NCBI RefSeq assembly: GCF_963675165.1
Contig: NC_087389.1
Span: 4,462,830-4,526,829, forward strand
Source of the DNA: Halichondria panicea
Lineage: Eukaryota > Porifera > Demospongiae > Suberitida > Halichondriidae
Direction of reading: 5' to 3'
DNA: 64,000 nt
Positions 1 through 64,000 of this stretch are shown here, piece by piece. The position numbers and the translations under genes are program-made. The notes under the pieces are model-generated. The model did not search any database. It saw only the letters and a program-made list of their open reading frames with translations, and was not told where the DNA came from. Every line of letters starts with the position of its first letter. The first letter of the stretch is position 1.

Positions 1-102
1 TAGTAAAACCATAACAGAAAACGTATGGGGATTTCATATTAAAGCACCTGACAATGCAATGGTACACATTGTACAGTTAGAAATGAGCCTCAACGTTAAT
101 TA

Positions 103-312
103 TACAGTATTAATTACTAGCAAGTGAAAACCTTTGCGACTAAGCCAAATCAGCAGAAATGTTTACACTTTCGCGATCTGCGTTCTGGCAAGGATCATCA
201 TATCATCGTAATATCTGTATTAAATAGGTTTTTGCGAAGCAATCAAAACTCGCAAAATTCGCGTATGTTTGATGCTCGATGCTCGCAAACATTCTAGTAA
301 TAGTAATTACGG
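103..312. repeat. MITE-like element, copy 1 (AATACAGTA/TTACTAG ends)
   Basis: The ends are inverted: a TACAGTATTAATTACTAGC-like left end and a TTCTAGTAATAGTAATTACGG-like right end. The interior (GCAAAGG, CAAATCAGCAGAAA, TGCGTTCTGGCAAGGATC, CGAGCATCAAACAT in reverse) matches the element at 3607-3816 in opposite orientation. It is non-coding. Transposase class is unknown. The remaining bases to the left edge and up to 457 hold nothing I recognise. Confidence 0.6.
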
Positions 313-457
313 TGGTTGCACTCAAACTAATGTGGTTAGCCCTTTATTTACATAATTGCACAATGAATCGACAGTCCATAAATTATTATGCCCACTACAA
401 AAACATTCTCTTTACAAAAATGTACATTTCAACCATTCTTTCTATTGACTGACTCAC

Positions 458-2860
458 TGCATGTAGACTGTTCCTGAGGTTATCCATAACGTGGTTGAGG
501 TTGCCAGCTATGACCTTTGCCCTCCTCTCAAGGTCACCCAGGACGTCGGGATCAATGAGGGACACACCCTCCGAGAGCTGGGACAGAGGTAACGTCCAAA
601 TCAGTGAAATAAAAAAAAAATGACATGTAGTGGGCATAACAATTAAAATTAACGTATGGCCTGTGTATACAATAGCTACGTAGCAACTACGTTCTTATAA
701 ATTTTTCAATGCTACATGTAGGACTAAAATTGAGATATTGGCCTCCTCTTCCTATGGTTGATACAGCTGGCACTTGATAAGTAATTAAAAGGTCACGTAC
801 AAGTACAGTGTGTATTGTAAAAACAAATGAATGTGTGTGCAGCTAGAACGAATAGAGCTTACCCCAACTTCGTAGGAGTTCTCTTCAGCGTCTGTACAGT
901 ACATGAACAAAGTCACATCAGAGCATTAGTTAATAATTATGTTATGTTAATTGCAATGTATAAACTTAGTAGTACTTGGACTGAAAGATCACGAGATATA
1001 CTCACTAGCTGTTCCGGATAAAGATCTTTCCCAAGATCTTTCTTTATCATAAACTGAATGTACGTATTAACGATTTAGATACCCACGCATGTAGCCACGC
1101 CCACCTTCACTGTCCTCTCCCTCCACCTCCGCCCCCTCCTCTCCGTCATACTTCTCCAGTACATCAACTGCCACCTCATCAGCCACCAGCTCACTGTGGG
1201 GGGTATTACATGTTTAATTGAAATACTCTAGGGGTACCCTCAGGCTAGAAATACACGCACAAAACCATTGTGGCATCAGAATAAAATGTATTCTGCTGCG
1301 CTATATATACTACAGACCTTAACATAGAGGTAATCTACACCATGATGATCGATGTAAGCTAGGTAGGGTTAGGGTTAGTCCATATAACCTACTTTCATTC
1401 ACATGTTCTAGACCCATACCCCTAACCTGAACCGAAACCCAGCTAGTGTACACCTTATACGAAATGCAAAAACTTTATACTCAATATTTACTGTAAGTAG
1501 CCTCTTGGACATCGATGTATAATTATTTGCACGAGCAAAAAGGAAGTACATTCACACACACCCACACCCACACCCACCCACGCACACACACAAGAACACA
1601 CCTCTTATTATTCTTGCTGGTGGGTCTGGCATAGAGCAAACCAGGGGATTCGAATTCCGTAACCCTGGCAATGTTGCCCTCCTTATTGATCATTAGATAA
1701 GGGGACATTCGTCCACTCTTCTCGCCCCCTGAGGCCACATCTGTTTCCTCAGTACCTGTTCGTCCCACCTCACCACCTGTGGCCAACTGCTCCTCATTAA
1801 CTGATGTGTCTAATAAACAAAATTTGAATATTCGCAGGGATTATCTTCAGAGTGAACAACAACGCACACTATAATTTCGGACATAGTTAAGTATATGAAT
1901 ATGGGGATAATCCACGGGTATAATGGACATGGATGAGACACAATCAAGAGATTTACTATATAGCAAAGGTGAAATAAGTGCATGTATAATAATTATGGTT
2001 GTGGCATACTTCGCACACAGTACAGTACATACAAGTGTGCACACCTTGCTGCTGATTCCGTCGTAATTCTTCAATGGAAGATAAACTTGTTGCAGCATCT
2101 TCTGTTTGTGGCAATGGTGAGGCAGAAACAATGGAGCCTGTTTCAGTTTCAGTGTCCTCTAGGCTCGTAAAACTTGAAGGATCCTGAACACTACTAGACA
2201 GCACCTCTACTGTCTTAGCTGAAGAAGCACAACTCTCTGTGCCTTGACTATTGCTTTGTCCCACCATGGGGAGCGGCTGTGTGGGTGTGGTCTCCGTAAC
2301 GTTGGCCTCAACTTTGAACCAACCGTCTGAAGAGACACTACAGTTGTCAGTCTGAGTATGCTCAGTAGTCTCGGTGGCCACACTAGGATGCTCAGTGTTC
2401 TCGGTGGCCACACTAGGAGGGTGGGGCTGGGTGGTCTGGTCAATTTCATTGTTATCAGAGAAATGACTTGACTCTGATTCAGCACTGGAGAGGGAGACTA
2501 AATCATCATCTGATTGGTCGGATTTAGCGTCCTGGTAACATGTTCTGGTATTGGCGTTCTCTAACAATCCATTATCTGAAAGAAAAAATCCTAATGAACT
2601 ACACAAGTACCTAGACCATCTGTGTGGTACTGGGTACTTTACGGTCATGATTGAATAACACAAACTACAAGCATTAGACAATCTGTATGCAATGAGTTCA
2701 TGTGGTTGGCTTGCTACTGGGTACTGTATGGGTGACGGGTGCATGTAGTCAGTATAGTAGTACATGATCACTACTGTTTTAGCTATTGTGTGCAATTGAT
2801 TGCAAGCCTGATAATGATCTCAAGAGTACACTAAACACAAGGACTTGACTTACCAGACAT
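458..2860 (-). CDS. BORCS6-like protein (BORC complex subunit), 5' part; gene runs off left edge
   Basis: Exons read on the minus strand: 2854-2860 (ATG TCT G, donor GTAAGT), 2045-2575, 1602-1809, 1193 down to about 1081, and 458-577 (donor GTGAGT); the first three junctions keep phase. A further short exon near 1019-1063 is possible. The N-terminal about 250 residues are Ser/Thr/Glu-rich and look disordered. The last exon in the window encodes IDPDVLGDLERRAKVIAGNL followed by a helix ending NSLHA, which resembles the start of the conserved C-terminal helical region of BORCS6 (lyspersin), a subunit of the BORC complex that positions lysosomes. The diagnostic rest of that domain would lie left of base 1. 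The exon at 1193 has no clean donor in the phase required by 577, so at least one junction is wrong or missing. The family call rests on one exon and is tentative. Confidence 0.5.
578..1080. other. intronic DNA of the BORCS6-like gene
   Basis: No clear gene. A stretch at about 1019-1063 is flanked on the minus strand by a CAG acceptor and a GTGAGT donor and could be a small phase-0 exon. It would leave an intron of only about 30 bp next to the exon at 1081-1193, so I do not call it. Confidence 0.3.
1551..1601. repeat. CA-rich simple repeat
   Basis: ACACACCC/CACACA-rich low-complexity tract inside the BORCS6-like intron, abutting the donor GTGTGT of the exon at 1602-1809. Confidence 0.8.
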
Positions 2861-3092
2861 TATGCAGCCTGTAGATACAGCTAGAGTGTGAGGTTGAGAA
2901 AAAACAGAGAGAAATTTAGTTGAGCTTGTGCTGATCTGATTGCTTGATAGGTGGAGCCTCGTTTTGAGAATTTGGGGGAGGGGCTGCTGCAAGGTGGAGA
3001 TCAGATAATCTCTATAGTGATCGGCACTTCTAACAAAAAGACAGCCCCTCTTGCATTTATATTTGTATGGTGCTTCGGTTGCAGAGCTCAAG
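2861..3092. promoter_or_regulatory. bidirectional promoter region between BORCS6-like gene and IFT122
   Basis: The two start codons (minus-strand ATG at 2858-2860 and plus-strand ATG at 3093-3095) face away from each other with 232 bp between them. No TATA box is evident. Shared divergent promoters are common for housekeeping and ciliary genes, so joint regulation is inferred, not shown. Confidence 0.6.
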
Positions 3093-6000
3093 ATGCGTTG
3101 TGTGCAAGTCTGGAAAGAGGATGTCAAAGGCAAAGACGGCGAGAGTCTACCGTAAGGGCTCCATTTCTTGTAATACCATCTTGTAAATGGAGTAGATCTG
3201 GCTTGCCACCACCTGGCACGAAGGGTTGGTGTGCACTATATAGATCACTGCCACATCGCTCTATTCCTGCAGAATCTATGACATAGCTTTTCACCCTGAT
3301 GGAAGACGAATGGTCGTGGCTGCTGGGAAGGTGGTCTTGGTGAGTCAAGCACAAGCATAAGCACACTAAACCTACGTACATGTAGTCGGATCACAAATGG
3401 TTATTCGGGATCAATATGAACACAAAATATAATTTCATGGTTGTTAATAATGGTAACAGTAAAGATAATTGTTTAAATGGTGCAGGTGTACAACACAGAG
3501 GATGGTAAGATGGTGGATAACCTGAAGGCTCACAAAGACACAGTCTACACTGTCTCCTACTCCAGAGATGGTAAGGGTCCCTTAACCTCTTCTTATACCG
3601 CTAATCTACCGTATTACTAGAATGTTTTGCGAGCATCAAACATTTGCAAATTTTACGAGGGTTGATCAATAAAATCCGGAAAACCTAAATTATTACTTGT
3701 AAATACACACGATCCTTGCCAGAACGCAATAGTTAGATCGCAAAGGATCAACTTTTCTGCTGATTTGGCTCATTCGCAAAGGTTTTTCACCTGCAAAATA
3801 TTCTAGTAATACAGTAATTGGCGATTTAAAATTTGGCGACCCTCAGATTTGCCAAATACAAATACATGTACTATGGGACTAATTATACATAATTTAATTT
3901 ATTTCTGTTCACTCTTGATGACCCGTCTATTAATCAGCACATGGGAGAAGTAGATGCATAATTATATAGCTTTGAATGAACAAAAGTATTCAACTATTCA
4001 ACCATGCATTACCTTAATGATACATGTAGGAGCCTCTGTGTACCACCTCCACACGTACACAGGTCAGACGTTTGCCTCAGGCAGTGCTGACAAGCAGGTG
4101 GTCCTGTGGAGCAACGATGAGCTCAAGGGCATTCTCAAGTACGGTCACAGTGACCTCATTCAGTCGCTGCAGTACAACCCAGTGTCCCAGCTACTGCTCA
4201 GCTGTACTACCAGCGAAGTTGGTGAGTGTGTGTGAGCAGTGTGGGTGGAGATGTACTCTAAGTGCGGTTTGGTGTGCAATGCACATGAGTGTGCTTCCTT
4301 TTCGAGAATCGCAATTGTGTATGTGTTTGTAAATCAATTGTTCCATGTAGTCCTCGATAGTATAGTGGTAAGTATCTCCGCCTGTCACGCGGAAGACCCG
4401 GGTTCGATTCCCGGTCGGGGAGCTCCTTTTTTGTACTTTTTGCACCTTCCTTCAAAACTGTGGTCCCTGGTATAGCGTTGCTCAGCATTGACTGAATGCG
4501 TGGTCCTCGATAGTATAGTAGTAAGTATCTCCGCCTGTCACGCGGAAGACCCGGGTTCGATTCCCGGTCAGGGAGCTCCTTTTTTTGTACTTTTGCACCT
4601 TCCTTCAAAACTGTGGTCCCTGGTATAGCGTTGCTCAGCATTGGCTGAATGCTTTTAGTGTGTGGTCCTCGATAGTATAGTGGTAAGTATCTCCGCCTGT
4701 CACGCGGAAGACCCGGGTTCGATTCCCGGTCGGGGAGCTCCTTTTTTGTACTTTTTGCACCTTCCTTCAAAACAGTGGTCCCTGCATTGGCTGAATGCTG
4801 TAGTGTGTGGTCCTCGATAGTATAGTGGTAAGTATCTCCGCCTGTCACGCGGAAGACCCGGGTTCGATTCCCGGTCGGGGAGCTCCTTTTTTGTACTTTT
4901 TGCACCTTTCTTCAAAATTGTGGTCCCTGGTATAGCGTTGCTCAGCATTGGCTGAATGCTTGTAGTGTGTGGTCCTCGATAGTATAGTGGTAAGTATCTC
5001 CGCCTGTCACGCGGAAGACCCGGGTTCGATTCCCGGTCGGGGAGTTTCTTTTTTACACCTTCACCGTAAAAATTTGGTCCTGGGGTATAGCGTTGCTCAG
5101 CTTGGCTGGATTCTTGTAGTGTGTGGTCCTCGATAGTATAGTGGTAAGTATCTCCGCCTGTCATGCGGAAGACCCGGGTTCGATTCCCGGTCGTGGAGTT
5201 TCTTTTTTGCACCTTCACCGTAAAACTTTGGTCCTGGGGTATAGCGTTGCTCAGCTTGGCTGGATTCTTGTAGTGTGTGGTCCTCGATAGTATAGTGGTA
5301 AGTATCTCCGCCTGTCACGCGGAAGACCCGGGTTCGATTCCCGGTCGGGGAGTTTCTTTTTTACACCTTCACTGTAAAAATTTGGTCCTGGGGTATAGCG
5401 TTGCTCAGCTTGGCTGGATTCTTGTAGTGTGTGGTCCTCGATAGTATAGTGGTAAGTATCTCCGCCTGTCGTTCGATTCCCGGTCGTGGAGTTTCTTTTT
5501 TGCACCTTCACTGTAAAACTTTGGTCCTGGGGTATAGCGTTGCTCAGCTTGGCTGGATTCTTGTAGTGTGTGGTCCTCGATAGTATAGTGGTAAGTATCT
5601 CCGCCTGTCACGCGGAAAACCCGGGTTCGATTCCCGGTCGGGGAGCTTCTTTTTTGCACCTTCACTGTAAAACTTTGGTCCTGGTATAGCGTTGCTCAGC
5701 ATTGGCTGAATGCTTATAGTGTGTAGTCCTCGATAGTATAGTGGTAAGTATCTCCGCCTGTCACGCGGAACACCCGGATTCGATAGTGTGTAGTCCTCGA
5801 TAGTATAGTGGTAAGTATCTCCGCCTGTCACGCGGAACACCCGGGTTCGATTCCCGGTCAGGGAGCTTCTTTTTTGTATTGGTGAACATGTAATCATGAA
5901 TCATTACCGTACATAAGTGCGTTAACTGGGTCCCTTTCCACTATCATAATGGTCATTGATTCACACACAGGCTAATTAAAGAACAACACTTCTGGCGCCT

Positions 6001-9000
6001 TAGATATTTTCCTGATGATCTTTACCCATTGCAGGACTGTGGTCTCCTGAGCAGAAGTCGGTGATGAAGACCAAAGTTACCTCTAAATGTCTTTGCTGCA
6101 GCTGGACCAATGACGGGCAGTTCTTTGCAGTGGGACACTATAACGGCACTGTTACTATCTGGACAAAGGTGAGCAGACCAACAGTGACTGACACTGGCCT
6201 TATAGCTCATGTATGTAGACCAACACAATGGCTGTAGTACATAGTTGGCATGCTGACTAAGGTTGAAACACATGCTATTCGGAGTGTGATGACAGAAGTA
6301 CCGACTAATTCTAAGTAGCTGGTACAATGAATGAGTTCAGTGTGTTTATATATACAGTAGAACCTCGCTAATCCGGACCCCTTTAATCCGAAACCTCGCA
6401 AATCCGGACAAAATGCAAACTGAAAAAGAGGAGGGGCTGTCAGTAGAATGGACTACTGCGCATGCGCAATCCATATTGCTTTGCTGAATCAGCAATAATA
6501 AACTGCTCAAGACAATGGCCACTGCAAAGAAAACGAAGAAAGAGCTCGCAAGACTCACTGTATTTTAGAGAAAGTTGAGATAAAAGACTATTCTAGCTAG
6601 CAGCTTCCCTTCTGGCCACAATAATATCATAATACATGTATAAAAGTGTCTTCGTTAATGATATTCATAATCAATTAATAACATCTGTTAATCCGGAAAT
6701 TTCATGTATTCGGATGGGGTCTGGTCCCGCTCTATTCGGATTAGCAAGGTTCTACTGTAGTCAATTCGTGATTGAATATTCATGTAAATTACATGAACTA
6801 GTAAGAGTGTGTGACGGTGTGTGTGTGACGGTGTGTGTGATGGCGTGTGTGTGTGACGTGCATGTCCTGACCTCCACTCTTACAGACTGCCGAGAAGAAG
6901 AACACTATAACAAGAGAGGGAGATGCTCCTATATGGACCCTCTCCTGGAACCCTTCGCGGTGAGACTTTTATCACATAATTATAGTGCTAGGAAAAATTC
7001 CCGTTTGAAAATAGTTAATTGTACACTGTCAGGGATGTGTACCCACACAGTGGTGGTTGGTACTAACCCCCTTAGGACTAGTCTACTACATAAAACAGGC
7101 AAATTTGTTTGCTGAATTGAGATTGAGGATTGTACTACTTACAAAAATGTTAGGCACATCCCTGCACTGTTGAATAGGAGTTGAATAGGAAGATTTTACT
7201 AAACTACCTCTGTACATGTAGCTGCTCTAATACATTGTTAGCTTACGTACCTCCATCCCCCCTCCTCTCCTAGGGATGACCATCGTGACAAGTTGACTGT
7301 GTGTGATTGGAACAAGAAACTGAGCTTCTATCAACTCAACGGCAAACAGGTATTATATCGAAATAAGTTATGTGCTACGTTAATTCATATCCCCTGCACT
7401 GCTCATATTTGATTGAGTGCATGCATGTACAGTAACAGTAGTGTACAATAAAAGTAAAGTCAGTGTGTATGTGCACAGGTTGAAACGCATACTGTGCTGC
7501 TTCAACTGGCTGTTAAAAAGAGTAACCTGCTTATACATGTAGAGTAGTCGTAATACAGTGTGTATGTGTTATTCACATTACACATGTGACTGTGTAATAA
7601 ATATGTGTGACTTAATTGTATGTACGCGTATGTGAGCTGTTTATTTCCCCATGGTACAGGTCGGCAAAGATCGTAAACTTGATTATGATCCGACCTGTGT
7701 GTCGTACTTCCCTGGGGGAGACTTCTCAGTCATTGCAGGCTCAAACAGCAAGGTCAGCTATAATCTAGTGATCCATGTGTTGTACTCTTACGTCATTCAG
7801 ATAGTCGAACATGATTGACCAGTGTTATAGAACTTTTACAGCTCCAAAAGAGCTACAGAACTTTATACATTGTATGCTCTATTTTTGAAAGTGAGCTTCC
7901 CTAACTTACGTATAACGAATTGTCTTTGTGCACTGAAATTGTACGTACACTGCACAATGTGTTCTCACTACCCCACCATCCCTAACCCTAACCCTAACCC
8001 TAACCCTAGTCCCACCACCTCCCCTCCTTTAGGCTAGTATATACTCAAAGGACGGGGTGATGCTATCATCAGTCGTGCAGGGAGAGTCTTGGATCTGGTG
8101 TTGCAGGGCCAAGCCGGGCAAGGAGCCTTATCAACTGGTGGGTGGGTGGGTGGGTCGTGATTTCTGTACAATTAAGCTTACATGTTTGTACATCAGTACA
8201 TCAGTGTCTGCATACATTCAATGTAATAGTACTATTATGTGTGCATTGTGAAGTAATGAGCTCGCTACCACAACTATGTATGCGTACACCAGCTAGTGGT
8301 GTGTCTGAAGAGGTGACTATTTGCATTCCTCAATAATATTTGCCTCTTTTATGTAGTAAACAAGGGTAACTAGTAAACTGGTGGTTATTTTTGTCTAGAG
8401 GTGGTTTTAGTACGAACCCCACCACCATCCAGTATTGGCACATTCCTGACATCCTGCCCTTATCGTGGCTTTTGTTTATAGCCTGTACATGTGCAGCTTG
8501 ATAGAGTCTATGTCCCGACATCTACATGCACCTCCCCATTCCCCCACCCCACCCTTCACTGCAGGTTGTTGGTCGTGATGATGGAACACTGTCTCTACAC
8601 CAGCTCACTTTAAACACTGTTCACGGACTCTACAAAGAAAGGTGGGTGGGTCTGTTTGATTGAGATGTGATTCCATATCTTCCCTGGCACTTTGTAGAGT
8701 ACAGTAAAACCTGGCGATTGTAACCTCATAAATAGGCAGGTCACCCTCTATAGTATACAGCGCCAGGTTAATGGACCTCAAAGTCTCCATAGCATGCATA
8801 TGCTGGTACCTGTGTTAGCAGGCTACCTCTTTGTAACAGCCATCGTTGGTCTGCCAATGGTGACTGCTATAAACATGTTTCACTTACAGCACCACAAAAA
8901 GCAAGGATGAATTTCTTACTACAGTACTGATGTGATCTCCTAAACTGTACAATGTGTATTGTCCCTTGTTGCGACCAATGAGATGTGTTAGCAATAATGT

Positions 9001-12000
9001 AATCCCATCATGCAGATATGCGTACCGTGAGCGCCTGACTGATGTGGTAGTGCAGCACCTGCTGACCAACGACAAAGTGACCATCAAGTGTCGGGACATG
9101 GTCAAGAAGATTGCCGTCTATAGGAACAGACTTGCTGTAAGTTAATGTTCATCAGCTCACTCACTATATGTAGCGAGTCAGTTATTTACAAAAGAAGACT
9201 TATGTCCACGTGTACATGCATGATACACTGTACTTGTACCCATTGATCTTCAAACAGCCATAACTTGAGTTAATTCCGATCTCAATGATTTTCTGAAAGC
9301 TCACTGCAAGATCTACCAATCAGGTGGTGTGGCGAATCAAATATGATTTTTTGGGGTCATTTTTGACAGAAAACCATGGCTATACATTTTTTTAAGTGAG
9401 GGAAAAATGCAAAATTGGGCCCCATCAAAATTCGGGGATTAATCTTCCATCTGAAAGGGCTTGGGCTTGGTGTAGCTTTTAGAAATCACAAATTACTGAA
9501 AACAGTCTTTCAAGGTCAACGTGGAGTCACATAATTTAGTACAAATGTACAAAATGTGTTAGTACAAATGTAAAAATGACCGTGCAATTTACATGAATCT
9601 TCTATCACTATGGCAATCCCCCCCTCTCCAGGTCCAGTTGCCCGAGAAGATAGTGGTGTACGAGTTGAGCAGTGGAGACGACAATGACCTCAAGTACACA
9701 CTCAAGGTGAGTGCATGCATGGTGGTGTATAGTTTTAGTCGTGTGTGTTTGGGCAGGCAATGTATGTGACTATAGAGCTAGCACTACAAAAATGTGTTGG
9801 TGGTTTCGTTAGGGAGAGCAAAATCAATAATTTAAGCATTGTAAGGCACTTTTGTAGTCAAGCAACATGAAATGTACTGATTCATTTCCCCTCTCAGGAC
9901 AAGTTTGTGGGTTCTGTTGATTGCAGTCTGCTGGTGGTGTGTAGTCAGCATCTGGTTCTGTGTCAGGAGAGGAAGCTCCTGTGCTACACCTTCAAGGGGG
10001 ACAAGGAGAGGTATGTGTGGAGGGATGGCGGGTAGCTTCGTACCTGCCATCAATTGTACAGTATGTTACCTGTCAGTGAGACTCCTATTTTACCGGGAGA
10101 CTCCTATTGCCAAGTCTCTGGCACTACAAAAATCTTCTGAATGTTACACACACTTTCTTAATTTCAACTTCATATGCAATTTTTAAGCCCTGCTATACAA
10201 GTAGCTATATACTCCACTTGGGGTCTGTATCATAGCAACTAGGTGGGGTTTAACTACCATAAACCCCAGCCCTGGAGCACATTTCTCATAAACTCCATTG
10301 CCTTGAGGGCGCACTGATTTTATACTAGATCTACACAGCCAAAAAGACGCTAGACACTTGCTGACAAGGGCAGGACAGAAGGGTGGGGCTCGCTAAACAC
10401 CAGGAAGGCTGGAGGATGGGCGGGGCTCACTGCTTGGAGCTAGAAACTTAGCACTGGCTTCAAGCTATACGCACAAGCTTTTTGTTCCTTTTTAATAGTT
10501 TTTGAGACTGTTAGCTAGTTGTATCCAAGGTGAGGTAGCTTAGGTAGCAAGTACTTTTCATTCAAGTGGGTATAATTATAACACTTATTGTTCACTACAT
10601 TCGAATTTATGGCAAATGTAAACCATCCTTGGCCTCGGGGCTTCACCCTCGTCCTCGGAGGTTTACTGCCATAAATTCTGATGTAGTGGACAATAAGTAT
10701 AACATATAAATTATGTGTATACATGTAAATCGGACATGTGAATCGGTGAATTTTGGTGAGACATTTATGTATCACCAATGCGACTGTGGCTATAGGGAGT
10801 GGTGTATGTACAATGTACTCTTAAATAACGTTGGTTACATTCTCTGTGCTGCAGAGAGTGGGTGATGGAGGCCCAGATCCGCTACATTAGAGCACTGGGT
10901 GGACCGTCCGGGAGAGAGGGGATTCTGGTCGGACTCAAGAACGGACAAGTGTTCAAGATCTTTATCGATAATTCCTTCCCTATCAGTCTCATCAAGCTCC
11001 AGCTGTCCATTCGCTGTGTCGACCTCAGTGCCAGGTGGGTGTGGGTGGGTGTGTGTGTAGGGGGGGGAAGCATGTTTTGAGGGGATAGTCAGGCCGTACA
11101 ATGTATGTGTACATCAGCTGTGTTTTGTGTCCCTAGGACAGTAACTCTATGCTCAGAAATTCAGGATACAAATGGGGAGGGGGGTCTGATAAGAGCCTGA
11201 GGGGAGGGTAAATATGTGTGTACTGTCATGGTACTTGGTTATAAGTAACCACACACACACACAGTCGTACAAAGCTGGCTGTGGTGGACGAGAACAGCAC
11301 TCTGCTGGTGTACAATCTCAACAACAAGGAGCTGCTCTATCAAGAACCAAACGCTAACAGCGTCTCCTGGAACACTCAGTACGAGGTCAGCTGACAATAA
11401 CGTACATGTAGTATTGAATACGTAGTTGCATCATAGCATTAATAAAGTACGTAAGTGTCAATAAATTATGCACATTTTGTGTGGAATGCACTGGGGATTA
11501 TTCACCCTGTACATACACGTACATAACAATCCCATGTATTTGTGCAGGACATGCTGTGTTTCAGTGGTAACGGGATGTTGAGTATCAAGGCCAGCAACTT
11601 CCCGGCTCACCAGCGAAAGCAGCAGGTACTGACTGTTGCCTACGTTACTCAAGTCTTGAATATCCCCGTTGTACAACTTATCATTTCACAATGGTTGAAA
11701 TCCTTCCATGCCATATTTAATCTTTCTGCAGGGGTTCGTGGTTGGCTTCAGTGGCTCAAAGATTTTCTGTCTGCATTTCTTCACAATGTCAGCCATTGAT
11801 GTACCACAGGTGAGTGAGTGTGCACAGGAACTTTGTATCATGAAATATGTACGTACAGTACATGTACGTGCCTTGAAAATGACCGCCTATTATAGTCACC
11901 TGAGATTATTATTTTGCACATTAATTAACACGTAGATTGACAGCTAACTATAGAATACTTTTTCTCTAAGTTAATCACTCCGGACCTAAGTTAGGAGTAT

Positions 12001-15000
12001 TTGAAGCTTCACTAATAATTACTTGCGTACAAGCTAGTGCACTACAGCAGGTTCTGTACTACGCAACGTTAGCTTGAAATTACCATTGACCCCACCCACT
12101 CCCTCCTCCAGTCGGCCCCGATGGTGCAGTACCTAGAGAGGAAGTTGTATAATGAGGCTCACTCTATTGCCTGCCTCATGGTCACCCAGGAGGACTGGAG
12201 GGTACTAGGTCAGGAGGCTCTAGAGGTGGGCTATCCAGTGCTTGCATTCATCTATTAGAGGGCTTCATGTTGCAGTGTTTCATATTAAGCACGTCATACT
12301 TTTGAATAGCTGTATTGATTTTTCTTTCTCCTAGGGAATGGATTTCAGAGTTGCTAAAAAGGTGAGTACGTTTAGTAGCGTGATTGTGTGGTTACTATGA
12401 CTACCCATCGTCCCCTCGTGTAGGCCTTCGCTCGAGTGAAAGACCTGAGGTTCCTGGAGCTCATTCACGACATCGAGGTATCTATGCAACCATTCGTATT
12501 GACATTTTATTGCACTCTTTCAGGAGCGGAAAAGTCGAGGCGAGAATGACACACAGGATTTTCTTGCTGACATTTTCGCTTACCAGGTATGAACTTTTAT
12601 TGTAGTTTGATTGATTACTGATGTTCTTCTCTTGCACAGGGCAAATTCAATGAGGCAGGTCAGCTATATAAAAAGTGTGGAAAACCAGAAAAAGTGAGTG
12701 TTTAATGAATAAAAAAAAACGTGCACTGACCGGGAATCGAACCCGGGCCTCCCGCGTGGCAGGCGAGAATTCTACCACTGAACCATCAGTGCTTGTTGAT
12801 AGTGGAGAGTGTAAATAGAGTCAATACCACAATGTGCTTCACCACCTTACCGTGTCTTCTCTATAGGCTGTTGAGCTGTTCATGGATCTGCGTCAGTTTG
12901 AGCAGGCTAAAGAGTTTGCAGTGAAGAGTGAGACGCTTGATGTAAAGCACCTCATAGCTAAGGAGGCTGACTGGGCCAAGACCACCAACGATGCACAGTC
13001 TGCCTGGTAGGAGCTGAACTGTATTCATTGATCATGCATTCATGTATATACTTGCAGTGATATGTACTTGGCTGCTGGAGAGTATCTCAAAGCTGTGGAG
13101 TTAATGGGAGACAACGGATGGGTGGAAAAGTGAGTTCTATATTGAGCATGCATTGTGCATGTGTCTCTTTGTGCTTAGCTTTTGTGCATTTTGTTATGTC
13201 TTTTCAACATGTGTAGGGAAAACTTTACCACACAGTGCATGCTCATATTAGCTACTCTGATACGTATAACTAACTTACATGTATGAAGACATTAATGGAA
13301 TTTTAATGTTTGTCCCCGGCTGTAGAATTCTGAACCTGGTGCACGAGGTTGGCAAAGGGGAGACAGAGATCCTGTCATCATGTGCACATCACCTGCGCCG
13401 ACTCACACAGTTCAGTGCAGCTGCTGAGGTATACGAGAAGATGGGCGACACAAATTCACTCATCACCCTCTACGTGGAGACACACCAGTGGGACAATGTG
13501 AGTGTGCAGGGGAGGGGTTAGTGGGGAGACTTCCTCCTAACAGGTATAAGCATTGTACTAATTATTAGCTATGGGAGCACGACTATAGCCAAGACTCATA
13601 ACTTGGGTCGATAGTGTACGTGTACAATGACGTAACTATTGACTTAAATACATGTTACTCTAGATACAAAGGGGACTCGATGGATTAGTGGGTGGTTAGG
13701 CTAGAGGGATTAGTACAGTAGATTAAGTCATAGTCTACTTACTAGTGATATACATGTACATGTATATTAGCAGGAGCTCCTGTCATACATGTACGTGTAG
13801 TCTATACTGTTCCAGTTGTACCTGTACTTCAGAGTGCACCTGAGTATTGTTTGTCTATCACACCCCTACAGGCTTTTGAAGTGGTCAAGGTGAATCCTGA
13901 ATTCAAGGTAAGTCATTGTGTAGTAGCTAGTCTAACCCACTCACCCACCCCTCCCCCCTCCCCCCAGGGCACTGTGTACATGCCCTACGCTGCCTGGTTG
14001 ATGGAGAACGACAGATTCGATGAGGCTCAGGAAGGTAGGGCAAACACACGTACACAGTACCACATGTGCCTACTTACGCCCTGACCACACACACGCTTGT
14101 TGTGCACAATAGAGCTGTATAGCTGCGATCAGTCTCATATCCATTAATGTTTATTTGTACGTATGTACACGTACGTTTGGTTTGTTCTTGTGATAGAGTG
14201 TTGTACTACATGTACAGTGTTTCTAAATATGAAACTACTGTTACTTTACAGCTCTGAAGGAGGCTGGTCAACAAACACAGGCTGTGTTTCTTCTGGAGCA
14301 GCTGGCCGAGAATGCCGTGCACGAGAACAGGTACTGTACATAAATTTGATATTTTTTTATGGCAATAAGACACAAGTGTGTCTAATTAACCATTTTCTGT
14401 ACTGGTATTGCGTGTGCAGATTTAGTGATGGCAGCTATTACTACTGGCTTCTAGCAAAGACTAATCTGGAGGCAGCAAGGAGAGAGTCAGAAGGTACACT
14501 ATATCTAAAAACGTCCATTTAGTGTGAAGATTAGGTCCTCTTTTGAGCTTATTACTATCGTTGTACCACTCAGATCCCGAGGGCAGCTCCCTGATCATTG
14601 CAGATTGCACTGAAAGCTTCTATCGTTTTATGGAGCTAGCTGACACCTACTATGCCTACACCAGCATCCACGCATTCGTTGACCAGCCATTTACTGCACT
14701 GTTACCAGAAGCTCTTCACAACATATCCAGGTTCCTCACTCACAAGATTACAAAGCAGTGTCCTCCTGGAGTGTCAAAAGTGTATCCTCTGTTAAAAAAA
14801 AAAAAATAGAGTGCCAGATCAATAGCAAAACACCTTTGTTTGATAAAAAAAAAACTGCACTGACCGGGAATCGAACCCGGGCCTCCCGCGTGGCAGGCGA
14901 GAATTCTACCACTGAACCATCAGTGCTTGTTGAGTTAGAAGTGCACAGAATAAGACTCAATACCCCAATGTAACATGTGACCCTTGACCATCTCTCTCAA

Positions 15001-17060
15001 GCTCTGTTCTATTCACCTTGGCCAAGCAGAGCAAACAACTAGGGGCCTACAAGCTTGCAAGACATGCTTTTGATAAACTACAGGTGAGTCGGCTTTGCTC
15101 TATGAATATATTTGTTAACTGATTTCAACAGTCACTGCGGATTCCTCCAAACCTTCAAGAAACAGTGGACCTTGCTAGCATTACAATCAGAGCAAAACCA
15201 TTTCAAGACAAGGAGGTAGGTACTTGATATCCACTCACCACATACGTTTGCTTAGCCCTTTAAAGAAACGTATGATTACGTACCTCCTCATATATTTAAC
15301 CCACCCCCTCAAACATATGCACGCCCTCAGGACCTACTCCCAATATGCTACAGATGCTCTAATACCAATCCCCTACTCAACAATGCCGGCAACTTCTGTG
15401 TCAACTGCAGACAATCGTTTGAGTTCTCATTTGTCTCTTTTGGTAAGGACAGTTTTAACTATAGTGATTCAATCCCATTCTACATGTATTTTGACTCAGT
15501 TAGCTGTTACATATTGCTTCACTGACCGTTAAAACATTTATACAGAGGTGCTTCCAGTTGTGGAGTTTGTTACATATTGCTTCACTGACCGTTAAAACAT
15601 TTATACAGAGGTGCTTCCAGTTGTGGAGTTTGTTCTGGAGGAAGGAATCAGGTAGGGATGAGAAACCAACCAAATTAAACCTCCATTATATTTCCACCAC
15701 TGAGCCATTAGTTCTTTCACGTAGTTTGATCTCTACTTTTCCCCATGCAGTGATGAAGAAGCTCTGAAGCTGATCAAGAAAGAACCGTCTGGATCTAGAA
15801 AGAAAGGAGGACAGCAATGGACAGAGATACATGAAGGAAGTATCCTTTTATCACATTTTCATAGCTACGTACGATATTGTATTTGTTATTTGATGGGTTT
15901 CTTCTGCTGAAACTTAATTAAGGTTTCCCTGGCTGATATCATACTTAATTAGAAGTTGATTTCGCGAGAATTGATCTATTTAGAGTTGATTTTGTGATAA
16001 TTGCTCTCATGGCATGACACTGTACAACACAGTCTCACTAGCAGTTTGCCTCCCTTGACTCGTGTAGACACACAAAGTCTCAAACTGGACAACAACGTAA
16101 TGTCGGAAGAGGACAATGAAGAAGATCCTTTCAACAGCACCACTTTTGAGGTTGGTTCTTGAAATAAAGTTACAAATGTACACTGAAGGTGGTAAATTTT
16201 ATGACCTCAATTACAGAAAGTGTGGTTGTTCAGAATTGGTGTACATAATTATAGTTTATTTTTCCTATGGCAAGGTTGGCATGTTTAGAATTTATTTTGT
16301 GAAACCCAAGACCATAGATTTGCTGTGTTTAATTGCTAGCCACACAATTATAAGCTTATCTATGCCCTACAGGGTGATGACTTTGAACCAGTGAAGGTGG
16401 GCAGACGTACACTGGAGTCCATGCACAGACTGGAGGTGCTGGTCAAGCAGTGGGGACCACCCATTGGCAACCAGTACTACAAGTCTATACTACCTGACGT
16501 CTCACTCACTCTTTGTAGCAACTGCAATAAGGTATGCAATGATTGTACGTATCAACCATAATTATAGCTACATACAGTGTTTATAACTACACGATATGTA
16601 CAACAGGAAAAAGTTTTCTTTAGTGGTTACCCTTGTGCGCATATACCAACATGGCTGTAATAAATTAAAACACACACTATGAAGACTTTGTGGCCAGTTA
16701 ACTTGAACGACACTCACTCAACATATTAGAGGGAGAACGATTCGAGTGTTTTATATCACGACGACCCCTTACCAAATTATACCTCCAGGCTATGCGACCG
16801 TGCAATAAAATATGGAAGGGACTGTATGATCTGACTTTCATTACACAAAAAATATGTATAGGTCGTCTGCATGTGTACAAGATGTGTAGAGTCTTATGTG
16901 TGTATATTGAACCTATATACTGTATATGACGTAGCATGACTCAACACCACCCCTCCCCGTTCTACAGATGTTCCATGCTGATGACTATGAGCTACAGGCT
17001 CTCTCTAAAGGACACTGCCCGTTCTGTAGAAAATCTTCAGACTCTGTGACTCTCAAATAA
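3093..17060 (+). CDS. IFT122: intraflagellar transport protein IFT122 (IFT-A core), complete
   Basis: Coding exons: 3093-3151, 3273-3339, 3486-3570, 4063-4221, 6035-6168, 6886-6959, 7274-7349, 7660-7752, 8033-8137, 8565-8641, 9016-9136, 9632-9706, 9898-10010, 10855-11034, 11265-11385, 11548-11625, 11732-11809, 12112-12225, 12335-12361, 12424-12477, 12524-12586, 12640-12693, 12867-13006, 13058-13129, 13326-13497, 13872-13907, 13968-14034, 14252-14330, 14420-14493, 14574-14781, 15002-15083, 15132-15215, 15331-15442, 15609-15651, 15751-15839, 16068-16150, 16373-16531, 16968-17060. Together they give 3600 nt, 1199 residues plus stop, close to the usual length of about 1200. N-terminal WD40 propellers ([27 protein letters not shown]), family blocks [38 protein letters not shown] and [12 protein letters not shown], then a TPR-like solenoid, and two C-terminal zinc ribbons (CYRC...CVNC near residue 1015; CSNC...CPFC near 1180). 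IFT122 is a core subunit of the IFT-A complex for retrograde transport in cilia. Every junction keeps phase, so the gene looks functional. The introns host tRNA genes and MITEs. Confidence 0.96.
3607..3816. repeat. MITE-like element, copy 2, in IFT122 intron 3
   Basis: Terminal inverted repeats: GTATTACTAGAATGTTTTGC at the left and GCAAAATATTCTAGTAATAC at the right. Interior matches copy 1 near the left edge in the opposite orientation. Non-coding. Confidence 0.7.
4351..4422 (+). tRNA. tRNA-Asp(GTC) copy 1
   Basis: 72-nt cloverleaf: acceptor TCCTCGA pairs with TCGGGGA, discriminator G. The anticodon loop CTGTCAC gives anticodon GTC. B-box GGTTCGATTCC intact, TTTTTT terminator follows. Confidence 0.95.
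4504..4575 (+). tRNA. tRNA-Asp(GTC) copy 2, slightly diverged
   Basis: As copy 1, but with a D-loop change (GTATAGTA) and an acceptor-stem C:A mismatch (TCAGGGA on the 3' side). Function uncertain. Confidence 0.85.
4666..4737 (+). tRNA. tRNA-Asp(GTC) copy 3
   Basis: Identical to copy 1 over the 72-nt gene, followed by a T6 terminator. Confidence 0.95.
4811..4882 (+). tRNA. tRNA-Asp(GTC) copy 4
   Basis: Identical to copy 1 over the 72-nt gene, followed by a T6 terminator. Confidence 0.95.
4973..5044 (+). tRNA. tRNA-Asp(GTC) copy 5
   Basis: Identical to copy 1 over the gene; first unit with the second spacer type (TTTCTTTTTTACACC downstream). Confidence 0.95.
5127..5198 (+). tRNA. tRNA-Asp(GTC) copy 6, diverged
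   Basis: C to T change in the anticodon loop 3' of the anticodon (CTGTCAT) and a T:T mismatch in the acceptor stem (TCGTGGA). Anticodon GTC is kept. Possibly weak or inactive. Confidence 0.8.
5281..5352 (+). tRNA. tRNA-Asp(GTC) copy 7
   Basis: Identical to copy 1 over the 72-nt gene. Confidence 0.95.
5435..5491 (+). pseudogene. tRNA-Asp pseudogene, copy 8
   Basis: A 15-nt deletion directly after the anticodon bases GTC removes the 3' half of the anticodon arm, the variable loop and part of the T arm, leaving 57 nt. Same acceptor mismatch as copy 6. Confidence 0.9.
5574..5645 (+). tRNA. tRNA-Asp(GTC) copy 9
   Basis: Full length; one G to A change in the variable region (GGAAAACCC). All stems pair. 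Confidence 0.9.
5727..5785 (+). pseudogene. tRNA-Asp pseudogene, copy 10
   Basis: 5' portion only. It runs through the anticodon arm to CACCCGGATTCGA and then breaks into the spacer of copy 11, so most of the T arm and the acceptor 3' strand are lost. Confidence 0.85.
5794..5865 (+). tRNA. tRNA-Asp(GTC) copy 11, slightly diverged
   Basis: Full length with a variable-loop change (GGAACACCC) and the same C:A acceptor mismatch as copy 2. Followed by TTCTTTTTTG. Confidence 0.85.
6355..6757. mobile_element. pogo/Tigger-type deletion derivative in IFT122 intron 5
   Basis: Terminal inverted repeats CAGTAGAACC(T)CGCTAATCCG and its complement, flanked on both sides by TA, the target duplication used by Tc1/mariner-pogo elements. 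The interior has ATGGCCACTGCAAAGAAAAC reading into a Lys-rich stretch [10 protein letters not shown], then a frame break before LEKVEI, like the start of a CENP-B/pogo transposase. So it looks like an internally deleted, non-autonomous copy. Length 403 bp. Confidence 0.75.
6804..6861. repeat. GTGTGTGACG-type simple repeat
   Basis: Imperfect repeats of GTGTGTGTGACG in IFT122 intron 5, just upstream of the exon at 6886. Confidence 0.7.
7980..8008. repeat. short interstitial telomere-type repeat
   Basis: Nearly five units of CCCTAA in a row inside IFT122 intron 8, 24 bp before the exon at 8033. The metazoan telomere unit is TTAGGG. Traces of the same motif occur at about 1363-1377. Could be a scar of double-strand break repair or chance expansion. 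Confidence 0.7.
10571..10703. repeat. foldback MITE in IFT122 intron 13
   Basis: Inverted repeats of about 45 bp: ACTTATTGTTCACTACATTC and AATTTATGGCAAATGTAAACC on the left pair with GGTTTACTGCCATAAATT and GATGTAGTGGACAATAAGT on the right. Non-coding. Superfamily not assigned. Confidence 0.7.
12722..12792 (-). tRNA. tRNA-Gly(GCC), in IFT122 intron 22, antisense
   Basis: The minus strand reads GCACTGATGGTTCAGTGGTA and so on, with anticodon loop CTGCCAC (anticodon GCC), a perfect T arm GGTTCGATTCC, an acceptor stem GCACTGA/TCAGTGC and discriminator A. A run of T (AAAAAAAAA on the plus strand at 12710-12718) follows as terminator. Confidence 0.95.
14782..15001 (+). other. U12-type (minor spliceosome) intron 30 of IFT122
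   Basis: The 5' splice site is GTATCCTCTG (minor-class consensus RTATCCTTT), and CCCTTGAC, a match to the U12 branch consensus TCCTTRAY, lies about 15-20 bp before the CAAG acceptor. Splicing here keeps phase (AAA GT | C TCT) and restores the conserved protein block [12 protein letters not shown]. Confidence 0.75.
14856..14926 (-). tRNA. tRNA-Gly(GCC), in IFT122 intron 30, antisense
   Basis: Same 70-nt body as the tRNA-Gly at 12722-12792 with related flanks on the upstream side (GTTGA...GACTCAATACC), so the pair arose by duplication within the gene. A long T run on the minus strand serves as terminator. It sits inside an intron with U12-type splice signals. Confidence 0.95.
15506..15631. repeat. 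63-bp tandem duplication covering an IFT122 3' splice site
   Basis: Two identical 63-bp copies (15506-15568 and 15569-15631) each contain TTATACAG and the first 23 exon bases. The second copy's acceptor (exon from 15609) gives the conserved [13 protein letters not shown]. The first copy's acceptor would run into an in-frame TAA. Confidence 0.9.
15840..16067 (+). other. U12-type (minor spliceosome) intron 35 of IFT122
   Basis: The 5' splice site GTATCCTTTT is a perfect minor-class donor. The branch-like CCCTTGAC lies about 15 bp before the TAG acceptor, the same octamer as in intron 30. The junction (GGA A | AC ACA) keeps the frame. Confidence 0.85.
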
Positions 17061-17227
17061 TTTCCTTTTCTTGTTAGTGTACGTAGTAATGGCAATGTAT
17101 ATAATCACTTAAAATGTTACTTAATGTGTACGTATTTGCAATGTGTATACATAATTAAAAACGAAGTATTACAAGGTGTGCAGCTATAAATAATATTATG
17201 GGGATCAAATATACAATTCAACCTCAA
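17061..17227. other. IFT122 3' flank
   Basis: Non-coding. Contains AATTAAA-type sequences at about 17153 that could serve as a polyadenylation signal. No other feature seen. Confidence 0.4.
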
Positions 17228-18050
17228 TCAGAGATGGGGGGCTTCTCTCAATTTTCGTAAGTGAGCATGGTCGGTAAATACAACCTCCACTTTTTTACCG
17301 TCATCTCGACCAACATTGAGTGAGTCACAGATTTAATTTCTTGGAGCATTTTTTCCTCTTTTGAAACATGAGTTCTCTATATAGATCTCAAGGGTGCATA
17401 ATCATAATAAATTCTGTGTTACGTGGTGGTATAGCCTCGAGAAGCATGACCACCACATGCACCGGGGGACATTAAACCCCTTACCCCCACATTAAGCTCC
17501 TTATAATTATATAGTCTCATGAATCAGCCGCACCTTTGGACACCAAAGGTGCAGCTGATTCATGAGACTAATAATTATATACCCCCCACTGATTTGGCAA
17601 GGGTTCGTCATATGATTGTTTATGCAATTCAATGCAGCTCGCATAACACGTACAGCTTTAACACTTCTGGATGTATTCTGCTGAAGAGCGTGCACGTGTC
17701 TAAGAATTTTGGCTCCTTTGTCATCTATCTGGTTGCATCCTATAGTCCATAATTTGAGCAGAAAAAATTAATAATCATGCATGCATTATAATCTTATATC
17801 TCATTTCACTTACTGAATCCCAGTGAGTGTCTGTGTGGTATGTGTGACTCCGAACAGAGTGACTAGTTTTTCGAATCCTTTTTGGTGATGTAATCCCACA
17901 GCCAAAAACTCTAATACGTACAGTACAACAATTATACTTCATGCAGAGATTGCATAATGTCCCAACTTCACAAGTGAGCTTGTCTGCTTGGCAATCAGTG
18001 CATCTAGAATTTTGTGGAATTCTTGGTCTCCTATTGGAATCTTAGACAAG
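17228..18050 (-). pseudogene. relic of an NLR 3' end (four LRR/terminal exons)
   Basis: Co-linear with the last four exons of NLR-B (31015-31776). Readable pieces include a terminal exon ending at the stop complement 17228-17230, an LRR exon with EGAKLLxHALQQNTSRS homology, and an LRR exon starting at 18050 (LSKIPIG-type). Damage: the donor of the exon at 18050 has lost GTAAG (TGTCCC instead of TTACCCC), there is an insertion in the next exon, and the terminal exon's acceptor AG is gone. No CARD or NACHT exon lies upstream on this strand. A palindromic element is inserted at 17512-17570. Confidence 0.8.
17512..17570. mobile_element. 59-bp palindromic element, TAGTCTC subfamily
   Basis: Near-perfect inverted repeat from TAGTCTCATGAATCAGC to GCTGATTCATGAGACTA with a 3-bp centre. 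Flanked on both sides by the 9-bp direct repeat ATAATTATA (17503-17511 and 17571-17579), so it is an insertion rather than a terminator hairpin. Its ends match those of the element at 57532-57588. Confidence 0.85.
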
Positions 18051-18212
18051 CTGCATACATGCAAAGGAGTGGATGTGAAAATTAAACATTTTTGTTAAAA
18101 TTTTAGTGGTTGATTTGCCACTGCAATTAAGGTACGCATGCACGAGACTAGTGGGAACTCGATATTTCCAAGCATGGTGAAGTATATAGGGTAAGCCATT
18201 GTATATACCATA

Positions 18213-18305
18213 CTTAACCGTCGAACCGCCTATATGTTTTGATAGCTACATTTAGGCTAAACAAGGGGTGGGCGGATATTTGATATGGGCGGTTCGACGG
18301 TTAAG
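18213..18305. repeat. 93-bp foldback MITE with TA target duplication
   Basis: Terminal inverted repeats CTTAACCGTCGAACCGCC and GGCGGTTCGACGGTTAAG, flanked by TA on both sides. Confidence 0.75.
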
Positions 18306-18439
18306 TACGTTATAATTATATGTTCCTTGATAAGTGCTTATCATACAGAAATCATGCTACAACACTTGGAGACATAAGAATTTTGCTCTAGACCTTTCAT
18401 ATATAATCCGGCGAGAGCATGAAAGGGCATATGAAGATA

Positions 18440-18485
18440 TAGTTGGGCGGAGTCCAACCAAAGTTGGTTGGACTCCGCCCAACTA
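18440..18485. mobile_element. 46-bp palindromic element, TAGTTGGGCGG subfamily
   Basis: TAGTTGGGCGGAGTCCAACC then AAAG then the complement ending CCGCCCAACTA. Flanked by the 9-bp direct repeat ATGAAGATA (18431-18439 and 18486-18494). The first 13 bases match the left end of the 2168-bp helicase element at 55653. Confidence 0.85.
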
Positions 18486-18723
18486 ATGAAGATATACGCT
18501 TGTCTATAGGTATCGGCGTGAACTTCACTTACTTTGTCAACTATTTACTTTTGTCACTGCATGTGTTCAGACATTTAGAGAGCACAGAGAAGCTACAAAA
18601 ACTTTACACCGGCTTGCTACTTGTGTATAGTGCATTGTTTCTTCCTTCTGTATTACACAGATATCATAAACTAACTATATACAGTATACTGTTACTAGAT
18701 CTAAAGGCGACTTAGATTCCTGC

Positions 18724-18797
18724 TAGACTCGCAAGCCGTCACTGTTGTGCAGGCGAACAGTACTATACTGTTCGCCTGCAACAGTGACGGCTTGCAA
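18724..18797. repeat. degenerate palindromic element
   Basis: Starts TAGACTC, then a 30-bp-arm palindrome GCAAGCCGTCACTGTTG...CAACAGTGACGGCTTGC with one arm interrupted by a T. The right end lacks the GAGTCTA expected from the left. Imperfect direct repeats (GATTCCTGC versus CAATCCTGC) flank it. Probably an old member of the TAG-ended group. Confidence 0.5.
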
Positions 18798-19030
18798 TCC
18801 TGCTGGGGCATCCGAACAACAATTCTACGTGTAAGAAAATGCACTGAAAATCACAGTGACGTGCTTTATATTATGCTAATTCCCAAAATTCGCCTTTTTT
18901 AGCGGCCGGCCGCTGGGGCTAATGCCCCCATATTTTGTTCCATTTGGCTGGAGAAGTTGGCACCTATGATTCTTACATTGTATTTTGTATTTACATTAAA
19001 CAGTTACCTGAACTCCCCCACATTTTTGTA

Positions 19031-19042
19031 GGGGAGTTTCCC
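19031..19042 (+). promoter_or_regulatory. NF-kappaB-like site upstream of NLR-A
   Basis: GGGGAGTTTCCC fits the kappaB consensus GGGRNNYYCC and lies about 72 bp before the NLR-A start codon. Comparable sites precede NLR-B, NLR-C and NLR-D at similar distance. Confidence 0.55.
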
Positions 19043-19112
19043 TACTTTCAGTTTGTTTGGCTAGCTTTGTGGTAGATTGTGTACACAGATCTAACTAACT
19101 GCTAGAGTAGTT

Positions 19113-22100
19113 ATGGCTACTACTACTAAACGTTTTTTTATGGTCCATCATGATGACTTTGAAAATCTTTTAAACCTGAATGAACTAGTCCCATTTCTAA
19201 ACAAGCAACAGCTTCTGACAAGTGGTGAAATGGAACAATTGATGTCGCTGAGTCGAACTAGACAAGATAAGATACGGGACCTAGTTAATATCATGTGCAT
19301 AAAAGGGGATCAAGCTCCCTCATTATTCATAAAGTGTGTTCGTGACGCAACAGAACACATTGCTCATTTTGATCTGACAAAAAAATTGGAGAGTTGGCTT
19401 CTAAAGAATTCTAAAACTGACACGTTAATTACAAGTTCTGGTTCTGAACCTACCTCCAGTACTCAACAACCTTCAAGTGAGCAGCAACCTAAATCTAGAG
19501 CCACCACAATCCAAGGTGATTGTAAGTGTCTATCTATATTAATGGAGTAAATATAAATTTAATGTGAATATATTCATAGTGCAAATCATCCAGTTACGAA
19601 TCTGATAGAAACCACTACAATGAAAGAAGCTTATACTGTATGGTAGAAATGTGAGTGGAAACGCGTAGCTGATTTAACTCATTTTATCATGGCAGTTTGA
19701 AACAGAATTCGAATTGAAGCTTGCAGGGTGGTGATCCAGGCGCTCTATCACTTTATTATAGGGTAGAGTATGGGTTTTATAATGCTTACATACAGCTGTG
19801 GTCAAGGTATAGAGATGTTAAATTCAACCTAAGTATACTGATTTCTGTTTTTACAGCTTTGAAAAGACAACAACACAATTCTGGCCAAAGTTTCGATTCG
19901 CTTTCTAAACGGCCGCGACTCTCCACTCGAAATGAAATGGTGGCTGAGGAAACTCCACTAGTACCTATTGAAGATCAGACATCATCCAGTAGCCTCCCTC
20001 AGGTTATCGATGTTCACCAAAGCCTAGGGGCAAATACCGCAGTAGCTGTCAGTACTTGTCAGCAAGAGAGCACACATCTGACTGTATTACAGGATTCCAT
20101 AGAGCAGGGAAAAATGATAAGTATCTCCTCAGGTACACACCAGATGGATGAAGAGGAGAGAACTTCATCAACTATTGGTGAGTATTTGATATAGCTAAAT
20201 ACATAAGTAGACATAAAATTTATGGATACGGAAAGCTTTTTAGCAATACTTTGTGTAGATATCACTTACCGTATATACTGGTGGATGTTTTAATTTGGCG
20301 ATTTGATTTACCGTTTATCGCCAAATTAAAAACTGTCAAATCAAAGTTTTCCGGTGGACACAATATCATTGTTGTAGTATAGTCACTCCTGAGACGCCAA
20401 ATTAAAAAACGCCGAGTTGTTTCAAATGATCCAAATATAAAATACCCGCCAAATTTTCCAGTTATACGGTATGTTATATCTCATGCAGGGAAAGAGACCA
20501 GATGTGGAAACTGACTGCATGTATACGTATTATTATGCATGCAGCTAGTTTATTAATTGAGCCTTTCTTACGTAAGTATACGTCTCTGTGTACTATAATA
20601 TGAGATTGCAAAATGTAGCTCACGAAAAAATACGTCATTTGGCATAAGTAAGTTTCTCGGAGACCTCTTGGTACAAACTTTTCATGATATTCTGCACTCA
20701 CTTTCCACACGACTAACTATATAGACTATAAATATGTTACTAGATCTACCCGGGGGAATAAAGCCAAAAACACCATCAAATAACTGTTTGGCTCTAAAGT
20801 ATGAAACATAATGGAGAAGTCAGATTCATTATGAAATACAGCCAATTCTTACACTCATCTAAGCAAAGAAATCCAGCGAATTAATGAAAGACCAAGCCTA
20901 GACAAGATTCTACAAAACAGTTTGTTATGTGGTGTATATCTAATGTGTGTGGTTAACTCGAGGCACACCGCCACGACCTGGGTTATAGTAGTCGGTCAGT
21001 CCGTGTTTCTGTTCGACTGTCGTTCTGTGTATTCTAAGGAGCACTGTGTTTGTATCATGGATAGCCTCAACACCACAAGGTATAAATTTGGAAGATCTTG
21101 ATTTAAAACTTTGCTTAATAAGCGAGCAAAAGCCGCTAAGAAGCTAAAAAGCTCGAACCTGCACGTTGGCCTAGATGTACACGCGGCTTTGACTCGAGGC
21201 TGTATACAGACTACGACTAAACCCAAAATTAAGGCCGAGGATTTGCACCAGTGCTCTAGTTCTAAAAATGAATTCCAAATAGTTCAGGGTCATAAGAGTA
21301 AACATCTAGGCCACAGACCACTTAGCAACCACTTAGCAGGTGGGAGTATAGCCTGCATTTAAAAGGTATCTCAGTAATTATGATCTACTATTATTTTAAT
21401 TAGCTTAAAATAGCTTTACGATAAACCGTTTATAATAATTATGAGCTAGATAAGCAGATATATAGAATGAGCTGGAAGTCCAGCTGAAACGCAGTAGTCA
21501 TTTCATGGCTCCAATATATTATACTGGATAGCTTTGGTACAGTCTACTGTAGTTCAACTATATTATATGCAGAGCCACTCGAAGATATATTACCGCCCCG
21601 ATCTTAACGTATGGAGAAATGGAAACTGCAATTTGTGGTATTAGCCGCCGCCTCCTCTAAAAATAACTATAGCGTCATAATTATTAAGTGCAGCAATGGT
21701 ATACATAATACGTATAGCTATGCACATAACCAATGTCCTGACATCAGTGCTTAAAAAAAAGCTTCTGAAAGCTCACAAGAGGCTGTTTTCCTAGCTCTGA
21801 CCGTACATATATCGATAGGCTTATTTTGTGAGAGTTTCTCGACCTGAAAAAAAACACTTCAAATAGCCCTCCAGTAAGAAGCATCGTATAAGAGCAAAAA
21901 CAAATGCAGAGCTAGAAATTATGAGTTTAGAGCAGTTTTAACTTGATGATCGCTCAAAGCTTTGAAGATTGATGACATTCAAATCACTATAGTTATCATT
22001 ATGCTTCAAACTGGCATTTATAGTTTCACAAAAATCATTACATGAGCAAACAGTTTACCGTAACCTTATAAATAGCAAGTCAAAATCAAGTTCATAGTAT

Positions 22101-25100
22101 AGGATGGAGTTATGCTTTTTGTAAGTTTTGCTCAAATTTGCAATTTACTTTCACAAGGCAGAGATTATCTCTCTGGCTCCACTTCTCCTATCTATACAGT
22201 GTACCAAAACAATTCTTCCATTATAACTTCTTCGTGCATGCGCAGTAACGTTAATAGCTCGTGGCTGCTTATGAGATAGCATAGGCCACGCCTGAGACAC
22301 CAAATTAAAAATTAAAAGTCGTTTAAATGGCTCATTCACTATATATTGCTAAATATAATACCCGCCAAATTTTTCAATTATTAATTATACGGTATAGTTT
22401 AATTAGCAGACCCCAAAATAAGGTCTAGCCAATTTCACCATACATAGTTGTATTGACCACGCCACAAATAGTGGTGCTATAAGTAGCTGATACTGTATAT
22501 AGTGGGTATATAAATGAAAGGTATAAATGTTCGTTGTTTTCGCGGATTAAGCATGTACCGCGAACATTTATACCCACAAATTTAATTTCGCATGCATACA
22601 TGCTGCAGAAAGGTGCTATTCCACGAAAATTAAATGTGCGAAAACCTTTCTAACGGTCATTCCGCGAAAGCTTATACCCTAGAAATACAGTGGAACCTCT
22701 CTATAACGGACACCTTTGGGGAACAATGTTTTGGCCTTTTTACAGAGGTGGCCTTTGTTGAGAGGTTGTTTTGTACACAAACTGTTCATTTGGGACCTGG
22801 GTGCCTGGCCGTTATATAGCAGCTGGCCTTTATTCGGAGGTGGTTGTTAACAGAGGTTCCACTGTATACCCGCTATACGGCCAGTGTTTTGAGTTTTGAA
22901 ACTGCACATCATGCAGCTGCAACTTGCTAGCTACAATAATTATAATTTGCAAATGTAATTACGGTATAACTGGTAATTTCCGGGCAAAATATTTTGTGGG
23001 TTTCGTGGTTGAACACTGGACCACGAATATTTTAACCACGATGAAGCGACCTTGACTACCTTTACCTACAGTGCAAGCAGCAACCACGAAAATAATATCC
23101 ACAACTGACTAAACTTAGAGCACTAAAGTGCACACCCTCGGCCGGCTGGTGACATGATTAAGAAACGATATAATGCACATGTAGTGATGTATGACTGAAC
23201 TTCATGCACAGTAACTCAGGGGCAATAAAACAGATGGCTGAGTTTTAGTGGTACATAGATATATGCACTGTGGATCACAGCAATGAAGCTTGCAGTCTCA
23301 GAGAAGTATGGCTCCTGGAGTAGGACCTAGCAGTCTGCTACAGAGACAGCACGCCAGACACAGTTCTAGCTTTCGATTTTAGCGACCCTTTTCCATTGTT
23401 CCTGGTACGGGATCACTTCAGCTGTAAATACATAGGGTGCCTCGAATAAAGGCTGTGTGTAGTTAGCTAGCTGCCAACGTGTAAGTTCAAGATTTTTAGC
23501 TTTCGCTCGTTTTTATTCGACAATGAAGCTTTAAAATCAAAATTTAAAACTACTACCTTGTTGTGTTTGAGGCTATCCATGGCATAAACACAGTGCTATC
23601 GCATCCAGGTGAGTAGACTCAGAATACACAGACAGACAGACAGACAGACTGACTGACTACTATAACCCGTGGCGCTGCGGCGCGCCTCGGGTTAATAATT
23701 ATTGCTCAACCACAAATATTTTTCCCCAAAAAATTACGATATGTATGTTATTTCACACATTGTTCCTCTAACCAATAGTCACCTACAGACTGTTTACAGA
23801 CTGTTTACACATACACAAGGTAGTGTATGTGCAATTTGCCAGATGCTTCCTCCCATATGAAACATTACACTTTCTTTATACAGGTTCTAGAACCGAAGAA
23901 AGCGATCGCTCACCAGAACAACCAAGCACCTCTCAATCTAACCTGCAATTTCGTCAGCCCCCACACGAATTTGGTCGGCAATACATACCTCCGTCACGTG
24001 ATGATCAAAGTCATTATTCATCACCCTTAGTACGTTCTAGTTCCACTAGCTCAGAACGACATTCAATAGATGAATCTCCTCTTCAATTATTTATTGAAAC
24101 TTTGAGAACCTCTTATGCAGATGAAAAGTTTTTCAAAAAATCTGCTGGTCTTAACAAACGAAAGATCGAATTCATTAATCTAGCACTTATCAAGAAGAAA
24201 GGAGTGAGCCCTGCAGATGCAGAGAATGATAAATTTCTGCAGAGCACATTACACGGCTCTATAGATGACATCATTAAGAAGAAGGAGGATATTGATTTGC
24301 AAGAAATTTTCAATTACGGCAAAAAAGGATCGAGGAAGCTCGTACTAGTCGAAGGGGCTCCTGGTGTTGGAAAGACAATGCTTGCTTTAAAAATATGTCA
24401 ACTATGGGCCAATAAAAATCTGCTAGATGAATACGATATGGTGCTCTTGGTAACCCTCAGAAGATTCCAGGGAAAATCGTTAGTGGAGTTGAGTGATCTG
24501 CTCATATACCTGCAAGGCCCCCTCCGTGCTGAGGCTACCAACGAGTTATTCAGATCACAAGGTGATAGAACTTTGTTCATTCTCGAAGGCTGGGACGAGT
24601 TGCCTCCTAAGCTACACAGAGAAGGCTCGATCTTTTTTGACATTGTCGATGGCAGTGTGTTACCGAAAGCTTCTGTGCTCGTAACTTCTCGTCCCACAGT
24701 GACCTCTGGCCTCTATGACTACATGGATGAACGGCATATTGAAGTGTTGGGTTTTAGCGCAAAGGAAATCACACAGTACGTACAACTTCATGGCGAAGAA
24801 ATGTCTGAAACGATTCACAGCCATCTCAACAAGTTTCCAAACCTCAAAGCATTGGCTCACATTCCGCTCACACTTTCCATAATTTGCCATGTGGCTAGAA
24901 AAGATTTAGCTTTGCCACATACCCTCACAAAGCTTTATAACCAGCACATCTGCAACACTCTTTTCCTAACCTTGAAGAAGTATTCGAGGTTCAGCTCCCT
25001 CCCTGGAGTTTCTTGCTTGGAAGAACTACCGGTTGAAGTTAGGGAAGTTTTCAATTCCCTTTGTACTTTGGCTCTGGACGGCTTCAAAGAGAAGAAGTTC

Positions 25101-28100
25101 GTGTACAGCAAAGAAGATTTGCAGGCTGTTGGTCTCGAACCAACTGCCTTTGACGGCTACGGCCTATTAAATGCACCTGTTATGGCCGTCGCAGCAGGAT
25201 TCGAGCAGATTTATCAGTTCAATCATCTCTCAATTCAAGAATTTCTTGCAGCCTATGAAATTCAACATCTGGTTAATGATCAACGAGTTTCCCTTCTCAG
25301 AGAGTTCCGAAATGACAAGCAGTTTCAAAACATTTGGAAATTTTTCTCGGGGATTACAAAGCTTGAGAATGAATATTTCAAAGAATTAATCATATCTGAA
25401 ACTGGGAAAGCCAATCGAGATCAAACCTTTCTTTTACACTGTTTGTACGAAGCCGACAACCCTGCTATCAGCAAGAAAGCTGCGGAAAAGATGTTCTATG
25501 TTCTAAACCTTGGTAACATGCTTCTCAACACTACCGACTGTCTCTGTGCTGCTCACATGATCACATCGGCCGGGGGGGAGTGGCTGGTCGAGTTGAGGGG
25601 GTGCAATATGGGGGACGATGGACTGAGGATATTCAAGACGTCTCTTTTGACCCACATTGAGGCCCATGGAGTACTCGGATTCACCATCAAGAGATTGGAG
25701 TGAGTGCATGTAATTGGACAAAGTATTACACGGAAGCCTTTGAAAATAATAATAATGGTGCGTATATAGATTTGAAACTACTCTATGCCATGTCATATAT
25801 TGGGTTCAAATGTGTATAGTTAATCATTTGCGAATAACACTGACCCTATATTGCGTTAAGTGTACATGTGTGACTCCTTTCTGTCATTTGTTTGCAATTT
25901 GCAATCAAAAGAACTTCGCATTTGAAACACGATATAATTATGTAACTTATAATTATTATGAACACTTCTTTCCGTCTTATTGACAACACTGTATTCGTCT
26001 TTTACTGCCCATGCATTACAGCTTGACTCAAAACCGGATACTAGCAAGATCTGTTAAGCACCTAGCAGACATGATCAACAGCAAGATGCAGCTGCACTCA
26101 CTCATGTGAGTTAACAAGTGTCTGTATGGTGGATGGTACTTACAATTGATTTCTTAATGGCACTGTTATTTTCTGCATTACATGCATATAGTGCATGTTT
26201 TTAGTTTCCCAATTAACAAAGGACATGCAGCCTCTCTTACTAACAAGTTACTCCACTGCATGCATGTACATACATAATTATATACATGCCACTTGATGCA
26301 ATAATTCTTTTGTCTCCACTTAAATAATATCCTCTACAGATTGTCGTCCAATCCGTTTGGAGACGAGGGCATGAGGACTCTAACAGGAGCTCTCAAGCAG
26401 CCTCACGCAACAACCAAGTCACTCCAGTACGTTACTTGTTTGAGACCTAGCCCATGCAAACCGGTCACCTATACTTTTCATTGCAATTGATAGTGTTCTG
26501 TTTGTATTTTCCATGCCATGGTGACTGAATTTATAGCCAGCCATGCATGCAGGCACAATGTACGTAAATACAGTGCTTATACGTATGACATTGAATGTGG
26601 TCTTTATCGATCATGATGTTGAGTTTGATAATGTGCAGTTTCTCAAGCTGTGAGCTGACTATGGATTGTACTTTTGAACTAGCTGATGTCTTGAAAACAA
26701 ACAGCACAATAAATGAACTCTAGTAAGTTTCAGTAATTCAAAAGCTTCCTTATTATGTTGCTATACTCACAACTTTTGTCAATACAGTATCGGATTTGAG
26801 CCACTTGGTGACAGCGTTAAAAATATAGTGCAGGCACTGGACAATAAAGACAACAATACGCTCACTGAATTATCGTAAATAATGAATCCATGTATACATG
26901 CATGTGTAAGGTTTATGCATGCTCTATATAATTATGTGCAGACTGATGAACACAGATATGACTTCAACGGGACTTACTGCTCTAGCCCAAATGGCTCCCG
27001 TCAACCAAACTCTTGAAATCCTAAGGTATATATTATACGTACACTTGCTCATACGCTCAGAATACGTATTTATCATTCTGTATTTCACTAGACTTGATCG
27101 GAATAAATTAAAAGCTGATAACTGTCATCTGGTGGCTACTATTATTGAGAAGAGCAGCAGTCTTACTCTGATAGAGTAAGCTTAGTCATGAAAAGTTATG
27201 CGTTTAATTACACCACCATGCCTGCATTTGGTGTCATGCAGTTTGTCAAAGAATCCAATTGGAGATGCTGGCTTTGAGCGAGTACTTGAAGCACTGATTG
27301 CTAAACCTAAAGGCTCTCTCAAAAAGTTGGGGTAGGTACAGACATTAGTGTTGATCACTCGTTACTCTGATCCGTTGTCTGAATTCAGGGTGTTTGGATG
27401 TGATGTCACACCAAAGGGACTCAAGAAACTCATGGAATTATTCTCAGTCACGGAAACATTTGTCGGAATTCAGTAAATGACCCAAAGCTATTATAATTAT
27501 GCGCAATTTTGGCATGTCTATATATATATATATACCATGTATATAGCTATTATAATTTTAGTGACTATAATATAATTGTAAATTAATATATCATTATAAC
27601 TGCATGTCAGTCTGGTTTCATGAATTTGAGCCATGCAGCTTTGAAATAAAGAAGCCAGCCGAGATAATTGTATTAATATTAGTTGTTGCTTCACAGACTG
27701 GGGGGCAATCATCTCGGAGACGAGGGTGCTGAACTAGTGGGAGAGGCTTTGAAAAGAAACAGCTCCAAATCAGTTAACCAAGTTTTGTAAGTATAAAACC
27801 ATCCATTTTGTATGATTTAGTGTTGCATGCATAATTATGTTGGCTATAATTAATTACTGAGCAAAATCCACCGTAAAATTGTAAGTGAATTATATACCTA
27901 TTATACTATAATTATATCTACTATACTTCTTTGTGTTCAATTTTATAAATTGTAAAATTTGCCGAGATAAGTGAAAACAATGTATTTCATGCAGAATGGA
28001 GGCTACAAAGGTGACTGACGAAGGAAAGAAGAAGCTCCAGGAGATCTGTGACTTCATCAACTCTGGGAGAGATACAGAGAACAAGTTAGATCTCAACTAC

Positions 28101-28160
28101 AAGCATCACTCCGAAGTGGTGCAGAAGAGAAACTCCACCAACTATCTATACTTTCTGTAA
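19113..28160 (+). CDS. NLR-A: CARD-NACHT-LRR immune receptor, intact
   Basis: Exons: 19113-19521, 19857-20177, 23884-25699, 26022-26105, 26340-26426, 26639-26722, 26788-26874, 26942-27025, 27092-27175, 27242-27331, 27389-27472, 27697-27786, 27995-28160; 3486 nt, 1161 residues, all phases consistent. Residues about 8-95 are CARD-like (RFFMVHHDDF...LLTSGEMEQL...IMCIKGDQAPSLF). Exon 2 encodes a low-complexity linker. Exon 3 is the NACHT module: Walker A GAPGVGKT near residue 400, Walker B LFILEGWDELPP near 475, TSRP sensor-type motif, and FNHLSIQEFLAA of the winged-helix region. Nine one-repeat LRR exons follow (LSSNPFGDEGMRTL-type), then a basic tail ending NYLYFL. Predicted cytosolic pattern sensor that oligomerises on ATP binding and signals by CARD. 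Exon 1 has two possible donors 6 bp apart. Its ligand cannot be told from sequence. Confidence 0.92.
20279..20469. repeat. MITE of the CCGTATA family, in NLR-A intron 2
   Basis: Ends CCGTATATACTGG and CCAGTTATACGG flanked by TA. Interior has inverted ATTTGGCGATTTGATTTACC / CGCCAAATTAAAA stretches. Confidence 0.65.
22493..22880. repeat. MITE of the CCGTATA family, interrupted
   Basis: Left end CTGTATATAGTGGGTATA with GGTATAAATGTTCG, right end TATACCCGCTATACGG. A younger MITE splits it at 22688-22864; removing that rejoins TATACCC...AGAAATA to TACCCGC. Confidence 0.6.
22688..22864. repeat. 177-bp TA-flanked MITE nested in another MITE
   Basis: Terminal inverted repeats CAGTGGAACCTCTCTATAAC and TGTTAACAGAGGTTCCACTG, each flanked by TA. 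CAGTGGAACCTC resembles pogo/Tigger ends. Confidence 0.75.
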
Positions 28161-28440
28161 AAGCAATGTACATATTAATTAATTTGCCTGTGGTTTTATG
28201 TACAATCATAATTATGTGTATAACTATATACTTTCTTTTGTGAGAAACTCCATTGTGTACATGTATAATGTTGGTAGGCTAGCCATTGCATGTGTTGTAG
28301 CTATAATTATACAATTCAGTTTTCAGTTCAAATGAATGAAAATCAATCTATAAATTACGTACTACTGATGTTCCAACTATTCACTAAATAATAAACGTTT
28401 TGGCTTAATGTTAACTAACACGACGTCACTGTTCCCCTGG
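28161..28440. other. NLR-A 3' flank
   Basis: AT-rich non-coding DNA, duplicated at about 61321-61740. No gene seen. Confidence 0.5.
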
Positions 28441-28444
28441 TCTC

Positions 28445-28800
28445 CTAAACTCGGTTGTACTTGCCTTGATCTATCATCACTTGAGCCACTATGAACCTGG
28501 ATGATGCAGCGACTTTGTTTCCTGTCGCCACGAGTGGAAAGTTATCAGGATCCCCGGTTTCTGTGGCAACCAGATACTTTCCGTTGCTAGCTTTCAGATT
28601 AATCACTGTAGGACCATTGGTTAGCACAGTAAATTTGCTCGTTAATTCAATTGTATCGCCTGAAACCACAATTTTGTCGATACTACTCTCGTGATTAACG
28701 TACACTCCGCTTATCTGCTTTAAAGGAGTAGCTATCGTCAGAGTTTGAAACCACTGTCAACTCGCAAAATTCGTCAGCTACCATCTTGACAACCACTTTT
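28445..28800 (-). pseudogene. fascin-like beta-trefoil fragment, copy 1
   Basis: The minus strand reads NSDDSYSFKAD, then changes frame, then YVNHESSIDKIVVSGDTIEL and LKASNGKYLVATETG. The FKAD and ASNGKYLV motifs are typical of beta-trefoil actin-bundling (fascin-type) repeats. The frame break lies around 28710-28720. A sister copy at 61756-62110 is broken at a different base, so both look non-functional, and neither has an obvious start. Confidence 0.55.
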
Positions 28801-28829
28801 TGGTCCACTTTTTCCGCATGCAGACACTC

Positions 28830-29300
28830 ATTGAACCTCTCTAGGCATGCCCCCCATCAAACGTAATTTACATGATATGTATATATATACAGTCAGTGAA
28901 GCATTCTTGAAATGTATTTGCATTAAATACATGTACATTAACTACTAGGCTTTTCAAGAATGCTAGTATCATACGTAAGTATCCACTCTTGTAGGTATCT
29001 ATGAGTGAGACTATGACGAGGAGCCCCTCTTGGACTTTAGGTTTAACATTCTGTAGAGCTCATACCTATATACGTTCAGGAATAAGCATGCAGAGGTTCA
29101 ATGAGATTCTGCTAAAATATCATTTCAGTAATAAAAGTGCAAGCTAAGCTAAAATATTTGTATTTGCTGTACATTGACTACTAATAGGCTAAGTCTTAGA
29201 ATGGAAGTTCATATCTGGTGGTTTTGCTGCATGTTTGGCAATTTTCTGTTGCAAGTTGCACTGCAATCCACTGCATGTAACAGAGAACCATAAGATGTAA
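28830..29300. other. non-coding interval before the retrotransposon
   Basis: No gene found. Contains a short inverted pair (AGCATTCTTGAAATG / TTCAAGAATGCT) around 28900-28962. Confidence 0.4.
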
Positions 29301-30529
29301 CCACCGAACGAAACAGAGAGAGATCTGTTTGCCCTCGCTGCGAGGCTAGGCGGTTTAGGCATTATTATTCCCTCACAACAGTTGGATCAAGAGTTCAAGT
29401 CCTCCATGCTGGTCACTGCTCCCAGGGAGCTAACCCACTCACAAGACCCTGCATATCCCTACGAAGCTCTAACAAACCAGATATCAGCTAAAGCAGAGAT
29501 CCAGCGAGAAAGACACCAAAACGCAGATTTGAATGCCAATCGCCTCAGAGAGGTGCTAACACCTACTCTCAAGAAAGCCATGGATCTAGCAAAGGAAAAG
29601 GGCTCCTCAAGCTGGTTGACGACGTTGCCTCTGGAGGAGCATGGGTTCTGCCTACACAAAGACGCGTTTGTAGACGCTCTGGCCCTGAGATATGGATGGT
29701 GTCCGCCAAACACTGCTACAAACTGTGTCTGTGGTGCAAACTTCACTATCGAACATGCTCTCTCCTGCCCAAGAGGTGGATTCCCGTCGATATGCCATAA
29801 CGAGATCAGAGATCTAACTGCCACCCTAATGACGGAAGTCTGCAATGATGTGTGTGTGGAACCGAATCTTCAACCACTCCCCTTGGAGACCATGGCAAGA
29901 CGCACCGCCATTACCACCGATAACGCCCGACTAGACATCGCGGCAAACGGCTTCTGGGGAGGAAGACTGGAGAGAACCTTCGTAGATGTCAGAGTGTTTA
30001 ACCCTCACGCACCATCGAACAGGAACACAAGCCTGGAGCAGTGCTTCAGAAAACACGAACTAGAGAAGAAAAGAGCCTATGAGCAAAGAGTCAGGGAGGT
30101 GGAACATGCGTCCTTCACCCCCTTAGTGCTCTCCGCAAGTGGGGGACTAGGAAAAGAAGCAACAGTGTTCTATAAAAGATTGGCTTCCCTCCTAGCTGAG
30201 AAATGGGACCAACCATACCACCAGGTCATAAACTGGCTAAGATGCTCCCTATCATATAGTCTGCTCAGATCTGCAATACAATGTGTGCGAGGCTCCCGGT
30301 CCTCCCCCGTGGTCGCACCATCAAGACCATCCTACCAATGGATTTGGTGTCGGCCGAGGCACACTTGTGCCAAATGGACTAACAAGTATATTATATTTCC
30401 TTTTTGTATATTTTTCCTTTTTGTACTCTTTATTATTTATTTTGTCTAGATCAGTACCCTACATGTGTAACTTTATTTGTTGTATTTGAAAAGAAAGAAA
30501 AAATGTGTCCATGAAAAAAAAAAAAAAAA
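29300..30529 (+). mobile_element. 5'-truncated non-LTR retrotransposon (restriction-like endonuclease end)
   Basis: An open frame from about 29322 to 30449 encodes the C-terminal part of a retroelement polyprotein: a block CVCGANFTIEHALSC (C-x-C-x7-H-x3-C zinc knuckle), then ARLDIAANGFWGG and RTFVDVRVFNPHAPSN, which look like the D...D core of a restriction-like endonuclease, then a conserved RLASLLAEKWDQPY region. The reverse transcriptase domain itself is missing. A poly(A) run at 30513-30529 closes the element. AAGATGTAAC at 29292 and AGATGTTAC at 30529 may be the target duplication. Internal frame still open, so insertion is fairly recent or selected. Confidence 0.75.
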
Positions 30530-31014
30530 GATGTTACATAAAGGTGTTAATTGTTGTATTTTGACCTCTGAGATCAAAGGAATAGCTTCTAGTAGATAAT
30601 GATCCTCGGGCCTTTATAGCTTTAATTGATATTTTTGCACATGATCTCAACTTCCTTCCAACCTCCTCTGACAATCTACTACAGGCCAATAAACAGCTTA
30701 ATTGTGGCACTCATACAGCCATGCATGTAATAACTATTACATATTGAGCCTATACTGTATTTACCGGCCCTCCATTATCCGGAACCTCAATTATCCGGCT
30801 TGCCAATTTTCTTTTTAATAATTCAGAAAATGGGCGGGTTCCTTAAATGTGCATGCGCGTTGCAGCTGTTACTATGGAGACAGGCCTGCTTATATCTTCT
30901 GCGCATGTACGTGTGTATACATAATTAAATACAAAACACGTTGTGTATAGTTATTATTATTACAAGGTGTGCATAACATCAGCTATAAAATGATAAAATA
31001 CAATTCAACCTCAA
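30530..31014. other. non-coding interval with pogo-like debris
   Basis: Contains CATTATCCGGAACCTCAATTATCCGG at 30772-30798, similar to pogo-type TIRs, and a block (GGCCAATAAACAGCTTAATTG) that resembles 32760-32835 in NLR-B. No gene seen. Confidence 0.4.
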
Positions 31015-34000
31015 TCAGAGATGGGGGGCTTCTCTCAATTTTCGTAAATGAGCATGGTCGGTAAACACAACCTCCACTTTTTGACCGTCATCTCGACCAA
31101 CATTGAGTGAGTCACAGATTTCTTGGAGCATTTTTTTCCCGTCTTCTGAAACACGAGTTCTCTCAAGGCTGCATAATCGTAATAAATTTTGTGTTATAAT
31201 TAATTTTTATTACACAGTCGCTAGCCTCGAGAAGCATGATTTGGCAAGGGGTCATCATGATATAAAACAAAGCGAAGCTTCAGGTTTATGTAATTATACA
31301 GGCAACTCGCATGCTTGCATTGTGCCTGTATAATTATATTATATATTGCTCCTACTAACAATGCAACTCACATTACAGCTTTAACACTTCTGGATGTATT
31401 CTGCTGAAGAGCGTGTCCAAGCAATTTGGCTCCTTCGTCATCTATCTGGTTGCATCCTAGTCTGTAATTTGAGCAGAAAGATTATAATTACAATCATGAA
31501 TATTATTATTACTTATATCTCTTCACTTACTGAATCCGAGTGAGTGTCTGTGTGACTCCGAATAGAGTGACTAGTTTTTCGATTCCTTTCGGTGATGCAA
31601 TCCCACAGCCAAAAACTCTAATGTATTGATACGTAAAGTACAACAATTATGATCCAGTATTCAAGTTACATGATGCCAATACTTACCCCAACTTCACAAG
31701 TGAGCTTGTCGGCTTGGCAATCAGTGCATCTAGAATTTTGTGGAATCCTTGGTTTGCTATTGGAATCTTGGACAAGCTGCGTACATGCAAAGGAGTGCAT
31801 GCATGTGGACATTAACCATTTTTGTGGAGATTTTATAGGGTCAATTTTCTGCTGCAAGGCATGCATGCATGCGTATACACGAGATCAGTGGTAACTCTCT
31901 CCAAGATAACATTAATTACCGTGTGTGGAACACCTACGCACGTGAACACAACACTTACTCCAGCAGTTTCAGACTGTTGTTTCTCTCAATGATATTGGCA
32001 ATTAGTTCAGAATCCCTGGGTTGAAGGTTGTTGCGGTCAATCCTACAATGCACAATGTCATGTCAACATTCACAAAATCATGAATGCTAGATCTTTACCT
32101 TAAAGTCTCTAATGTTCTGTTGATTGCAGCCATATTTGACAATGCGGTGAGTCCAACAGAAGTCATCCCAACATCTGACAATCTATAGAGTTTTGTGGTG
32201 TCCCATTATGTAGTTTGTAAATTCTAATGATTTACGTTATTTCTGTAATTGTACTGTTTTTCTCCAGAGCAAGTGCTATTCTCTCAACTGCTTCATCACC
32301 AATTTTGTCATGTCGAAAACTGCATGCAATTAATAGTATATATATGTACTGACTCATTTTGATGCAATTGACTTACTGTATCTCTTTGATTGACTTGTTT
32401 AGACCTTCTAGAATATTCGCTATCTTAGCAACTCCAACGTTTGTTATTTCACATTCGTTGAACCTGTTTGAGTACAAATTAATCACATGCACAGTGTCAT
32501 ACATTGATTCAGATCGAACTTACTGTAGTACAGTAACAGTCGTGTTAGACTCAAGAGCTGTTGCTAGATTTCCAATTCCCTCGTCTCCAATAGGATTGTA
32601 AGACAATCTAAATGTAAAAGTAAAAACGTTCATTCCTATCTTAAAAGTAAGGCTCAATTTTGAAAACTGGTTGCTAACGCTGTGAGGAAGTTCGAACAAG
32701 TTCGAAAGAGTCAAACCAAACTACTAAGTAAGAATGAATTGTGTATAATTATTTTACCTCTGAGATCAGGCCTGGCATATATAATGATCTCGGGCCTACC
32801 GGGTCAATAAACAGCTTGTGGCACTCATAGCCATGTAATGAAATTAATACCCGCGAAAATATGTCACCTAAGGTAATACATAAAATGTCAGTTAGATACA
32901 CTTATTTTAAACGTAGGTCTATATAGTCTTGAAGCATGCGGCAAAGAATATAGGGAATGTATAACAAGCCATCGTACAATTTGAGTTATAGTTACAGTTT
33001 ATAATTATACGTACGCAAGACCCTCCAATTGAATATTGCAAGACAGAATTTCGACTAGATGGGAGATTGCTGAAGCTGTGATTCGATTATGCGTTAGACT
33101 GCAAATGAGAAATTATCACATACATCATAATGTATACAGTACATGCACTCCATTGAACTTAACTTGAAAGATGTTATCTTGAAGTCGTGAACACTATTGG
33201 TCTCGGCAAATCTAACTAGTGACATTTTTAGGATACTTAGCCCATTGTCTCCAATGTTACAGCCTCTAAAGTCCAGCGTCCACCCCCCGCCAGCCGATGT
33301 AACCATGTGAGCAGCACACAGGCAATCAGTCGTATTGAGAAACATGTTGCTCAAATTGAGCACACGATAAAATTTTTCAGCTGCTTTCTCACTCACAGCT
33401 TGATTGTTGGCCTCGTAAACGCAGTGAAGAAGGAAAATTTGAGCTCGGTTGGCCTTACCAGTTTCAGTGATCATGATCTTTTGAAAATTTTTATCAATTA
33501 ACTTGGTAATTCCAGAAAAGAACTTCCAAACATTTCGAAATTGCAAGTCATCGCGAAATTTTCTGAGAAGACGAACTTGTTCCGATCGATCTAGTTTTTG
33601 AATTCCATACGCCGCAAGGAACTCTTGAATGGAGAGATGGTGGAATTGGTAGACAATATCAAAGCCAGCAACGGCAGAGTTATTGGGGGTGTTTAAGAGA
33701 CCATAGCCATCAAATCGTTTCTGATTATCTGAATTTAGACCAACTCGTTGCAAATCTTCTCTGCTATACACAAATTTCTTCTGTTTAAAGCTGTCCATCG
33801 CTAAAATACACAATAGGTTGAAGACACTTTTAATTTCGGGAGGAAGCTTGCTTAAGCTGGTAATTCCATTAATAGAATTCAGTGCTGGATTCGATTGTTT
33901 CTTACAGTTTTGGTAGAGGGTATTGCAGATGTATTGTTCGTATAACTCGGTAAGAGTGTGTGGTAAGGCAGCCATACGAGCCACGTGGCAGATAATGGAA

Positions 34001-35737
34001 AGTGTGAGCGGGATGTGGGCCAACGCTTTGAGGTTTGGAAACTTGTTGAGATGACTGAGAATTGTTTCAGACATTTCCCCACCATGAAGTTGTACGTATT
34101 GTGTGATTTGCTCAGTGTCAAATCCTAACACCTCGATATGTCGTTCATCCATGTAGTCATAGAGATCAGCTGTTACTGATGGACGAGAAGTGACTAGCAC
34201 TGAAGCTTTCGGAAGCTTATTGCCCTCGACAATATCAAAGAAAAATGAGCTTTCTTCGCGTAGCTCCGGCGGTAACTCATCCCAGCCTTCAAGGATAATC
34301 AACATCCTGTCACCTTGAGAACAAAAAGCCTGCTCAACAGCCTTGTCACGTATATCACCTTCTAAATAAATGTTTATTATGTCTTTTAGCGTGACCACAG
34401 ACTTTTTTTGGAATCTCCGAAGAGTAACCAAAACCAAAAGGTAATATTCTTCATTAAGAAACTCTCCTTTGGCCCAGAGCCGACACATTTCAAGTGCTAG
34501 CATTGTCTTTCCTATACCAGGAGCTCCTTCAACTAGTACTAACTTTCTTGGCTGATCTTCACCGTATGCAAAAACTCGATCCAGTTGAATTTGCTCTTTT
34601 TTCTTGATGATATCGTCGGCTGAATCGTGCAAAGTGCTTTTGAGAAATTTATCTTGCTCTCTGTCTATGTGATTGGCTTTCTGTTTCTTGATAAGAGCTA
34701 AACTTATATACTGCATTTTTTTGGATGCAGGTCCTGCAGCCCTCCTGAAAAATTTAGCTTGTGTGTAAGTGGTACGTAGATTGTCCGCAAAGACTTGAAG
34801 AGGGCTAGTAATGCATTGTCGGGAGAAATCCGAGCATGACTGGGGATCTGGACTGGAGGTTCGCGTTCGCTTAGAAGGTTCGCCGGAACTTTGGTCAGAA
34901 TTGTGTTGTCTTTTCAAACCTGTAGAAGCAGAAATGGATCAGTATATTACCTGTGACCACAACTGTTGTACAAATTGATGCATCACAGATTCAACTGTAT
35001 AATTATAGATCTAGTCTATATATAAATATAATTATCATTATATGCTATATAAAAAATTATACCAGCTATATATATATACATTTCCATAGCGTCCAGTATT
35101 TATACCCTATTATAGCTACTCTTATCCAGATTCGTAACTTCACTATGAATAATATTCAGTGTCAATTTAATAATTAGTTATATAATTATACTGATTCACA
35201 GCAGAATGATTCATGCATAATTTTGATACAATGACCTAGCCATGCAGGCGAATTAAAACAATGACCTATAGCCAGGCTTTGCCTATAGCTAACACAATGG
35301 GATCTTGGATTAATTGTATTGTCTCTAGGTGCGGGTTGCTTCTCACTTGACGGTTTGCTGGGTTGTGGAGAATGAGAGGTAGGTTCAGAACCAGAACTTG
35401 TAGCTAACGTGTCGGTTAATCCGGTTGCAGACTGATTATTTATAAGCCAATTCTCCAATTTATCTGCCAGATCAGAATGAGGCAAGTGTTCTGCTGCATC
35501 ACGAACACACTTTACAAATAATGAAGGCGCTCGATCTCCTTTTATGCACATGATTTTAACTAGTTCACATGTCTTTTCTTGTCTAGTTTGACTGGGCAAC
35601 ATCAATTTGTCCATTTCATCACTGGTCAGAAGCTGCTGCTTGTTTAGGTGTGGTAGTAGCTCTTCCAGGTTTAGATAGCTATTAAAGTCAACATGATGGT
35701 CCATAAAAAATCTTTTACATGTAGTAGATCTAGCCAT
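31015..35737 (-). CDS. NLR-B: CARD-NACHT-LRR receptor, diverged paralogue
   Basis: Exons: 35296-35737, 33164-34919, 33015-33098, 32524-32607, 32377-32463, 32236-32319, 32099-32182, 31959-32042, 31687-31776, 31531-31617, 31377-31461, 31015-31168. CARD (RFFMDHHVDFNSYLNLEELL...IMCIKGDRAPSLF), then NACHT with Walker A GAPGIGKT, Walker B LIILEGWDELPPEL, then nine LRR exons and a short tail. There is no separate linker exon: the NACHT exon opens with LKRQHNSDQSSGEPSKR, which corresponds to the start of NLR-A exon 2. Two doubts: exon 1 has a weak donor (GTGTTA), and the last LRR exon ends in phase 0 (GCT|GTAATG) while the terminal exon matches other family members only in phase 2. The tail may be spliced differently or be decaying. 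CARD and NACHT frames are open throughout. Confidence 0.82.
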
Positions 35738-36063
35738 AGCAAGTTGTTTCTACTTAGTAGTCTCATAGTAAATAGTACGTAGTTGTATACGCCCTAAATC
35801 CACCGCAAAACCGAAAGTAGATTTATATAGGGGTGGGGAAAGTCCCCCACAATTCCCCTTACATGCATGTACACATTTCCATCCACATTATAGTATAGAG
35901 CTAGCTGCACTTGTACTTGTCAGTGCAGTAGAATATAAATTATATCCACCTGATTGAGTTGTAAAATAATATAAAATGGGACAAAAATATACTATTGAAT
36001 GGGGGTGGTCTTTCACACATGTTCACAGGAGAAAAGGTTACACGTGGTATATACACATAACTA
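35738..36063. other. NLR-B promoter and NLR-C 3' flank
   Basis: Holds the kappaB/CACC/TATA block at 35821-35850. Otherwise AT-rich with no gene. Confidence 0.5.
35821..35850 (-). promoter_or_regulatory. kappaB, CACC and TATA block upstream of NLR-B
   Basis: On the minus strand: GGGGGACTTTCC (canonical kappaB; core complement at 35837-35846), then CCACCCC, then TATATAAAT (35821-35829), 84-100 bp before the start codon at 35737. Layout shared with NLR-D. Confidence 0.65.
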
Positions 36064-39000
36064 TCACAGATAATTGGTGGAGTTTCTTTTCTGCACCACT
36101 TGAGAGTGATGCTTGTAGTTGAGGTCTAACTTGTTCTCTGTGTCTCTCCCAGAGTTGATGGAGTCACAGATCTCTTGGAGCTTCTTCTTTCCTTCGTCAG
36201 TCACCTTTGTAGCCTCCATTCTGCATGAAACAATTACTTTAATTATTTCCGCAAATTTCACCAGACTACGTACTCATGTAATATGCAAACTTTTAAAGGA
36301 CTATACTCACTGTGACTGTACTGTAGTGTCCCCTTAAGCGTACACATGTACATGGAACTTAGCCTTTGAAAAGAGCCACGCAGCAATGTAAACTATAGCT
36401 ATTACTAGCATGCAAAGTAGACTGGAAACCACTCCCCTTCTCTCGGGAGAAAGGGACTGGCAAGCTGCCGTGTTGAGAGTTGTCCCAGTGCGTGAAGAAT
36501 GTCACGCTGCCACAAGAATGTAAACGTCACAATAGTCATGTGCCACCGCCCACACGCTATAACTATCACTGCACAAAATGTTATCGGCCTCAAGTATAAA
36601 GTACATCACCGGCGGTCTGTCATCGAGGTTGAAATAATATCACCCACGCATTACGCATTTTGTGGTTTGTTCTAATTTGCATTCCAACGGGACAACTCTC
36701 AACACGGCAACTTGCCAGTCCCCAGAGCCGGAGTGGTTTCCAGTCTACATGCAAAGTACGTATACGGTATACTCACAGAACTTGCTTGACTGAATTGGAG
36801 CTGTTCCTTTTCAAAGCCTCTCCCACTAGTTCAGCACCCTCGTCTCCGAGATGATTGCACCCCAGTCTGTGAGGAAAAACAACCAAATATTGACTCCACT
36901 GGCTTCTTTGATTTCAAAGCTAGGGTGCATAATGGAAGCACAGCAGTGGACTGTTGTACAGTTTGCTACCCAGTACCTTGACACCGTACGTATTAGTGTC
37001 TCTAAAATGTATAAGTTCATGGTCATCACGCAGACCTCGGTATGTGGTATGCTATAATTATTATAATTGTGGCCGCTTACTGAATTCCGACAAAAGTTTC
37101 TGTGACTGAAAACAGTTCCATGAGTTTCTTGAGCCCCTTTGGTGTGACATCACATCCAAACACCCTGTACAAAGTTTTAATTGACCAAAATAATTATGAT
37201 GAGTCATCAATTCATGCAGTTTCTACACTTTATAAGCCTTTACTTATTTAACTTTACTTACCCCAACTTTTTGAGAGATCCTTTACGTTTGACGATCAGT
37301 GCTTCAAGTACTCGTACAAAACCAACATCTCCAATTGGATTCTTTGACAAACTGCATGACACCAAAATAATGGTGGCTGCAATGATAATGAAACAGTTCA
37401 CGGCTTACTCTATCAGAATAAGGCTGCTGCTCTTCTCAATAATAGTAGCCACCAGATGACAGTCATCAGCTACCAAATCATTCCGATCAAGTCTAGAGTG
37501 CGTGGCAAATGAACATTAATCCAAGAAAAAATATAATCACGTACTCAGAAAGTTTGAGTGGGTGTACGTACAAATTACCTTAGTACTTCAAGAGTTTGGT
37601 TGACGGGAGCCATTTGGGCTAGAGCAGTAAGACCGACTGAAGTCATATCTGTTTTCGTCAGTCTACGTATAGACGAAGTAATTAAATAACATGAATTATA
37701 CATGATAAATCACTTACGATAATTCAGTGAGAGCCTTGTTGTATCTGTTGTCTAGTGCCTGCGCTATCCTCGTAACACCATGGCAACCAAATTGTTCAAA
37801 TCCGATGCTGTATAGACACAATTTGTGAGTAGACATACCTATAGAAGAATGCTTTCCAAATCATGATAGTTACGGAAACTTACTAGAGTTCTTCTATTGT
37901 GCTGTTTGCTCTCAAGACATCAGCTAGTTCAAAAGCACCATCTTTAGTCAGCTCACAGCTTGAGAAACTGTTATAAACATACTCGATATAATTATAGACC
38001 ATATTCACCGGCTTAAAGAAAACAGATAAAAGTACATGTATAATTATACTTACATATTCACTGTGCATCATAAATGCCTGGCTGATATAAAATTATTATA
38101 ACTAACTAATAGCACTTAACGTACTGAAGTGATTTGGTTGTTGCATGCGACTGCTTAAGAGCTCTTGTTAGAGTCCTCATGCCCTCGTCTCCAAACGGAT
38201 TGGACGACAATCTGTAGAGGATATTATCAGTGACTATGGTTATTATTATACATTCGCTGATCTGGAATTTAAATACTTACATGTAGTATAGACATAAATT
38301 TGCTAGCTGGACGAGGCATATGTGTATAGTGAACTTCTCAATAAGGACAGTTTGCAATTGGAAACAGTCAGTTTGTCCTAATGTATAGAGACGAGGTCCT
38401 TTATTAAGAGGCTAAATCTCTATAGTAGCTGTCCAATAGAGAGGGTGTCCCTAGCTTGCTTGTAAGGTTTACTACAATTAATACACATGCACACATAAGC
38501 TCACATGAGTGAGTGTAGCTGCATCTTGCTGTTGATCATTTCCGCTAGGTGGCAGACAGACACGGCTCGTATCCGGTTCTGAGTCAAACTGCATGCACGT
38601 AAAAGGTAAATTTAAAAAGGATCACAGTTGAATACAATGCATTGTCTTGATAAAGTACACGAGTGTCGCAGCTACATTTATTGCCATACTACTAAATTGT
38701 GTCAGGATACAATTTTGAGTAGCAAACATAAACCATTCACATCATTACACTACGGACTACGGACTGGCTAATAATTATCCACTCACTCCAATCTCTTGAT
38801 GGTGAATCCGAGTACTCCATGGGCCTCAATGTGGGTCAAAAGAGACGTCTTGAATATCCTCAGTCCATCGTCCCCCATATTGCACCCCCTCAACTCGACC
38901 TGCCAATCCCCCCCGGCCGATGTGATCATGTGAGCAGCACAGAGACAGTCGGTTGTGTTGAGAAGCATATTACCGAGGTTTAGAACATAGAACATCTTTT

Positions 39001-41416
39001 CTGCAGCTTTCTTGCTGATAGCAGGGTTGTCGGCTTCGTACAAACAGTGTAAAAGAAAGATTTGATCTCGATTGGCCTTCCCAGTTCCAGATATGATTAA
39101 TTCTTTGAAATATTCATTCTCGAGTCTTGTAATCCCCGAGAAAAATTTCCAAATGTTTTGAAACTGCTTGTCATTTCGGAACTCTCTGAGAAGGGAAACT
39201 CGTTGATCATTAACCAGATGTTGAATTCCATAGGCTGCGAGAAACTCTTGAATTGAGAGATGATTGAACTGATAAATCTGCTCGAATCCTGCTGCAACAG
39301 TCATAACAGGTGCATTCAATAGGCCGTAGCCGTCAAAGGCATTTGGTTTGAGACCAACTCTCTGCAAATCTTCTTTGCTGTACACAAACTTCTTTTCTTT
39401 GAAGCCGTCCAGAGCCAAAGTACAGAGGGAATTGATCACGCTTCTAACTTTGACTGGTAGTTCTTCCAAGCAAGAAACTCCAGAGAGGGACTTGAACGTT
39501 ACGTGCTTCTTCAAGGTTAGGAAAAGAGTGTTGCAGATGTGCTGACGATAAAGCTCTGTGAGGGTATGCGGCAAAGCTAAATCTTTTCGAGCCACGTGGC
39601 AGATAATGGAAAGAGTGAGCGGGATGTGGGCCAATGCTTTGAGGTTCGGAAACTTGTTGAGATGGCTAAGAACCGTTTCAGACATATCCCCGCCATGAAA
39701 TTGTACGTATTGTGTGATTTCTTTAGTGCTGAAGCCCAATACCTCGATATGTCGTTCATCCATGTATTCATAAAGGTCAGAGGTCACTGTGGGACGAGAG
39801 GTTACAAGTACAGATGCTTTCGGTAAAATATTGCCCTCAACAATGTCAAAAAAGAATGAACCTTCTTCACGTAACGTAGGAGACAACTCGTCCCAGCCTT
39901 CGAGAATGAATAAAGTTCTTTCCCCTTGAGATCTCAATAACTTTTCGGTAGCCTCAGCAAGGAGGGGGCCTTGCAGGTATATGAGCAGATCACTCAACTC
40001 CACTAACGGTTTTCGCTGGTATCTTCTGAGGGTTACTAAGAGCACCATATCGTATTCATCTAGCAGATCTTTATTGGCCCATAGTTGACACATGTGTAGG
40101 GCAAGCATTGTCTTTCCAACACCAGGAGCCCCTTCGACTAGTACGAGCTTCCTCGATCCTTCTTTACCGTAAGTGAAAATTCCTTGCAAATTAATGTCTT
40201 CCTTTTTCTTCTTGATGATGTCATCCACAGAGCCGTGTAATGTACTTTGCAGAAATTCATCATTCTCTGCATCTGCAGCACTTATTCCTTTCTTCTTGAC
40301 GAGTGCTAGATTAATAAATTTGATAGTTCCTTTGTTAATACCAGCAGATTTCTTGAAGAACTTTTCATCTGCATAAGAGGTTCTCAAAGTTTTAATGAGC
40401 ACTTGAAGAGGAGATTCATCTATTGAATGTCGTTCTGAGCGAGTGGAACTAGAACGTACTAAGGGTGATGAATAACGACTTTGATCATCACCTGACGGAG
40501 GTATGTATTGCCGGCCAAATTCGTGTGGGGGCTGACGAAATTGCAGGTTAGATTGAGAGGTGCTTGATTGTTCTGGTAAGCGATCGCTTTCTTCCGTTCT
40601 AGAACCTGTATATAATATTGAGGTGTATAGATAATTGAAGTATATTATGCGTACATCACATGTAATGAAAATGGTGATTCGTATAGAATGTTTATACCTA
40701 TTAGCTTGTCATGTGATCTGTCAGGTCTAGGCCGGCGGAGAGGGGGAGGTTGAAGATCTGTTGACATGGTGACGTCAGATTGAGCCCCTCTTTTAACTCC
40801 TATTGTGAGCAATTGTGAGCAATAGTAAAAAGAGTTTCATGTAAAAACATACACACAGTGTACATATAGTCTATACTTCATGCACCCACAAATTTACAGA
40901 AAAAAATTTTTGCAGGCGGCGCGACACCTTATCCCTTCAGAAACCCCTTTGATTAATGTCTAGCTACGCCCCTGCTCAGCAGAATTATTCATGCATATTG
41001 ATACAATGACCTTGGATTGTGTTGTCTCCAGGTGCGGGTTGCTTCTCACTTGACAGTTTGTTGGGTTGTTGAGAACGAGAGGTAAGTTCAGAACCAGAAC
41101 TTGTAGCTAACGTGACAGTTGCAGAATTATTTATAAGCCAATTCTCCAATTTATCCGCCAGATCGGAATGAGGCAAGTGTTCCGCTGCATCACGAACACT
41201 CTTTGTGAATAATGAAGGAGCTCGATCTCCTTTTATGCACATGATTTTAACTAGTTCCAGTATCTTCTCTTTTCTAGTTAGACTCTTCATCATCAATTTT
41301 TCCATTTCATCACTGGTCAGAAGCTGCTGCTCGTTTAGGTGCGGTAGTAGCTCCTTTAGGTTTAGATCCCTATTAAAGTCAACATGATGGACCATAAAAA
41401 ATCTGTTAGTAGCCAT
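36064..41416 (-). CDS. NLR-C: CARD-NACHT-LRR receptor, intact
   Basis: Exons: 41011-41416, 40698-40799, 38787-40605, 38505-38588, 38125-38211, 37884-37967, 37718-37807, 37579-37662, 37409-37492, 37262-37351, 37081-37164, 36777-36866, 36064-36220; 3261 nt, 1086 residues, phases consistent. CARD in exon 1, a Pro/Arg-rich linker exon (TDLQPPPLRRPRPDRSHDK), then the NACHT exon with Walker A GAPGVGKT, Walker B LFILEGWDELSP, TSRPTV and FNHLSIQEFLAAYG, nine LRR exons, and a terminal exon MEATKVTDEGKKKLQEICDS ending NSTNYL. Very similar to NLR-D and NLR-E along its whole length, so the three are recent tandem duplicates. Exon 1 uses the donor CAAG|GTCATT; the alternative GTATCA would create a stop. 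A 330-bp mobile element lies in its last intron. Confidence 0.92.
36418..36747. mobile_element. 330-bp inverted-repeat element (TAGACTGG ends) in NLR-C
   Basis: Terminal inverted repeats of about 70 bp: TAGACTGGAAACCACTCC on the left, GGAGTGGTTTCCAGTCTA on the right, with GGGACTGGCAAG and GTGTTGAGAGTTGTCCC inside both. Flanked by the 9-bp direct repeat CATGCAAAG (36409-36417, 36748-36756). NLR-E has the unoccupied site CATGCAAAG at 49023-49031, and NLR-D a close version (TATACAAAG), so insertion postdates the NLR duplications. Interior non-coding. Confidence 0.92.
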
Positions 41417-41768
41417 TATATAGCGAATTACTTAGTCAGAGTATATGTATATACGCCCTTGGCCTTGTTACGTACTTGTACTTGTAGCTGTAATCTTGAA
41501 ACCGCAAACCGAAAGTTAGTTTACAGCAATATAGGGGTGGGGAAAATCCCGGAATTCCCCTTACAAATTAGGAGTGGAGAGAATCAATTAACTGAAGTAC
41601 AATAATAGCTGCACTTGCCTATTCATAACAAGTAGAATAATTGTTGAGTTGCAAAAATTAACACAGAATTTAGTTTCACAAAAACATCGTGAGCTGAATA
41701 TAAAAGTACCAATGAATGGGGTGGTCTTCACAGGAAAAAAGGTTACACGTGGTACATACACATAACTA
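41417..41768. other. NLR-C promoter and NLR-D 3' flank
   Basis: Holds the NLR-C kappaB sites at 41541-41560. No gene. Confidence 0.5.
41541..41560 (-). promoter_or_regulatory. two adjacent NF-kappaB-like sites upstream of NLR-C
   Basis: On the minus strand GGGGAATTCC is followed directly by GGGATTTTCC, both fitting GGGRNNYYCC, then CCACCCC. They lie 125-144 bp before the start codon at 41416. The TATA-like sequence seen in NLR-B and NLR-D is degraded here. Confidence 0.6.
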
Positions 41769-44700
41769 TCACAGATAATTGGTGGAGTTTCTTTTCTGCA
41801 CTACTTGAGAGTTTTGCTTGTAGTTGAGATCTAACTTGTTCTCTGCATCTCTCTCAGAGTTGATGGAGTCACAGATCTCCTGGAGCTTCTTCTTTCCTTT
41901 GTCAGTCACCTTTGTAGCCTCCATTCTGCATGAAATTATTTCGGCAAATTTCACTAGACTGCGTACTATATAGCATTAATCATGCAATATGCAAATTAAA
42001 GGACCATGCATGCACTGAACTGTATAATAGTGTCACCTTAAATGTCACATGTACATGGACCTCGGCCAATAATAGCTTTGAAAAGAGCTACACAGCATCG
42101 TAAACTAGCTATTACTAGTATACAAAGTACGTATACTGTATACTCACAGAACTTGCTTGACTGATTTGGAGCTGTTTCTTTTCAAAGCCTCTCCCACTAG
42201 TTCAGCACCCTCGTCTCCGAGATGATTGCACCCCAGACTGTGAAGAATAACAATAAAATATTGATACAGGAACTCATCATCGGCTCGGCTGGCTTCTTTT
42301 TTCATAGCTAGTTCAATACAGTGTGCACAAATATGGAAGCACAGCAGTACAGTTTGCTACGTATACATAGTCAGTGACATTGTAAGTTAAATGTGTCTCC
42401 TAGAATGCATAAAGGCATGGTCACCATGTAGGTATACACATGCATGTGGTACCATAATACCAATTATAATTGTGGCCGCTTACTGAATTCCGACAAAAGT
42501 TTCTGTGACTGAAAATAGTTCCACGAGTTTCTTGAGCCCCTTTGGTGTGACATCACATCCAAACACCCTGCATTAACACAGACGACAAATTGACCAAAAT
42601 ATGACGACAAGTCATCAACATACGCTTTAATAAGCCCTTACCCCAACTTTTTGAGAGAGCTTTTAGGTTTGGCAATCAGTGCTTCAAGTACTCGCTCAAA
42701 ACCAGCATCTCCAATTGGATTTTTTGACAAACTGCATGACACCCAACATTTGGTAGTTTCAATAATCAATGAAACTTTTCACGACTTACTCTATCAGAGT
42801 AAGGCTGCTGCTCTTCTCAATAATAGTAGCCACCAGATGACAGTCATCAGATCCCAAATCATTCCGATCAAGTCTGGAGTGAAAATACAAAATGGCAAAT
42901 GAATCACGTATTCAGAAAGTTTGAATGGGTGTACGTTACCTTAGTACTTCAAGAGTTTGGTTGACGGGAGCCATTTGGGCTAGAGCAGTAAGACCGGCTG
43001 TAGTCATATCTGTTTTCGTCAGTCTACATGCATAACGGAGTAAATTAGAAGTTAAAAGAATACACACGCGTGAATGTAGGACTTACGATAGTTCAGTGAG
43101 TGTCTTGTTGTATCTGTTGTCTAGTGCTTGCGCTATACTCTTAACGCCATGGCAACCAAATGGTTCAAATCCGATGCTGTATAGACACAATTTGTGAGTA
43201 GACATACCTATAGAAGAATGCTTTCCAAATCATGATAGTTACGGAAACATACTGGAGTTCTTTTATTGTGCTGTTTGCTCTCAAGACATCAGCTAGTTCA
43301 AAAGCACCATCTGTAGTCAGCTCACAGCTTAAGAAACTGTAAGTTGATGATTATGATTATATACCACTAGAGGTTTACCGGAAAAACGGAAATAAAAGTA
43401 CATTACGTACATATTCGTGGTTTTACAATGTGCAATAAATGCTTGGCTGATATAATGTAGCATTTAACGTACCGAAGTGACTTGGTTGTTGCGTGCGGCT
43501 GCTTGAGACCTGCTGCGATAGTCCTCATACCCTCGTCTCCAAACGGATTGGACGACAATCTGTAGAGGGTATTATCAATTACTATACATTCTGAGTATGG
43601 TTATCATACACTCGTTCACTGATCTGGAATTGAAATACATAGTACTTTACATAAATTTTCTAGCTGGATGAGGCACATTATGTATAACAGAGAGTCAAAA
43701 TAAAGGACGGTTTGGAAACAAGCAGTCACCTTGTCTTATAGAGAAACGAGGTCCTTTACTAAGAGGCTAAAACTCTATAGTAGTTCACATGCCATTAAGA
43801 CTGTCCAATAGAGAGGGTGTCCTTTGCTTGTACAATTAATACACACACAAGCTCACATGAGTGAATGCAGCTGCATCTTGCTGTCGATCATGTCCGCGAG
43901 GTGGCCAACAGACCTTGCTTGTATCCGGTTCTGAGTCAAACTGCACGTAAAAGGTATATACCATACCTTAAGGTATGTGACATATTTTCACAGGCAGATA
44001 ATTAAGTTAGCTCATTTTGCTCCTATACTCAAGTTGTGAAATTAATGTTATTCATAGCGTTTCTAATTACTCGCAAGTGGTTATATATTCATTGGATTTT
44101 CCGAAGCTATGCTCTTTAATTGACACATGCTACATATTAAGCAGATGCAGTACGTAGACATAAAACCATTCACATCATTACACCACCACCGACTGCCTAA
44201 AAAGTCTATACACTCACTCCAATCTCTTGATGGTGAATCCGAGTACTCCATGGGTCTCAATGTGGGTCAAAAGAGACGTCTTGAATATCCTCAGTCCATC
44301 GTCCCCCATATTGCACCCCCTCAACTCGACCTGCCACTCCCCCCCAGCCGATGTGATCATGTGAGCAGCACAGAGACAGTCGGTTGTGCTGAGAAGCATG
44401 TTACCAAGGTTTAGAACATGGAACATCTTTTTCGCAGCTTTCTTGCTGATAGCAGGGTTGTCAGCTTCGTACAAGCAGTGTAGAAGAAAGATTTGATCTC
44501 GATTGGCCTTCCCAGTTTCAGATATGATCAATTCTTTGAAATATTCGTTCTCGAGCCTTGTAATCCCCGAGAAAAATTTCCAAATGTTTTGAAACTGCTT
44601 GTCATTTCGAAACTCTCTGAGAAGTGAAACTCGTTGATCATTAACCAGATGTTGAATTCCATAGGCTGCGAGAAACTCTTGAATTGAGAGATGATTGAAC

Positions 44701-47700
44701 TGATAAATCTGCTCGAATCCTGCTGCAACGGCCATAACAGGTGCATTCAATAGGCCGTAGCCATCAAAGGCATTTGGTTTGAGACCAACTCTCTGCAAAT
44801 CCTCTTTACTGTACACAAACTTCTTCTCTTTGAAGCCGTCCAGAGCCAAAGTACATAGAGAATTGATCACGCTTCTAACTTCGACCGGTAGTTCTTCCAA
44901 GCAAGAAATTCCAGAGAGGGACTTGAACGTTATGTGCCTCTTCAAGGTTAGGAAAAGAGTGTTACAGATGTGCTGACGATAAAGCTCTGTGAGGGTATGC
45001 GGCAAAGCTGAATCTTTTCGAGCCACGTGGCAGATAATGGAAAGAGTGAGCGGGATGTGGGCCAACGCTTTGAGGTTCGGAAACTTGTTGAGATGGCTAA
45101 GAACCGTTTCAGACATATCCCCGCCATGAAGTTGTACGTACTGTGTGATTTCCTTAGTGCTGAAGCCCAATACCTCGATATGTCGTTCATCCATGTATTC
45201 ATAGAGGTCAGAGGTCACTGTGGGACGAGAGGTTACAAGTACAGATGCTTTCGGTAAAATATTGCCCTCGACAATGTCAAAAAAGAATGAACCTTCTTCA
45301 CGTAACGTAGGAGGCAACTCGTCCCAGCCTTCGAGAATGAACAAACTTCTTTCCCCTTGAGATCTCAATAACTCTTCGGTAGCATCATCGAGAAGAGAGC
45401 CTTGCAGGTATATGAGCAGATCACTCAAATCCACTGACGGTTTTCGCTGGTATCTTCTGAGGGTTACCAAGAGCACCATATCGTATTCATCTAGCAGATC
45501 TTTATTGGCCCATAGTTGACACATGTGTAGGGCAAGCATTGTCTTTCCAACACCAGGAGCCCCTTCGACTAGTACGAGCTTCCTCGATCCTTTTTTACCG
45601 TAAGTGAAAATTCCTTGCAACTTAATGTCTTCCTTTTTCTTCTTGATGATGTCATCCACAGAGCCGTGTAATGTACTTTGCAGAAATTCATCATTCTCTG
45701 CATCTGCAGCACTTATTCCTTTCTTCTTGACGAGTGCTAGATTAATAAATTTGATAGTTCCTTTGTTAATACCAGCAGATTTGTTGAAGAACTTTTCATC
45801 TGCATAAGAGGTTCTCAAAGTTTTAATGAGCACTTGAAGAGGAGATTCATCTGTTGAATGTCCTTCTGAGCGAGTGGAACTAGAACGTACTAAGGGTGAT
45901 GAATAACGACTTTGATCATCACCTGACGGAGGTATGTATTGCCGGCCAAATTCGTGTGGGGGCTGACGAAATTGCAGGTTAGATTGAGAGGTGCTTGGTT
46001 GTTCTGGTAAGCGATCGTTTTCTTCCGTTCTAGAACCTGTATAAAGAAAGTATAATATTGAAGGTGTATAGATAATTGAAGTATATTATGCGTACATCAT
46101 GAAATGAAAATGTTGATTCGTATACAATGTTTATACCTGTTAGCTTGTCATGTGATCTGTCATGTCTAGGCCGGCGGAGAGGGGGTGGTTGGAGATCTGT
46201 TGGCATGGTAACGTCAGATTGAGCCCTTCTTTTAACTCCTATCGTGAGCAATAGTAAAAAGAGATTCATATAAAACATACACATAGTGTACTAAACCTAA
46301 ACGTGGAGTTAGCAGAAATGAATCAGTATTACGACCACAACTGTTGTACAAAAGTACACTTTATGGATTGTTTATCGCATCTATGTATAATTATATTCAT
46401 TGTGTTAAATGCCAGCTACCGTACTTCTTCTAAAAGAGGCGCCCTTCTAACTAGTGTTCAAGCTTGCGCTGTGCTAATGCCTCTCGCCATGTTTTTGCTT
46501 TTGCTCAAAAGTAGTTTCTATAATGAATTTTATATTAAAGTTAGCGTATCTATATAAAGTCACTGAGAAGAAAAGACTTATTTACATGCATCTATTGTTG
46601 TTATTTATTGTATTATGTGGCTTACCAGGACCTCAAGAAAGAAGAAAATTGATTCTTCCAGGATCTGTAGTTCAGTGTATATAATATCTAACCTGTGTAC
46701 ATGCATATTGTTATCTATATTGTTATATGGTAGTGTTTTGTGGCTTACCAGGCCCTCAAGACAAAGATGATTCTGCCAGGAGGATCTGGATCTGGATCTT
46801 GGATACTATTTTCTCACACATGGGGAATGAGCGCGCATGCGCATTACATCCACAGGAATAATTAAAGACAAAGAGATCAATTTCACAAATGGCTACTGCT
46901 AGCTAGCTGTTTTAACAGATATTTTCTGAGTATTGTAGCTAACAAAAAGCTAGCGCTTTAGTGCAAGGCCAACTCATATGTTGAAAGATTCTGAAGACTA
47001 GAGACTGCAACAGCCTTCAATGTGAGTCAAACTAGCCATAACTCGAGAAAGAAGCTTTAGTTTGCTAATCCACGAATCAAAATCCAAGAGAACGTGGCTA
47101 GAAGCCTATAGAAGCTGTTAGCTTTCGTCGCATTGCAACTGTTGAGCAGTTACAGCTGGAACAGACACACACAGTCAGCTTTACCGTATCCCTCGTGCGG
47201 CTACGCCTCAAGGCATAATTATGCGCCAGGACTGAAAAGTAATTTTGAGTCTCCATAATTATTATAATACACAAGGCTCAGCAGAATTATTCATGCAATG
47301 ACCTATAGCCAGGCTTTGCCTAACCTCGAGACCAGTATTTTAATCGGCCTGGATTCGAGGCTAGGCTTCGCCTAGCTAACACAATGACCTTGAATTGTGT
47401 TGTCTCTAGGTGCGGGTTGCTTCTCACTTGACGATTTGCTGGGTTGTGGAAAACGAGACATAGGTTCAGAACCAGAACTTGTACCTAACGTGTCGGTTGC
47501 AGAATTATTTATATTAAGCCAATCCTCCAATTTATCTGCCAGATCGGAATGAGGCAAGTGTTCCGCTGCATCACGAACACACTTTGTGAATAATGAAGGA
47601 GCTCGATCTCCTTTTATGCACATGATTTTAACTAGTTCCAGTATCTTCTCTTGTCTAGTTAGACTCTTCAACATCAATTTTTCCATTTCATTACTGGTCA

Positions 47701-47803
47701 GAAGCTGCTGATCGTTTAGATGTGGTAGTAGCTCTTCCAGGTTAAGATAGCTATTAAAGTCAACATGATGGACCATAAAAAATCTTTTAGTAGATCTAGC
47801 CAT
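41769..47803 (-). CDS. NLR-D: CARD-NACHT-LRR receptor, intact
   Basis: Exons: 47389-47803, 46137-46238, 44218-46036, 43857-43940, 43473-43559, 43253-43336, 43087-43176, 42940-43023, 42790-42873, 42642-42731, 42484-42567, 42148-42237, 41769-41925; 3270 nt, 1089 residues. Same domain order and exon lengths as NLR-C: CARD, Pro/Arg-rich linker, NACHT (GAPGVGKT; LFILEGWDELPP), nine LRR exons, terminal MEATKVTDKGKKKLQEICDS. Substitutions relative to NLR-C are spread along the gene with no frame damage, as expected for a maintained duplicate. A 43-bp palindromic element sits in intron 1, just inside the donor. Confidence 0.92.
46826..47230 (-). repeat. dispersed repeat in NLR-D intron 1, inverted relative to 47961-48526
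   Basis: In reverse it shares ordered blocks with the element at 47961: GATACGGTA, TTCTATAGGCTTCTAG, TCTTGGATTTT.ATTCGTGGAT, CTCGAGTTATG. Ends are not clear. Non-coding. Confidence 0.55.
47321..47363. mobile_element. 43-bp palindromic element (TCGAGGCTA end) in NLR-D intron 1
   Basis: TAACCTCGAGACCAG ... CTGGATTCGAGGCTA imperfect palindrome. Flanked by GGCTTTGCC (47312-47320) and GGCTTCGCC (47364-47372), a 9-bp duplication with one change. NLR-B has the empty site (CAGGCTTTGCCTATAGCTAA, about 35273-35292). Confidence 0.85.
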
Positions 47804-47880
47804 AGCAAGTTTTTACTTAGCGAGTCTCATAGTAAATAGTAGTTGTATACGCCCTCTAGCTAATCGATCCACCGCAAACG

Positions 47881-47910
47881 ATTTATATAGGGGTGGGGAA
47901 AATCCCCCAC
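47881..47910 (-). promoter_or_regulatory. kappaB, CACC and TATA block upstream of NLR-D
   Basis: On the minus strand: GGGGGATTTTCC (kappaB core complement at 47897-47906), CCACCCC, TATATAAAT (47881-47889), 78-103 bp before the start codon. Almost the same arrangement as NLR-B. Confidence 0.65.
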
Positions 47911-47960
47911 AATCCGCTGTGCTCAACATTAATTATTGTATAGCTGCTTGTCAGTCATTA

Positions 47961-48526
47961 TGCCTCGGTGCGCATGCGCAAGCGAGGTATACGGTAGTGT
48001 GTTTGTGTGTCTGTCTGTCTGTGTGCGTGTCTGTGTGTGTGTGTAGACTGCTACAGCTGCACAAGGATCAATGAAGTGCAAGTAAGAGTTTCTATAGGCT
48101 TCTAGTCATGTTTTCTTGGATTTTAATTCGTGGATTTGCAAAATAAAGCTTCGTTCTCGAGTTATGCCTAGTTTTTCTTACTTGGAATGCCATTGCAGCC
48201 TTTTCAGAAGAGTCCGTAGCAAAACTTGTTCACCGAATGTTGCTACTGTACTTAGTAGTTAGCTCTGCACTAGAACGCTAGCTCCGCAAGAGTGAGAAGA
48301 GAGCTGCAAGGCTCTGCTGACTTGTAGCCATTAGTTTTAGACTTAAACTTTTGGCATCGATCGTTTTTAACAACAATCACGGTCGATTATTACCCACTAT
48401 TTGAGTTTCCTGCGATTACATGTACAATGCAGCAAAATTAGATCATCATGATAATTATAATCAATGTGTGTATAAAAGCTAGCTAGTAGTTTTATGTTAT
48501 GTAGCTTTGGCACCTCCACCGAGGCA
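47961..48526. repeat. 566-bp element with TGCCTCGGTG inverted ends
   Basis: TGCCTCGGTG at the left end and CACCGAGGCA at the right end. Near the left is a GTGTGTCTGTCTGT simple repeat (about 47998-48043). Interior shares blocks with the inverted repeat at 46826-47230. Non-coding. Confidence 0.6.
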
Positions 48527-50560
48527 TCAGCACCCGCGGTGCTTTCATTAGAATATGCACCTGATTAAGTTGTAAAATATAAAAATATGTAAAATATAAA
48601 AATATACTATACACAATGAATGGGGTGGTCTTTCACACATAGAAGAAAAGGTTACACGTGGTACATACACATAACTATCACAGATAATTGGTGGAGTTTC
48701 TCTTCTGCATCACTTGAGAGTGGTGCTTGTAGTTGAGGTCTAACTTGTTCTCTGTGTCTCTCCCAGAGTTGATGGAGTCACAGATCCTCTTGGAGCTTCT
48801 TCTTTCCTTCGTCAGTCACCTTTGTAGCCTCCATTCTGCATGAAACAATTACCTTAATTATTTCCGCAAATTTCACCAGACTATGTACTCATGCAATATG
48901 CAAACTTTTTAAGGACCATGCACTCACTGTGACTGTACTGTAGTGTCCCCTTAAGCGTACACATGCATACGGAACTTGGCCAATAATAGCTTTGAAAAGA
49001 GCCACACAGCATTGAAAACTGGCATGCAAAGTACGTATACGTGTACTGTATACTCACAGAACTTGATTGACTGAATTGGAGCTGTTCCTTTTCAAAGCCT
49101 CTCCCACTAGTTCAGCACCCTCCGATATGATTGCACCCCAGTCTGTGAGGAACAACAACCAAATATTGATAAGGAACTCATCAATCGGCTCCGCTGGCTT
49201 CTTTGATTTCAAAGCTAGCGTGCATATATGGAAGCATAGTAGTGGACTGTTATGGTATGATTATACTATAATTATAATTGTGGCCGCTTACTGAATTCCG
49301 ACAAAAGTTTCTGTGACTGAAACAGTTCCACGAGTTTCTTGAGCCCCTTTGGTGTGACATCACATCCAAACACCCTGTACAAAGTTTTAATAGACCAATT
49401 ATGACGAGTCATCAATTCATGCAGTTACTACACTTCACAAGCCCTTAACTTACATAACTTTACTTACCCCAACTTTTTGAGAGATCGTTCAGGTTTAGCG
49501 ATCAATGCTTCAAGTACTCGCACAAAATCAGCATCTCCAATCGGATTCTTTGACAAACTGCATGACACCAAAATAATGGTGGTTGCAATGATAAATGAAA
49601 CAGTCACGACTTTATCAGAATAAGACTACTGCTCTTCTCAATAATAGTAGCCACCAGATGACAGTCATCAGCTCCCAAATCATTCCGATCAAGTCTAGAG
49701 TGAAAATATAACGTGGCAAATGAACATAAATCCAAGAAAAAATATAATCGCATACTCAAAAAGTTTGAGTGACGTTACCTTAGTACTTCAAGAGTTTGGT
49801 TGACGGGAGCCATTTGGGCTAGAGCAGTAAGACCGGCTGAAGTCATATCTGTTTTCGTCAGTCTACATATAGACGAAGTAATTAAATAACATGAATTATA
49901 AATGTATAAATCACTTACGATAATTCAGTGAGAGTCTTGTTGTATCTGTTGTCTAGTGCCTGCGCTATCCTCGTAACACCATGGCAACCAAATTGTTCAA
50001 ATCCGATGCTGTATGGACGAATTGTGTGAGTAGAAACGTACCTATAGAAGAATGCTTTCCAAATCATGATATAGTTATGGAACCTTACTAGAGTTCTTTT
50101 ATTGTGATGTTTGCTCTCAAGACATCAGCTAGTTCAAAAGCACCATCTTTAGTCAGCTCACAGCTTGAGAAACTGTTAAAAACAAGTGATAATTATATAG
50201 ACTATTACCGGCTTAAAGAAAACGGATAGAAGTACACATATTCGTGGTTTTACATTGTACAACATATGTAAATTCCTGGCTGATATAAAATTAATTAATG
50301 TAGCGTACTGGAGTGACTTGGTTGTTGCGTGCGGCTGTTTGAGACCTGCTGTGAGAGTCCTCATGCCCTCGTCTCCAAACGGATTGGACGACAAACTGTA
50401 GAGGGTATTATCGTGACTATAATATGGTTATTAAACATTCACTGATCTGGAATAGATTTACATATACATGTAAAGTAGTAAGTATTTCAAATTTGCTAGC
50501 TAGACGAGGCACACATGTATAGTGAAACCTCTCAATAAAGGACACTTTACACTTACTATA

Positions 50561-50999
50561 CCGTATAGCGGGTATATTTCGAGGGTATAAATGTTCGCGG
50601 TTTTCGCGGATTGAGCCTGTACTGCGAAAATTTATACCCACGAAATGTATGAATAGTAGGCGTGTTCAGTATTATTGACCACACCTATCGACACAAAAAG
50701 GAATCAAGAGACAAGGACGCCGGTATAGCCAGCTAGATTGCTCTATTATACGTCTACGTCCAGATTGTTTTGTACTGGTGGTATCCGCTGACCATGGCCT
50801 GCACAGCAAACGTTCTGCTAGAGGTGGAGGACATAGTGCCTCACCGATTCTATTTTATACAGGCTAGGCCTGGATTCGAGGCTAACGGTGTGGAGGTACA
50901 GCTGCATGTTGATGTGCGCATGCGCCAAAAAGCTGGAACTCAGACCACGAAAATAAAATCCGGGAAAATGTACACCCTCGAAATATACCCGCTATACGG
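50561..50999. mobile_element. 439-bp MITE of the CCGTATA family, in NLR-E
   Basis: Inverted ends CCGTATAGCGGGTATATTTC and GAAATATACCCGCTATACGG (about 27 bp), flanked by TA. A 78-codon frame at 50770-51006 ends inside the right repeat and is not convincing as a gene. Confidence 0.85.
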
Positions 51000-51041
51000 T
51001 ATATAGAGAGACGAGGTCCTTTATTAGCTAAAACTCTAGTA

Positions 51042-51244
51042 CTGTATAGCTGGTTATTTTCGAGGCATGAAATTTTTACCCATAAACACGAAAATTTAGT
51101 GTCGCGAAAATTGGTTTACATCGGTATTAGTGTAGGGGTGTGGTCATTTGAACCCGCTATCCTCGAAAATAAACTCCCTAAAAATGTTCTGTTTGGGCAA
51201 TCTGCAGTGAAAATTTAGTGCCTCGAAAATAAACCGCTATACGG
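51042..51244. repeat. 203-bp MITE of the CCGTATA family, in NLR-E
   Basis: Ends CTGTATAGCTGGTTATTTTC and GAAAATAAACCGCTATACGG, flanked by TA. Shares the TCGAGGC and CTCGAAAAT blocks with its neighbour at 50561. Confidence 0.75.
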
Positions 51245-53756
51245 TAGTTCACATGACTGTCATTAAAATAGAGAGGGTGTCGTACTACAATTAATACACA
51301 CACAAGCTCACATGAGTGAGTGCAGCTGCATCTTGCTGTTGATCATGTCCGCTAGGTGGCAAACAGACATGGCTCGTATCCGGTTCTGAGTCAAACTGTA
51401 GGTAAAAGGTAGCTATAGTAAAAGAGGATCACAGATGAATACAATGTACAGACAATGATGTACATGTAAGAGTGTCGAAGCTACATTGACATACTACTTT
51501 AATTGTGTCCAATTTTAAGGATTCACTTTGGGTATAGTAACATAAACCATTCACATCATTACACCACCACTGACTACCTAATAAGTCTATACACTCACTC
51601 CAATCTCTTGATGGTGAATCCGAGTACTCCATGGGCCTCAATGTGGGTCAAAAGAGACGTCTTGAATATCCTCAGTCCATCGTCCCCCATATTGCACCCC
51701 CTCAACTCGACATGCCAATCCCCCCCGGCCGATGTGATCATGTGAGCAGCACAGAGACAGTCGGTTGTGCTGAGAAGCATGTTACCAAGGTTTAGAACAT
51801 GGAACATCTTTTCCGCAACTTTCTTGCTGATAGCAGGGTTGTCAGCTTCGTACAAACAGTGTAGAAGAAAGATTTGATCTCGATTGGCCTTCCCAGTTTC
51901 AGATATGATCAATTCTTTGAAAAATTCGTTCTCGAGCCTTGTAATCCCTGAGAAAAATTTCCAAATGTTTTGAAACTGCTAATCATTTCGGAACTCTCTC
52001 AGAAGTGAAACTCGTTTATTATCAACCAGATTTTGAATTCCATAGGCTGCGAGAAACTCTTGAATTGAGAGATGATTGAACTGATAAATCTGCTCGAATC
52101 CTGCTGCAACGGCCATAACAGGTGCATTCAATAGGCCGTAGCCATCAAAGGCATTTGAATCGAGACCAACAGCCTGCAAATCTTCTTTGCTGTACACGAA
52201 CTTCTTCTCTTTGAAGCCGTCCAGAGCCAAAGTACAAAGGGAATTGATCACGCTTCTAACTTCGACCGGTAGTTCTTCCAAGCAAGAAACTCCAGAGAGG
52301 GACTTGAACGTTACGTGCTTCTTCAAGGTTAGGAAAAGAGTGTTGCAGATGTGCTGACGATAAAGCTCTGTGAGGGTATGCGGCAAAGCTAAATCTTTTC
52401 GAGCCACGTGGCAGATAATGGAAAGAGTGAGCGGGATGTGGGCCAACGCTTTGAGGTTCGGAAACTTGTTGAGATGGCTAAGAACAGTTTCAGACATATC
52501 CCCGCCATGAAGTTGTACGTACTGTGTGATTTCTTTAGTACTGAAGCCCAATACCTCGATATGTCGTTCATCCATGTAATCATAGAGGTCAGAGGTCACT
52601 GTGGGACGAGAGGTTACAAGTACAGATGCTTTCGGTAAAATATTGCCCTCGACAATGTCAAAAAAGAATGAACCTTCTTCACGTAACGTAGGAGGCAACT
52701 CGTCCCAGCCTTCGAGAATGAACAAACTTCTTTCCCCTTGAGATCTCAATAACTCTTCGGTAGCCTCAGCAAGGAGGGGGCCTTGCAGGTATATGAGCAG
52801 ATCACTCAACTCCACTGACGGTTTTCGCTGGTATCTTCTGAGGGTTACCAAGAGCACCATATCGTATTCATCTAGCAGATCGTTATTGGCCCATAGTTGA
52901 CACATGTGTAGGGCAAGCATTGTCTTTCCAACACCAGGAGCCCCTTCGACTAGTACGAGCTTCCTCGATCCTTCTTTACCGTAAGTGAAAATTCCTTGCA
53001 AATTAATGTCTTCCTTTTTCTTCTTGATGATGTCATCCACAGAGCCGTGTAATGTACTTTGCAGAAATTCATCATTCTCTGCGTCTGCAGCACTTATTCC
53101 TTTCTTCTTGACGAGTGCTAGATTAATAAATTTGATAGTTCCTTTGTTAATACCAGGAGATTTGTTAAAGAACTTTTCATCTGCGTAAGAGGTTCTCAAA
53201 GTTTTAATGAGCACTTGAAGAGGAGATTCATCTATTGAATGTCGTTCTGAGCGAGTGAAACTAGAACGTACTAAGGGTGATGAATAATGACTTTGATCAT
53301 CACGTGACGGAGGTATGTATTGCCGGCCAAATTCGTGTGGGGGCTGACAAAATTGCAGGTTAGATTGAGAGGTGCTTAGTTGTTCTGGTGAGCGATCGCT
53401 TTCTTCCATTCTAGAACCTGTGTAAAGAAAGTGTAATATTGAAGGTGCATAGATAATTGAAGTATATTATGCGTACATCGTGAAATGAAAATGTTGATTC
53501 GTATAGAATGTTTATACCTATTAGCTTGTCATGTGATCTGTCAGGTCTAGGCCGGCGGAGAGGGGGAGGTTGGAGATCTGTTGGCACAGTGACGTTAGAT
53601 TGAGCCCCTCTTTTAACTCCTATTGTGAGCAATAATAAAAGAAATTCATATAAAAACACACACACAGTGTACCTGCACCCACAAATTTACAGGGTATAAT
53701 TTAGGGTTACATATTAATTATGCATCTGCCCCATGAATAACAAGCATATCTATATC

Positions 53757-53788
53757 TAGCCCGATTCCAGGCCCTGGAATCGAGGCTA
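53757..53788. mobile_element. 32-bp palindromic element in NLR-E intron
   Basis: TAGCCCGATTCCAGG then C then CCTGGAATCGAGGCTA, with arms differing at one base. Flanked by ATCTATATC (53748-53756) and ATCTATATT (53789-53797). The right end CGAGGCTA matches that of the element at 47321-47363. Smallest member seen. Confidence 0.75.
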
Positions 53789-55628
53789 ATCTATATTAAA
53801 TACTCACCAAAAGTTGACAAAGGTCCTTCCTCTTCGTCCATCTGCTCCGTACTTGAGGAAATACTTCGATCGCAAATCATTCTCCTCTTGCTGTACACCT
53901 CCTCGATACGCACCTGGCTTCTTTCCATATACTCCAGTTTGATAGAACTCAGTGTGGGATCTGAATCGAGTCTCGTCCTAATTTCGTCTACACCGAATAC
54001 ACTAAGTGACTGCTTCAGAAAGGCAGCAGGTATCTTCCATACTAAGACAATGGAGCCATGTCGGGTGGAAGCAAGACTAAAGGTGTGTCTCTGAATCGAG
54101 AGAACTCCAGCAATCATATCTTTAACCACGAACGCCTCTCCAAGAGTCATATCAGGGTTGCTATGTAATGTCAAGAGGAGATGGTGAGTTTGGGTAGATG
54201 TGGAGTTGTACTGGCAGGTTAGAGCTTGATTGCTCATGATATGATCGGCATACTCGAGAGCAAGAGAGTGCAATTCCTGTAGTCCCAATACATGGAGAAG
54301 CCTACAGAGTAAGTCAATGTCTGATTCGTGGCACAATCCAAGCTGACGAATATGCACACACAGAGAGCCAAAATCCCTCACTTCTTCCTGCTGAATAGTA
54401 ATGCCCATGTGACCATCATGTAGAATCCTGTTTAGTTCAACAATGACGCTGTCAATTGAAACATCATTTGTCGCCATATGAGAAGATATTCTCTGCACCA
54501 AGTGTGCATAATCTGGTGCAACTTGATTCAATGGGGAGGGGAGATCATCGGCAAAACTAGATGGACTGTTCTGATAAAGCAATGAGTTTGTGGTCTGCTC
54601 TTGAATTAGCACCTGTGCTTGCTGCACCAAACGTGGAGTTTCCTCTGCCATTGTTCCTAACAAAATGTTCTGTTCAAATCAAGATTCGAAGTTTGATAGA
54701 TTACTCTCTATGGTATCGGTCGGATTTTGATGACTTGTACTGACAGTTACTGCATTATTCGCCTTTAAGCCATAGGGAACATTGATCACTTGAGGGAGGC
54801 TACTGGCTGATATTTGTTCATCAACTGTTACTTGCATTTGTCGCACTAAACATGGAGTTTGCTCCGCCATTGTTAGTGGCAAAAGTCCCTGTTCGAATTG
54901 AGATTCAAAGGTACTAACTGTTGATCTCTGTAATGAGTTTGGATTTGTGTTGTCCTGCTGACGAGAACTGACGGTTTCTGCAGTATTCACCCCTAGGCCA
55001 TGGGGAACGGCATCGATTACTTGAGGGAGGCTACTGACTGATATTTGTTCTTCAATCGGTACTTGTAGAGTTTGCTCGACCATTATATCAGTCGACGCAG
55101 TGTGGTTTGATACGGTATCAACTGTCGAAACATCTTGTGCATTTGTGCTGTCCTGTTCATCACTACACAGCTGGTACAGGGTTTGTCCTCACGACTTGGG
55201 GGACATTGTAATTACTAGGTTGCGAATTGTTCGTTGCTAGTGCCTGATTCTGAGCAAATGCTGAACGAATAGGGGGCGTGTGTGCTGGACGATCTTGAAG
55301 CCATTTCTCCATTTTATCCGCTAGTTCAGGATGGGGAAAGTGCTCCTTTGCATTTTGAACACACTCGATGAACAAGAAGGGAGCTTGATCTCCTTTTATG
55401 CATATAATTTTAACAAGGTGTTTAATTTTCTTCTTTCGGGTTGTAAGTGAGTCCAGTGTTTCCATCTCATCTATATCTAGAGTCAGTAATTGCTTGCTTA
55501 GTAAGGGAATCACTTCATCGATGTTCAGATAATCTTCAAAATCTTTGAGATGAGCCATAAAAAACCTTTTAGTAGAGTAACCTGCAGCCATTGTGTAGCT
55601 GTAGAGCTAGCTAGCTGGCTTTCTCTGG

Positions 55629-55636
55629 CTTTTATA
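55629..55636 (-). promoter_or_regulatory. TATA box of NLR-E
   Basis: TATAAAAG on the minus strand, 38 bp before the start codon. The helicase element begins only 17 bp further upstream and separates it from a G-rich, kappaB-like stretch now at about 57846-57855. Confidence 0.5.
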
Positions 55637-55857
55637 CAGTGCAGTGTCTCGGTAGTTGGGCGGAGCCCGACCGTCCCTGACGGGAGGTCGGGGGACACGC
55701 TTATATAGGATTTGTACTTGTGTATTATGTAATACTGCTTGGAGCATCATGAATATAATCATTTTAAGTGGGTGTTAAACGCAATATGCACCGCACTGCA
55801 CCACACTGGCTGGCACTGAAAACAACATGACTTTGCTACTAAATTAAAAGAGCAAGA

Positions 55858-56102
55858 ATGGCCCAAGTGCTACAATGTTTTGGATGTGAGGATGAGCTAT
55901 CAAGGCCTGGTAACAGGAGAGCTCTTGATGGTCCAGCTGGAAAGGAAGTGTTGGACCTGTGGACAATGCTACTGGAGAATGAGGAAGAACAGATGTGTGC
56001 TGATGTCGACATTAACAGTATTGTAAATGGCAGTGATAAAAACAGATTGCCCAAAATGTGCAGGAAATGTTTCGGTAGATATAGCAGCTTTCTTGAAGCA
56101 CA
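55858..56102 (+). CDS. cysteine-pair (ZAD/zinc-ribbon-like) first exon inside the helicase element
   Basis: ATG at 55858; MAQVLQCFGCEDELSR ... LPKMCRKCFGRYSSFLEAQ, then a plausible donor GTAATA. Two CxxC pairs about 60 residues apart with an aromatic after the second resemble N-terminal zinc-binding modules of the ZAD type. No later exon was found in the element. It is transcribed towards the helicase gene. Could be a remnant. Function unknown. Confidence 0.45.
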
Positions 56103-56154
56103 GGTAATAATGAAAATAAAATTTGTAATTAGCTGAAAGAAGTAACTAAGTCTT

Positions 56155-57639
56155 AGGTCACATTGTCCACATAAACATGACTTAGAACAAATATCACAGC
56201 ACAAGCAATTGAAACCGAGATCAACATGTTTGTAATTGTCAATATTTCGGAAAAGACTATCCCTTCTACAATCTGTAGTGTTGAAGTTTGAAGCATATTC
56301 TTTAATCTCATTATTAACTTGATGGTAAATTCTTGCCTTTAAAAGGGTTACACGTGATGGTTTACCATCTCGACCTGCTCTACCAGTCTCTTGTACATAG
56401 CTACTGATATCGTCTGACAGGCCAACATGAATGATTTACCGAATGTTGGGACAATCAACACCCATACCAAATGCCATAGTAGCTACAACAATGCGAAGAT
56501 TGCCATCACCCTTAAATAAACGAATGATTTCAGATTTATGGGCTGGATCAGTGACACTTGTAAACATGTCCACGGGGCGAAATTCAGGAAGATCAGGTGC
56601 ATCATCAGGATTTGTGAATGCAGCTCCAAGGTAATCCTTAAAGAAGAGGTACATGTCACCACACACTCCAAAAGAACGTCCATATATGATTGTTTTGGGA
56701 AACTTGTTTCTCTCGATTACCAATTTCTGGGCCAAGTTTTGGAATGTCTCTGGTATACTTTTGAACAATCCAACAGCAAATTTGGGATTACTGGGACTCT
56801 CGTAATGACAAATGGGTTTCTTAGGCCAACAATACGAGAAATAAATGAAATGTCACTTCGGGTAGCTGTTGCTGTTAGCGCCATCACATGAACTGATGTT
56901 GGAATGAGGCTGCGCACTTCTCTAATTCTCAACAGCATTTGCCTGAAAGTCTCACCCCTGCAATAATATTATTGGTACACATGTTAATGTTAATAAAAAA
57001 CAATGAGTCAAATACATACCATTTCTTCACACAATGAGCTTCATCGATTATCAAAGCCTTGAGTCTATTAGCATACATATCTCCCCCCAGAAGTCTTCTC
57101 CAATGCTTCTTGCTGATGATCATTTCAGGTGTAAAGAATACTAGCTGATACTTTCCATGGAAGATCGCATCCATTGTAGCTGCATCAGACATCTCGCCCG
57201 AGACATATGTGCTAGAGATGCCTTTAGAACAATAGATGGCTACCTATATATAGAATAAAAGCATCCAGCTTAGAATGATCTAGTTACGTGTAAACAGCTC
57301 ATATGCACATGTACGTATAATTATATGTATGTTCTATCTAGCCTTACATACCTGATCATGAATGATGGCCAGCAGAGGAGTGACTACTACTACAATAGAA
57401 TAACCTTTCTCCTTCTCCAATATTTTGTCAAATGCTGCAGGCAAACAAGCATAGCAAAGGCTCTTTCAAAATTCAGTAGGCAATACAGCAAGACATCTCT
57501 GCCTCTCAGAAAAGAAGTGACTACTTCCAAGTAGTCTCGAATACCCGCCTCAACCTAAAATTTAGGTTGAGGCGGGTATTCGAGACTAACTTCCAAGCTC
57601 ATTAGCAGCTTCTGTGACAGCTTGTGTAACTTTCTCCAT
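56155..57639 (-). pseudogene. RecQ-like DNA helicase pseudogene
   Basis: ATG at 57637-57639; exons about 57352-57639, 57020-57243, and 56957 down to about 56155. Recognisable RecQ motifs: KSLCYACLPAAFD after motif I, VVVTPLLAIIHDQ (Ia), YQLVFFTPEM, LIIDEAHCVKKW (II, DEAH), MALTATATRSD (III), VVATMAFGMGVDCPNIR (V), YVQETGRAGRDG (VI), and a C-terminal cysteine cluster CLCCDICSKSCLCGQC. Lesions: TGA at 57466-57468 where the Walker A Gly before Lys-Ser should be, a 57-bp palindromic insertion at 57532-57588, a frameshift near 56800 (RNPFVI then CHYESPSNPKF), and a TAA directly after CPNIR. RecQ enzymes are 3'-5' DNA helicases; this copy cannot work. Confidence 0.88.
57532..57588. mobile_element. 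57-bp palindromic element nested in the helicase pseudogene
   Basis: Perfect palindrome apart from its central base, from TAGTCTCGAATACCCGCC to GGCGGGTATTCGAGACTA. Flanked by the 9-bp direct repeat ACTTCCAAG (57523-57531, 57589-57597). Excising the element and one repeat rejoins the helicase frame ELGS|SHFF. Confidence 0.93.
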
Positions 57640-58113
57640 TTTGCTCAAGGCAGCTCCGCCCAGCTGCACACCCACCTAGCTAAGTGGGTGTTAACCAACC
57701 ACTTGCAATACTGCAATCTGATTGGGCTGCACTCCTCAGTGCAGCAGTACAAATCCTATACATGTATAAGCGTGTCACCCGGCCACCCGTTGGGAACGGG
57801 TGCCGGGCTCCGCCCAGCTAGTGTCTCGGTATGGGGATCTGGGGGGGGGAAACCCTGGTTTTTCCCCTCTGCGCATGAAGCGCATGCACAGTGGATCAAT
57901 TGTATATGGTGGGGAAATGGCCTGATGAGACTCAAACTCAGACTGCTTTGCGAGGGATGTAGAGTGGCTGAAAGATTAGGAGAGAAGCTGGGAACATGTG
58001 GTGGAACTAGACTATGTAGACTGCAAGCACTGAAAAGCCAATGTGGTATAGGTATGTATGAGCAGGTATGAGAGAAACAACCAACTAAATAGGCGACTCT
58101 ACACCGTCTCTAC

Positions 58114-58404
58114 TAGCTGGGCGTGGCTCGACCGTCTCCTGACGGGAGGTCGGGTTGCAAGCCTATCTGGGATTTGTTCTAGCACCACTATAGTGGCGCC
58201 CTATCAGATTGCAGCATTTTTCACGTGCTTGGCTACACTTCCGTTTGCATCTAGTTGCGAAACGGCATGCAGTATGCTGTGGTTTATCCACGTCATCATG
58301 TCGGTTAACACCCATGGCAGTGTTACATAATGCTGCAGAACAAATCCCAGATAGGCTTGCAACCCGACCTCCCGTCAGGGAGACGGTCGGGCCACGCCCA
58401 ACTA
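58114..58404. mobile_element. 291-bp inverted-repeat element, TAG(C/T)TGGGCG subfamily
   Basis: Terminal inverted repeats of about 67 bp: TAGCTGGGCGTGGCTCGACC ... GGGATTTGTTCT on the left, the complement ending GGCCACGCCCAACTA on the right. Flanked by the 9-bp direct repeat CGTCTCTAC (58105-58113, 58405-58413). Each arm includes the hairpin CCGTCTCCTGACGGGAGG. About 155 bp of non-coding interior. A short relative of the helicase element 290 bp away. Confidence 0.93.
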
Positions 58405-58603
58405 CGTCTCTACTTCGTACTATCTATGGTTGTATACAATAATAGCACGAGATGATTGAAGTGCCTACTGCAATGGAGTCTTGTAAGCAATGGTGACAAT
58501 TCCAAGCGGCTTCTGATTGAGTGTGGCTGTTTGGTTTGTGCTTTACACTGTGTTGGTATGAGTGCATGTTTCATACCATTCAATGGCTTCCTCTCTCCTA
58601 CAG

Positions 58604-60122
58604 TTGATGATGAGACAAGAAGAGGCACTGAGAATGGAGGTACAGGTATGATGTGTGTTTCCCTGTAATGTATTGAAGGTGTGCAATGTACCCCCTCCCA
58701 CACACACGCACACCTTTAGGCCTACTATGCTGCTAAGAGAGGGGCCTCGCGTAAACTGGCCACTCAGACGCTAACTAACCTCAGCAGTATGGAAAAGGGT
58801 CTGTTATCAGAGACTAAAACTTACATACAGCCCACCTCCATGCAGTCTGGTGAGCAGCCTATAAGCAGTGAGGGACAGTCTGAAGACATGGGTCCATGGA
58901 CAGGGGCTACTGAGGAACCTTCATCAAGAACAAGGTACGTGTGTATAATGTGTAGTTATGCAGTGCAATGAGTCGACTGTGTACTATTGAAAGTATAGTG
59001 CAAAGAATGAAAACATAGCATGCTTCAATGTATTTAGGTGTGTACAGGGAAACGTATGGGTCATTCCATATCAATTCAATGAAATTTAAAACGTGACGTC
59101 TTCAGAATTCCACGAAACTTGGTACATGTGTGAGGAATGGTATGGTAACATATCAGAAAAAATTTTGGGTTTGTAAACAATATGGCTTCTGAGATTGAGT
59201 TAATTAAAAAATGCAGAAATTCTCCACTTTTAGAAAATGGCTGCTGTTAGTTAAACTGTAACTTTCTAACCATTAACATTCAAGACTAAGAATGTATATC
59301 ATGTTGTTGCCTAAGAAATTCCGCATCATTTGGTATGTTGTACGGCTTCACTTAATAAATTTTAGGTATTACATCTAATTAGTATCCTTCGAACTCTGAC
59401 TTCTCGAAAAGCGCTGTTTTTTTCCCTGTAATTTTTTGTGTATCATGTTCCTCATACCATTCTCTTGAAGTGTGACAAGTTTGGTTTTGGGATTCCAATG
59501 GGATCATGAGATATGTTGTGGGATGTAGTGTGATTTGGGCAATATTTGTGGTTTCAGAGAATAAACAGTCCTTCTTTGTTGTGTAATGTACCTAAAACAT
59601 GTGTGCTAACTTTCCTGAACTTATGTTATCACAAGGAAAAATTCGAACTTTCGGCCGAGTGACATTTTCAGCCGAGGAACTGTAAAACGACTGATAGCTA
59701 AAATAAGTTTACAGCGACCATACGAGAAGCAAAATAATACTGACACCACGCCAGCTATATTGATTGAGCGGCGACAAGCATACCAGCCATTTGAGTACTG
59801 CACTACAGAGGACTATGAGAGAGAGCAGCATCATCTTGAACAATAATTTCTTGTTTTCTCAAACGATTCTAGACACATGCAAACTACACACATCATAAAT
59901 TATTTGAACCATCTCTAGCTACTGATACAGTATAGTACTGCAGGCAGAAGATGGACACTGAGTAATCTCAGTAGAAACTGAAATGCCACCAGAGAATATT
60001 AACAATATTAGCATAGCAACATAACACTGTCCTAGTAACACAATATAAACAGAACTCTAGACACAGCTCCATCTCTTCTCTCTTCTAGACGCCAGTATCT
60101 GCAGCGTATAAGATTGGCATGA
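58604..60122 (+). CDS. unrecognised gene, 3' exons
   Basis: I do not recognise this protein. Three exons splice in frame: 58604-58639 (MMRQEEALRME), 58720-58934 (YYAAKRGASRKLATQTL ... EEPSSRT; donor GTACGT) and 60089-60122 (RRQYLQRIRLA, stop TGA at 60120-60122). The central part is Ser/Thr/Glu-rich and probably disordered. Upstream exons must exist; a frame at about 57925-58052 (LMRLKLRLLCEGCRVAERLG; donor GTATGT) is a candidate but does not match phase. The 1.15-kb intron holds old repeat DNA. Confidence 0.45.
58935..60088. other. large intron of the unrecognised gene
   Basis: Contains a block (59055-59600) with repeat-like phrasing (CATTCCATATCAATTCAATG, CCTCATACCATTCTCTTG) but no gene or clear terminal repeat. 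Confidence 0.35.
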
Positions 60123-60165
60123 CCGACGAACGGCTTGACACAAAATTGTTGGAGTTTCAACTGAA

Positions 60166-60252
60166 ATCTGCAAAACAGCCCCACCCCACTTCTGGTGCTG
60201 CAAAACAGCCCCGCCCCACTTACTGCTGCAAAGAAACAGCCCCACCCCACTA
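60166..60252. repeat. three tandem GCAAAACAGCCCC(A/G)CCCCACT units
   Basis: Units of about 30 bp, the last with an AG insertion. Follow the stop codon of the gene above, so probably in its 3' UTR. A partial unit recurs at about 60320. Confidence 0.7.
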
Positions 60253-60599
60253 CTCAGTGAATACATAGCTGCTGGTCTACGCTCGGCCTCATAACCAAGC
60301 CAAGAAAGCTCGCTTCTACACTGCTGCAAAACAGCTCATGCCCCCAGCAAAAAGAGCCACTTCTAGTGCTACGGTGAAGCAGAATTGACATGCATCACGA
60401 TGTCGAGGACTAGGTCGATCTAGGAACACAGAATCTTCCACAAAATGAATCTTGGACAATTTTAAAACCTGCATGGTTGCAAGAAGAAACTCCAGCAGTG
60501 CTGAACATTCATTCCTGCATGACTGGACATACTTTGATACTTGTTATTTCTCATGCGTATTAATTTAATTTTAATTTAATTGTCTGTCTAATTGCCAGA

Positions 60600-60685
60600 G
60601 GGGCGTTTTGAGGTCAGTGCAATATGACTTTGCGGTCAGTGCAATATGACTTTCAGCAGTGCAATATGCTTCATATTGCACTTGG
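60600..60685. repeat. GGTCAGTGCAATATGACTTT tandem units and hairpin
   Basis: Two direct units followed by a hairpin, GTGCAATATG.CTT.CATATTGCAC. Function unknown. Confidence 0.6.
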
Positions 60686-60869
60686 CAACAACGTAGCAAC
60701 GGGATATAAAGCTATTATAATTTTAGTGACTACATTTGTATAATATAATTGTAAATTAATATATCATTATAACTGCATGTCAGTCTGGTTTCATGAATTT
60801 GAGCCATGCAGCTTTGAAATAAAGAAGCCAGCCGAGATAATTGTATTAATATTGGTTGTTGCTTCACAG

Positions 60870-61320
60870 ACTAGGGGGCAATCATCTCGGAGACGAGGGT
60901 GCTGAACTAGTGGGAGAGGCTTTGAAAAGAAACAGCTCCAAATCAGTCAACCAAGTTTTGTAAGTATAAAACCATCCATTTTGTATGATTTTATGTTACA
61001 GTGTTGCATGCATAATTATGTTGGCTATAATTTACTGAGCAAAATCCACCGTAATACCTATTATACTATAATTATATCTACTATACTTCTTTGTGTTCAA
61101 TTTTATAAATTGTAAAATTTGCCGAGATAAGTGAAAACAATGTATTTCATGCAGAATGGAGGCTACAAAGGTGACTGACAAAGGAAAGAAGAAGCTCCAG
61201 GAGATCTGTGACTTCATCAACTCTGGGAGAGATACAGAGAACAAGTTAGATCTCAACTACAAGCATCACTCCGAAGTGGTGCAGAAGAGAAACTCCACCA
61301 ACTATCTATACTTTCTGTAA
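60870..61320 (+). pseudogene. orphan copy of the last two NLR-A exons
   Basis: LRR exon 60870-60959 (LGGNHLGDEGAELVGEAL with one Gly codon changed to Arg) and terminal exon 61155-61320 (MEATKVTDKGKKKLQEICDF ... NYLYFL), both with intact splice signals and reading frame. No NLR body precedes them on this strand, so they are stranded by the duplication. Confidence 0.88.
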
Positions 61321-61755
61321 AAGCAATAATTATACATATTTGCCTGTGGTTTTATGTACAATCATAATTATGTGTATAACTATATACTTTCTCTTGTGAG
61401 AGACTCCATTGTGTACATGTATAATGTTGGTAGACTAGCCATTGCATGTGTTTTGTAGCTATAATTATACAATTCAGTTTTCAGTTCATGAAATGAATTA
61501 ATGAAAATCAATCTATAAATTACGTACTACTACTGATGTTCCAACTATTCACTAATAGCGGAGACACGGTTCGAGTGCGAATAGACTATACATGTATATA
61601 TACCCAAAGTCTCACAAATCTTTAGAACTCTAAATACGTACATGTTTATTTTTTCTAACTGTCCTTCCACATTATAATTTTGACTATATTCACTAATAAT
61701 CATACGTTTTGGCTTTTAAGGTTAACTAATACGACGTCACTGTTCCCTTGGTCTC

Positions 61756-62110
61756 CTAAACTCGGTTGTACTTGCCTTGAGCTATCATCACTTGAGCAAC
61801 TATGAACCTGGATGATGGGGCAGCGACTTTGTTTCCTGTCGCCATGAGTGGATAATTATCAGGATCCCCGGTTTCTGTGGTAACCAGATACTTTCCGTTG
61901 CTAGCTTTCAGATTAATCACTGCTGGACCATTGGTTAGCACAGTAAATTTACTCGTTGATTCAATCGTATCGTCTGAAACCACAATTTTGTCAGTGCTGC
62001 TCTCGTGATTAACGTACACTCCGCTGTCTGCTTTGAAGGAGTATAACTACCGTCAGAGTTTGAAACAACTGTCAACTCGCAAAATTCGTCAGCCACCATC
62101 TTGGGCTCGC
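61756..62110 (-). pseudogene. fascin-like beta-trefoil fragment, copy 2
   Basis: The minus strand reads EFCELTVVSNSDGSYTPSK in one frame, then ADSGVYVNHESSTDKIVVSD and LKASNGKYLVTTETG in the next. The break sits at the CCTTCAAAG/CAGA region near 62033, a different base from copy 1. Confidence 0.55.
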
Positions 62111-62321
62111 CCACGTGCACTAAATTTGCACTGCTGTTTATCAATTAAGTGGGTGGATCAAGGCGTAGTTTATCCATTCGATTATCTGAGTGTCTGGATA
62201 ACCGAGGTTCTACTGCAGTATAGTTGATCGCCTAAACTCTAATGTATTGATACGTAAAGTACAACAATTATGATCCAGTATTCATGCAGAACTGTTGCAT
62301 GCATAATGTCAATATACTTAC

Positions 62322-62411
62322 CACAACTTCACAAGTGAGCTTGTCGGCTTGGCAATCAGTGCATCTAAAATTTTGTGGAATCCTTGGTTTCCTATTGGAA
62401 TCTTGGACAAG
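62322..62411 (-). pseudogene. orphan LRR exon of NLR-B type
   Basis: A 90-bp exon with intact CAG acceptor and GTAAGT donor, encoding LSKIPIGNQGFHKILDALI. Matches NLR-B exon 31687-31776, including 100 bp of 5' flank. No neighbouring NLR exons. Confidence 0.85.
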
Positions 62412-62773
62412 CTGCGTACATATGGGGCGCCAAATGTGCTAAAATTACATTTTTGATGCTCACATCACTTTTTCAAAAATGTTTCTCTCTCCTTCTATAT
62501 ACAGTGTCCCCCTCTTCCTAAATCAGACATCCTATTTACTAAATCGTTGGAACCTCCATTTACTAAATCAGACTAATTTACAAACCCCCCATTTCTGTGA
62601 CCCCCGGTCTCTGGATCCATCTGAAGCCAAATAGCGAAAATTTGCACTCGCGAAAATTTCCCGCTATACGGTAGTTCATAGATTTAAGCTTAAATAGCTC
62701 ACGGTTTAGAGACTGAATGAATCGTTTTACTTGCCTACTAGCTAGCCTGCTAGCTAGCTAACTAAAGCTAGGT

Positions 62774-63042
62774 GACGAGACTAAACGAAATTTTACTCAC
62801 CATTTCTCGAGTTGAACGAATTAAAAAAAATACCTCTGTTGATTTGAGCCAGTATGGCAGTTGTTTTAGTTACCGTATGGCGGGTAATTTCCGGGGGACA
62901 AAATATTCACGGTTCAGCAATATTGAGACATTTTGTGGGTAATATTTTCGTGGTTAGAGCTTGCACTGCAAGGTAAAAAATTCGTTCAACTCGAGAAACG
63001 GTGGTTTTCGTAAATAAAATTTTGTTTAGTCTCGTTGCCTGC
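62774..63042. repeat. about 55-bp inverted repeat around ACGAGACTAAAC
   Basis: ACGAGACTAAACGAAATTTTAC and CTCGAGTTGAACGAATT at 62776-62828 recur inverted at 62975-63037. The right arm lies inside the MITE at 62873-63154, so two insertions overlap. No clean target duplication found. Confidence 0.55.
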
Positions 63043-63154
63043 ACTGCATTCCTACGTTCCGGTAAGCCACGCCTACGTTAACATTTCGTAGAGGTCAGCT
63101 TGCCCACGGAAAAATAACGAATATTTTACCCCACGAAAATTACCGGCTATACGG
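62873..63154. repeat. 282-bp MITE of the CCGTATA family
   Basis: Ends CCGTATGGCGGGTAATTTCC and AAATTACCGGCTATACGG, flanked by TA. Interior has TTTCGTGGTTAGAGC and is interrupted by a block shared with 62774-62828. Confidence 0.7.
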
Positions 63155-64000
63155 TAATTAACACAGACAACGCCCATTATACTGTGTGCAATGACAAGCA
63201 ACTTACACAGTACTCTTATAATTATGTATTGTAATGTTGTTGATTTTGCACCCATAATTTTGTTGTACGAGACGTGAGAGAATGCAGAGGAAAAGAACGA
63301 CTGTAATCAGTGGACTGGACTACTGGACTGGACTTTGACCTGACTATTGCAACACCAATTACATTCCTTTTCCTCATAACAAGACCACAATAACAAATTA
63401 ATGATTGTAAAAACTTAACACATGTACATATAGCTACATTACAAAACACCTACTGTGGCAAGAACAAAAATTAATGCTTGTCTTTAGGTTTGCATGATGG
63501 AATTAGCTTTCTGTATAGGAGGACAGGTAACTGGCCTAGCTGGTTAATAGGGACCATGATGCATTCTTGCTTAATTGAACTACAATTGGAGCATCTATAT
63601 AGAACTGTTGTTTTTAGGCTCAAACGTAGGTTAAATTGAAAATGGTACATTGATTGTCTGTACATTGTTGTCCGTGGAGAGTGAATATTTGCCATCTTTC
63701 ATAGTGTACGAAAATCGAGTCTATGTGCATGCTCTGTGTGCATACTCCTGTCGTACTTTTCATGAAGCCGTTGCACATACACACTTATCTTTTCTAGTAA
63801 ACTATAAACCACAAACAAGACGGATGAGCATACCCCCCCCTGCTATTTGTATCAGATCCGGTCGTAGTAGATACAAAGGATGTTATCCTGTACAAGGAAA
63901 ATCACTTGAAAAAGGTGCTGTTTCAGGAGGGATTTGAAAAAAGGGCATGAATGTTTAGAGACACACTTGGGAACTGTTTACTCACTGTAGATCTACCTGT
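63155..64000. other. right-edge interval, no recognised gene
   Basis: Two unassigned frames: minus 63471-63695 (YRCSNCSSIKQECIMV, one CxxC pair) and plus 63650-63937 (CAYSCRTFHEAVAHTHL). Neither shows clear splice-site support or a family I know. Confidence 0.3.

Follow-up and report, generated by a model that had tools for sequence, protein, structure and literature searches.

Short TAG...CTA hairpins with 9-bp target duplications in the genome of the sponge Halichondria panicea: probable excision scars of longer mobile elements

Introduction

Among the closest described counterparts of the hairpins analyzed here are the end-joining scars of the P element, in which an 8-bp duplication encloses tails of at most 17 nt, joined with short microhomology or filler (PMC2895639). 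The target duplications of Tm1, Muta1 and Tetris are 8–10 bp, 8 or 9 bp and 8–10 bp, respectively. Excision of Muta1 is mostly precise if the donor has the duplication, and a cut outside the repeat has been suggested for its transposase; remnants of the repeat, of up to 13 bp, are left only occasionally, in constructs lacking a donor duplication. Kolobok elements have a TTAA target duplication (PMC9587614). In sponge mitochondria, short hairpin repeats have been proposed to be mobile, and the authors consider their data too few to speculate on mechanism (PMC2800124). The comparisons below also draw on PMC3169594, PMC4522978, PMC7776569, PMC10983969, PMC4168063, PMC5225508 and PMC4079207. A literature search over titles and abstract openings returned, among the matches listed, no hairpin scars of the present kind in a nuclear genome.

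Here we analyze a 64,000-bp stretch of contig NC_087389.1 of H. panicea (the window) and related loci elsewhere in the genome. The insertions belong to a single mobile-element clan whose ends are TAG...CTA and whose target duplication is 9 bp. Its hairpins of 32–69 bp resemble P-element scars in the order of their parts (duplication, limited terminal arms joined by microhomology or filler, duplication), which there arise as long 3' tails undergo end joining (PMC2895639). However, the arms here can be as long as 36 nt (17 in the P element), the duplication measures 9 bp rather than 8 and the ends read TAG...CTA rather than CATGATG; moreover, this is a natural genome and not a repair-mutant assay, and the sponge transposase was not found. 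Mutator-like and foldback elements (Tm1, Muta1 and Tetris) are alike in the 9-bp duplication, the long inverted ends and the many transposase-less copies, but the nine long spans examined here contain no MULE domain match. If the hairpins are scars, they retain up to 36 nt per end; precise excisions, as in Muta1, would go uncounted. Galileo, a foldback-like member of the P superfamily with a P-type transposase, also has long inverted ends and many copies made of ends plus spacer, but its duplication is 7 or 8 bp with the consensus GTATTAC. The members of about 600, 291 and 330 bp are similar to MITEs in being short, without recognised coding, with inverted ends and a fixed duplication, whereas the 32–69 bp hairpins lack a shared interior and have many junctions. 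Sponge mitochondrial hairpins are likewise short hairpin repeats, but we reject them as the identity of these copies, which lie in a 131-Mb chromosomal assembly and have 9-bp duplications.

Results

An earlier note, made from the window's sequence alone, had described eight insertions with TAG...CTA ends, inverted along much of their length or the whole of it and flanked by 9-bp repeats. All eight coordinate pairs were correct on re-checking (Table 1), and the termini are TAG...CTA in seven, with TAA...CTA at 47321. The flanking repeat is exact at six, while eight of nine bases are identical at 47321 (GGCTTTGCC/GGCTTCGCC) and 53757 (ATCTATATC/ATCTATATT). The description as inverted over much or all of the length suits the hairpins at 57532, 18440 (22 of 23 pairs) and 17512, but 47321 pairs poorly, 53757 pairs with a bulge, and the 330-, 291- and 2168-bp members are inverted at their ends only. 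Folding gave near-perfect stems in three of the five short members; the computed energy is -29.2 kcal/mol (z -13.3) for the stem at 17512 and -12.7 kcal/mol for 53757. A relative of the 17512 hairpin with a differing centre lies at L010:1592-1652, the 18440 arms recur with two other centres at four places on C1 with at most two mismatches, and the 3' arm at 47321 resembles, by eye, the 3' end of a 600-bp element (L024:86-685). Compared with the 2168-bp element, the 291-bp element has ends of about 80% similarity.

Table 1. Features of the window (positions in the window)
Position	Strand	Feature	Details
17503..17511	.	9-bp target duplication, left copy	right copy 17571-17579
17512..17570	.	59-bp hairpin, putative remnant, TAGTCTCATGAATCAGC subfamily	exact flanking ATAATTATA; 27/29 paired
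18440..18485	.	46-bp hairpin, putative remnant, TAGTTGGGCGGAG subfamily	exact flanking ATGAAGATA
36418..36747	.	330-bp non-autonomous element	exact flanking CATGCAAAG; inverted ends of about 69 bp, 78%
47321..47363	.	43-bp putative ends-only remnant	flanks 8/9
53757..53788	.	32-bp putative ends-only remnant, TAGCCTCGATTCCAGGCC-type ends	flanks 8/9; ends compared
55653..57820	-	2168-bp element with pieces of a RecQ-type helicase gene	exact flanking GTGTCTCGG
55839..56435	-	open frame, first ~100 residues RecQ-like	85 genome matches
56439..56852	-	open frame, weak Helicase_C match	PF00271, E = 1.9e-4
57532..57588	.	57-bp hairpin, putative remnant, nested in the 2168-bp element	exact flanking ACTTCCAAG; 28/28 paired
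58114..58404	.	291-bp non-autonomous element	exact flanking CGTCTCTAC; 79-bp inverted ends, 92%

Four insertions, of which three are hairpins, have paralogous unoccupied sites that contain the target only once. The 330-bp element has two such paralogues in the window, at 42119-42127 (7 of 9 bases identical) and 49023-49031 (exact), and all six sister copies fetched for the 57532 hairpin contain one ACTTCCAAG and no insert. Chance is thereby refuted for those four insertions.

In a strict scan of the window (an exact direct repeat of k bases around an inverted repeat of at least 13/14), five matches were found at k = 9, all TAG...CTA, and zero to four at each other k from 5 to 13. Seventeen 10-kb stretches, one from the 1.0-Mb position of each of 17 contigs, gave three exact matches at k = 9, again all TAG...CTA. 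In these 170 kb and the window together, 5 of 17 short TAG...CTA hairpins have the exact 9-bp repeat, compared with 2 among the 464 hairpins whose terminal triplets differ, even at 8/9 or better (Fisher P = 6e-7); this value is a guide only, with three of the five positives being members named in the earlier note and two coming from the unselected 170 kb, and with 10 of the 17 hairpins sitting in one tandem array (L015). A laxer control (8/9 repeat, ends of at least 11/14, up to 9.99 kb, 234 kb scanned) gave 10 for TAG against a mean of 2.2 over the other 63 triplets, while TGT (71) and ACA (30) exceed TAG. A genome-wide search found 89 occurrences of TAGTCTCGA-N6..55-TCGAGACTA and one of the reversed control; the pattern spans at most 73 bp and thus bounds the sum of the arms, not each arm. 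Flanks were fetched for 15 loci, and an exact 9-bp repeat is present at all 11 of TAGTCTCGAATACC/TAGTCTCGAACACC type, which represent nine independent sites since three share one flank, but at none of the four of TAGTCTCGAGGCCA type, which lie inside one larger repeat with identical flanks. Among 29 insertions selected because their 9-bp repeat is exact, all 29 9-mers differ and there is no clear consensus; this set omits an element with a 10-bp duplication. Duplications of 10 bp and of 8 bp were each seen once. From the two hairpins in the unselected 170 kb, a very rough extrapolation puts the genome-wide number at perhaps a thousand or more.

The family with common ends and a 9-bp duplication is further upheld by longer copies with shared ends. 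In the TAGTCTCGAATACC subfamily, ten copies of 472–6029 bp were read at both ends, and eight have an exact 9-bp duplication; of the remaining two, one has an 8/9 repeat and the other, judged by eye, an 8-bp repeat. Each hairpin arm corresponds to terminal sequence of longer elements that share ends and duplications, and even the two unequal ends of a 1085-bp element recur as hairpin arms (L002, 43 bp; L024, 56 bp). Among 100 of 207 ends listed, 36 end pairs were obtained: 10 span 50–67 bp, none 73–471 bp and 26 at least 472 bp, of which two (5071 and 19523 bp) have probably been paired falsely. Most longer copies with these ends are of similar size, close to 600 bp. The features of MITEs (short and non-coding, inverted ends, fixed duplication, many copies with shared interior) are found in the 1085/1107-bp families and, from common size and ends with one copy read whole, in the class of about 600 bp, but the 32–69 bp hairpins have no shared interior and do not qualify.

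The 2168-bp element has 22 further near-full-length copies at 95–98% identity (40 scored of 452 candidates), and its relatives extend over 5–9 kb. Its frame at 55839 encodes the motif QETGRAGRDG and a Cys-rich tail, which together resemble the C-terminal part of a RecQ-type helicase; eight of its nine database relatives have a precomputed PF00271 annotation, and the frame itself has no Pfam match at 1e-3. The PF00271 score of the frame at 56439 (22.1 bits) is below the 23.5-bit cut-off. We rejected the RecQ-type gene as the mover, as it cannot move DNA alone and no transposase was found adjoining. KolobokH, a Kolobok with RecQ helicase, was rejected as well, since varied 9-bp duplications are seen here instead of TTAA.

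The note had advised looking for a full-length autonomous element with these ends. Longer elements do share the ends, no full-length autonomous copy was among those read, and nine long spans were checked for three transposase domains. Genome searches, which ran exon by exon so that counts are lower bounds, gave 31 matches to PF10551 (MULE transposase), 26 to PF20700 (Pfam 'Mutator') and 46 to PF21787 (THAP/P-type), none inside these spans; the nearest PF21787 match lies 3.6 kb outside one. There was no long open frame in 1 kb from the middle of the 6029-bp copy. A scan of eight proteins, comprising one window frame and 7 out of 55 frames of at least 170 aa in loci L001-L032, gave no DNA-transposon transposase. 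Viral contigs gave no match to the 23-nt end and no relative of P0002.

We then analyzed the junctions of one subfamily, 26 hairpins beginning TAGTCTCGAATA and the window hairpin 57532 (n = 27). Among 50 of the 89 loci listed, 33 begin TAGTCTCGAATA; left out were C1:13673358, whose flank is identical to that of C1:11622360, and six with other inner sequence (C3:1423428, C3:3799365, C5:1096448, C5:1127702, C7:4925809 and C7:4949835), and these seven also have no arm longer than 36 nt. The other 17 listed loci (16 TAGTCTCGAGGCC, one TAGTCTCGAACACC) fall outside this analysis. The 27 hairpins show about 20 junction kinds with arms of 13–36 nt, and none of the 54 arms exceeds 36 nt, though the terminal repeat reaches about 50 nt in the copy read, L047 (with about 20 kinds, P = 6e-6 if endpoints were uniform in 12–50 nt). 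In the 1107-bp family, C5:6557094-6557203 is hairpin-like with 55-bp arms, judged from coordinates.

The joins show microhomology or filler. An arm of exactly 36 nt occurs in 7 of 27, joined through the last bases of the tail (TTGAG with CTCAA at four loci, AG with CT at three), and three further hairpins join at the self-complementary AAGCTT. Microhomology of 5–6 bp is present at 7 of 27 loci, compared with 3.0% expected for random joins, a per-locus figure that assumes independent sites, flanks having been read for some of the recurrent ones; counted once per junction kind, long microhomology is found in 2 of 20 (P = 0.12), which is no excess. Three junctions, those of 60, 53 and 66 bp, are each found again on other contigs, and two of these three kinds have the longest possible microhomology. 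The 66-bp junction, on three contigs with flanks read for one, has only 2 bp; by length eight 66-bp hairpins are listed, of which three were read.

Discussion

The hairpins are probably excision scars of longer TAG...CTA elements, opened by a long staggered cut. The longer copies (291 bp to several kb) would be the inserted forms, each duplicating 9 bp of target as it inserts. The transposase would then cut the two strands at different places, one flush with the element end and the other about 36 nt within the element, so that each flank keeps a 3' tail of terminal-repeat sequence. As both tails would have identical sequence, they could pair only at words complemented in the other tail, and end joining there, accompanied by trimming or a short fill, would yield a duplication, two short arms and a duplication, that is, the 32–69 bp hairpins. 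The junction spectrum and the 36-nt limit, both from one subfamily, fit a P-type long staggered cut, as far as sequence goes. The 7–8 bp duplication of the P superfamily differs from what is found here, with exact 9-bp repeats in 6 of 8 window members, 11 of 15 hairpin loci and 8 of 10 longer copies; the 8–10 bp (mostly 9) of Mutator/MULE elements agrees with all three groups. No locus that we read exists as full element in one copy and hairpin in another, so that formation in place is our inference.

Formation in place may also have needed no special cut. Internal deletions in DNA transposons are known to arise by abortive gap repair, and such repair, or pairing of the inverted ends during replication or repair, could lose the interior and join short homologies, leaving junctions inside the repeat, microhomology or filler, and an intact duplication, as observed. 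Endpoints would then be expected across the whole repeat of about 50 nt and the interior, but they stop at 36 nt, and sizes of 73–471 bp are missing among the pairs listed, so that we consider this route unlikely.

The earlier note had proposed that palindromes of 32–59 bp themselves transpose. The clan's transposase might act in trans on such ends-only elements, possibly while they are extruded as hairpins or cruciforms, with each insertion making a 9-bp duplication. The exact duplications at all nine independent sites of one type (none of four in the other), the clean empty sites of three hairpins, the near-perfect stems in three of five short members and the junctions recurring on different contigs, in particular the 66-bp one with its 2 bp of microhomology, are all consistent with this. 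However, about 20 junction kinds in 27 loci are unlike spread from few masters, the longer copies are mostly of about 600 bp, two of the three recurrent kinds have the longest possible microhomology, and no arm passes 36 nt. We therefore regard mobile hairpins as improbable and not the best reading; ends-only arms, many junction kinds, the look of end joining and the 36-nt limit make it simpler to suppose that the hairpins formed in place once a longer element had inserted.

A coincidence of many palindromes with many short direct repeats, for which the hairpins with other triplets and the TGT and ACA counts of the laxest scan could speak, is practically negligible in view of the k = 9 scans, the reversed control, the flanks, the Fisher test and the empty sites. 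We would also set aside RNA-mediated spread, as no tail is seen and the duplication is fixed at 9 bp.

Returning to excision scars, we tentatively suggest, as a possibility on the doubtful side, an undescribed transposase with a 9-bp duplication and 3' tails of about 36 nt, twice the P-element stagger; the RecQ-type gene carried by its elements might steer donor-site repair to copying, and the hairpins would be an archive of end-joined failures. Pairing a long stagger at the donor with one of 9 bp at the target would, to our knowledge, be new among eukaryotic transposase mechanisms.

If the scar origin is true, each short perfect palindrome with a 9-bp repeat can be read as the record of one excision event. 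From sequence alone, the arm limit would then tell where an unseen transposase cuts, and the junctions would tell how the host germline tends to join ends. The puzzle of how a 50-bp hairpin transposes would dissolve, as the hairpin need not transpose.

Occurrence and insertion of TAG...CTA elements

The eight TAG...CTA insertions reported in the earlier note are present where it placed them, and their 9-bp flanks are exact in six cases and 8/9 identical in two. The window (C13:4462830-4526829) belongs to a 131-Mb genome of 39 contigs, the first 17 of which each exceed 5 Mb; an unselected sample of 17 stretches of 10 kb was taken at 1.0 Mb of each of these 17. In a strict scan of the window, a direct-repeat length of 9 returned five units, every one TAG...CTA, and other lengths returned 0–4 matches; in the sample, all three exact matches of length 9 were TAG...CTA. 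In window and sample together (234 kb), an exact 9-bp repeat flanks 5 of 17 short TAG hairpins (three of the five lie in the window, and one tandem array accounts for 10 of the 17), and 2 of 464 hairpins with other ends show it at 8/9 or better. A laxer scan of the 234 kb gave 10 TAG matches versus a mean of 2.2 for other triplets. In this laxest scan TAG units are fewer than TGT...ACA (71) and ACA...TGT (30) units with 9-bp repeats, which are possibly simple repeats.

Insertion is proven, since empty sites were seen: in keeping with the target duplication claimed earlier, unoccupied sites with a single target copy were found for the insertions at 57532 and 36418 and at loci L022 and L024. The 57-bp hairpin at 57532 is nested in an element of 2168 bp, and scoring of 40 candidate copies of that element yielded 22 more of near-full length. 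In 20 of these the alignment comprises 1-1879 and 1932-2168, with the insert missed out, and in the remaining two it is close to this; all six fetched copies carry one ACTTCCAAG and no hairpin. The L022 (65 bp) and L024 (53 bp) hairpins have their empty sites in the sampled stretches L005 and L004, and for the 330-bp element at 36418 two empty paralogues lie inside the window. Across 29 insertions picked for an exact 9-bp repeat, the nine-mers are 29 different ones, with no clear target consensus.

Longer elements and make-up of the hairpins

The end TAGTCTCGAATACCCGCCTCAAC occurs genome-wide 109 times forward and 98 times in reverse (control 0). Among 100 ends listed there are 36 pairs, 10 spanning 50-67 bp, 25 spanning 472-6029 bp (mostly ~600) and one 19.5 kb, with none at 73-471 bp. 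The 19523-bp pair is probably false, and so is the 5071-bp pair, given that a 53-bp hairpin accounts for its left end. Ten longer copies read at both ends have duplications of exactly 9 bp (eight), 8/9 (one) and 8 bp (one, judged by eye). In L047, the only ~600-bp copy read whole, the inverted repeat extends to about 50 nt; the hairpins consist of the first 13-36 nt of such a repeat, taken from each side. The 1085-bp family has two unlike ends, both kept in the L002 (43 bp) and L024 (56 bp) hairpins, and the 3' end kept by window element 47321 resembles by eye a 600-bp element (L024:86-685). Loose first-look counts gave 787 candidate places for the 1107-bp family and 722 for the 1085-bp family, 40 of each being scored.

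Junctions and arm length

The 27 analysed hairpins of the TAGTCTCGAATACC subfamily show about 20 kinds of join. Microhomology is absent at 13 loci (nine of which hold 1-10 nt assignable to neither arm), 1-2 bp at seven, 5 bp at four and 6 bp at three. Random joins are expected to give at least 5 bp in 3.0%; by locus it was found in 7/27 (P = 1e-5, presuming independent sites, with flanks known for only some recurrent copies) and by join kind in 2/20 (P = 0.12). All arms are 36 nt or shorter (P = 6e-6 for 20 kinds under uniform endpoints), a limit drawn from this one subfamily, and in 7/27 the arm on one side ends exactly at nt 36. The recurrent nt-36 kinds, TTGAG with CTCAA (53 bp) and AG with CT (66 bp), are as would be expected if a 3' tail ending there (...GCTTGAG) annealed by its last bases; a third recurrent kind (60 bp) joins at self-complementary AAGCTT. 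In the coordinate list, the 38 hairpins that keep the 17-nt end intact on both sides measure 44-69 bp, which is also the range admitted by the pattern and is uninformative on longer hairpins. One apparent hairpin of the 1107-bp family, with 55-bp arms (from coordinates only), does not fit a universal 36-nt limit.

The 9-bp repeat is absent at four of four fetched TAGTCTCGAGGCCA hairpins. These hairpins (36-47 bp; L020, L027, L029, L032) occupy a common position within one larger repeat, beside an apparent ~90-bp tandem array.

Neighbouring genes and other mobile elements

NACHT and CARD genes are present in the window. Within a cluster of alike frames, frame 23772 matches NACHT and NOD2_WH and frame 19095 matches CARD; the TAG...CTA insertions sit among such frames. 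The 382-aa frame, with no Pfam match at 1e-3, could belong to a mobile element, and the other inverted repeats, several of them with TACCGTATAGCGGG-like ends, are probably another element family. Five of the eight equal-scoring P-type RNase H matches lie in 570-aa open frames, and together the eight may represent a P-like family that spread recently. Two copies of the 1107-bp family (C5:6556046-6557267 and C1:10410272-10412481) seemingly have a related unit inserted at the same terminal-repeat spot; the repeat positions overlap at about 52-67 (coordinates only), which suggests a self-insertion hot spot.

Features of the window and of other loci in the genome
Feature	Position	Strand	Remark
Cluster of alike long frames	window 19095-25703, 33094-35749, 38783-40708, 44214-46085, 51979-53466	both	likeness mostly by eye
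Open frames of repeated peptide unit	window 4258-5314	minus	coding-like tandem repeat
Other inverted repeats	window 50557-51246, 62770-63165		several with TACCGTATAGCGGG-like ends
Open frame, 382 aa	window 29301-30449		Cys/His-rich ...HALSCPRGGFPS... stretch
Tyrosine-recombinase-like frame	L023:269-1351		
Retrotransposon polyprotein frame	L015:4398-8252		1285 aa
P-type transposase RNase H matches	C1:5068183, C1:8778506, C1:14868934, C2:1950133, C3:5694494, C4:2927553, C9:703865, C12:3402884		

Proposed excision and donor repair

Among published systems, P-element excision in flies comes closest, and the hairpins share its layout. According to PMC2895639, cleavage by P transposase yields 3' tails consisting of 17 nt of P sequence; many sites in Rad51-deficient flies read as the 8-bp duplication, up to 17 nt of one end, AT/TA/filler, up to 17 nt of the other end and the duplication, others having lost more sequence, and DmBlm takes part in repair by copying (SDSA). 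Where these P sites have 8 bp and at most 17 nt, the hairpins have a 9-bp duplication and arms of up to 36 nt. For the mosquito Mutator-like element Muta1 (duplication 8-9 bp), PMC5225508 describes mostly precise excision if the donor has the duplication, and up to 13 bp of repeat occasionally remaining if it does not. The target stagger of the TAG...CTA elements points to Mutator, but their presumed scars point to P; for this reason we propose, with some confidence, that they work like P excision, and do not claim membership of the P superfamily. That the hairpins are themselves mobile, as the earlier note had suggested for folded DNA, appears less likely. No locus in both full and scar form was found among those examined.

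Fragments of a helicase gene lie in several minus-strand frames of the 2168-bp element, with a weak match to Pfam Helicase_C (22.1 bits vs a cut-off of 23.5), and the 1085-bp element has a weak DEAD-like piece (20.2 bits vs 26). Relatives of this RecQ-type gene are multi-copy, with 85 genome matches, some in open frames of 290-396 aa. Larger relatives or nested copies of the 2168-bp element exist, as copies of its sequence extend over 5-9 kb at three places (C1:9779770, C4:5638869 and C3:4732536). DmBlm is a RecQ-family helicase; as an idea only, the RecQ-type helicase may act in donor repair.
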